Source: Bacteroidales bacterium | GTDB lineage: Bacteria > Bacteroidota > Bacteroidia > Bacteroidales > UBA932 | Direction of reading: 5' to 3' | Assembly: GCA_017550525.1 (NCBI GenBank) | Contig: JAFZOU010000135.1 | Coordinates: 1-34,918 of the forward strand | DNA: 34,918 nt | Part shown: positions 1 to 34,918 of the stretch, in pieces | How the letters are laid out: every line of letters starts with the position of its first letter | Position numbering within the stretch: the stretch's first letter is position 1 | Notes under the pieces: generated by a model | Seen by the model: the letters and a program-made list of their open reading frames with translations, nothing else | Database searches by the model: none | What the model was told of the DNA's origin: nothing | Translations under genes and position numbers: made by a program

Positions 1-1014
1 CTCTTATCCGGCCGAGGGTGGCCAGAGGTTGCCAAAGGCACACCCTCCAATGTCTCATCCGGAAAAATGGCCCAAAATCAGGATGGAACCCAGGAAATGG
101 CCGTTCCGTCCGGGAAATCGGCCAAAAATCAGGACGGAACCTTCGGGGCCTATTCTACCGGTGAGCGTACAAGGTCATTTTTAAAGGTGCAGGACGGGTG
201 CAATAACTTCTGTGCTTACTGCACGGTGCCCTATGCAAGGGGCAGGAGCAGAAACATTCCAATCTGCGAGTGCGTGAAGATGGCACGGGAGATTGTGGCG
301 GCAGGAGTTAAGGAAGTAGTTCTGACGGGAGTGAATACAGGTGATTTTGGCCGTACTACAGGCGAATCATTCCCGGATCTGCTGAAGGCCCTGAATGAAG
401 TTGAAGGCATTGAGAGGTTCAGGATATCATCCATTGAGCCAAACCTCATAACGCCTGAGATTGTGGACTGGATTGCGTCAGGGACAAAGTTCCAGCCTCA
501 CTTCCATATACCGCTCCAGAGCGGCTCAGATACGCTTTTAAGGCGGGTTGGAAGGCGTTATGACACTGAGCTTTTCGCTTCAAGGATTGATTATATCCGC
601 AAGGCTATGGAAAGGCCGGGCGGGCCGAAGGTGTTCTTTGGGATTGACGTAATTGTGGGACTTCCCGGAGAGACGGAAGAGCTGTTCCAGGAAACTTATA
701 CGTTCCTTAAAGAGCGCATCAAACCCGCTTTCATCCACGTTTTCCCTTACTCCAGAAGGCCTGGGACCAAGGCCGCGGAGTGGAAGGACCAGGTGAAGGA
801 AAGCGTGAAGCAGGAGCGTGTGGCGGCACTGGAGGAGCTCTGCGAGAAGCTCCACGCGGAGTTTGTATCGGCCAATAAGGGAGTCCGGGAAAAAGTCCTT
901 TGGGAATCTTCCGTGAAGGGAGGCCTCATGGGCGGCTACACCGGCAATTATATAAGGCTTGAGAAGCCGTTTGACGCGGCTCTTGTCAATACTTTGGAGG
1001 AGGTTGAGATATGA
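1..1014 (+). CDS. mtaB: tRNA (N6-threonylcarbamoyladenosine37-C2) methylthiotransferase MtaB, 5'-truncated by window edge
   Basis: Radical-SAM enzyme that converts t6A37 to ms2t6A37 in ANN-decoding tRNAs. The frame is open from base 1, so the N-terminal methylthiotransferase domain lies outside the window and an internal ATG at 67 is not the true start. The radical-SAM cluster motif CNNFCAYC (CX3CX2C) is at about residues 67-74 of the visible part, preceded by the MtaB-typical GERTRSFLKVQDGC block. RISSIEP and HIPLQSGSD follow, and the C-terminus KGGLMGGYTGNYIRLE is TRAM-like. The linker before the SAM domain (bases 1-150) is unusual, with a degenerate DNA repeat giving two NQDGT segments. 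Its stop overlaps the next start (ATGA at 1011-1014). Family assignment is firm; choosing MtaB rather than MiaB or RimO rests on the SAM-domain block. Confidence 0.9.
   Translation, partial: LLSGRGWPEVAKGTPSNVSSGKMAQNQDGTQEMAVPSGKSAKNQDGTFGAYSTGERTRSFLKVQDGCNNFCAYCTVPYARGRSRNIPICECVKMAREIVAAGVKEVVLTGVNTGDFGRTTGESFPDLLKALNEVEGIERFRISSIEPNLITPEIVDWIASGTKFQPHFHIPLQSGSDTLLRRVGRRYDTELFASRIDYIRKAMERPGGPKVFFGIDVIVGLPGETEELFQETYTFLKERIKPAFIHVFPYSRRPGTKAAEWKDQVKESVKQERVAALEELCEKLHAEFVSANKGVREKVLWESSVKGGLMGGYTGNYIRLEKPFDAALVNTLEEVEI
66..141 (+). repeat. degenerate direct repeat plus short inverted repeat inside the mtaB linker
   Basis: Two copies of a ~25-nt unit (about 65-90 and 115-141), each ending in ATCAGGAyGGAACC, encode NQDGT twice. 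Between them GTTCCGTCC (103-111) is the exact reverse complement of GGACGGAAC (132-140), so the region can fold. The second unit also carries the window-wide word ATCGGCC at 117-123. It keeps the mtaB frame open. Confidence 0.7.
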
Positions 1015-1898
1015 CAAGACTAAGGTTTTTGGGAACGGGAACATCGCAGGGCGTGCCAATCATAGCGTGCCAGTGCCCGGTGTGCAAGAGCCTGGATCCA
1101 AGGGACAAGAGGTTCCGGTCATCGGCCTTTGTGGAGTATGAGGGCCTTAATATCCTCATTGATGCGGGACCGGATTTCCGAAGCCAGATGCTCCAGGCCG
1201 ATATCCGTCACCTCGACGCCATCCTTCTCACCCATAACCACAAGGACCATACGGGAGGCCTGGACGATGTCCGCTCTTTTAATTATATAGACAGAAAGGC
1301 GGCGGAGATATACTGCGAGGAAAGGGTCCTTAAGAGCCTCAAGAACGACTACTCCTATGCCTTTGAGGAGGAAAAATACCCCGGTGCGCCGGAGTGGCAC
1401 GTTCACCTCATCGATGAGAGACCTTTCCGTGTAGATTCCCTGGGGCATTCCGGAGAACTTGTGTGGGTGCATGACAAGGGGTATTATTACAGGCAGGCCG
1501 ATGGCAGCCTCTCAAACACCGGAGAGATAGTGTCGGAGGCCTCACATGATAACCCCAACGTGATTCCCATCCGCGGCCTTCACGGCCAGATGCCGGTACT
1601 GGGGTTCCGCTTCGGGAACATCGCCTACTTGACGGACATGAGCCATATAGAAGACTCTGAACTTGAAAAACTCCGGGGTCTCAAGCATCTCACCCTCAAC
1701 ACGGTGAGCTATCATCCTCACCACTCCCACTTCTCCCTTGAGGAGGCCGTGGCGCTGGCCAAGAGGATTGGTGCAGAGCATACCTGGCTTACACACCTCA
1801 GCCATACCTTCCCTACACACGGGGAGTTTGTGGAAAAGCTTAAACAATATGGAGGAAACATTGAGCCTGCGTATGACGGGCTCACAATTGAAGACTGA
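1011..1898 (+). CDS. MBL-fold metallo-hydrolase, PhnP-like
   Basis: A 295-residue metallo-beta-lactamase-fold hydrolase. The N-terminus FLGTGTSQGVPIIACQCPVC is typical of the PhnP-like subgroup (cyclic phosphate phosphodiesterase relatives), including the paired cysteines. The metal-binding HxHxDH motif reads HNHKDH at residues 75-80, with an acidic LIDAGPDFR block before it and late histidines in YHPHHSHFS and WLTHLSHTFPTH that complete a two-metal site. Start codon overlaps the mtaB stop by 4 nt, and its TGA overlaps the next ATG by 1 nt (TGATG at 1896-1900), so the run is translationally coupled. The physiological substrate is unknown. Family confident, exact reaction inferred. Confidence 0.85.
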   Translation: MTRLRFLGTGTSQGVPIIACQCPVCKSLDPRDKRFRSSAFVEYEGLNILIDAGPDFRSQMLQADIRHLDAILLTHNHKDHTGGLDDVRSFNYIDRKAAEIYCEERVLKSLKNDYSYAFEEEKYPGAPEWHVHLIDERPFRVDSLGHSGELVWVHDKGYYYRQADGSLSNTGEIVSEASHDNPNVIPIRGLHGQMPVLGFRFGNIAYLTDMSHIEDSELEKLRGLKHLTLNTVSYHPHHSHFSLEEAVALAKRIGAEHTWLTHLSHTFPTHGEFVEKLKQYGGNIEPAYDGLTIED

Positions 1899-3322
1899 TG
1901 AAAGAGAAAGTAATAATAGTTGGTGGCGGTATCTCCGGCCTTACCGCCGGCATTTATGCCCAGAGGTCCGGATTTGACGTCCTTATCCTGGAGAAATGCG
2001 CTACGCCCGGCGGGGTTTCAACCTGCTGGAAGCGTAAAGGCTATATGTTTGAAGGCGGCGTACACTGGCTCAACGGCTCAGGCAGTGACCTTGACATCCA
2101 CAAAGTGTGGCTTGAGGTTGGAGCGCTCCAGGACAACAATCCTATATATTTCAAGGACCCCGTTTATGTCCTCAAGAACGGAAAGGCAGATCTTGCCATC
2201 TGGCGTGATGCTGAGCGCACGCTTAAGGAGTTATCGGCCTACTCTCCCCGTGACAGGAAGGCCCTCAGGAGCATTTTCCGTGACGTGAAGATGTTCCGCT
2301 ACTTCCAGTCCCCCGTGGAGGGAGAAACAAGCATTTGGGACTATATCCGTATGTTCCCGGCCATACTTATAACCCCACGCCTTTGGATGCAGTCTATAAA
2401 GTACTACCTTTCACGCATCAAGGACGATGATGTCCGGACCATTATGGAGGCCGTTGTGGCGCCTGTCAACAACGCCATGACCTTTGCTTATACCCTCAGC
2501 GGCTTTTTCACCGGAGACAGCGGCTACCCCAGCGGCGGCTCCCTCAGGATGGCCCTCAATATGGCCGACACCTTTGTAAAGGCCGGGGGTGAAATCCGCT
2601 ACAACACGGCCGTTGAGAAAGTTGTGGACGGAGGCATCTATGTAGGCGGAGAGTTTATGAAGGCCGATGCCGTGATAGTCACCGTGGATGCCCGTACCGC
2701 CATTGACAAGCTCTTTGAAAAGCCCCTTCAGGACGGCTGGGCACGCAGGATGAGAAAACTCCTTGTCACCAGCCAGACCGTGTTTGTGGGCGTTGGCGTG
2801 GAGACCGACCTTAATCACTACCCCAAGTCTATGGTGTTCAAGGTCCCGTTCAAGGACGGCGGAGTGGACCTCCCCTTCTTTGTGGTGAGCAATTATGCCC
2901 GTGACCACTATTCACCTGAAGGCTGCACAACCGTAACGGCACTCTTCCCGGGTTATTCCTACGGCTGGTGGAAGGCAGCAAGGGAGGACGGCACCTATGA
3001 GGCCAAGAAAGAGGCCATGGCCCGGAAGTTTATCGGCATACTTGAAGAGCAGATCCCTGAAACCAGGGGCAAGATTGCCGTCGTGGACGTTGCCACTCCC
3101 GTTACCTACCAGCGTTACTGCGACACATATGAAGGCAGTTATATGAGCGACTGGCTTCCCCGCACCCTCACCACAAACGCCCCCAACCGTTATCGCAAGG
3201 GCTTATACTTCGCCGGTCAGCGGACGGCATATTCCGGAGGCCTGCCCCCGGCAGTGATAAGCGGAAGGCTGGCTGCACGCCTTCTTTGCAAGGACTTCGG
3301 ACATAATTTCACCAAAGAATAA
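1898..3322 (+). CDS. FAD-dependent oxidoreductase, phytoene desaturase/retinol saturase-like
   Basis: A 474-residue flavoprotein of the CrtI/RetSat-like amine-oxidase superfamily. The N-terminal dinucleotide-binding motif VGGGISGLTAGIYAQRSG (residues about 7-24) is followed by LEKCATPGGVSTCW and the GGVHWL block. The C-terminal second FAD motif includes GLYFAGQRTAYSGGLPPAV, as in carotenoid desaturases and all-trans-retinol saturases. No signal peptide is visible. It is coupled to the MBL gene by a 1-nt overlap and followed 16 nt later by a transporter. No phytoene synthase or other carotenoid gene is nearby, so carotenoid synthesis is not supported here; a redox reaction on a hydrophobic polyene or lipid substrate is an inference from the fold. 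Confidence 0.82.
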   Translation: MKEKVIIVGGGISGLTAGIYAQRSGFDVLILEKCATPGGVSTCWKRKGYMFEGGVHWLNGSGSDLDIHKVWLEVGALQDNNPIYFKDPVYVLKNGKADLAIWRDAERTLKELSAYSPRDRKALRSIFRDVKMFRYFQSPVEGETSIWDYIRMFPAILITPRLWMQSIKYYLSRIKDDDVRTIMEAVVAPVNNAMTFAYTLSGFFTGDSGYPSGGSLRMALNMADTFVKAGGEIRYNTAVEKVVDGGIYVGGEFMKADAVIVTVDARTAIDKLFEKPLQDGWARRMRKLLVTSQTVFVGVGVETDLNHYPKSMVFKVPFKDGGVDLPFFVVSNYARDHYSPEGCTTVTALFPGYSYGWWKAAREDGTYEAKKEAMARKFIGILEEQIPETRGKIAVVDVATPVTYQRYCDTYEGSYMSDWLPRTLTTNAPNRYRKGLYFAGQRTAYSGGLPPAVISGRLAARLLCKDFGHNFTKE

Positions 3323-3338
3323 TTAATTAACATTTTAT

Positions 3339-4286
3339 ATGGCACCTGACGTTATTAAAACCATTGACAGCATCAACGTAACGCTGAACGCCGGCGGGAT
3401 GAACACCATTAACATCATCCTGGCCTTCGTGATGTACGGCGTTGCGCTGGGCATCAAACCTGCTATTTTCGTAGAAGTTTTCAAAAAGCCCAAGTCCGTA
3501 CTTCTGGGCATGCTCAGCCAGCTTGTGCTACTGCCAGCCTTCACCTGCGGCCTTGCCATCCTCATGACCGGATGGATTTCTCCCATGATGGCAATGGGCA
3601 TGATCCTGGTAGCAGCCTGCCCCGGCGGAAACATCTCCAACTTCATGAGTTCCCTGGGTAAGGCCAACATTGAACTTTCAGTGAGCCTCACGGCCATCTC
3701 AACGGCCCTGGCAGTGTTCATGACCCCATTCAACTTCTGGTGCTGGGGCAGCATCTATATGCACTTCGCCGGCGTCCATGGTGACATTCCCACCCTTGTG
3801 ATTCCGCTCTGGGATGTGTTCAAGACCATCTTCATCCTCCTTGGAATTCCGCTAATACTGGGTATACTCACAAGCCAGTTCCTCCCCAAGGTTGCAGCCT
3901 TCCTGAAAAAGCCCCTGCAGTGGCTCTCAATTGTGATTTTTGTAGCAATGGTGGTGCTGTCCTTCTCCAGCAACATAGATGCGTTCCTCCTGAGCGTAAA
4001 GTACATTTTCCTGGTGGTTCTCATCCACAACCTCCTGGCCCTTGGCCTTGGATTCAGCGTTGCTACGGTTGGAAAACTCCCCTACCGTGACCGCCGCACA
4101 CTCACCATTGAAACCGGCATCCAGAACTCTGGCCTTGGCCTAGCGCTGATGCTTGGAACAAGCCTTTTTGCAGGCTTCCCCCCTCACGGAGGAATGCTTG
4201 TAATCACTGCCTGGTGGGGCATCTGGCACATCATTTCCGGCCTTACCATAGCAACAATTTTCAACAGAACCAAAAAAGATGCGTGA
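3339..4286 (+). CDS. bile acid:sodium symporter (BASS) family transporter
   Basis: A 315-residue integral membrane protein with about nine to ten hydrophobic segments. Features of the BASS/SBF fold include an early GVALGIKPAIF helix, the VAACPGGNISNFMSSLGKANIELSVSL core (sodium-binding crossover region of this family) and the late ETGIQNSGLGLALML motif. These families co-transport organic anions, often bile acids, pantoate or keto acids, with Na+. The substrate cannot be read from the sequence. The ATG at 3339 lies 16 nt after the oxidoreductase stop and its own stop overlaps the next gene by 8 nt, so it belongs to the same operon. Confidence 0.87.
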   Translation: MAPDVIKTIDSINVTLNAGGMNTINIILAFVMYGVALGIKPAIFVEVFKKPKSVLLGMLSQLVLLPAFTCGLAILMTGWISPMMAMGMILVAACPGGNISNFMSSLGKANIELSVSLTAISTALAVFMTPFNFWCWGSIYMHFAGVHGDIPTLVIPLWDVFKTIFILLGIPLILGILTSQFLPKVAAFLKKPLQWLSIVIFVAMVVLSFSSNIDAFLLSVKYIFLVVLIHNLLALGLGFSVATVGKLPYRDRRTLTIETGIQNSGLGLALMLGTSLFAGFPPHGGMLVITAWWGIWHIISGLTIATIFNRTKKDA

Positions 4287-5310
4287 ATTCTGGGATAAAG
4301 ACGGGCTGTACAGTTTCCTGAGGTACTACGTAGACTTTACTACGCGCAGGAGTTACCGCCGCATCACCGTTGAGGGGAAGCTCCCCCCGGATAATGATGG
4401 TGTAGCCACCATCTATGCAGCCAACCACACAAATACGCTCATGGATGCTCTTGTGGTGTTGCAGTTAAGGCACGGAGGCACCCTTTTTGGAGCCAGGGCC
4501 GATGTCTTCCGCAAGCCCGCCATAGCCCACATCCTTCATTTCCTGAAGATGCTCCCGCTTGCACGTCACAACCGTGACAAGGCAGAGGAAGTAGCCCATA
4601 ACCGCATTTCGTTTGAGGATATAGACCGTGCCCTTGCCCACGGACTCCCCTTCTGCCTTTTCCCTGAGGGGCGCCACAGGCCTATGCACTCTCTCCTTCC
4701 AATGCGCCGCGGTATAGCCACTTTGGCCTTCAAGAGCGCTTCGCAGCGGCCTACGCGCATTGTCCCTATCGGCATAGATTATTCCGACTGGTTCCATTAC
4801 CGTGGAGACGCCGTCGTGCGCATAGGTGAACCCCTGGACGTGAATGCGTTTGCCGCCGGAATTCCGGCCGATACACAGGACAGTGACCGTGACGCTCTGC
4901 TTCAGGATGAGATGTATGGGCGTCTCTCCTCCCTCATCTTCTTCCTACCGGACGATGAGCACTATGAAGAGGCCCTTGCCGATATCCGCGCATCGCACCC
5001 CGCCCCCGCAAGGTGGCCAAGGATCCTTCTTGCTGCCGTCACTTTCCTCTTTTGGCTGGTATCTGCTGTTTTATCGGCCCCGCTGTGGGTGCTTGCAGAG
5101 ATCCTCTGCCGCAGAATGGTCAAGGACCCTGCATTCCAGAACACCGCCCGCTTTGGCGTACGGCTCATCCTCTGGCCCCTGTGGGCGCTTATCTGGCTCA
5201 TTATCGGCCTATGTACTATGCCCTTGTGGGGAGCCCTCCTTCTTCTTGCCGCCTACCTCCCCTCCTACAGCCTCTTCTACGACTGGCTTAACCTGGTCCG
5301 TAATCCGTGA
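4279..5310 (+). CDS. 1-acyl-sn-glycerol-3-phosphate acyltransferase-like (PlsC superfamily) membrane protein
   Basis: A 343-residue protein with an N-terminal acyltransferase domain. The block AANHTNTLMDALVV supplies the catalytic His and Asp, spaced NHx5D as in GPAT-like members, and FPEGRHR at about residue 130 is the acyl-acceptor motif. The last ~100 residues hold two long hydrophobic stretches, probably two to four membrane segments, fixing it in the inner membrane. It overlaps the transporter gene by 8 nt. Likely role: acylation of a glycerophosphate or related acceptor in membrane lipid synthesis. The acceptor and acyl donor are not determinable; the neighbouring oxidoreductase and the MBL hydrolase could belong to a common lipid pathway, but that is inference. 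Confidence 0.82.
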   Translation: MREFWDKDGLYSFLRYYVDFTTRRSYRRITVEGKLPPDNDGVATIYAANHTNTLMDALVVLQLRHGGTLFGARADVFRKPAIAHILHFLKMLPLARHNRDKAEEVAHNRISFEDIDRALAHGLPFCLFPEGRHRPMHSLLPMRRGIATLAFKSASQRPTRIVPIGIDYSDWFHYRGDAVVRIGEPLDVNAFAAGIPADTQDSDRDALLQDEMYGRLSSLIFFLPDDEHYEEALADIRASHPAPARWPRILLAAVTFLFWLVSAVLSAPLWVLAEILCRRMVKDPAFQNTARFGVRLILWPLWALIWLIIGLCTMPLWGALLLLAAYLPSYSLFYDWLNLVRNP

Positions 5311-5319
5311 CAACCAATC

Positions 5320-5382
5320 AGGCGGCTTCTGCCGCCAGCCCCTCTCCCGAGGAGAGGGGGGAGGGGTGAGGGTAACGTAAGC
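5320..5382. repeat. dispersed double-hairpin repeat, copy 1
   Basis: A 63-nt element with two GC-rich hairpins: stem GGCGGC/GCCGCC with loop TTCT (5321-5336), then a 9-bp stem CCCCTCTCC/GGAGAGGGG with loop CGA (5339-5359), then a G-rich tail ending GGTAACGTAAGC. A second copy lies at 19987-20042, lacking 7 nt of the G-rich tail. Both sit between convergent genes (acyltransferase/pckA here). Resembles REP/BIME-type palindromic repeats; no transposase is visible. Confidence 0.8.
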
Positions 5383-5413
5383 AAAAAAGGAGACATCAAC
5401 CGATGTCTCCTTT
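5383..5413 (-). terminator. rho-independent terminator of pckA
   Basis: Perfect 12-bp stem AAAGGAGACATC/GATGTCTCCTTT (5386-5397 with 5402-5413), loop of 4, followed on the minus strand by a run of T (plus-strand A at 5383-5388). A second small hairpin AATCGGC-TTT-GCCGATT at 5420-5436 touches the pckA stop codon. Confidence 0.88.
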
Positions 5414-5434
5414 AAATTAAATCGGCTTTGCCGA

Positions 5435-7051
5435 TTATAATTTAGGGCCAGCCTTTACAAGGGCCTTGCCTGCGCGGTTGCTCTCATACTTGCCGAAGTT
5501 CTTGATGAAGCGGCCGGCAAGATCCTTTGCCTTCTCTTCCCATTCTGCTGCGTTCTTGTAGGTGTCACGGGGATCAAGGATACCGGTGTCTACGCCTTCA
5601 AGCTTGGTGGGAACGGTGAAGTTGAAGTAAGGGATTACCTTGGTGGGAGCCTTGTCGATGGCGCCGTTGAGGATGGCGTCAATGATACCGCGGGTGTCAC
5701 GGATGGAGATACGCTTGCCGGTACCGTTCCAGCCGGTGTTCACGAGGTATGCCTTGGCACCGCTCTTTTTCATCTTCTTCACAAGCTCCTCTGCGTACTT
5801 GGTGGGATGGAGCTCCAGGAAGGCCTGGCCGAAGCAGGCGCTGAAGGTAGGGGTGGGCTCTGTGATGCCGCGCTCCGTACCTGCAAGCTTTGCAGTGAAG
5901 CCGGAGAGGAAGTAGTATTTGGTCTGCTCAGGGGTGAGGATGGAGACGGGAGGAAGTACGCCGAATGCATCTGCGCTGAGGAAGATAACCTGCTTTGCAG
6001 CCGGTCCGTGGCTTTCGGGGCGCACGATCTTCTCAATGTGATAGATAGGATAGCTCACGCGGGTGTTTTCGGTGACACTCTTGTCGTTGAAGTCAATCTT
6101 ACCGGCAGCGTCTACGGTCACGTTCTCAAGGAGAGCGTCACGGCGGATGGCGTTGTAGATATCGGGCTCAGACTCCTTGTCAAGCTTGATGACCTTTGCG
6201 TAGCAGCCGCCCTCGAAGTTGAACACGCCCTTGTTGTCCCAGCCGTGTTCGTCGTCACCGATGAGGAGACGCTTGGGGTCTGTGGAAAGGGTGGTTTTGC
6301 CGGTGCCGGAAAGGCCGAAGAAGATGGCGGTGTTCTCACCGTTCATATCTGTGTTTGCAGAGCAGTGCATGGCGGCGATGCCCTTGAGGGGAAGGTAGTA
6401 GTTCATCATTGAGAACATGCCCTTCTTCATCTCACCACCGTACCAGGTGTTGAGGATAACCTGCTCACGGGAAGTCACGTTGAAGGCAACGCAGGTGCTG
6501 CTGCGAAGACCCAGCTCCTCATAATTCTTCACCTCTGCCTTGGAAGCGCAATAGACCACGAAATCGGGCTCCTGGTCAAACTCCTTCTGGTTCTTGGGAC
6601 GGATGAACATGTTGGTCACGAAATGGGCCTGCCATGCAACCTCCATGATGAAGCGTACCTTCATGCGGGTATCGGCATGAGTGCCGCAGAAACCGTCAAC
6701 TACAAAGAGGCGCTTGCCGCTGAGCTGCTGGATGGCAAGTTTCTTGACTTCCTTCCAGACCTTGACGGACATCTTGTGGTTGTCGTTGGGATAACCCTCG
6801 GTGGTCCACCAGATTTCACCGGGCTTGCCTTCCTTGGTGGTGTTGTCGTAGACAATGTACTTGTCTTTAGGGGAACGGCCGGTGTAGACGCCTGTCATGA
6901 CGTTGATGGCGCCAAGCTCAGTTACCTGACCCTTGTCAAAGCCCTCGAGGCCGGGCTTTGTTTCCTCATTGTAGAGAACCTCGTACGTGGGGTTGTAAAG
7001 GATTTCCTTCACGCCCTTGATACCGTACTTTTTGAGATCGATGTTTGCCAT
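5435..7051 (-). CDS. pckA: phosphoenolpyruvate carboxykinase (ATP)
   Basis: A 538-residue ATP-type PEPCK, full length for the family, interconverting oxaloacetate + ATP and PEP + CO2 + ADP. In Bacteroidales it usually runs in the CO2-fixing direction on the fermentative route to succinate and propionate. Visible motifs: TGRSPKDKY (residues about 57-65), the kinase P-loop GLSGTGKTT (246-254), the metal-binding GDDEHGWD block, NFEGGCYAK, and late [11 protein letters not shown] near-consensus Bacteroidales promoter lies at 7088-7119, inside the end of the upstream lipoprotein gene, so it has its own transcript in addition to any read-through. It lacks the ATCGGCC word found in most neighbours, which fits a strongly expressed gene with distinct codon choice. 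Confidence 0.97.
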
Positions 7052-7087
7052 AATGACTTATATAATTAGATTTTTAATTCCAGTCTA

Positions 7088-7119
7088 CAAATTTACCTAT
7101 TTTCCCTTACTTTTCCAAA
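7088..7119 (-). promoter_or_regulatory. pckA promoter (TTTG-N20-TAAATTTG)
   Basis: On the minus strand, -33 box TTTG (7116-7119) and -7 box TAAATTTG (7088-7095) are 20 nt apart, matching the known Bacteroides consensus TTTG-N19-21-TAnnTTTG. Predicted start gives a leader of roughly 30 nt. The -33 box and part of the spacer lie within the 3' end of the lipoprotein gene. Confidence 0.75.
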
Positions 7120-7928
7120 CGGGATTTAATCCTTTTTCTAAGCCCCTGAGACAGTGAAAGATTCTCCAGGGAATCTGCCATATCAAGCCATTTTGCGGCC
7201 ATCTCATAGTCTTCAAGGAGGTAGAATGCCATGGCAATGTTGTAGGATGCCGCAGCCCTCTTGAGAGCGGTACCGCCTTTGACGAACTGCGTCCATACAT
7301 CTATGGCCTTCCCGAACTTGTTCTCATAGGCAAGTTTCAGGGCCTTCTCCCAGCTGGAGGAGTTGAAGTCGTCAAAATAATACAGGCTGAAGGATTCCGT
7401 TTTCCATGTAGAGAGGAAGCGGGTGGCAATACGGCTGCCAACTTTCTCCGCCTCGTCTGAAAGGTCAGAGGTACCATCCTTGGGGGTGAGGAAAGCGCTT
7501 CCCTTGAATCCGTGCACCTTGTCCTCACCCATACTGTCGTAGACATTCAGAATGGTCCTCAGAGGCAGGCGGGCTTTGTCGTCAGGCATGCCGATAGTTG
7601 ATGAGAGCAGGAACACTACATCGGCATCGGTATCCATCACAAGGGAATGCATGAGGTCAAGCGAAACGGAATCGGCTGAGGGAACGCGGTACATCTGCAC
7701 AACCTCGTCTCCGCCGAAGTAATCCTGCTCCAGCACGCGGGCCATGGCCGATGCCGCGTTGCGGTCAAATGTGGAATCCGGGGTTTCCATGGTCACGATT
7801 GCCATGGATTTGCGGGCAAGGTCAAGGCCGGACTGTGACGGCTGGCGCACGTCAAGGATAAGCGAGTACACCTGTGGAGAGCAGGATACCGCTAAAAGCG
7901 CCAGAAGCGGGAAAAGGAGTTTTTTCAT
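7107..7928 (-). CDS. putative lipoprotein, DUF6340-like with TPR-like C-terminus
   Basis: A 273-residue predicted lipoprotein. Signal sequence MKKLLFPLLALLAVSC with the lipobox cysteine at residue 16. The middle segment (IVTMETPDSTFDRNAASAMARVLEQ, in which a Bacteroidota DUF6340-type protein lists a target function) is followed by a domain with alternating strands, and residues about 200-265 form two helix-turn-helix units resembling tetratricopeptide repeats (KALKLAYENKFGKAIDVW, AASYNIAMAFYLLEDYEMAAKWLDMA). Start codon overlaps the rimO stop by 4 nt (ATGA), so it is the last gene of the nusB-to-rimO run before pckA. Function unknown; it probably acts at the periplasmic face of a membrane. 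The DUF label is from memory of the pattern. Confidence 0.72.
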   Translation of the reverse strand: MKKLLFPLLALLAVSCSPQVYSLILDVRQPSQSGLDLARKSMAIVTMETPDSTFDRNAASAMARVLEQDYFGGDEVVQMYRVPSADSVSLDLMHSLVMDTDADVVFLLSSTIGMPDDKARLPLRTILNVYDSMGEDKVHGFKGSAFLTPKDGTSDLSDEAEKVGSRIATRFLSTWKTESFSLYYFDDFNSSSWEKALKLAYENKFGKAIDVWTQFVKGGTALKRAAASYNIAMAFYLLEDYEMAAKWLDMADSLENLSLSQGLRKRIKSRLEK

Positions 7929-9226
7929 ATTATTTCCGCAATTAAATCATATTCATCGGCAGCGGTGATTCTCACGTTGAAGAAGGTCCCCACAAGGGCG
8001 CCGGCATCTACGCCAGCGGGAGCCTTGACAAGGATTTCCCCGTCAACCTCCGGACTCTCAAACTCTGAACGGCATACAAGTACGCCGTCCTGCAGGGAGT
8101 CTGCGAGCACTTTTTCTTCCGTGCCGATTCTTGACTGATTATATGCAAGAGAAATGCCACGCTGGGCTTCCATAAGGGCGTCCAGGCGTTTTTTCTTTGT
8201 GGAAGGACGTACGGAATCCTTCAGATTCTCTGCGCCGAAGGTTCCCTCCTCCTCAGAGTACGTGAAGGCGCCAAGCCTTTGGAAGCGGGCTTCCTTCACA
8301 AAGCGTAGGAGCTCATTGAACTCACGGGTGCCTTCTCCTGGATGCCCCACAATCATGGTGGTTCGGAGGACTACTCCGGGGACGCGTTCCCTCATTCGCT
8401 CAATGAGAGCCCTTGTCCAGGCTCCGTCCACTCCCCTGTGCATTGCAGCAAGAACGCTGTCTGAGATATGCTGGAGGGGGATGTCCATATACCGGCATAC
8501 CTTGGGATTGGAGGCCATTTCATCAAGAACGTCCTCAGGGAAATCTGCGGGATAGGAGTAATGGAGGCGGAGCCACTCTATGCCGTCCACCTTGGATAGT
8601 TCCTGAAGGAGACGAGCAAGGGAACGCTTACCGTAGATATCCAGGCCGTAATAAGTGGTGTCCTGGGCTATGATAACAAGTTCCCTGATTCCCTGAGCGG
8701 CAAGGTCGCGGGCCTCTGCCACCAGAGTTTCAATGGGGACTGACCTGTGCGGGCCGCGGATGTAAGGGATGGCGCAGTAGGAGCAGCGCCTGTTGCAGCC
8801 CTCGGAGATCTTGAAGAAGGCGTAAGGCCTTCCGGGTGTTGTAAGTATACGTTTATGGGCCGATTCCATTGACGGCCTGCACCCAAGCGCCGTTACCAGT
8901 GAATCCAGTTCACGTGCGCCGAACCATCCGTCCACCTCCGGGATAAGTTCCGGAAGCTCCGAGGAATACCGCTGGGAAAGGCAGCCAAATACAAGAAGGC
9001 GGCCAATCCGGCCAGCCTTTTTCTTCCCGGCCTCCTCCAGGATAACCTGGATGGACTGTTCCTTGGCGTCCCCTATGAAGCCGCAGGTGTTGATTGCCTC
9101 AACGTCTACTGCACGGAAATCATCTTCAGGGACAATCTCATAGGAACCCCGTACCTGATACAGAAGGTGCTCAGTGTCTACGGTGTTCTTTGAACAGCCA
9201 AGAGTTATGACCCTGAGGGTCTGCAT
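7925..9226 (-). CDS. rimO: ribosomal protein uS12 (Asp89) methylthiotransferase RimO
   Basis: A 433-residue radical-SAM methylthiotransferase that modifies the conserved aspartate of ribosomal protein S12. The N-terminal UPF0004 domain carries three cluster cysteines (C11 in TLGCSKNTVDTEHL, C48 in INTCGF, C82 in FGCLSQRY). The SAM cluster motif CNRRCSYC has C144, C148 and C151, followed by IPYIRGPHRS. RLHYSYP and MDIPLQHISD match RimO rather than MiaB/MtaB, and a C-terminal TRAM domain ends the protein. Start overlaps the stop of the DUF5606-like gene by 1 nt (TAATG). A second methylthiotransferase, mtaB, lies 7 kb away on the other strand. Confidence 0.96.
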   Translation of the reverse strand: MQTLRVITLGCSKNTVDTEHLLYQVRGSYEIVPEDDFRAVDVEAINTCGFIGDAKEQSIQVILEEAGKKKAGRIGRLLVFGCLSQRYSSELPELIPEVDGWFGARELDSLVTALGCRPSMESAHKRILTTPGRPYAFFKISEGCNRRCSYCAIPYIRGPHRSVPIETLVAEARDLAAQGIRELVIIAQDTTYYGLDIYGKRSLARLLQELSKVDGIEWLRLHYSYPADFPEDVLDEMASNPKVCRYMDIPLQHISDSVLAAMHRGVDGAWTRALIERMRERVPGVVLRTTMIVGHPGEGTREFNELLRFVKEARFQRLGAFTYSEEEGTFGAENLKDSVRPSTKKKRLDALMEAQRGISLAYNQSRIGTEEKVLADSLQDGVLVCRSEFESPEVDGEILVKAPAGVDAGALVGTFFNVRITAADEYDLIAEII

Positions 9227-9663
9227 TAAGCCTCCTCTTTCTTAGCGGCCTCTGCCTCACGCTCCTCATCTGTGAGGAAATCCAGTGAAGCGTACTTGGA
9301 AAGGATGTTGTACCATTCCGCCACCTTCTTCATATGGGACACGTAGAAGCGGTCACGGTCATAGTCAGGGAGAGCCTTCTCAAAGAGGGCCTTGAAATCG
9401 GAATCAGAAGCCTTGGGGGAAGGTGCCTCGGCGTCCTTAAGGACTTCCTTCATCTTGAGGAGGACCTCCTGAAGCTTAATCTCCTCCTCTGCGGTGTAGA
9501 TGGAGATATCGGCAAGGGAAGTAATTCCGGCCGATGCACTTACATTGAGGCGTTTCTTGGTGTCAAGAGCCTCTACGATAGCGCCCTGGCGGGACTGTGC
9601 GATATAATTGAAAAGGCCGTGCTGACCACGGACGGAAAGGATTTTTGCAAGATCTGTTTTCAT
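9226..9663 (-). CDS. DUF5606-like conserved hypothetical protein
   Basis: A 145-residue soluble protein without signal peptide. The opening KTDLAKILSVRGQHGLFNYIAQSRQG followed by VEALDTKKR and LADISIYTAEEEIKL matches the Bacteroidota-specific DUF5606 pattern as I recall it. The tail (EEREAEAAKKEEA) is charged and likely disordered. It sits between coaE and rimO, overlapping rimO by 1 nt and 8 nt after coaE, with a -7 box inside the coaE 3' end. Function unknown; conserved placement suggests a housekeeping role. Confidence 0.8.
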   Translation of the reverse strand: MKTDLAKILSVRGQHGLFNYIAQSRQGAIVEALDTKKRLNVSASAGITSLADISIYTAEEEIKLQEVLLKMKEVLKDAEAPSPKASDSDFKALFEKALPDYDRDRFYVSHMKKVAEWYNILSKYASLDFLTDEEREAEAAKKEEA

Positions 9664-9671
9664 ATTTTGAC

Positions 9672-10244
9672 TTATTTTCTTTCTAACTTACAAATATAAC
9701 TATTTTTGCTCAAAAAGACACGGCTTACCCGGCGGGAAAGGCTCTGGAGGGTGCCGTCATTGTGAATGACTACATCGGCCTTAGAAAGGTCCAGGGACTG
9801 GGAGGCCATACGGCGGCGGGCATCATCCTCAGTGAGGCCTCGGGCGACAAGCCGAGCAAGGCGGACATCCTCCGATGCCGTCACCGCCACCACGTAATCC
9901 GCGATGCCGTCAAAGATGGGTTTGGAGAGTATTATGGCCGATTCAAGCACAACGAAGGGAGCGTCCTGTGCGCTCCGCCAGGCCTCGAAATCGGCCCTGA
10001 CAAGGGGGTAGACTATGGATTCCAGCTTTTCCCTGGCTTCATCAGATGAAAATATTGCTTTGGCAAGGTCTGAAAACGGCACTCCCAATTCGGCCTCTAT
10101 CCTCTCCCGGAGCCCGGGAACGCTGTCATAGAGCGCCTTTGTGCGTGAGTCAGAGTCATATACAGGAATGCCCCTCTTTGAAAGAAGGGCGCATACAGCG
10201 GATTTTCCGCTGCCTATTCCACCTGTGACAATTACGGTGAGCAT
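9672..10244 (-). CDS. coaE: dephospho-CoA kinase
   Basis: A 190-residue P-loop kinase that phosphorylates the ribose 3'-OH of dephospho-CoA, the last step of coenzyme A synthesis. Walker A GGIGSGKS is at residues 8-15, then the CoaE-typical VYDSDSRTKALYD with its acidic substrate-contact pair, and LARLVARGLTEDDARRRMASQ in the lid region. Length fits the family. It is separated from the YbbR-like gene by 7 nt and from the DUF5606-like gene by 8 nt, in the order yajC-ybbR-coaE commonly seen in Bacteroidota. Confidence 0.95.
   Translation of the reverse strand: MLTVIVTGGIGSGKSAVCALLSKRGIPVYDSDSRTKALYDSVPGLRERIEAELGVPFSDLAKAIFSSDEAREKLESIVYPLVRADFEAWRSAQDAPFVVLESAIILSKPIFDGIADYVVAVTASEDVRLARLVARGLTEDDARRRMASQSLDLSKADVVIHNDGTLQSLSRRVSRVFLSKNSYICKLERK
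9691..9698 (-). promoter_or_regulatory. -7 box TATATTTG ahead of the DUF5606-like gene
   Basis: Minus-strand TATATTTG fits TAnnTTTG and lies 28-35 nt upstream of the ATG at 9663, within the last codons of coaE in an AT-rich patch. No TTTG box at the ideal 19-21 nt spacing is present, so it may be weak or fortuitous. Confidence 0.4.
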
Positions 10245-10251
10245 ATCTCCC

Positions 10252-11220
10252 CTACTTCACCTCAACACAGTCAAATACCTCAGGATCCACCTGATACTCC
10301 AGTACCCCGGAAGGGAGGCGGAGCGTGCGGGGAGCGCATCGGCCAGAAAGGGATGCGCTGAAATCACGGTAGTCTATATACAGCTTGAATGATGCCAACG
10401 GGTCCTTCTTAAGAGGGAATGCGCAGCGCATCACAACTGACGCCGTGGGAGGAAAAACCTGAAGCTGATGGCCTGCAGGCACGTTCCAGACTTCTATTGG
10501 AACCGTGGTCCTTAGCTCCACATACCGTGAAATGGGGACCTCATAGCTTACCTCAGTCTTGGACATCCTCACTCCGGGAATCTCTTCCAGTTTCAGGATG
10601 CCGTGCTGGGAGCTGTGGAGATCCGTCATCACAAGACGGGCCGATGTAACCTTCTCTATTCCCTCAAGGACATCTGCCTGGGCATAGACCGTCACAGAAT
10701 CCGGGGCATAGCGGAAATGGCCATCCAGCATGTACTGGGAGCGGCAATGAAGGGAACGAGGCACATCTACGGGCACTTTCTTGTGCATTTCCGTGGGGAA
10801 TATAAAGCGAAGGGTATCCGTGATGAATGCCTCCACTGCAGTGCCTTCCCCAAAGAACTGGCTGATGTAATTGTTCTTGGCGCCACCGATCACGCAGAAG
10901 GTCTCGGGGCCGGTGCGGCGGAGGTCTCCGCGATCGAAGGAGACATTAACCACTCGCTTTTCCTTCCGGCTGTGTTCCCTCACAAGGCGGAAGCCGTCCG
11001 TGCGGCAGCGGGCGCTTACCACAACTGTATTGGCCGATGTTCCCCGGTGGCCGTCAATATTGCACTGAGCCACCACAGGAACGCTGATTGTGCCTGTATA
11101 GACGTTGGAGAGCTGGGACAGGAACCAGATAAGGCCGGCAATGAGAATGGAAGCGGCCAGGATGACCCACTCCCTTCCCAGGGCTCTCTTATGCCTGCCT
11201 ATTCTCTCCCTGAGGGACAT
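10252..11220 (-). CDS. YbbR-like domain protein (CdaR-like)
   Basis: A 322-residue protein with one N-terminal membrane anchor (residues about 17-37, VILAASILIAGLIWFLSQL) after a basic cytoplasmic start, and a long extracytoplasmic part made of repeated beta-rich segments of YbbR type (for example VPVDVPRSLHCRSQYMLDG and the DSVTVYAQADVLEGIEKV unit). In Firmicutes YbbR/CdaR regulates the diadenylate cyclase CdaA; no cyclase gene is visible in this window. Its position between yajC and coaE is the usual Bacteroidota arrangement. Role in envelope function is inferred. Confidence 0.82.
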   Translation of the reverse strand: MSLRERIGRHKRALGREWVILAASILIAGLIWFLSQLSNVYTGTISVPVVAQCNIDGHRGTSANTVVVSARCRTDGFRLVREHSRKEKRVVNVSFDRGDLRRTGPETFCVIGGAKNNYISQFFGEGTAVEAFITDTLRFIFPTEMHKKVPVDVPRSLHCRSQYMLDGHFRYAPDSVTVYAQADVLEGIEKVTSARLVMTDLHSSQHGILKLEEIPGVRMSKTEVSYEVPISRYVELRTTVPIEVWNVPAGHQLQVFPPTASVVMRCAFPLKKDPLASFKLYIDYRDFSASLSGRCAPRTLRLPSGVLEYQVDPEVFDCVEVK

Positions 11221-11223
11221 GGC

Positions 11224-11538
11224 TTACTTCTGCACCTCTGAGTAATCCTTCTGGAGGCCCTGCTTGTCTACGCGGAGCTTCACGTCACCGTCCACCTTGA
11301 GGAGGGCTGTTTTTTCATTTACCTCTACAATCTCTCCGTAGATACCGCCCACGGTAACCACCTTGTCACCCTTCTTGAGGGAGTTACGGAACTCCTGAAG
11401 TTCTTTCTGCTGCTTGCGCTGGGGACGGATCATAAAGAGCCACATCACAAGGATGATGGCTGCGAACATGATGATTGTAGGGAGGGCGCTGCCTTGCTGG
11501 CCCTGTGCTGCCTGAAGTGCGATGAAAAGTGTGTTCAT
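11224..11538 (-). CDS. yajC: preprotein translocase subunit YajC
   Basis: A 104-residue single-pass inner-membrane protein, an accessory subunit of the SecDF-YajC holotranslocon. The transmembrane segment PTIIMFAAIILVMWLFMIRP (residues about 20-39) runs straight into the YajC signature RPQRKQQKELQEFRNSLKKGDKVVTVGGIYGEI. Gap to the YbbR-like gene is only 3 nt and to nusB 6 nt. Length and motif are standard. Confidence 0.95.
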   Translation of the reverse strand: MNTLFIALQAAQGQQGSALPTIIMFAAIILVMWLFMIRPQRKQQKELQEFRNSLKKGDKVVTVGGIYGEIVEVNEKTALLKVDGDVKLRVDKQGLQKDYSEVQK

Positions 11539-11544
11539 TATTAA

Positions 11545-12501
11545 TTAGATATTGTTTTTAACTATGATTCCCTCTGCTTCACGCTGTTTGATGAGGCGGT
11601 CAAGGATGCCGTTCACAAAGCCGCGGCTCTTGGGGGTGGAGTAATACTTGGATATTTCCACGTATTCGTTGATTGTCACCTTTACGGGGATGTCCGGGAA
11701 AGCCTCGGCCTCTGCCAGGCCCATTGCAATAAGCACTATATCCGTGGTGTACAGACGGTCCTGATCCCATTTGGAGACGGAACCGGCAATGAGGCTGTTA
11801 TACTCTGCAAATCGGCCGTAGGCTGTGGTGAGGAGCTTTTTAACGAATTCCCGGTCACTGCTTGCTTCCCTGCCCTGGGCTATGAGGATGTCACTCTGGT
11901 AGAGCGGGGGGAAAGACCACCGGCCCAGGCGTCCTATCTCATCCAGGGAACGGATGCATGTACCAAGGGCATACGCAAGGTCATCGGCCCAATGTATGGA
12001 AGTGTCTTCCAGGATTGCAGCAAGGGAGGGATCATCCTCGAATTCTTCCTCGAAGATGCATTTCCAAAGGGCTGCGTCTTCCTTGATGGAAGAAACGGCA
12101 GATGACATATAATCAATGAAATACTGACGAGACCTGACACGGGTGTAAAGCTCTGACAGGAAGGCATCCTGCTGGGCCCAGGAGAGCTTTTTCTTTTCAG
12201 TGAGCCTTATGAAATCAGGGTCTCCCTCCAGAAGGGCCGATACACCGTTACGGACGAACTTCATATTGGGATTGAGGTCCTCCTCTGTGGGATTGAACTT
12301 GCCACGTGCCGCCTCTATACGGCGTGCTGCCACCTCAGTGAGTGTGGGGATGACAGACAGCATATAAAGATACAGGTCCCTTGTGGCTTCCTCAGATGTT
12401 TCAAGGCTGCCCAGCGCTTCTTTCAACGTAAGGTCCGGATTCTCTGCATAAGAATACAACACCTTGAAAGCCTTGATACGTAAGATTCGTCTGTTAAGCA
12501 T
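11545..12501 (-). CDS. nusB: transcription antitermination factor NusB, long Bacteroidota form
   Basis: A 318-residue NusB, about twice the length of E. coli NusB, as is normal in Bacteroidota. The N-terminal MLNRRILRIKAFKVLYSY is the RNA-binding arginine-rich start of NusB; the C-terminal third (DIVLIAMGLAEAEAFPDIPVKVTINEYVEISKYYSTPKSRGFVNGILDRL) is the classical NusB core. The middle holds an inserted helical segment. NusB with NusE binds boxA RNA and supports rRNA antitermination. First gene of the minus-strand run, with a TATCTTTG -7 box 18 nt upstream. Confidence 0.92.
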   Translation of the reverse strand: MLNRRILRIKAFKVLYSYAENPDLTLKEALGSLETSEEATRDLYLYMLSVIPTLTEVAARRIEAARGKFNPTEEDLNPNMKFVRNGVSALLEGDPDFIRLTEKKKLSWAQQDAFLSELYTRVRSRQYFIDYMSSAVSSIKEDAALWKCIFEEEFEDDPSLAAILEDTSIHWADDLAYALGTCIRSLDEIGRLGRWSFPPLYQSDILIAQGREASSDREFVKKLLTTAYGRFAEYNSLIAGSVSKWDQDRLYTTDIVLIAMGLAEAEAFPDIPVKVTINEYVEISKYYSTPKSRGFVNGILDRLIKQREAEGIIVKNNI

Positions 12502-12518
12502 ATGTCAAATAATTTGTA

Positions 12519-12526
12519 CAAAGATA
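12519..12526 (-). promoter_or_regulatory. nusB -7 box TATCTTTG
   Basis: Minus-strand TATCTTTG matches TAnnTTTG and sits about 18 nt before the nusB ATG. It is arranged back to back with the plus-strand box at 12550-12557; no clear TTTG -33 box. Confidence 0.55.
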
Positions 12527-12549
12527 GCGTTTTTTTAAATAATAATAGT

Positions 12550-12557
12550 TATATTTG
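12550..12557 (+). promoter_or_regulatory. -7 box TATATTTG of the PUR-like gene
   Basis: Plus-strand TATATTTG matching TAnnTTTG, 33 nt before the ATG at 12590, in an AT-rich divergent intergenic region of 88 nt. The -33 region is T-rich but lacks a clear TTTG. Confidence 0.55.
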
Positions 12558-12589
12558 TGCTTACAATCTTTTAAAAACAGACAAGAGAG

Positions 12590-12940
12590 ATGTACAGTGA
12601 AGATTTTGAAAGGTCACATGACCGTGAGCGGGGCTCGGAGGACGTTTACTCAAAGCCTGTGAGGGCCGGTAAGCGCACTTATTTCTTTGATGTCAAAAGC
12701 ACCAAAGGCAACAATGACTTCTATCTGACCATAACGGAGAGCAAGCGCCGCACAGAGCGTGACGGCTCATTCGTATATGACAAGCATAAGATTTTCCTTT
12801 ACAAGGAAGACTTTGAGAAATTCTCCGAAGGCCTTCAGGAGGCCGTGCAGTACATCATGCACAACCTCCTCCATGACCAGCCCATCCGCCAGTACCCCTC
12901 CCGGGAGGAGCAGGACGGTGGTGAGGATACTGAGTTTTAA
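12590..12940 (+). CDS. DUF3276 / PUR-alpha-like nucleic-acid-binding protein
   Basis: A 116-residue protein with the PUR-type core VYSKPVRAGKRTYFFDVKSTKGNNDFYLTITESK followed by KIFLYKEDFEKFSEGLQEAVQYI, giving the strand-rich plus helix layout of PUR repeats. The tail is acidic and disordered. Bacterial members bind single-stranded nucleic acid in vitro; a cellular role is not established. It is monocistronic, with its own -7 box upstream and a clear terminator at 12947-12974. Confidence 0.88.
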   Translation: MYSEDFERSHDRERGSEDVYSKPVRAGKRTYFFDVKSTKGNNDFYLTITESKRRTERDGSFVYDKHKIFLYKEDFEKFSEGLQEAVQYIMHNLLHDQPIRQYPSREEQDGGEDTEF

Positions 12941-12946
12941 ACCTTG

Positions 12947-12974
12947 ACCCGGCACATATTGCGCCGGGTTTTTT
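12947..12974 (+). terminator. rho-independent terminator after the PUR-like gene
   Basis: Stem ACCCGGC/GCCGGGT (12947-12953 with 12963-12969), 9-nt loop, then T run to 12974. It lies 7 nt after the stop and separates this gene from the amidohydrolase. Confidence 0.85.
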
Positions 12975-12991
12975 GAATCCTAATTACTGCC

Positions 12992-14239
12992 ATGCTGCTC
13001 AAAAACGTACTCTGGGAAGATTCCCAGGCCCACATCCTCATCCAGGGGAATCTCATCCAAAAGGTGAGCAGGGAGCCCATTGACGTTCCCGCCTCAGAAG
13101 AAGTTATTGACTGCAGCGGAAAGGCTGTGATTCCGGGTTTTGTGAACTCTCACACCCATGCGGCAATGATAATGCTGCGCGGCATCAACGAGGACCTCAC
13201 ACTTTACCAGTGGCTGGACAAGGTTTGGGCATCGGAGGCCAAGATGGACGGAGAGTTCATCTACTGGGGTACCAAGGCTGCCTGCCTTGAAATGATAAAG
13301 AGCGGCACCACCACCTTCAATGACCAGTACTGGTTTCCTTCCCACGCCCGCAAGGCAGCAGTGGAGATGGGCCTGAGGCCTGCGGTGTCCTTCATCTTCC
13401 TGGATTCCCAGGATCCAAAGATGGCCGCAATGCAGCGTATAGCCTGCCAGAAACTGTATGAAAAGTCCCTGGACTGGGGGACAAAGTCACTTTTCACCAT
13501 CTCCATCCATTCCGTATATACCGTAACGGAGGAGAACATCCTCTGGGCGGCTGATTTTGCCCGTGACCGCGGTCTCAAGATCCATATGCACCTTGCAGAG
13601 ACAGCCCAGGAAGACCAGGACTGCCGCCGCCTTCACAAGGGTCTCTCCCCTACTGAGTATTTTGACGCCCTTGGGGTGTTCGGCCCGGATGTAATTGCTG
13701 CCCACTGTCTGTTCCTGTCAGACAAAGACATCCAGATACTTGGAGACCACAAGGTCAGCTGCGTACACAATATCAATTCCAACCTAAAACTGGCTTCCGG
13801 ATACCAGTTCCGCTTCAAGGAACTGCAGGAGGCCGGCGCAAACGTGTGCCTTGGCACTGACGGCGCGGCATCTTCCAACACCGTGGATATGCTTGAGCAT
13901 ATGAAAAACAGCGCCATGGTCCAGAAGGCATGGAGAAAGGACCCTGCCGCACTTCCGCTTAATGATCTTCTTGCCAGCGCCACCGTTAACGGCGCAAAGG
14001 CCCTCGGCCTCAACAGCGGAGAGATCAAGGAGGGGAAGCTGGCCGACCTCTCCCTCATAGACCTTGGCGGCACGGAGTTCATTTCCCCTGCCCCCACTCT
14101 TGCAAACCTTGTTTATGCCGCTCACAGCGATGTGATTACGGATGTGATGGCCGGCGGAAAATGGATCATGAGAAACCGCGTGGTCCCCAATGAGGCAGAG
14201 ATTCTCCGTGAGGCCAGAAAAGTTCTGAAGCAAATCTAA
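12992..14239 (+). CDS. amidohydrolase, probable 5'-methylthioadenosine/S-adenosylhomocysteine deaminase
   Basis: A 415-residue metal-dependent amidohydrolase of the MtaD/TrzN/SsnA group. Metal ligands: H54 and H56 in NSHTHAAM, a His in the HMHLAET block (which also carries the conserved Glu), a His in AAHCLFLS and the catalytic Asp in LGTDGAASSN. The small N- and C-terminal composite beta domain carries the ADLSLIDL segment. The MTA/SAH deaminase label follows from HLAET and LGTDGAASSNT and from the two purine nucleoside phosphorylases immediately downstream (9 nt), which would act on the deaminated product. Other substrates such as adenosine or guanine derivatives remain possible. No ATCGGCC word occurs in this gene. 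Confidence 0.82.
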   Translation: MLLKNVLWEDSQAHILIQGNLIQKVSREPIDVPASEEVIDCSGKAVIPGFVNSHTHAAMIMLRGINEDLTLYQWLDKVWASEAKMDGEFIYWGTKAACLEMIKSGTTTFNDQYWFPSHARKAAVEMGLRPAVSFIFLDSQDPKMAAMQRIACQKLYEKSLDWGTKSLFTISIHSVYTVTEENILWAADFARDRGLKIHMHLAETAQEDQDCRRLHKGLSPTEYFDALGVFGPDVIAAHCLFLSDKDIQILGDHKVSCVHNINSNLKLASGYQFRFKELQEAGANVCLGTDGAASSNTVDMLEHMKNSAMVQKAWRKDPAALPLNDLLASATVNGAKALGLNSGEIKEGKLADLSLIDLGGTEFISPAPTLANLVYAAHSDVITDVMAGGKWIMRNRVVPNEAEILREARKVLKQI

Positions 14240-14248
14240 CCACATAAT

Positions 14249-15076
14249 ATGAATCCCAAAATTCAAAAGATAAAGGATATTGTCTCCGTGCTGCAAGACC
14301 GGCTTGGAGGCTTTTCACCGGAAATAGGCATAGTCCTTGGCAGCGGCCTTGGCTCCCTTGCCAATTCCATAGAAAACCCCGTCACGGTACCCTACAAGGA
14401 GCTTCCGAGCTTCCCTGTGTCCACCGCAACTGGGCACAAGGGCAACTACATTGCCGGCACCCTTTCAGGAAAGAAGGTCCTTGCAATGCAGGGACGCATC
14501 CACTACTATGAGGGCTATGGAATGGATATGGTAGTGCTTCCAATCCGTGTAATGCTCATGTTGGGCATCAAATACCTCTTTGTGTCCAATGCCGCAGGAG
14601 GCACCAACCTTGGTTACCACGTAGGTGACCTAATGATAATCAAGGACCATATCAACCTACTTCCAAACCCTCTTATCGGCCCCAATTTCGACGAAATCGG
14701 CCCGCGTTTCCCCGACATGACGCGCCCCTATGACCCTTCCCTCATCAGATTGGCTGAAGGACTGGCCGATGAAATGGGCATCTGCCTCCAGAAGGGCGTC
14801 TATGTTGGCGGCACGGGCCCGTCCTATGAGACTCCCGCAGAGTACAAGTACTTCCGTCACATCGGCGGAGATGCCGTTGGAATGAGCACCATCCCCGAGG
14901 TCATCGTGGCCCGCCATGCCGGTATTCCCGTCTTTGGAATATCCGTCATCACCAACGAGGCTCACGATGATTATGCCGATGACTACGTTAATGACGGCCA
15001 GGACGTCGTGGACGCCGCAAATGCAGCAGCCGCCAAGATGACGCTCCTCATTGGCAAAATGATTGAAAAACTCTAA
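14249..15076 (+). CDS. purine nucleoside phosphorylase, trimeric type, copy 1 (6-oxopurine type)
   Basis: A 275-residue PNP-I enzyme that cleaves inosine and guanosine with phosphate to base and ribose-1-phosphate. Phosphate-site residues: LGSGLGSLA near residue 30 and [12 protein letters not shown]. Base site: [13 protein letters not shown], whose Glu corresponds to human PNP E201, [13 protein letters not shown], and Asn236 in VITNEAHD, equivalent to human N243, which selects 6-oxopurines. It is directly followed (4 nt) by a paralogue with nearly identical DNA blocks, a tandem duplication. With the upstream deaminase it forms a purine-salvage operon. Confidence 0.93.
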
Positions 15077-15080
15077 AACT

Positions 15081-15905
15081 ATGACATACTTGGAAACCAT
15101 ATACGCAGGGACAGATTATGTCCGCGAGAAAATTGGGGATATCCGTCCCACAACGGGCATCATCCTCGGCAGCGGCCTTGGAAAACTGGCCGATGAAATA
15201 GAAAACCCCATAGAGATACCCTACGGCACCATCCCAGGGTTCCCTGTTTCCACTGCTATCGGCCATAAGGGCTGCTTCATAGTGGGCACCCTGTCCGGAA
15301 AGACGGTCATCGCAATGCAGGGCCGCATCCACTACTATGAGGGCTACGGCACCGCCACGGCTACCCTCCCGGTACGCGTAATGATACTCCTTGGCATACG
15401 CAGGCTGTTTGTTTCCAACGCAGCCGGCGGTACCAACCTGGGATACCATGTTGGAGACCTCATGATTATCAGGGACCACATCAACCTGCTGCCCAATCCC
15501 CTTATCGGCCCCAACCTCAGCGAATTCGGCCCGCGTTTCCCCGACATGACGCGTCCCTATGATCCGGGGCTCATAAGGTTGGCGGAGGAGATTGCCGCAG
15601 AGAGGGGCATTCAGCTAAGGAAGGGCGTATACGTTGCCTGCAGCGGCCCTTCCTATGAGACGCCTGCGGAATACCGTTACTTCCGTTCAATAGGGGCCGA
15701 TGCAGTGGGCATGAGCACCACTCCGGAGGTGATTGTGGCCCGCCACAGCAGCATTCCCGTATTTGGAATGTCCGTGATTACTGATGTAGCCCACGCTACA
15801 GACGATGAAGATTACGTGACGGACGGAGAGGCCATTGTGAAAGCCGCAGACGCTGCAGCAGACAAAATGACCACTCTCATCAAAGAAATGTTGATGCAAC
15901 TTTAA
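15081..15905 (+). CDS. purine nucleoside phosphorylase, trimeric type, copy 2 (Asp at the specificity position)
   Basis: A 274-residue paralogue of the preceding gene. I chose ATG 15081 (MTYLETIYAG), 4 nt after the upstream stop; an in-frame ATG at 15063 would overlap copy 1 by 14 nt and adds six poorly matching residues. All phosphate-site and catalytic blocks are kept ([47 protein letters not shown]). The base-specificity Asn is Asp235 (VITDVAHA). In human PNP an N243D change shifts preference toward 6-aminopurines, so this copy may accept adenosine-type nucleosides. That is inference from known mutagenesis; the enzyme family itself is sure. Confidence 0.92.
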   Translation: MTYLETIYAGTDYVREKIGDIRPTTGIILGSGLGKLADEIENPIEIPYGTIPGFPVSTAIGHKGCFIVGTLSGKTVIAMQGRIHYYEGYGTATATLPVRVMILLGIRRLFVSNAAGGTNLGYHVGDLMIIRDHINLLPNPLIGPNLSEFGPRFPDMTRPYDPGLIRLAEEIAAERGIQLRKGVYVACSGPSYETPAEYRYFRSIGADAVGMSTTPEVIVARHSSIPVFGMSVITDVAHATDDEDYVTDGEAIVKAADAAADKMTTLIKEMLMQL

Positions 15906-15916
15906 GATATTTTTTG

Positions 15917-15924
15917 TAATTTTG
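15917..15924 (+). promoter_or_regulatory. -7 box TAATTTTG of the coiled-coil/zapA transcript
   Basis: Plus-strand TAATTTTG fits TAnnTTTG and lies 17 nt before the ATG at 15941 in the 35-nt gap after PNP copy 2. A TTG at 15891-15893 is 23 nt upstream, slightly too far for the usual -33 box. Confidence 0.5.
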
Positions 15925-15940
15925 CATAATGTAACCGGTT

Positions 15941-16210
15941 ATGCTGGAAAGTATTAGAACTAATATAGAACAGCTGATTGCGCGCTATGAGGCTGTGAAG
16001 GCAGAGAATCAGAATCTCCGCCAGGAGTTACAGGCGTGCAAGGAAACCGGAAATGCCCAAAAGGCAAAGATAATGGAACTGGAGTCAGAGGTATCATCCC
16101 TGCTTCTGTCACAAGCTTTTAATGCCGCTCCCGGCTCAGATGCCAAGGCCCGGCTGGATTCACTTATAAAGGAGATAGACAAGTGCATCTCCGCTTTGGA
16201 GGAATCGTAA
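15941..16210 (+). CDS. small coiled-coil protein upstream of zapA (ZapB-like position)
   Basis: An 89-residue, highly charged protein. Residues about 1-55 form a continuous heptad pattern (IEQLIARYEAVKAENQNLRQELQACKE and KIMELESEVSSL), a coiled coil; a short linker with AAPGSD precedes a second helix (KARLDSLIKEIDKCISALEES). No signal peptide. Its stop overlaps the zapA start (TAATG at 16208-16212), so the two are translationally coupled, suggesting a partner of ZapA at the division ring. Sequence alone does not prove homology with E. coli ZapB. Confidence 0.72.
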   Translation: MLESIRTNIEQLIARYEAVKAENQNLRQELQACKETGNAQKAKIMELESEVSSLLLSQAFNAAPGSDAKARLDSLIKEIDKCISALEES

Positions 16211-16494
16211 TGGGTCAGAAGATTACACTGAAAATAGCCGGTCGTGATTATAGCCTCACTGCTCAATCACAAGAGCAGGAAGCAACCCTCCGCCGTGCAG
16301 CGGATGCAATAAACAGCCGCCTGGATGCTTATACACTCAGTCATCCCGGCAAAACTGCACTGGAACTGATGTCCCTTGTGGCGCTCAACGAAACCCTGTT
16401 CCGTATGAACGTCCAGAAGGAGATAGAGCAGTATAAAGCATCGGAAGAGCAGCTTGGACAAGACCTGGACCGCTACCTCAAAGACACGCAATAA
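16210..16494 (+). CDS. zapA: cell division protein ZapA
   Basis: A 94-residue ZapA, which binds FtsZ and cross-links protofilaments at the division site. KITLKIAGRDYSLTAQSQEQEATLRRAADAIN is the ZapA N-terminal domain, followed by the long C-terminal helix (ALELMSLVALNETLFRMNVQKEIEQYKASEEQLGQ) that dimerises. The ATG at 16210 overlaps the previous stop and gives the standard MGQK-type start; an upstream in-frame ATG at 16183 would add nine residues inside the coiled-coil gene and is less likely. A structured RNA region begins right after the stop. Confidence 0.9.
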   Translation: MGQKITLKIAGRDYSLTAQSQEQEATLRRAADAINSRLDAYTLSHPGKTALELMSLVALNETLFRMNVQKEIEQYKASEEQLGQDLDRYLKDTQ

Positions 16495-16648
16495 GCCGCC
16501 GGGATCGATGGCTGAAATCAACACGTTCGATTGAACCGGGCGCACTTAGGCCGTGGATGGCGGGCCCTCTTTGAAGGGATACCTGAATCGGCCGGACCCC
16601 AAATCTTATTTATTAAGATTTTCTGACTGGATACGGCGGCTTTTTTTC
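16495..16648 (+). ncRNA. candidate 6S-like RNA closed by a long-range helix and T-tract
   Basis: The 195-nt zapA-rny gap has no open frame. GCCGCCG (16495-16501) is complementary to CGGCGGC (16634-16640), which is followed at once by seven T (16641-16647), giving a long closing helix with an intrinsic-terminator end. Inside are a strong hairpin AAATCTTA/TAAGATTT (about 16601-16620) and a small CCCT/AGGG hairpin near 16565-16577. 6S RNA (ssrS) often lies next to zapA, so 6S is the leading reading. I did not confirm the 6S central bubble, and ~154 nt is on the short side. Confidence 0.5.
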
Positions 16649-16689
16649 CATATCTATTGCCTGTTAACAGCACATAACACACAATATAT

Positions 16690-18210
16690 ATGGACATCAT
16701 ATCTTTAATAATTGGATTTGTAGCCGGAGCGGTAATAGCCCTGGCGGCTTACATAGTGATAAGGCGCTCTATCCTCAAGGGGAAGCGTGACGAAATCATT
16801 GAAAAGGCAGAGATTGAAGCAGAAAAGATTAAGAACGAGAGAATACTCCAGGCCAAGGAGAAGTATCTTTCCCTCAAGAGCGAGCATGAGAAAATGGTCA
16901 ACGAGTCCAACGCCCGTATCCATGAATCTGAGAATCGCGTAAGGCAGAAGGAGAACACCTTAAACCAGAAGATGGGTGAGGCCGATAGAAAAAACCGTGA
17001 ACTGGATGCCCAGAAAGCGGCCCTGAAGGCCAGGGAAGATGAATACGACCGCCTTCGCGACCAGGCAATCCGCCAGATAGAGGAGGTTGCCGGCATGACT
17101 GCCCAGGAAGCAAAAACCCAGCTCATGGAGCAGATGAAGGCAGAGGCCCGCACAGAAGCTCAGGCCTACATCAACGACTGCATAGACGAAGCCCGCCTCA
17201 ACGCCGCCAAGGAAGCAAAGCGCATAGTTATCAACACCATCCAGCGCACCGCTACGGAAACTGCAATTGAGAATGCCGTTACCACCTTCCCCATTGAGAA
17301 CGACGAAATTAAGGGACGTATTATCGGCCGTGAAGGACGTAATATCCGCGCCCTGGAGGCCGCTACGGGCGTGGAGATTGTGGTAGACGACACCCCTGAT
17401 GCAATCCTTCTCAGCGCGTTTGACCCTGTGCGCAGGGAGGTTGCCCGTCTTGCCCTCCACCAGCTTGTTGTAGACGGCCGTATCCACCCTGCCCGTATTG
17501 AAGAGGTGGTCACAAAGGTTTCCAAGCAGCTTGAGGAAGAGATCCTGGAAACAGGCAAGCGCACCTGCATAGACCTTGGGATCCACGGCCTTTCAATGGA
17601 GCTTGTCCGTCTTATCGGCCGAATGAAATACCGTTCATCCTATGGCCAGAACCTCCTTCAGCACTCACGTGAGGTTGCTAACATCTGCGCCATCCTGGCT
17701 TCCGAGCTTGGCCTCAACCCCAAAATTGCAAAGAGGGCCGGCCTGCTGCATGATATAGGAAAGGTTTCAGAGGAAGACCCTGATCTCCCTCACGCCCTCC
17801 TTGGCATGAAGCTGGCAGAGCAGTACAAGGAAAAGCCGGAAATCTGCAATGCTATCGGCGCTCACCATGAGGAAACCGAGATGACATCCCTCTACGCTCC
17901 CCTAGTGCTGGTTGGTGACGCCATCTCAGGCGCCCGTCCCGGTGCACGCCGTGAGGTCATAGAGAGCTACATCAAGAGACTCCGCGGCATGGAGAACCTT
18001 GCCGGCGCTTATCCCGGAGTAACCAAGGCCTACGCCATCCAGGCCGGCCGTGAACTCCGCGTGATTGTAGGCGCAGAACAGGTCTCGGACCATGACGCAG
18101 AGGTCCTCTCCGGTGAAATCGCCAAGAAGATCCAGGACGAAATGACCTATCCCGGCCAGGTGAAGATCACGGTCATCCGTGAAACCAGGTCAGTTGCTTA
18201 CGCAAAGTAA
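16690..18210 (+). CDS. rny: ribonuclease Y
   Basis: A 506-residue membrane-anchored endoribonuclease that initiates mRNA decay. N-terminal transmembrane helix (residues about 4-24, [21 protein letters not shown]), then a long coiled coil to about residue 180, a KH domain ([31 protein letters not shown]), and the metal-binding HD domain with the His-Asp pair at residues 354-355 (LLHDIGKV) and IGAHHEE further on. Length and order are canonical. It follows the structured RNA by 42 nt; the gap contains a 10-bp palindrome CTGTTAACAG (16661-16670) but no good -7 box, so its promoter is unclear. Confidence 0.96.
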
Positions 18211-18219
18211 ACCCTTGTT

Positions 18220-19968
18220 ATGAATACAATCCTTAAACTTGCCGCACCGCTTGCAATTGCAGCGTGTGTGGCATGTTCGCATTCGCTGAAGGACGGAGAC
18301 TACACCCTTACTGTTCTCTCCACCAACGATGTCCACGGTTCCTGGTTCGATTCCACTTATGTGGGCGGCCGCATCAAGAATTCCCTTTTTGCGGTCAACA
18401 CCCTTGTAGACAGCGTCCGTAAGGCCGATGGGGAGAAAAACGTCCTTCTCATTGATGCCGGCGACTGCCTGCAGGGAGACAACGCTGCGTACTACTACAA
18501 CTATATAGATACCCTGTCTCCGCATCTTTTCCCCCGCCTACTTCACTATATGAATTACGATGCAGTGGTTTGGGGTAACCACGACGTTGAAACGGGGCAT
18601 AAGGTCTACGACCGCGTAAACAGGGAATTATCGGCCTACAAGATTCCCCTTCTTGCCGGAAATGCCATCCGCAACGATAACGGAAAACCCTACTTCCCCC
18701 TGTACAAGATTGTCCGTAAAGGCGGCCTGAAAGTGGCTGTGCTCGGTTACCAGAATGCCAATATCAATGCCTGGCTGGGTGAAGAACTCTGGAGCGGGAT
18801 GCACTTTGAACGCATTGCTCCCCGTGTTCAGCAGGATGTGGACTACGTCCGTGCAAAAGAGCATCCTGACGTAGTTGTAGTGGGCGTTCATTCCGCAACG
18901 GGCGCCGGAGACGGCAACAACCCCGAGGCTGAAGCCATGGACGTATTCAACAGCGTCCGCGGCGCAGACTTTGTCATCTGCAGCCACGACCACCGTCCTT
19001 TTGTTGAAACCCGTGACTCAATAGTCCTGATGAACTCCGGCAGCCACACGCGCTTCCTTGCCTGCGGCAAGATCCATCTCAGTGTCAAAGACAGGAAGAT
19101 TGTCAGTAAATCATATGAGGCCGGACTTCTCCCTATCAAGGCCAGTAAGGCCGATCCAGTAATGCGTGAGCACTTCCGCAAGGAATATGAGGCGGTAAAG
19201 GCCTTCACACTTCAGGAAGTTGGCGTCCTGAACGTGGATCTCCGCACCCGTGACGCCTACACCGGCATGAGTGATTACATCAATCTCATCCATACGCTCT
19301 GCATCACCCAGGAGCCCGCTGAGATTTCAATTGCGGCACCCCTCACTTACAACGGCACCGTGAAGGCAGGCGTCCTTCTTTTCAACGACCTTTTCACCAT
19401 CTACCCCTTTGAGAACCAGCTATACGTGGTCAAGATGACAGGAGATGAGATTGTAAGGTATCTTGAAGCTTCATATGACCGCTGGATTGTTACCGCGTCA
19501 AAGCCCGGAGACCACGTCCTTAAAATAGTGCAAAGGGACAATCCACGCAATATGCAGAAGGGATGGTCATTCGTGGGGCATTCCTACAACTTTGACTCTG
19601 CCGCCGGCATCAATTATTCGGTGGATGTGACAAAGCCCCGCGGCTCACGCGTTTCAGTAAGTTCCATGGCCGATGGAAGTGCCTTCGATCCAGCCCGTAC
19701 CTACAATGTTGCAATGACCTCCTACCGCGCAAGCGGCGGCGGAAATCTCCTTCAGGAAGTTGGAATAGATACGGACCGCATAGATGAGAGAGTGGTGGCC
19801 CACTACCCTGAAATCCGTAATATCCTGTACGATTACCTGATGGAGAACGGCTCCATAGACCCAGAGGTCATTGGAGATCCGTCAGTGATTGGTTCCTGGA
19901 AGTTTGTTCCCGAGAAGATTGCCGGCCCTGCAATTGAGGCCGATATGCAATTGCTCTTTGGGAAATAG
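18220..19968 (+). CDS. bifunctional 5'-nucleotidase / metallophosphatase lipoprotein, UshA family
   Basis: A 582-residue secreted enzyme that dephosphorylates nucleotides or sugar nucleotides outside the cytoplasm. The N-terminus MNTILKLAAPLAIAAC has a lipobox with Cys16 (Cys19 is an alternative). The metallophosphatase domain carries TNDVHG, DAGDCLQGD, WGNHDVE, VVVGVHS and CSHDHRP. The C-terminal nucleotide-binding domain has NGTVKAGVLLFNDLFTIYPFEN and the YNVAMTSYRASGGGN loop that stacks on the base. It begins 9 nt after rny and fits functionally with the purine-salvage genes upstream. The exact substrate is not determinable. Confidence 0.9.
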   Translation: MNTILKLAAPLAIAACVACSHSLKDGDYTLTVLSTNDVHGSWFDSTYVGGRIKNSLFAVNTLVDSVRKADGEKNVLLIDAGDCLQGDNAAYYYNYIDTLSPHLFPRLLHYMNYDAVVWGNHDVETGHKVYDRVNRELSAYKIPLLAGNAIRNDNGKPYFPLYKIVRKGGLKVAVLGYQNANINAWLGEELWSGMHFERIAPRVQQDVDYVRAKEHPDVVVVGVHSATGAGDGNNPEAEAMDVFNSVRGADFVICSHDHRPFVETRDSIVLMNSGSHTRFLACGKIHLSVKDRKIVSKSYEAGLLPIKASKADPVMREHFRKEYEAVKAFTLQEVGVLNVDLRTRDAYTGMSDYINLIHTLCITQEPAEISIAAPLTYNGTVKAGVLLFNDLFTIYPFENQLYVVKMTGDEIVRYLEASYDRWIVTASKPGDHVLKIVQRDNPRNMQKGWSFVGHSYNFDSAAGINYSVDVTKPRGSRVSVSSMADGSAFDPARTYNVAMTSYRASGGGNLLQEVGIDTDRIDERVVAHYPEIRNILYDYLMENGSIDPEVIGDPSVIGSWKFVPEKIAGPAIEADMQLLFGK

Positions 19969-19986
19969 CTTGTCCAATGCTTCCCC

Positions 19987-20042
19987 AGGCGGCTTCTGCC
20001 GCCAGCCCCTCTCCCGAGGAGAGGGGGGAGGGTAACGTAAGC
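19987..20042. repeat. dispersed double-hairpin repeat, copy 2
   Basis: The 56-nt second copy of the element at 5320-5382, identical apart from a 7-nt gap in the G-rich tail. Both hairpins are intact (GGCGGC-TTCT-GCCGCC and CCCCTCTCC-CGA-GGAGAGGGG), as is the tail GGTAACGTAAGC. It lies 18 nt after the nucleotidase stop, between convergent genes, and may double as a terminator or mRNA 3' stabiliser. Confidence 0.8.
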
Positions 20043-20052
20043 TTTTATTTGC

Positions 20053-20084
20053 AAAAATGAAAGGTTTATCTAAAACCTTTCATT
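20053..20084 (-). terminator. rho-independent terminator of ffh overlapping its last codons
   Basis: Perfect 12-bp stem AATGAAAGGTTT/AAACCTTTCATT (20056-20067 with 20073-20084), 5-nt loop, then T run on the minus strand (plus A at 20053-20057). The hairpin includes the ffh stop codon (20066-20068) and its final five codons. Confidence 0.82.
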
Positions 20085-21385
20085 CTTTGCATAAGGGAGC
20101 CGGTAACGGCGCCCTTCATCAGTTTGCGGGTGCCTTCAAACTGCTTGAGGAGCTTGTTTACATCCGGAAGGCTGGTGCCGGAGCCATCGGCAATCCTCTT
20201 GCGGCGGGAACCGTTGATTGCCTCCGGGTGCTCCCTCTCATAGGGAGTCATGGAAAGGATGATGGCTTCCGTGGACTTGAAGGCGTCGTCAGGGATATCC
20301 ACATCCTTCATAGCCTTGTCCATGCCGGGAATCATACCCGCAAGGTCCTTGATATTACCCATCTTCTTCACCTGCTGGATCTGCTGATAGAAATCCCACA
20401 GGGTGAACTGATCCTTGGCAAGTTTCTTCTTGAGGGCACGGGCCTCCTTTTCATCGTACTGCTCCTGGGCTTTCTCAACAAGGGAAACCACGTCTCCCAT
20501 GCCAAGGATACGGTCTGCTATGCGTTCAGGGTGGAATACATCCAGGGCCTCGAGTTTTTCTCCGGAAGAGACAAACTTGATGGGTTTTCCAACCACGGCC
20601 TTGATGGAGAGGGCCGCACCACCGCGGGTGTCACCGTCCATCTTGGTGAGGACAACGCCGTCAAAGTCCAGGCGGTCGTTGAAGGCCCTGGCGGTTTCTA
20701 CGGCGTCCTGACCTGTCATGGCGTCTACCACAAACAGGGTTTCCGTAGGGTTCAGGGCTTTATGGAGGGCCGATATCTCGTTCATCAGTTCCTCGTCCAC
20801 CGCAAGACGGCCGGCGGTATCCACAATCACCACAGGGAAGCCTTCAGCTTTAGCCTTCTTAACAGCATCGTGGGCAATTTTGATAGGATCCTTCTCCCCT
20901 TCTATCGTAAAAACGGGAACCTCTATGCTGTCTCCCAGCACTTTGAGCTGCTCTATGGCGGCGGGACGGAAGGTATCGCAGGCGGCAAGAAGGACCTTCA
21001 TCCCTTTCTTGGACTTCAGGTGGAGGGCCAGTTTTGCACTGAATGTGGTTTTACCGGAACCGTTGAGACCAGCCACCAGCACAATGCCGGGGTTTCCCTT
21101 AACATTGATTTCCTGGGCCGACGACCCCATGAAATCCGCCAGTTCATCCCTCATGATCTTTACCATCATCTGCTGGGGCTTCACGGCGGTGAGAACGCCT
21201 GTGCCGATGGCCTTGTCCTTTACGCGGTTACAGAAATCCTTTGCAACCTTATAGCTTACATCGGCATCCAGAAGGGCCTTGCGGATATCCTTGACGGTTT
21301 CCGCAATATTGATTTCAGTTATTTTTCCTTCTCCCTTGAGGATCTTGAACGACCTCTCCAGTCTCTCTTGCAGGTTCTCGAACAT
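20066..21385 (-). CDS. ffh: signal recognition particle protein Ffh (SRP54)
   Basis: A 439-residue SRP GTPase that binds signal sequences and 4.5S RNA to deliver nascent membrane proteins to SecYEG. I chose ATG 21385 (MFENLQERLERSF), the standard Ffh start; an in-frame ATG at 21415 would lie upstream of the likely -7 box at 21404-21411. N domain, then the G domain with GLNGSGKTTFSAKLA, DTFRPAAIEQL, DTAGR and TKMDGDTRGG, then a methionine-rich M domain (GMIPGMDKAMKDVD, SMTPYEREHPEAI, SRRKRIADGSGTS, LMQRMKG). Full length. It is monocistronic with a terminator folded into its last codons. Confidence 0.97.
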   Translation of the reverse strand: MFENLQERLERSFKILKGEGKITEINIAETVKDIRKALLDADVSYKVAKDFCNRVKDKAIGTGVLTAVKPQQMMVKIMRDELADFMGSSAQEINVKGNPGIVLVAGLNGSGKTTFSAKLALHLKSKKGMKVLLAACDTFRPAAIEQLKVLGDSIEVPVFTIEGEKDPIKIAHDAVKKAKAEGFPVVIVDTAGRLAVDEELMNEISALHKALNPTETLFVVDAMTGQDAVETARAFNDRLDFDGVVLTKMDGDTRGGAALSIKAVVGKPIKFVSSGEKLEALDVFHPERIADRILGMGDVVSLVEKAQEQYDEKEARALKKKLAKDQFTLWDFYQQIQQVKKMGNIKDLAGMIPGMDKAMKDVDIPDDAFKSTEAIILSMTPYEREHPEAINGSRRKRIADGSGTSLPDVNKLLKQFEGTRKLMKGAVTGSLMQRMKGFR

Positions 21386-21403
21386 ACGTACAATTTTAGT
21401 GTG

Positions 21404-21411
21404 CAAATATA
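21404..21411 (-). promoter_or_regulatory. ffh -7 box TATATTTG
   Basis: Minus-strand TATATTTG, matching TAnnTTTG, 19 nt upstream of the chosen ffh ATG. It supports start 21385 over 21415. No clear TTTG -33 box at 19-21 nt. Confidence 0.6.
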
Positions 21412-21453
21412 GCAATTTCTGCGTTCATAATAAAAAAGAAACGTTTCCTGTGT

Positions 21454-21469
21454 TGTTTCACGTGAATCA
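21454..21469. promoter_or_regulatory. parS-like ParB-binding site
   Basis: TGTTTCACGTGAATCA matches the conserved chromosomal parS consensus TGTTTCACGTGAAACA at 15 of 16 positions, including the full TTCACGTGAA core. It lies in the non-coding gap between divergent ffh and the lipoprotein gene. A second palindrome GAAACGTTTC is 7 nt upstream (21438-21447). Confidence 0.65.
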
Positions 21470-21527
21470 CAAAAAACATTTCAAAAAGTTTTTACGTTTG
21501 AGGGGGGTCAGTTCCGGGAAAGGGCCA

Positions 21528-21535
21528 TACCTTTG
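21528..21535 (+). promoter_or_regulatory. -7 box TACCTTTG of the DUF4493/DUF6359-like lipoprotein gene
   Basis: Plus-strand TACCTTTG fits TAnnTTTG and is 17 nt before the ATG at 21552. The nearest TTTG (21497-21500) is 27 nt upstream, too far for a standard -33 box. Confidence 0.5.
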
Positions 21536-21551
21536 GCAAAACGCTTGCAAT

Positions 21552-22643
21552 ATGGAAAAACTGTTAAAATGGATGGCCATAATCCCGCTGGTGGCGGGAC
21601 TGGCCGCATGCGATGATTTTGGGAAATACCCATCGGCCGATACCCACGGGGAGCTCCAGTGGGAGATTGACCGGGAGTCCGTTGCAAAAGCCGGGGCCCA
21701 GCTCCCGGATATAAATGACTTCCTGCTCACAATTATTGACAACAAAGGCGTAACCCTCTATGACGGTCCTTATGGAGACTCCCCGGCCAGTCTCACCGTC
21801 CCGGCGGGGAGCTACACAATAAGCGTAGTCTCAGGGCAGTTTACCTCCCCCGCCTTCGCACATCCCGTCTATGGAGATGAGGAGGTTGTGGTAATAAAGG
21901 CCGGGGAAAGCGCTACGGTCTATCTAAACTGTACCCTCATCAACTGCGGCATAAGGCTAAGAATCGCCCCTGATTTCCTCACCAGCTTCCCGGACGGAGT
22001 AATGTATGTGAAACAGGGATCGGCCAAACTAATGTACTCCTATATGGAAGACAGGATTGCATATTTCAAACCGGGAGAGATTGCCGTGGTACTATATAAC
22101 GAAGGTAAGGAGGAGACACTTTTCACGCGCATCCTGGAGGCCCGGCAAATCCTTACCGTAAGCATATCGGCCCCGGGAAAGGCCGATGGCGGAGCATCCT
22201 CAATAAGGGTATCGCTGGACACAAGCAAGACATGGCTCACGGAGAACTGGGTCATAGGCGGGGACAATTCAGGAAACGGTCAGGGCGGAGGATCCGTTCC
22301 GGATGCATGCTCCGTATCCGAAGCCCGTGAAAGGATTGGGCAGAAAGATGTTTGGGTATATGGATATATAGTAGGAGGAGACTTAACCACATCTGCAACC
22401 GGAGAGGTCAAGACATCTGGCATCACAAAGGCAACACACCTTGCTATGGCCGACCGGTCTACAATCAGGGACAAGGCCGCATGCATAGCCGTGGAACTGC
22501 CGGCCGGGAAAGTGCGTGACGCCCTGAACCTGGTGGCTCACCCGGACCTGATAGGAACGAGGGTATACGTAAAAGGAGAGATTGTGGAAAAATACTTTGG
22601 GACCGTAGGACTCAAAGGGACAAGCGACTATGTGATGAAATAG
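21552..22643 (+). CDS. putative surface lipoprotein, DUF4493-like N-terminus and DUF6359/OB-fold-like C-terminus
   Basis: A 363-residue predicted lipoprotein. Start ATG 21552 gives MEKLLKWMAIIPLVAGLAAC with the lipobox cysteine at residue 20; an upstream open extension (from 21279) overlaps ffh and the promoter and is rejected. Residues about 30-225 resemble DUF4493 (GELQWEIDRE, DINDFLLTIIDNKG, TVPAGSYTISVVSG). A glycine-rich linker (SGNGQGGGS) leads to a C-terminal domain like DUF6359 (SVSEARERIGQKDVWVYGYIVGG, RVYVKGEIVEKYFG), an OB-like fold common in Bacteroidales lipoproteins. Function unknown. It carries an unusual five copies of the ATCGGCC word, and its stop abuts the cls stop on the opposite strand with no gap. 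Confidence 0.8.
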   Translation: MEKLLKWMAIIPLVAGLAACDDFGKYPSADTHGELQWEIDRESVAKAGAQLPDINDFLLTIIDNKGVTLYDGPYGDSPASLTVPAGSYTISVVSGQFTSPAFAHPVYGDEEVVVIKAGESATVYLNCTLINCGIRLRIAPDFLTSFPDGVMYVKQGSAKLMYSYMEDRIAYFKPGEIAVVLYNEGKEETLFTRILEARQILTVSISAPGKADGGASSIRVSLDTSKTWLTENWVIGGDNSGNGQGGGSVPDACSVSEARERIGQKDVWVYGYIVGGDLTTSATGEVKTSGITKATHLAMADRSTIRDKAACIAVELPAGKVRDALNLVAHPDLIGTRVYVKGEIVEKYFGTVGLKGTSDYVMK

Positions 22644-24089
22644 CTAGAATTCCCTGTAGAATAGACGAACGAAGCTGGATAAAAGCATTCCCTTGATGGT
22701 TCTGGATGCCAGCCAGGATTCAAGGGTCCACTCCTTTGAACCGGAAAGACGCTCTTCAAATGCCTTCCTGAAAAAGGTAGCGGTTTCACGGTCGTAGATG
22801 AAAGTGTTTATCTCATTATTGATTGTGAAGCTCCTTACGTCCAGGTTGGTTGCGCCCACAACGGAGAGATAGTCATCGGCCACCATAGTTTTGGAATGGT
22901 TGAATTCTCCATCACTTTCAACTATTTTGACGCCGGCTTCAAGGCACTCTGCATAATAACCCCTGTTGAAATGACTCAGGATGGGGGTATCCACTTTCCT
23001 GGGAATCATAACCCTGACGTCCACGCCCCTCAGGGCGGCCGATTTCAGAGCCAACAGGAAAGATGCCGGAGGGACAAAGTACGGAGTCTGGAAATAGACA
23101 TAATTCCGGGCGTTCCCAAGCACCCACTCGTAGGCCATCTGGGTGGTAGGCCATGGGAAATCAGATTCATCGGAGACTATCTGCAAAGTCTTTCCGTCCT
23201 CAAAGGGCTTCATCTTCTGGAAGTAGTCTCCAAGGGGTCTCTCCACAACTCCCTTGCAACTGATCCAAGTGTCAAGGAATGAAGCCTGAAGCCGTGCAAC
23301 GGCAGGACCCTCTATCCTAAGATGTGTATCATGCCACACATTGAAATAATTGTCACTGATATTCATCCCGCCGGTATAGCCTATGTGCCCGTCTATCACG
23401 ACTATCTTCCTGTGCTGCTGACAGTTAAGACGCATGATGAAAAGGCGGAGCCCCTGACGGATGGTTGTATAGCGCACAACAGCGATGCCAGCCTCCTCCA
23501 TAGGTTTCCAGAACTTACGTGGTATTCTTCTGGCAACTATGCTGTTAAGCAGGAAACGGACCTCAACTCCTTCCCTGGCTTTCTCAATGAGAAGGTCTCT
23601 CACTTCCCTTCCGGAGGCGTCATTTCCAAAGCGGAAATACTCAAGGTGGATGGACCTTTGGGCATTCCTGATATCTTCAAGAAGGAGTTCTTTCTTGCGG
23701 GAGCCAGATGTTATGATCTCAAGTCTGTTGCCGTCATATATCCTGTTCCATTTCCAACAGGCATGGTTCAGGCGTGCCAGAGGGTAGAAAAAAGAATCTA
23801 TGCCTTCAGGTATTCCGTCCGGGAAAAGGAATGATGCCATTTCTCCGGGGATTTCCTCCTTCATCCTTCTCTCCGCCTCTTCGTGAATATACTTACGAGC
23901 CTTGGCCGTGCGGTAATCCATGCCAAAAATGAGATATAGGACAAAACCGGCCACGGGTACAAACAACATCAACAGCACCCAGGCCATGGCTGTTTCCTGC
24001 ACTCTTTTGTCCCTGAGCACCAGATAGCATAGCGCCAGACGAAGGAGCACAGGGAGGGCGACCAGGATTATGTTTGGGACACTGCTCAT
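22644..24089 (-). CDS. cls: cardiolipin synthase (phospholipase D superfamily)
   Basis: A 481-residue enzyme condensing two phosphatidylglycerols to cardiolipin and glycerol. Two N-terminal membrane segments (ILVALPVLLRLALCYLVL; AMAWVLLMLFVPVAGFVLYLIF) form the PLDc_N region, followed by two HKD motifs, HRKIVVIDGHIGYTGG in the middle and HSKTMVADDYLSVVGATNLD near residue 415. YFQTPYFVPP is typical of Cls. The -7 box at 24097-24104 is so close to the ATG that the transcript may be leaderless. The C-terminal stop is directly adjacent to the lipoprotein stop, so termination must occur within the neighbouring gene. Confidence 0.94.
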   Translation of the reverse strand: MSSVPNIILVALPVLLRLALCYLVLRDKRVQETAMAWVLLMLFVPVAGFVLYLIFGMDYRTAKARKYIHEEAERRMKEEIPGEMASFLFPDGIPEGIDSFFYPLARLNHACWKWNRIYDGNRLEIITSGSRKKELLLEDIRNAQRSIHLEYFRFGNDASGREVRDLLIEKAREGVEVRFLLNSIVARRIPRKFWKPMEEAGIAVVRYTTIRQGLRLFIMRLNCQQHRKIVVIDGHIGYTGGMNISDNYFNVWHDTHLRIEGPAVARLQASFLDTWISCKGVVERPLGDYFQKMKPFEDGKTLQIVSDESDFPWPTTQMAYEWVLGNARNYVYFQTPYFVPPASFLLALKSAALRGVDVRVMIPRKVDTPILSHFNRGYYAECLEAGVKIVESDGEFNHSKTMVADDYLSVVGATNLDVRSFTINNEINTFIYDRETATFFRKAFEERLSGSKEWTLESWLASRTIKGMLLSSFVRLFYREF

Positions 24090-24096
24090 ATACTCA

Positions 24097-24104
24097 CAAA
24101 GATA
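24097..24104 (-). promoter_or_regulatory. cls -7 box TATCTTTG, near-leaderless
   Basis: Minus-strand TATCTTTG ending 8 nt before the cls ATG at 24089, so transcription would start within a few bases of the start codon. Confidence 0.55.
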
Positions 24105-24118
24105 ACAAAAATTATTCG

Positions 24119-24126
24119 TATATTTG
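24119..24126 (+). promoter_or_regulatory. -7 box TATATTTG of acyl-CoA ligase 1
   Basis: Plus-strand TATATTTG, 22 nt before the GTG start at 24148, in a 58-nt divergent gap back to back with the cls box. Confidence 0.55.
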
Positions 24127-24147
24127 TAGCCCTTATACCTACTGCAA

Positions 24148-25734
24148 GTGAAGAACTACCTAAAGAAACTAGAAGACCAGATTCACCAGAATCCCACAAA
24201 GCCCGCCCTCAGTGACTATGAGGGCGCAAGCTACACGTATTCAGAGGTTGCAGAACTCATAGAGCGCTACCATATCTTCTTCCAGACAGCGGGTATAAAG
24301 CCCGGAGACAAGATAGCCATCTGCGCCAGGAACTCGGCCCGATGGGGCATCCTGTTCTTTGCGGTAAACACCTATGAGGCCGTTGTAGTCCCCATTCTGG
24401 CCGATTTCACCGCCAACGGTGCAAGCAAGCTCATCGGCCATTCCGACAGCGTACTACTGATTGCAGACCCTGATATCTGGAACCAGATGTCTCCGGAGGA
24501 CATGCCGCTTCTGAGGGGGGTCATCAATTCCCGTGAGGAAGGCCTCCTGTGGCACAAGGATCATGATATTGCCCAGGCATGGGAAGACAGGGACACCCTC
24601 TTTGACCAATGTTACCCTGACGGCTTCAACCCTCAGGATGTCATATACCCCGGCGATGATAAAGCCCTGGCCCTTATCAATTACACTTCAGGAACTTCAG
24701 GTGATCCCAAGGGAGTAATGCTCAGTTACGGAGCAATGTCGGACATAGTGGAGCAGTGTCAGCAAAAACTCTCCAACACCCCAGACAAACTAGTCTCCAT
24801 GCTCCCCCTTGCCCATATGTACGGCCTGGCAATGGAGTTCATATATCCCTGCTGCACCGGTTTTACAATCTGGTTCCTTGGAAAACTCCCCTCCCCTTCA
24901 CTCCTTATGAAGGCGTGTTCGGAGGTCCAGCCCAGCATCATGATTACCGTACCTCTGGTAATGGAAAAGCTTTATCAGACACAGATACAGCCACAACTTG
25001 CCGGACTTGCAGCACGTGTCCCCTACCTAAGGATTCCTTTCTACAAGGGCCTTGGGAAAAAGCTTCTACAGTCACTCGGAGGCCGGATTGAGACCATCAT
25101 CATCGGAGGCGCACCCCTTACCTGGGAAGTGGAGAGCGGGTTCCGTAAAATCGGCCTTCCTTATGCCGTTGGTTATGGTATGACGGAGGCCTGTCCCCTG
25201 CTTTCGCTGGAAACACCGGATCATTTTGAGCCCGGTTCCTGCGGCAAACCCACTCACCGCCTCAGGATAGAGTCCTCCGACCCTGAACGCATCCCGGGAG
25301 AAATCCAGGCACAGGGCCCCAACCTTACAATGGGCTATTATAAGAATCCGGAGGCCGATGCCAAGGCATGGACCCCTGACGGCTGGTTCCGAACCGGAGA
25401 CCTCGGTATCATGGACGAGGACGGGAACGTGTTCATAAAGGGCCGCATCAAGGCCATCATCCTCTCCTCTTCCGGCCAGAACATCTACCCGGAAGAAGTG
25501 GAACAGGTTCTCTCCAAGCACCCCATGGTGCAGGAGTCCCTGGTAATTGAACGTGCCGGAAAAGTTGTAGCCCTGGTATACCCCAAACCCGGAGTTGTTC
25601 CCTCAGAGGACCACATCAGGGACTACACCAACCGCTCCCTTCCCATCTTCAGCCAGATTTTCCGCGTAGAGCTTGTAGACCTCCCTTTCCAGCGCACTGC
25701 CAAAGGCACAATCAAGCGCCACCTGTATCAGTAG
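24148..25734 (+). CDS. AMP-dependent synthetase/ligase, long-chain acyl-CoA synthetase-like, paralogue 1
   Basis: A 528-residue adenylate-forming enzyme of the FadD type that activates a carboxylic acid, probably a fatty acid, via acyl-AMP to acyl-CoA. Start is GTG at 24148; no in-frame ATG lies close upstream. Motifs: NYTSGTSGDPKGVML (AMP P-loop, about residue 177), GYGMTEACPLL (adenine/substrate block), WFRTGDLG, KGRIKAIILSSSGQNIYPEE, and the C-terminal lysine in RTAKGTIKRHLY that catalyses adenylation. It is closely related to the ligase at 27947-29593, and the two face each other across htpG with matching 3' flanks. Acyl substrate unknown. Confidence 0.9.
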   Translation: MKNYLKKLEDQIHQNPTKPALSDYEGASYTYSEVAELIERYHIFFQTAGIKPGDKIAICARNSARWGILFFAVNTYEAVVVPILADFTANGASKLIGHSDSVLLIADPDIWNQMSPEDMPLLRGVINSREEGLLWHKDHDIAQAWEDRDTLFDQCYPDGFNPQDVIYPGDDKALALINYTSGTSGDPKGVMLSYGAMSDIVEQCQQKLSNTPDKLVSMLPLAHMYGLAMEFIYPCCTGFTIWFLGKLPSPSLLMKACSEVQPSIMITVPLVMEKLYQTQIQPQLAGLAARVPYLRIPFYKGLGKKLLQSLGGRIETIIIGGAPLTWEVESGFRKIGLPYAVGYGMTEACPLLSLETPDHFEPGSCGKPTHRLRIESSDPERIPGEIQAQGPNLTMGYYKNPEADAKAWTPDGWFRTGDLGIMDEDGNVFIKGRIKAIILSSSGQNIYPEEVEQVLSKHPMVQESLVIERAGKVVALVYPKPGVVPSEDHIRDYTNRSLPIFSQIFRVELVDLPFQRTAKGTIKRHLYQ

Positions 25735-25783
25735 GCCCCTCGCGCGTACTGAATAGTAGTTTTTCCGTCCGCTCCACAACGCC
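25735..25783. repeat. left arm of the inverted repeat flanking htpG
   Basis: Begins directly after the stop codon of ligase 1. Its last 24 nt (25760-25783) are exactly the reverse complement of 27866-27889, and its first ~20 nt (25735-25754) match the reverse complement of 27927-27946 with three mismatches. It lacks the hairpin present in the right arm. Confidence 0.85.
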
Positions 25784-25873
25784 CACGTGCATATCTGCCA
25801 ATATGGCAGAAAGTGCAGGTGTGGCTCAAGTTTTGACTTACAATCGGCCGGAATACAATAAAAACTACATATT
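25784..25873 (+). promoter_or_regulatory. htpG upstream region with a hairpin and a candidate promoter
   Basis: Contains hairpin TCTGCCA-ATA-TGGCAGA (25794-25810), not followed by T, and further on TTGACT (25832-25837) and TACAAT near 25854, 15-16 nt apart. No TAnnTTTG box is seen, so htpG may use a different sigma factor from its neighbours. The word ATCGGCC also occurs here (about 25843), one of two clearly non-coding copies. Confidence 0.3.
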
Positions 25874-27859
25874 ATGGCAAACAAAGGACAGGTTGGAGTA
25901 ACCACGGAAAACATATTCCCGGTTATCAAACAGTTTCTCTACAGTGACCATGAGATCTTCCTCAGGGAGCTTGTGGCAAACGCCGTTGACGCAACCCAGA
26001 AGATGAAGGCCCTGGCCGCTTCCGGAGACTGCAAGGAGGAACTTGGAGACCTTAAGGTTCACATTGAACTGGATGAAAAGGCCAATACCCTTAAGATTGC
26101 CGATAACGGTATCGGCATGACGGAGGAAGAGGTGGACAAATACATCAACCAGATAGCCTTCTCAAGCGCGGGAGAATTCCTGGAGAAGTACAAGGACCAG
26201 ATCCAGAATATCATCGGCCATTTTGGTCTTGGCTTCTACAGCGCCTTCATGGTTTCAAAGAAGGTGACCATTGAAACGCTGTCATGGAAGGAAGGCGCAA
26301 AGGCCGTCAAATGGACCTGCGACGGTTCTCCTGAATACACCATGGAGGATTGCGACAAGGCCGATAGAGGTACAGTAATCACGCTCTACCTTGACGATGA
26401 TTCCGCCGAATACGCAGATAAATCCCGCATCGAGACCCTTCTCCAGAAATACTGCAAGTTCATGCCCGTTCCCATTGTCTTTGGAAAGGAGCAGGAATGG
26501 AAGGATGGAAAATACGTGGATACGGACAAGGACAAGGTCATCAACTCCGTGGAGCCCCTCTGGACCAAGGCCCCGTCAGAGCTCAAGGATGAGGATTACC
26601 TTGGATTCTACCGCACCCTCTTCCCCATGAACGAGGAACCCCTTTTCTGGATCCACCTCAATGTAGACTATCCCTTCAACCTTACAGGTATCCTATACTT
26701 CCCTAAACTCAAGGACCGCGTGGCAGTGGAGCGCAACAAGATTTCCCTCTACTGCAACCAGATGTTCGTCACGGACCACGTAGACAACATCGTCCCTGAC
26801 TTCATGACTCTCCTTCACGGTGTCATCGACTCACCTGACATCCCGCTTAACGTAAGCCGCAGCTACCTCCAGAGTGATGCTGCCGTAAAGAAGATATCCA
26901 CCTATATCACAAAGAAGGTTGCAGACCGCCTGGAGGGCATCTTCAAGGATGAGAGGGAGCAGCTGGAGGCCAAGTGGGACAACCTCAAACTCTTCATTGA
27001 GTACGGCATGCTCTCCGACGAAAAGTTCTTCGAGAGGGCCCAGAAGTTTGCTCTCCTAAAGAACGTAGACGGCAAGTACTTCAGCTTTGATGAGTACAAG
27101 GAGGCCGTGAAGGACGCCCAGACAGACAAAGACAAGAAGCTTGTGTACCTCTATGCCACAAAGGCCGATGACCAGTACGCCTTCATCCAGGCCGCAAAGG
27201 ACAAGGGCTACGACGTCCTCCTCATGGACTGCGAGCTGGACGCCCACTATGTGAACCTCCTGGAACAGAAGCTTACGGACACCCGTTTTGCCCGCGTGGA
27301 CTCAGACGCCATAGAGAATCTCATCCCCAAGGAAGACAAGGTGAAGCTGGAGATGAAGGAAGACGAGCGCTATGACCTTGAGAATATGTTCAAGGCCGTC
27401 CTCCCTGAAGGAAACGACTACTTTGTACAGGGTGACAACCTTGGGGCAGACGCCGCTCCCGTCCTCATCACCCAGAACGAATTCATGCGCCGCTACCGTG
27501 AGATGAGCGCCCTTGGCGGCGGAATGAACTTCTACGGAGAGATGCCTCAGAGCTACAATATCACCGTAAATATGGAGAACCCTCTGGTGGCGCAGATCTG
27601 GGCTTCCAAGCAGGCCGATGTAAAGCCTCAGGGAGAACTTCCTGCCGAGGCCCCTTCTGACGCCCCCGAGGAAGAGAAGACCAAGGCCAGGGAAGCCCGT
27701 GAGGCCGTCCGAAAGGCCCACAGGGCCGATGTAGAGGCCTTTGCCCGGGAGAATGACCTCCTTCATCAGATAGCAGACCTCGCCCTCCTCTCCAACGGAA
27801 TGCTGAAAGGAAAAGCCCTGAGCGATTTCATTGCAAGAAGCTACGCCATCATGAAATAG
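25874..27859 (+). CDS. htpG: molecular chaperone HtpG (Hsp90)
   Basis: A 661-residue ATP-dependent chaperone. N-terminal GHKL ATPase: FLRELVANAVDATQKM (catalytic Glu and Mg-binding Asn), IADNGIGMTEEE, and the lid/glycine motif IGHFGLGFYSAFMV. The middle domain carries NVSRSYLQSD with the gamma-phosphate-contacting Arg, and the C-terminal dimerisation domain follows. A charged segment (PAEAPSDAPEEEKTKAREAREA) near residue 600 is a linker before the final helices. Full length. It is an isolated gene embedded between two convergent acyl-CoA ligase paralogues, inside an inverted repeat that could allow the segment to flip. Confidence 0.97.
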   Translation: MANKGQVGVTTENIFPVIKQFLYSDHEIFLRELVANAVDATQKMKALAASGDCKEELGDLKVHIELDEKANTLKIADNGIGMTEEEVDKYINQIAFSSAGEFLEKYKDQIQNIIGHFGLGFYSAFMVSKKVTIETLSWKEGAKAVKWTCDGSPEYTMEDCDKADRGTVITLYLDDDSAEYADKSRIETLLQKYCKFMPVPIVFGKEQEWKDGKYVDTDKDKVINSVEPLWTKAPSELKDEDYLGFYRTLFPMNEEPLFWIHLNVDYPFNLTGILYFPKLKDRVAVERNKISLYCNQMFVTDHVDNIVPDFMTLLHGVIDSPDIPLNVSRSYLQSDAAVKKISTYITKKVADRLEGIFKDEREQLEAKWDNLKLFIEYGMLSDEKFFERAQKFALLKNVDGKYFSFDEYKEAVKDAQTDKDKKLVYLYATKADDQYAFIQAAKDKGYDVLLMDCELDAHYVNLLEQKLTDTRFARVDSDAIENLIPKEDKVKLEMKEDERYDLENMFKAVLPEGNDYFVQGDNLGADAAPVLITQNEFMRRYREMSALGGGMNFYGEMPQSYNITVNMENPLVAQIWASKQADVKPQGELPAEAPSDAPEEEKTKAREAREAVRKAHRADVEAFARENDLLHQIADLALLSNGMLKGKALSDFIARSYAIMK

Positions 27860-27865
27860 CGCGAA

Positions 27866-27946
27866 GGCGTTGTGGAGCGGACGGAAAAAAGTTTTGCCAG
27901 CCTTTTTTCAGGCTGGCAAAACTTTAATTCCGTACGCGCGTAGGGC
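27866..27946. repeat. right arm of the inverted repeat flanking htpG
   Basis: Comprises 27866-27889 (exact inverse of 25760-25783), an extra terminator hairpin (27888-27925), and 27927-27946 (near-inverse of 25735-25754). It ends exactly at the stop codon of ligase 2 (27947-27949), mirroring the left arm. Confidence 0.85.
27885..27928. terminator. bidirectional terminator between htpG and acyl-CoA ligase 2
   Basis: A 16-bp perfect stem (27888-27903 with 27910-27925), 6-nt loop, flanked by A run at 27885-27890 and TTT at 27923-27925. The T run is better on the minus strand (ligase 2), but it is positioned for both genes. Confidence 0.88.
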
Positions 27947-29593
27947 CTATTTATAGAGGAACCTTCTGATACTCATCTTGGGAGTTTTCTCAAAGGGCTT
28001 GTCCATCAGTTCCACCTTTGCTATCTGGCTGTAGGTAGGAAGCTGGCGGTTGGCGCCCAGACGGATGTTCTCAGGAATCTCAGCCTTGGCTTCATTGTCA
28101 AGGAGGGCCTTGGCGATTGACTGCTCATCCAGGAATACAAGGGCTACAAGTTTACCGCCACGCTCCACAACAACAGACTCCATCACGTAAGGCTGGTTGT
28201 TCACAACGGCCTCAAGTTCCTCAGGGTAGATGTTCTGGCCGGAAGGGCCCAGAATCATGTTCTTGGAGCGGCCGCGGATGAAGATATTGCCTTCTGCGTC
28301 AATGATGCCAAGGTCTCCGGTACGGAGCCATCCGTCATCTGTAAATGCATTGGCGGTTGCTTCCTCATTCTTATAGTAGCCGACGGTGATGTTCTCACCG
28401 CGGGCCTGGATTTCACCCACAACGTGCTGGGGGTCATCGGAATCAATGCGGACCTCGGCCACGTCAACAGCCTTACCGCATGAGCCGGCCACATACTTGG
28501 TCCAGTGCTCATAGGCAAGAAGGGGGCAGGCCTCTGTCATGCCGTAACCGACAAGGTAAGGGAACTTGATCTTCTTGAACAGGCGCTCTACCTCTGGATT
28601 AAGGGCTGCACCGCCCATAATGAACTCCTGAACATTGCCGCCGAAAGCCTGTACAAGGCCGTCTTTCACCTTCTTGTAAACGATATTGTTAAGGAGCGGA
28701 ACCTTGGTGAGGAACTTGATGAGGGGCTTGTCCAGAGTGGGCTTTACCTTGCTCTTGTAAATCTTCTCCATCACAAGCGGAACGGTGATGAGAAGGTAGG
28801 GTTTTACATCGGCAAAAGCCTTGAGAAGGGTGGCGGGGGTGGGAGCCTTACCCATCCAGTAGATGGACGTACCGTTGCAGAGAGGATAGAGGAACTCTAT
28901 CACAAGGCCGTACATATGGGCCATAGGGAGCATTGAGACCATCTTGTCACCGGCAGGGACGTTACGCTGGGAGTAGTCTACGTTTGCGCTGAAGTTGCGG
29001 TAAGTGAGCATTACGCCCTTGGGGTCTCCGGTGCTGCCGGAAGTATAGTTGATGGTGGATAGGTTGTCCCAGTTGTCCGTGGGGAATACAACGTCTTCTG
29101 GGCCGAATCCCTTAGGGTATTTCTCTGCGAAGAGCTTGTCCAGGTTGTCCACTGCTTCCTGGATTTTGGCGTCACGGCAGAAGAGGACTTTCCAGTTGTC
29201 TACGTCAAAGACGACTTTGAGGGCGGGCATCTTCTCCGGGTCCATCTTGGCCCAACGGGCGGCGTTTGTGAAGAGGGCGATACTGTCACTATGATTGACG
29301 AGGCCCATCACGCTCTCCGGGGTAAAATCGGCCAAAATGGGGACGATTACTGTTTCATATGTGTTGACGGCGAGGTATGCAAAACCCCATTTGGCACCGT
29401 TGTTAGCACACAGGGCTATCTTGTCTCCCTTCTTGAAGCCGGCTTTTTCAAAGACGATGTGGAAACGGGCGATGTCCGTTGCCATTTGGGCGTAAGTAAA
29501 TGAATCTCCGCCGATTGTGTTCAGCGCAGGCTTGTCCCAGAACTTGCGGGTGGCATCCTGAAGGCGCTGAAGATAATGAGGATAATTTGACAT
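27947..29593 (-). CDS. AMP-dependent synthetase/ligase, long-chain acyl-CoA synthetase-like, paralogue 2
   Basis: A 548-residue adenylate-forming ligase, paralogue of the gene at 24148. Shared blocks include GDKIALCANNGAKWG, AVNTYETVIVPILADFT, NYTSGSTGDPKGVML, GYGMTEACPLLAYE, WLRTGDLGIIDAEGN, GQNIYPEE and the C-terminal catalytic Lys in KTPKMSIRRFLYK. It differs by an insertion near residues 490-510 and divergent substrate-pocket segments, so the two likely differ in chain-length or substrate preference. A TATCTTTG -7 box lies 32 nt upstream and a strong terminator downstream. Confidence 0.92.
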   Translation of the reverse strand: MSNYPHYLQRLQDATRKFWDKPALNTIGGDSFTYAQMATDIARFHIVFEKAGFKKGDKIALCANNGAKWGFAYLAVNTYETVIVPILADFTPESVMGLVNHSDSIALFTNAARWAKMDPEKMPALKVVFDVDNWKVLFCRDAKIQEAVDNLDKLFAEKYPKGFGPEDVVFPTDNWDNLSTINYTSGSTGDPKGVMLTYRNFSANVDYSQRNVPAGDKMVSMLPMAHMYGLVIEFLYPLCNGTSIYWMGKAPTPATLLKAFADVKPYLLITVPLVMEKIYKSKVKPTLDKPLIKFLTKVPLLNNIVYKKVKDGLVQAFGGNVQEFIMGGAALNPEVERLFKKIKFPYLVGYGMTEACPLLAYEHWTKYVAGSCGKAVDVAEVRIDSDDPQHVVGEIQARGENITVGYYKNEEATANAFTDDGWLRTGDLGIIDAEGNIFIRGRSKNMILGPSGQNIYPEELEAVVNNQPYVMESVVVERGGKLVALVFLDEQSIAKALLDNEAKAEIPENIRLGANRQLPTYSQIAKVELMDKPFEKTPKMSIRRFLYK

Positions 29594-29624
29594 ATCTTAG
29601 GTTTTAGGTTGTTCTTTGTATCAA

Positions 29625-29653
29625 CAAAGATAGCAATTATTTTGGTAAGCAAA
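29625..29653 (-). promoter_or_regulatory. promoter of acyl-CoA ligase 2
   Basis: Minus-strand -7 box TATCTTTG (29625-29632) with TTTG (29650-29653) 17 nt upstream, slightly short of the usual 19-21 nt. Divergent from the plus-strand box at 29661-29668. Confidence 0.5.
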
Positions 29654-29660
29654 AAATCAG

Positions 29661-29668
29661 TATCTTTG
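29661..29668 (+). promoter_or_regulatory. -7 box TATCTTTG of the HAD-aguB-aguA operon
   Basis: Plus-strand TATCTTTG 20 nt before the ATG at 29688; TTTG at 29641-29644 is 16 nt upstream. A third divergent pair of -7 boxes in this window. Confidence 0.55.
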
Positions 29669-29687
29669 CAGACTGAAAGATATTTAG

Positions 29688-30527
29688 ATGAGAAGAAAAC
29701 CTATCATAGCCCTTATCTACGACTTCGACGGAACCCTTTCCCCCGGCAACATGCAGGAATTCGGGTTCATTCAGGCCGTTGGCCAGACTCCCGCGGAATT
29801 CTGGGCAAAAAGCGACGGAATAGCCAAGGGTCAGGATGCCTCCAACATCCTGGCTTACATGAAGTTAATGCACGACGAAGCCCGCAAGAACCACATCAAG
29901 CTCACCCGTGAAGGATTCAAGAAATATGGGGCCGATATAAAGCTCTACGAGGGCGTCCGTGACTGGTTCCAGAACGTAAATGACTATGGCAAGGCCCACG
30001 GGGTAATCATAGAGCATTATATAAACTCGTCCGGCCTCACGGAAATCATTGAGGGCTGCCCCATTGCCAAGGAATTCAAGCACATCTTTGCCGGTAGTTT
30101 CATCTACGACGACAAAGGCGTGGCGGAATGGCCCGGCATAGCCGTAGACTACACCGGAAAAACACAATACCTCTATAAGATACAGAAGGGAATATTCTCG
30201 GCCCGTGACTCAAAGCTTGTCAACGAGAGCTGGGCCGATGCCGACAAACGTATCTCCATGGACCATATGATCTACTTTGGAGACGGAGAAACCGATATCC
30301 CTTCAATGAAGCTTGTGAGCCTTTCCGGAGGTAACGCAATTGCCGTTTTTGACCCTTCACGCCCCGGCAAGAAAGATGCTGCCCGTAAACTCCTGAGGCA
30401 GGGCCGCGTGAACTTCATCACCCCCGCATCCTATACCAAGGATTCCCGCACTTTCCGCCTTGTGTGCGCCATCATAGACAAGATCAAGGCCGAGACCGAA
30501 CTCCGTCAATTCTCCAGATACAAGTAA
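29688..30527 (+). CDS. HAD-superfamily phosphatase (phosphoserine-phosphatase-like)
   Basis: A 279-residue cytoplasmic HAD hydrolase. Motif I DFDGTLS is at residues 12-18 (nucleophile Asp12, acid/base Asp14), motif II is likely the INSSG segment near residue 107, and motif IV YFGDGETDIPSM carries the metal-binding aspartates near residue 205. Between motifs I and II lies a helical cap (C1 type). Substrate unknown. Its stop overlaps the aguB start (TAATG at 30525-30529), so it is translationally coupled to the polyamine genes, an unusual partner that may indicate a linked metabolite-repair or polyamine-related role. Confidence 0.83.
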   Translation: MRRKPIIALIYDFDGTLSPGNMQEFGFIQAVGQTPAEFWAKSDGIAKGQDASNILAYMKLMHDEARKNHIKLTREGFKKYGADIKLYEGVRDWFQNVNDYGKAHGVIIEHYINSSGLTEIIEGCPIAKEFKHIFAGSFIYDDKGVAEWPGIAVDYTGKTQYLYKIQKGIFSARDSKLVNESWADADKRISMDHMIYFGDGETDIPSMKLVSLSGGNAIAVFDPSRPGKKDAARKLLRQGRVNFITPASYTKDSRTFRLVCAIIDKIKAETELRQFSRYK

Positions 30528-31411
30528 TGAGAAAGTTAAAAGTAGGAATGGTGCAGCAGCACTGCACCGCAGACATCCCCGGGAACATAGCCCGGCTTCA
30601 GGAAGGGATCCGCGCCTGCGCAGCCAAGGGCGCAGAGCTTGTGGTTCTTCAGGAACTGCACAACAGCCTTTATTTCTGCCAGGAGGAAAACGCCAAACTA
30701 TGTGACCTTGCAGAGCCCATTCCCGGCCCATCAACAGAGAGTTTCGGCGCTCTTGCCCGAGAACTTGGAATAGTCCTGGTGCTGTCCCTCTTTGAGCGCC
30801 GCACTCCCGGCATCTACCACAATACTGCAGTTGTCCTGGAGAAGGACGGAAGCATTGCCGGCACCTACCGCAAAATGCACATTCCGGACGATCCCCTCTT
30901 CTATGAGAAATTCTACTTCACCCCCGGAGACCTTGGCTTCCAGCCCATTAAAACGTCTGTCGGCACCCTTGGAGTACTTGTATGCTGGGATCAGTGGTAC
31001 CCGGAAGCAGCCCGCGCCATGGCTCTTAACGGAGCAGAGATGCTCATCTATCCAACTGCCATCGGCGGTGTTCCCACAGACCCGGAATGGGAACAGGCCC
31101 AGCAGCGCCAGGCCTGGCAGCTGGTCCAGAGGGGCCACTCCGTTGCCAATGGCCTGCCGGTAATTACCGTGAACCGCACCGGCGTGGAGCCGGATCCCAC
31201 CGGACACTCCACCGGAATAGATTTCTGGGGCCATTCCTTCGCTACCGGCGCCCAGGGAGAACTCCTCACTGAGTTTGAAAAGAGTGAAGAAGGTGTCCGC
31301 GTCGTGGAACTTGATATGGAACAGAGTGAGTACGTCCGCCGCGGCTGGCCCTTCCTTCGTGACCGCCGCATAGACGCCTACGATGTCCTCCTAAAACGCT
31401 TTGGGAAATGA
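30527..31411 (+). CDS. aguB: N-carbamoylputrescine amidase
   Basis: A 294-residue nitrilase-superfamily enzyme hydrolysing N-carbamoylputrescine to putrescine, CO2 and ammonia. The catalytic triad Glu43 (VVLQELHNS), Lys116 (YRKMHIPDDP) and Cys153 (VLVCWDQWYPEAAR) is present, with the AguB-typical DPLFYEKFYFTPGD and WGHSF blocks. Start ATG 30527 overlaps the HAD stop; an upstream in-frame ATG at 30464 lies inside the HAD gene and adds 21 unmatched residues. Its stop overlaps aguA by 4 nt. Adjacent aguA confirms the pathway. Confidence 0.95.
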   Translation: MRKLKVGMVQQHCTADIPGNIARLQEGIRACAAKGAELVVLQELHNSLYFCQEENAKLCDLAEPIPGPSTESFGALARELGIVLVLSLFERRTPGIYHNTAVVLEKDGSIAGTYRKMHIPDDPLFYEKFYFTPGDLGFQPIKTSVGTLGVLVCWDQWYPEAARAMALNGAEMLIYPTAIGGVPTDPEWEQAQQRQAWQLVQRGHSVANGLPVITVNRTGVEPDPTGHSTGIDFWGHSFATGAQGELLTEFEKSEEGVRVVELDMEQSEYVRRGWPFLRDRRIDAYDVLLKRFGK

Positions 31412-32427
31412 GAATTCCGGCCGAATGGGAAAAACAGGGTTTCGTACAACTCACCTGGCCCCACAAGGATTCACTTTGGTATGAGGTAGAAAAAGTACAG
31501 GCCTGCTACACCAAAATAGCATCGGCCATCCTGTCTCGTGAACCTCTTCTGATTGTTTGCCGAGACAAGCAGGAAACGGAATCTGATCTCCGTCGCTGCG
31601 GCCTGAAGAGCCTAGATGGAATCAGGTTTGTAGAATCCCCGATAAACGACACCTGGGCCCGAGACCACGGTGCCATTTCCGTATTCGGAGACAGCGGAGA
31701 GAAATACATTCTGGATTTTGTCTTCAACGGCTGGGGGCTCAAATTTGCCTCAGACCTTGACAATCAGATTACAACCAATATCTATAATAAAGGCGCATTT
31801 GCCCCAGATGTCAAGTACATCAATATGCGCCCCTTCGTCCTTGAAGGCGGCAGTATAGATACCGACGGCGCAGGAACACTGATTGCAACATCTGAGTGCC
31901 TGTGCTCCCTGAACAGGAATGAATACCTTTCCCGGGAAGAGATTGAGAATCATCTTAAAGCAGCCTTTGGGCTTAAACGCATCCTTTGGCTGGACAACGG
32001 ATCAATTGCAGGTGACGACACAGATTCTCACGTAGATATCCTTGCCCGTTTCTGCTCAGAAGACACAATTGCCTACACATCCTGCGAAGACCCTGAAGAT
32101 GAGAATTATCCTTCACTTAAAGCAATGGAGAAGCAGTTACGCACTTTTCGCACACTTGACGGCAAACCGTACAGGCTTGTTCCGCTTCCACTCCCGGATG
32201 CTCTCTATCTTGATGATTACCGTCTTCCTGGCTCATACGCCAATTTCCTGATTCTTAATGGAGCTGTGCTTATTCCCGGTGCAGCATCTCCAAAGGACGA
32301 AATAGCACGTGAACGCCTTCAGGCAATATTCCCAGACCGTTCTGTTGAGGTTATTGACTGCCGGGCTCTTCTTTCCGGACACGGCGGACTTCACTGCATT
32401 ACAATGAACTATCCGGAAGGGTGGTAG
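31408..32427 (+). CDS. aguA: agmatine deiminase
   Basis: A 339-residue guanidino-group-modifying enzyme (PPAD superfamily) converting agmatine to N-carbamoylputrescine. Motifs: PAEWEKQGFVQLTWPH at the start, NDTWARDHGAISVF with catalytic acidic and arginine contacts, FVLEGGSIDTDGAGTLI, DDTDSHVDILARF with catalytic His/Asp, and the nucleophile Cys330 in GHGGLHCITMNYP. ATGA overlap with aguB. The arginine decarboxylase that would make agmatine is not in the window. A 46-bp palindrome lies 41 nt after the stop. Confidence 0.95.
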   Translation: MRIPAEWEKQGFVQLTWPHKDSLWYEVEKVQACYTKIASAILSREPLLIVCRDKQETESDLRRCGLKSLDGIRFVESPINDTWARDHGAISVFGDSGEKYILDFVFNGWGLKFASDLDNQITTNIYNKGAFAPDVKYINMRPFVLEGGSIDTDGAGTLIATSECLCSLNRNEYLSREEIENHLKAAFGLKRILWLDNGSIAGDDTDSHVDILARFCSEDTIAYTSCEDPEDENYPSLKAMEKQLRTFRTLDGKPYRLVPLPLPDALYLDDYRLPGSYANFLILNGAVLIPGAASPKDEIARERLQAIFPDRSVEVIDCRALLSGHGGLHCITMNYPEGW

Positions 32428-32468
32428 CACAATTTCTAGTGCAACTTAACTACCTGAGACACAGATCG

Positions 32469-32514
32469 TTACAGAGTTATTTGGGATTACCGGTAATCCC
32501 AAATAACTCTGTAA
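32469..32514. repeat. perfect 46-bp palindrome downstream of aguA
   Basis: The left half 32469-32491 and right half 32492-32514 are exact reverse complements with no spacer, centred on ACCGGT. The arms include GAGTTATTTGGGATTACC. No T run follows on either strand, so it does not look like an ordinary terminator. It lies in the 192-nt convergent aguA/ompA gap. Confidence 0.9.
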
Positions 32515-32568
32515 AACATTGATATTCAGAGAAATAAGTTCCACCGCATCGGCATTACCACAGGAGAC

Positions 32569-32595
32569 AAAAAAAGACATCCCTTTGCAGGGATG
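32569..32595 (-). terminator. rho-independent terminator of the OmpA-family gene
   Basis: Stem CATCCCT/AGGGATG (32578-32584 with 32589-32595), loop of 4, then T run on the minus strand (plus A at 32569-32575). A further small hairpin GTAAGAT-AG-ATCTTAC (32609-32624) touches the stop codon. Confidence 0.82.
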
Positions 32596-32619
32596 CCTTT
32601 AGAAAAGGTAAGATAGATC

Positions 32620-33828
32620 TTACTGGAGCTCGATGGTAACTACGCGGTTCTTAGCAGCGCCGTCGAAGAGCTGTACGGTTGCACCGTGAGCTGCGCACTC
32701 GATGTTCTCTTCCTTGGCACCAGCCTTGGTGAGGAGATCAACGACGTACTTAACACGCTGCTCTGAAAGCTGCTGGTTGCGTTTTGCAGTACCAGTCTGC
32801 TTGTCTGCATAACCGTCTACCTTAAGCTTGGTGTCACCGTCTACGACAGTGTTGGTGAAGTACTCGAAGTGAGCTTTTTCACGCTCTGAAAGCTTTGCGC
32901 TACCGCAGTCGAAGTAGAGGGTGATAGGGCTGCCGGGCTTCACGTCAACAGCAGTGAACTTACCGTTCTCATAGAGATAGGTCTGACCATCAACAAGCTC
33001 ACGGAGAGGAGCAACCTCTTCCTCAAGAGCTGCGATCTTGTCCTTAAGCTCTGCATTCTCTTTCTCCAGGGCTGCCACCTTGTCTGCAAGGGCATTGTAC
33101 TGCTCTGTGGTGAAAGGAACAGGGATAACAACGGGAGTGATTGAGCTGTGACGGTTGAAACCGGTCTTGCCAAGCTTGATAGCTACACCGATAGTTGCAG
33201 AAAGAGGGAACTCGAAGTGTCCGATCTTCTTCTGAACTTCAACACCATACCATGAAGCCTTAGCTACCATTGCGCGGAAATCCAGGAGGAGGTCTACGCG
33301 GTTGCTGAGGTAGAAGCGGTTGAGGATACCACCACCGTAGATCCATTCGGCTGCAGCTACGGGAGTGATTGCAAGACCGCCGGAGAGGTAAGGAGCAACA
33401 TTCCAAACGCGGGTCTCTTTGTAACCCCAGAATGTGTCAGTGAGGCTCCAGAGGAGGTCACCAGTGATGAAGTGCTGTGCAGGATTTAGCGGAACACCGT
33501 CTTTACCAAGAACGTTGTTTGCAAGGCCAAGCCAGTTGATACGGCCTCCGATGAAGGGAGTCCACCATTTGCCGAGGGATACGTCTACTGCGAGACCGCC
33601 AATGCCCTGTGCAAAGGGAATACCGGAAGTGTTCTGGAGGTTAAGACCTGCATTCCAACCAGCGCCAAGGCCAATCCAAGTGTTGTCAAAAGCCTTGTTG
33701 GTTTCATAAGCACCACGAACGACTTTACCGTTCTCATCACGGTTTGCATTCTCCTGAGCGAAAGCGTTCACGGAGAAGAGGAGGCTTGCTGCTGCAAGAG
33801 CTCCAAGAATCATTTTGATACCTTTCAT
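32620..33828 (-). CDS. OmpA-family outer membrane protein
   Basis: A 402-residue outer-membrane protein. Signal peptide of 24 residues (MKGIKMILGALAAASLLFSV then NAFA), a beta-barrel-like N-terminal domain of about 210 residues with aromatic-rich alternating strands, a coiled-coil segment (ALADKVAALEKENAELKDKI, about residues 250-280), and a C-terminal OmpA peptidoglycan-binding domain (LYFDCGSAKLS, KVDGYADKQTG with the conserved Asp, NQQLSEQRVKYV with the conserved Arg). It anchors the envelope to peptidoglycan. A near-consensus promoter and terminator suggest strong monocistronic expression. The gene contains no ATCGGCC word. Confidence 0.94.
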   Translation of the reverse strand: MKGIKMILGALAAASLLFSVNAFAQENANRDENGKVVRGAYETNKAFDNTWIGLGAGWNAGLNLQNTSGIPFAQGIGGLAVDVSLGKWWTPFIGGRINWLGLANNVLGKDGVPLNPAQHFITGDLLWSLTDTFWGYKETRVWNVAPYLSGGLAITPVAAAEWIYGGGILNRFYLSNRVDLLLDFRAMVAKASWYGVEVQKKIGHFEFPLSATIGVAIKLGKTGFNRHSSITPVVIPVPFTTEQYNALADKVAALEKENAELKDKIAALEEEVAPLRELVDGQTYLYENGKFTAVDVKPGSPITLYFDCGSAKLSEREKAHFEYFTNTVVDGDTKLKVDGYADKQTGTAKRNQQLSEQRVKYVVDLLTKAGAKEENIECAAHGATVQLFDGAAKNRVVTIELQ

Positions 33829-33835
33829 AATTTTG

Positions 33836-33849
33836 TATTAACGTTAATA
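33836..33849. promoter_or_regulatory. 14-bp palindrome in the ompA leader
   Basis: TATTAACGTTAATA is a perfect palindrome 8 nt before the OmpA start codon, in the transcribed leader. It could be a repressor operator or an RNA hairpin controlling translation. Confidence 0.5.
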
Positions 33850-33891
33850 AAATTTGCCGTTTTACAATACCCATTTAGGGATTCTCATTTG

Positions 33892-33922
33892 CAAATTTAA
33901 GCAATTTTCTCCATAGAACAAA
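33892..33922 (-). promoter_or_regulatory. OmpA-family gene promoter (TTTG-N19-TAAATTTG)
   Basis: Minus strand -33 TTTG (33919-33922) and -7 TAAATTTG (33892-33899) with 19-nt spacing, an exact match to the Bacteroides consensus. Predicted leader about 55-60 nt. Confidence 0.82.
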
Positions 33923-33959
33923 TTTTTCCGGCTTTTTTTTAAATTTTTTGCGAATTACG

Positions 33960-33967
33960 TATCTTTG
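33960..33967 (+). promoter_or_regulatory. uvrB -7 box TATCTTTG
   Basis: Plus-strand TATCTTTG, 15 nt before the uvrB ATG. The -33 area is a T-rich run without a clear TTTG. Confidence 0.5.
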
Positions 33968-33982
33968 TAAAAAGTCCAGAGA

Positions 33983-34918
33983 ATGCAATTCAAGCTCAAT
34001 TCACCATACTCTCCTTCCGGGGACCAGCCGGAAGCAATAGACCAGTTATGCAGTGCCCTGAACCAAGGTGTGCAGGACGTTACGCTGCTTGGCGTAACAG
34101 GATCCGGCAAGACTTTCACTATGGCAAACGTAATCCAGAGGCTCCAGAGACCGGCTTTGATTTTAAGCCACAACAAAACCCTGGCGGCCCAGCTATACGG
34201 TGAATTCAAGGCGTTTTTCCCTGACAATGCCGTGGAATATTTTGTCTCCTACTATGATTATTATCAGCCGGAGGCCTATATTCCGGTCACGGACACGTAC
34301 ATTGAGAAAGACCTGAGTATCAACGACAAAATTGACGAGCTCCGTGTCAGTGCAGCATCGGCCCTGATGAGCGGAAGAAGGGATGTGATTGTAATCAGCT
34401 CCGTCTCATGCCTGTACGGAATAGGCAACCCCGACGATTTCCATGACCAGACCGTCACCGTCCATAAAGGAGAACGCATGTCCATGACAAGACTCCTCTA
34501 TAAGATAGTGGACGCCCTCTACTACCGCACGGAAACGGATTTCAAGCGCGGCAGCTTCCGCGTACGCGGAGATACGGTAGATATCTTCCTCGGAGGGGCC
34601 GATTACGCCGCCCGCATAGAGTTCTTCGGAGACGAAGTGGACCGGATAGCCCTCATAGACCCCGTCACGGGCGCCATCTTCGAGGAAATGGAAAAGATAG
34701 ACCTCTACCCCGCCAAGAACTTCGTAACCTCCAAGGAAAAGGGCGCCAAGGCCGTGAGCCAGATTCAGGACGACCTTGTGAAACAGGTGGAATACTTTGA
34801 GTCAATAGGCAAATACCTTGAGGCCAAACGCTTGAAACAGAGGGTGGAATACGACATAGAGATGATAAAGGAAATGGGCTACTGCCCCGGCGTTGAGAAC
34901 TATTCCCGCTACTTTGAC
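33983..34918 (+). CDS. uvrB: excinuclease ABC subunit UvrB, 3'-truncated by window edge
   Basis: The first 312 codons of the nucleotide-excision-repair damage-verification helicase, which receives DNA from UvrA and recruits UvrC. Start MQFKLNSPYSPSGDQPEAID is typical. Walker A GVTGSGKT at residues 37-44, SHNKTLAAQLYGEFK, the beta-hairpin YYDYYQPEAYIP (about 92-103) that clamps the DNA strand, and SSVSCLYGIGNP are all visible. The frame is open to the last base, and the remaining helicase motifs and UvrC-binding tail lie outside the window. Confidence 0.97.
   Translation, partial: MQFKLNSPYSPSGDQPEAIDQLCSALNQGVQDVTLLGVTGSGKTFTMANVIQRLQRPALILSHNKTLAAQLYGEFKAFFPDNAVEYFVSYYDYYQPEAYIPVTDTYIEKDLSINDKIDELRVSAASALMSGRRDVIVISSVSCLYGIGNPDDFHDQTVTVHKGERMSMTRLLYKIVDALYYRTETDFKRGSFRVRGDTVDIFLGGADYAARIEFFGDEVDRIALIDPVTGAIFEEMEKIDLYPAKNFVTSKEKGAKAVSQIQDDLVKQVEYFESIGKYLEAKRLKQRVEYDIEMIKEMGYCPGVENYSRYFD

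Follow-up and report, generated by a model that had tools for sequence, protein, structure and literature searches.

Introduction

The uptake sequences of Neisseriaceae are present in 943 to nearly 6,000 copies (PMC3630211, in part), and in the same part of that source the one-off copies of these DNA uptake sequences (DUS) outnumber the exact ones, in raw counts that are not corrected for chance. HIP1 of cyanobacteria (GCGATCGC) and the alternate HIPs that exist beside it attain densities of around 500-2,500 per million bases, and in their one-off forms the changed base tends to lie at an end position (PMC4390886, in part). Chi (GCTGGTGG) is quoted at one per 5 kb in E. coli, is enriched in the core genome and has polarity as a standard criterion (PMC8022716, in part). 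Among the matches listed in a search of the open-access literature, none described a Bacteroidales uptake sequence, Chi site or HIP motif, and no such motif appeared there under GGCCGAT, GCCGAT, KGCCGAT, ATCGGCC, ATCGGC, GGCCGATG or TGCCGAT, as judged by titles and the starts of abstracts.

The 7-mer GGCCGAT/ATCGGCC described here shares features with each of these systems. Like the DUS/USS of Neisseriaceae and Pasteurellaceae, it is an over-represented word dispersed at about 1 per kb in thousands of copies, with no orientation preference, present in coding and non-coding DNA, scarce in prophage-like DNA, and with dialects that differ by one base among related species and can occur as a pair within one genome. 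Its 3,596 copies in 2.38 Mb lie within the Neisseriaceae DUS range (PMC3630211, in part). Like HIP1 and its alternates, it occurs at about 1-2 per kb, has dialects or alternates, varies in its one-off forms mainly at an end position and is sporadically absent among relatives. Like Chi and the AddAB/RexAB analogues, it is short, over-represented and sparse in prophage-like DNA.

Results

GGCCGAT is over-represented in the window

The window, which is the whole stretch of 34,918 nt that was analysed, contains 63 dispersed copies of the motif by exact count (117..34603, both orientations), 33 as GGCCGAT and 30 as ATCGGCC. The first copy starts at 117 and the last at 34597, and the density is 1.80 per kb. 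The motif is the commonest 7-mer of the window, where an order-1 Markov model expects 5.4 copies, corresponding to an 11.6-fold excess. The original prediction had given 63 copies (33 and 30), about 5 expected and a roughly 12-fold excess, and the recount agrees with it. Script-called genes hold 56 of the 63 copies, and five of the remaining seven are found in the ORF 21279-22643, which the gene-calling script had missed. The 56 genic copies are read 27 times as xxG-GCC-GAT, 17 times as xxA-TCG-GCC, 10 times as ATC-GGC-C and twice as GGC-CGA-T. The claim that all codon frames are used holds for a larger sample, whose two rarest frames have 2 and 5 copies, but not for the called genes of the window, where those two frames are empty.

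Both copies that had been named as non-coding are intergenic. One is at 16587..16593 (minus strand) in the gap upstream of gene 16690-18210, which is rny-like by reading, and the other is at 25843..25849 (minus strand) in the gap between genes 24148-25734 and 25874-27859. The latter two genes, read without a family search, are acyl-CoA-synthetase-like and HtpG-like, respectively. Close copies in a coding region are exemplified by those at 14675 and 14696 (14675..14702, minus strand) in gene 14249-15076, which reads as purine-nucleoside-phosphorylase-like. At 21632..21641, two copies overlap head to head in the palindrome ATCGGCCGAT, which has no strand. In the G000 coding sample, 10 overlaps of this type were counted versus 0.35 under the codon null, and we estimate that this is about the number given by independent enrichment of both orientations. 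The Rfam search of the window had no match.

Codon usage does not account for the excess

The source genome (2,380,099 bp) contains 3,596 copies, 1,796 forward and 1,800 reverse, and the reversed control word is present 227 times (119 and 108). Since the orientation of the contigs is arbitrary, the equality of the forward and reverse counts is uninformative on strand. When synonymous codons were shuffled, 52.5 copies were expected and 335 were observed, a 6.4-fold excess, and codon usage was thereby ruled out as the cause. The Ser-Ala frame was 37-fold over this null (96 versus 2.6), the Ile-Gly frame only 2.9-fold (63 versus 21.7). The motif had a z-score of 38.7. Ranks 2-4 were taken by words overlapping the motif or its T variant, and the best unrelated 7-mer in the list was TCACGGA (107 versus 41.0). 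Neither a count near the codon-preserving expectation nor an equal enrichment of unrelated GC-rich 7-mers, the outcomes that the original prediction had named as contrary to it, was found.

The only strongly enriched one-off form is a change at position 1. The consensus is KGCCGAT, mostly GGCCGAT in the source genome, with a 3' base that is seldom C. Several one-off words were depleted in the two main genomes, G000 and its nearest sampled relative G741, and not in two comparison sets. GGTCGAT, for example, stood at 0.56 in G000 and 0.36 in G741 versus 1.18 and 1.28 in the comparison sets. G679 and G697 served as one such set, though both belong to the 24 genomes that have at least 1,000 copies.

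The motif is also enriched in non-coding DNA

When seven genomes were pooled and an intermediate mask was applied, non-coding GGCCGAT was found 35 times versus 5.9 expected and TGCCGAT 19 times versus 6.2, with AGCCGAT at 5 versus 5.6 and CGCCGAT at 5 versus 5.0. G772, one of the seven, had no non-coding GGCCGAT (0 versus 0.45). A first figure of 31 versus 3.55 was discarded, inflated by genes that the simple caller had missed. The strictest mask, allowing no ORF of at least 60 aa, has little power. With this mask, GGCCGAT was counted 3 versus 0.88 in G000, 1 versus 0.96 in G741 and 3 versus 0.16 in G737, and TGCCGAT 5 versus 0.93, 5 versus 1.08 and 0 versus 0.20, respectively. GGCCGAT was here barely enriched in G000 and G741, and less than in genes. 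The conclusion on non-coding DNA therefore relies on the intermediate mask, with this caveat from the strict one.

Orientation is balanced and prophage-like DNA is nearly free of the motif

No marked orientation skew was observed in 27 stretches, which confirms for them the predicted lack of a marked strand bias. The copies are spaced near randomly. Even spacing along the chromosome, which the original prediction had proposed to look for, was not found, nor was a 10.5-bp helical phase between copies. Neighbours less than 20 bp apart showed no clear excess (12 versus 16.4 and 31 versus 23.9), in contrast to Neisseriaceae with their inverted DUS pairs (PMC3630211, in part). Two prophage-like stretches were nearly without the motif: one of 14.9 kb has 2 copies and one of 20 kb has 5, against an overall density of 1.4-1.5 per kb.

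The motif is lineage-restricted, has dialects and is maintained in place

At least 1,000 copies were found in 24 of the 161 sampled congeners, and most have 200-650. The motif is lineage-restricted. Raw copy number is only a rough guide; G679 (1,681 copies) and G697 (1,436) are GC-rich and exceed the codon null just 2.1- and 1.6-fold. At base 1, the genomes use G, G and T, or T at least as often as G, exemplified by G776 (3,091 GG and 615 TG) and G680 (1,702 GG and 2,678 TG).

When compared with G741, 102 of 141 coding sites were retained versus a codon- and gene-matched expectation of 50.4, and control words of the same composition were retained at 1,966 of 4,636 positions (expected 2,034). 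Since the sites are kept at about twice the matched expectation in the nearest relative sampled, the past imprint that the original prediction had offered as one option is disfavoured. Distant pairs were mixed. Retention was above expectation in five of 12 (G776, G737, G772, G786 and G781) and near it in G656 (6/29 versus 4.4), G785 (8/46 versus 5.4), G680 (5/20 versus 3.6), G471 (1/18 versus 0.8), G679 (1/10 versus 1.1), G697 (0/4) and G787 (0/2). The z-scores, in which sites count as independent, are approximate. A PEPCK tree was rejected as species tree because the PEPCK of several congeners groups with records labelled Firmicutes.

Candidate machinery

An uptake-sequence system would be expected to have the inner-membrane channel ComEC and type IV pilus machinery with a minor pilin that binds the motif. 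ComEC, one of the competence genes proposed for a check, was present in 30 of 30 genomes, those of high and low motif density alike. As the low-density congeners have it equally, ComEC fails to explain the lineage restriction. A T2SSE/PilB-PilT-type ATPase was over the cut-off in none of the 30 genomes in a search of the ATPase family, and 29 of the 30 had sub-threshold matches only. Any receptor would therefore need to be something other than a pilus.

PF00145 was matched in 14 of 29 genomes, PF01555 in 12 of 29, PF07669 in 25 of 30 (20 over the cut-off) and PF20473 in 14 of 30 (10 over the cut-off). None of these four families tracked motif density in these 29-30 incomplete genomes, and a methyltransferase common to all high-density genomes was not found among them. 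The high-density genomes G656 (97% complete, 2,049 copies) and G732 (89% complete, 2,376 copies) matched none of the four families, which thus lend no support to the methylation option of the original prediction.

Discussion

About 3,600 copies, many more than protein coding accounts for and kept between species, suggest a hidden 'self' signal with a putative protein reader. Our best reading, alongside Chi-like and HIP-like ones, is a functional self-DNA signal that most resembles an uptake sequence. That KGCCGAT is such a functional, orientation-free and uptake-sequence-like signal we propose tentatively, at somewhat below an even chance. The original interpretation, which had considered a DNA-uptake-like signature, a site for methylation or protein binding, and a past imprint, is partly supported overall. 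Density, balanced orientation, prophage-like scarcity and one-base dialects speak for its uptake-like option, and the type IV pilus/T2SS ATPase, below the cut-off or absent in all 30 genomes, speaks against it. The motif differs from known uptake sequences in its length (7-8 bp versus 9-12 bp; PMC3630211, in part), in belonging to a different phylum, in the lack of a type IV pilus ATPase over the cut-off in the 30 genomes, in showing no clear excess of close pairs and, unlike DUS, in having several one-off forms below expectation.

KGCCGAT would mark the resident chromosome as 'self'. Its reader may be a sequence-specific protein that belongs to a DNA uptake or recombination route and recognises the motif in double-stranded DNA. 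Mutations creating KGCCGAT would be favoured and those breaking it lost, so that it would build up, in the long-resident genes of one Bacteroidales lineage, to about 1.5 per kb. The differences between species at base 1 may reflect changes in the reader protein.

A Chi-like function is unlikely. Here, a helicase-nuclease (AddAB or similar) would halt degradation and start recombination at the motif, and core genes would be selected to carry it. In its favour, this requires neither pili nor a methyltransferase, and AddAB/RexAB enzymes have known Chi sites of 5-7 bp. The scarcity in prophage-like DNA also agrees with the core-genome enrichment of Chi, but polarity, a standard Chi criterion, was not marked in the 27 stretches, and the motif is about seven times denser than the quoted E. 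coli Chi (PMC8022716, in part). Unlike Chi, it is missing from most sampled congeners. In the motif-weak congeners G679 and G697, no other 7-mer attains an excess of the G000 level. However, CCCTTCC in G679 (43 versus 12.2) rivals the excess of the motif itself in G656 (48 versus 15.7), and since the two are comparable, a replacement word is possible there.

We also regard as improbable a HIP1-like system, in which a solitary or restriction-linked methyltransferase would read (K)GCCGAT, the sites accumulating by methyl-directed repair or by selection. The sole strongly enriched one-off form is at position 1, in line with the end bias of the HIPs, and GCCGAT, with its A next to last, resembles the sites of type IIG/BREX enzymes, a likeness in its favour. 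Unlike HIP1, however, GGCCGAT is not palindromic and has no associated methyltransferase among the four families tested; within the incomplete genomes, these families did not follow motif density and were unmatched in G656 and G732.

Still less probable is that a protein organising the nucleoid or maintaining the chromosome binds the motif and needs it at high density along the chromosome; the motif is orientation-free, dispersed and both coding and non-coding, as such a site would be, but shows neither even spacing nor a 10.5-bp phase. That mutation or codon bias left the motif behind as a passive imprint, with which the low excess in the Ile-Gly frame and the near-expected retention in several distant pairs agree, is very improbable given the excess in the Ser-Ala frame, the same K preference in the non-coding excess and the retention in G741 beyond the codon-matched expectation.

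The motif might, though this is doubtful, represent a new class of chromosome-wide self-recognition in Bacteroidota, in which a 7-bp word with species dialects is selected at thousands of sites and a putative reader, neither a type IV pilin nor of the tested methyltransferase families, tells self from foreign DNA. The upkeep of one short word at very many positions implies an important reader, so far unnamed. Thanks to the G/T dialects, a search for this protein across the genus can be put directly to the test. Should KGCCGAT serve as a signal for uptake or self-recognition, it would open a way to study natural gene exchange and to gain genetic access in this gut lineage, which has been little studied.

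Copy number and codon usage

The original prediction had counted by eye about 33 copies of GGCCGAT and about 30 of its reverse complement ATCGGCC in the window, and the recount gave exactly 33 and 30, where an order-1 Markov model expects 5.4. The whole genome of the window (G000, 2,380,099 bp) carries 1,796 + 1,800 copies, against 227 of the reversed control word. No tRNA was detected in the window by ARAGORN and no RNA family match by Rfam. A GC-rich inverted repeat is identical over 47 bp at 19986-20032 and 5319-5365, both in gaps. When 24 relatives were searched for it, a dozen had short matches, some at 98-100%; it is a dispersed repeat and perhaps a terminator. At 14249-15905, two similar adjoining genes in tandem cross-match each other and are, by our reading of the sequence, presumably purine-nucleoside-phosphorylase-like.

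Codon usage as the cause of the excess was ruled out by genome-wide shuffling of synonymous codons. In a 264-kb sample of G000, some unreadable contigs included, 335 coding copies were observed against 52.5 expected. On the coding strand, observed and expected copies were 159 and 26.1 in frame xxG-GCC-GAT, 96 and 2.6 in xxA-TCG-GCC, 63 and 21.7 in ATC-GGC-C, 10 and 0.4 in GGC-CGA-T, 5 and 1.1 in xAT-CGG-CC and 2 and 0.6 in xGG-CCG-AT. When the codon-junction base was also preserved, a larger sample gave 598 copies against 91.9. GGCCGAT was the top over-represented 7-mer (z 38.7), ranks 2-4 overlapped it or its T variant TGCCGAT, and the best unrelated 7-mer in the list was TCACGGA (107 against 41.0). 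The lead was narrower in some relatives with smaller samples, as in G656 (motif 48 against 15.7, CTCCGGA 33 against 10.8). In samples of G000, G737, G785, G656 and G772, words such as CTCGAG, GTCGAC, CGATCG and GATCGC were strongly avoided relative to codon expectation, in sets that varied among these genomes, which is possibly restriction avoidance.

Non-coding DNA and shape of the motif

Gene calls and 100-aa ORFs were removed from seven motif-bearing genomes and the remaining sequence was pooled. GGCCGAT occurred 35 times (5.9 expected) and TGCCGAT 19 times (6.2 expected), whereas AGCCGAT (5 against 5.6) and CGCCGAT (5 against 5.0) were at expectation; under a stricter mask little sequence remains and the motif numbers are weaker. 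Since the excess exceeds the codon null and extends to non-coding DNA, the signal resides in the DNA, with G or T (K) at base 1. Among the words one base away from the motif in G000, TGCCGAT was 3.8-fold enriched and all others ranged from 0.54 to 1.27. The same genome holds GGCCGATA 217 times against 20.9, GGCCGATG 253 against 40.9, GGCCGATT 96 against 17.8 and GGCCGATC 32 against 12.3.

The one-off words were compared with two sets, G679 plus G697 and a set of 14 loci from motif-poor relatives together with parts of G008 and G558, where they ranged from 0.64 to 1.90. In the motif-rich G000 and G741, GGTCGAT stood at 0.56 and 0.36 (1.18 and 1.28 in the comparison sets), GGCCGAG at 0.65 and 0.60 (1.11 and 1.27) and GGCCAAT at 0.63 and 0.57 (0.87 in both). 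As this depletion is absent from the comparison sets, it accompanies the motif; GCCCGAT was low (0.64) in one comparison set as well, and neither the position-6 one-off words nor AGCCGAT were depleted. This suggests that many single changes creating the motif were kept and many breaking it were lost.

Maintenance between genomes

G741, the nearest relative found, was aligned in 23 blocks (85.8 kb, 86.6% identity). Of 147 motif sites 108 were retained and 14 differed by one base; over all 7-mers the corresponding shares were 43% and 35%. Among 510 words with at least 25 sites, the motif ranked 13th, two of the higher-ranked words overlapping it. A logistic null that took account of codon-specific base retention, gene identity and frame predicted 50.4 retained coding sites, where 102 of 141 were in fact retained (z 9.6); for words of the same composition it predicted 2,034, and 1,966 of 4,636 were retained. 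The 31 one-off counterparts in both directions included 11 of the tolerated variant TGCCGAT and 8 GGCCGAC; TGCCGAT/ATCGGCA itself showed no clear retention (21 of 43, 17.1 expected). At 68-73% identity, retention exceeded expectation in G776 (12/28, 4.3 expected), G737 (10/27, 4.3), G772 (11/35, 4.5), G786 (5/9, 0.8) and G781 (9/34, 5.2), and was close to expectation or had too few sites in G656, G785, G680, G471, G679, G697 and G787. Motif sites can persist long yet turn over. We conclude that the motif is very probably functionally maintained.

Lineage spread and dialects

In a family sample of 398 genomes, at least 1,000 copies were found by hand count in 24 of 161 own-genus genomes, that of the window included (maximum 3,797), and in no genome of another genus (highest 984). 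Across this and an order sample of 393 genomes, the densest out-of-genus genomes had about 410 copies per Mb, calculated with rounded genome sizes, against 1,511 in G000. TGCCGAT ranged from 69 to 2,678 copies in 260 genus genomes. Counts of GGCCGAT/TGCCGAT were 3,091/615 in G776, 3,596/1,389 in G000, 1,912/1,228 in G702, 1,319/1,371 in G471 and 1,702/2,678 in G680. These dialects persisted under the codon null, with 6.9- and 0.6-fold in G776 (20 kb), 6.8 and 3.4 in G000, 3.8 and 4.9 in G785 and 3.2 and 4.6 in G680 (20 kb); A or C at base 1 gave 0.0 to 2.0-fold in 17 of 17 genomes. The nearest named relatives by PEPCK are Bacteroidales MAGs, several ruminant-derived, with Candidatus Cryptobacteroides more distant. 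The PEPCK of several congeners (L103-L108, L111) clusters with Firmicutes-labelled records, not with the resident Bacteroidales type, which from sequence looks like gene replacement.

Candidate readers

None of four protein families tracked motif density in 29-30 genomes. PF00145 was present in 14 of 29 (8/16 motif-rich, 6/13 motif-poor), PF01555 in 12 of 29 (5/16 and 7/13), PF07669 in 25 of 30 (20 over cut-off) and PF20473 in 14 of 30 (10 over cut-off). Neither G656 (97% complete, 2,049 copies) nor G732 (89% complete, 2,376 copies) matched any of these families. On contig 69 of G000, at about 84443-85739, MmeI_Mtase (below cut-off) and Eco57I matches lie in separate open reading frames of 213 and 514 aa. 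ComEC was found in 30 of 30 genomes. The T2SSE ATPase was over cut-off in none of 30 and sub-threshold in 29; the same search was positive in 14 of 14 control genomes, 13 over cut-off.

Distribution and likeness to known systems

The anatomy of the motif matches that of signals marking self DNA. A Chi-like signal is an unlikely reading: Chi, as described in PMC8022716, has the motif's scarcity in mobile DNA in common with it, yet is polarised and occurs at lower density. The lack of strand bias noted in the original prediction held, with no marked orientation skew across 27 listed stretches. Two of the motif-poorest stretches were prophage-like: the first, which holds 2 copies in 14.9 kb, has a Mu-type portal and a Mu F-like protein, and the second, which holds 5 in 20 kb, has terminase, portal and capsid. 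Density was also low, at 0.40 copies per kb each, in a stretch carrying GH92, GH125, GH130 and a TonB-dependent receptor and in another carrying a histidine kinase. Across all stretches 9 kb or longer, more 2-kb bins were empty than expected (33 of 192, 12.3 expected; 30 of 267, 14.1 expected). In those with a density of 0.8 copies per kb or higher, gaps between copies were near random (CV 1.07 in both genomes) and no 10.5-bp phase was found. We consider a HIP-like signal equally improbable, HIPs sharing density and end-position variation with the motif but being palindromic and methylase-linked in the account of PMC4390886. Uptake sequences, reported at 943 to nearly 6,000 copies, resemble the motif in copy number, frame freedom and one-base dialects (PMC3630211). 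Within the Bacteroidota, Riemerella columbina is described as preferentially taking up its own DNA, with no established motif in that report (PMC7965970). GGCCGAT may be an uptake-like signal, the reading that we tentatively rank first.
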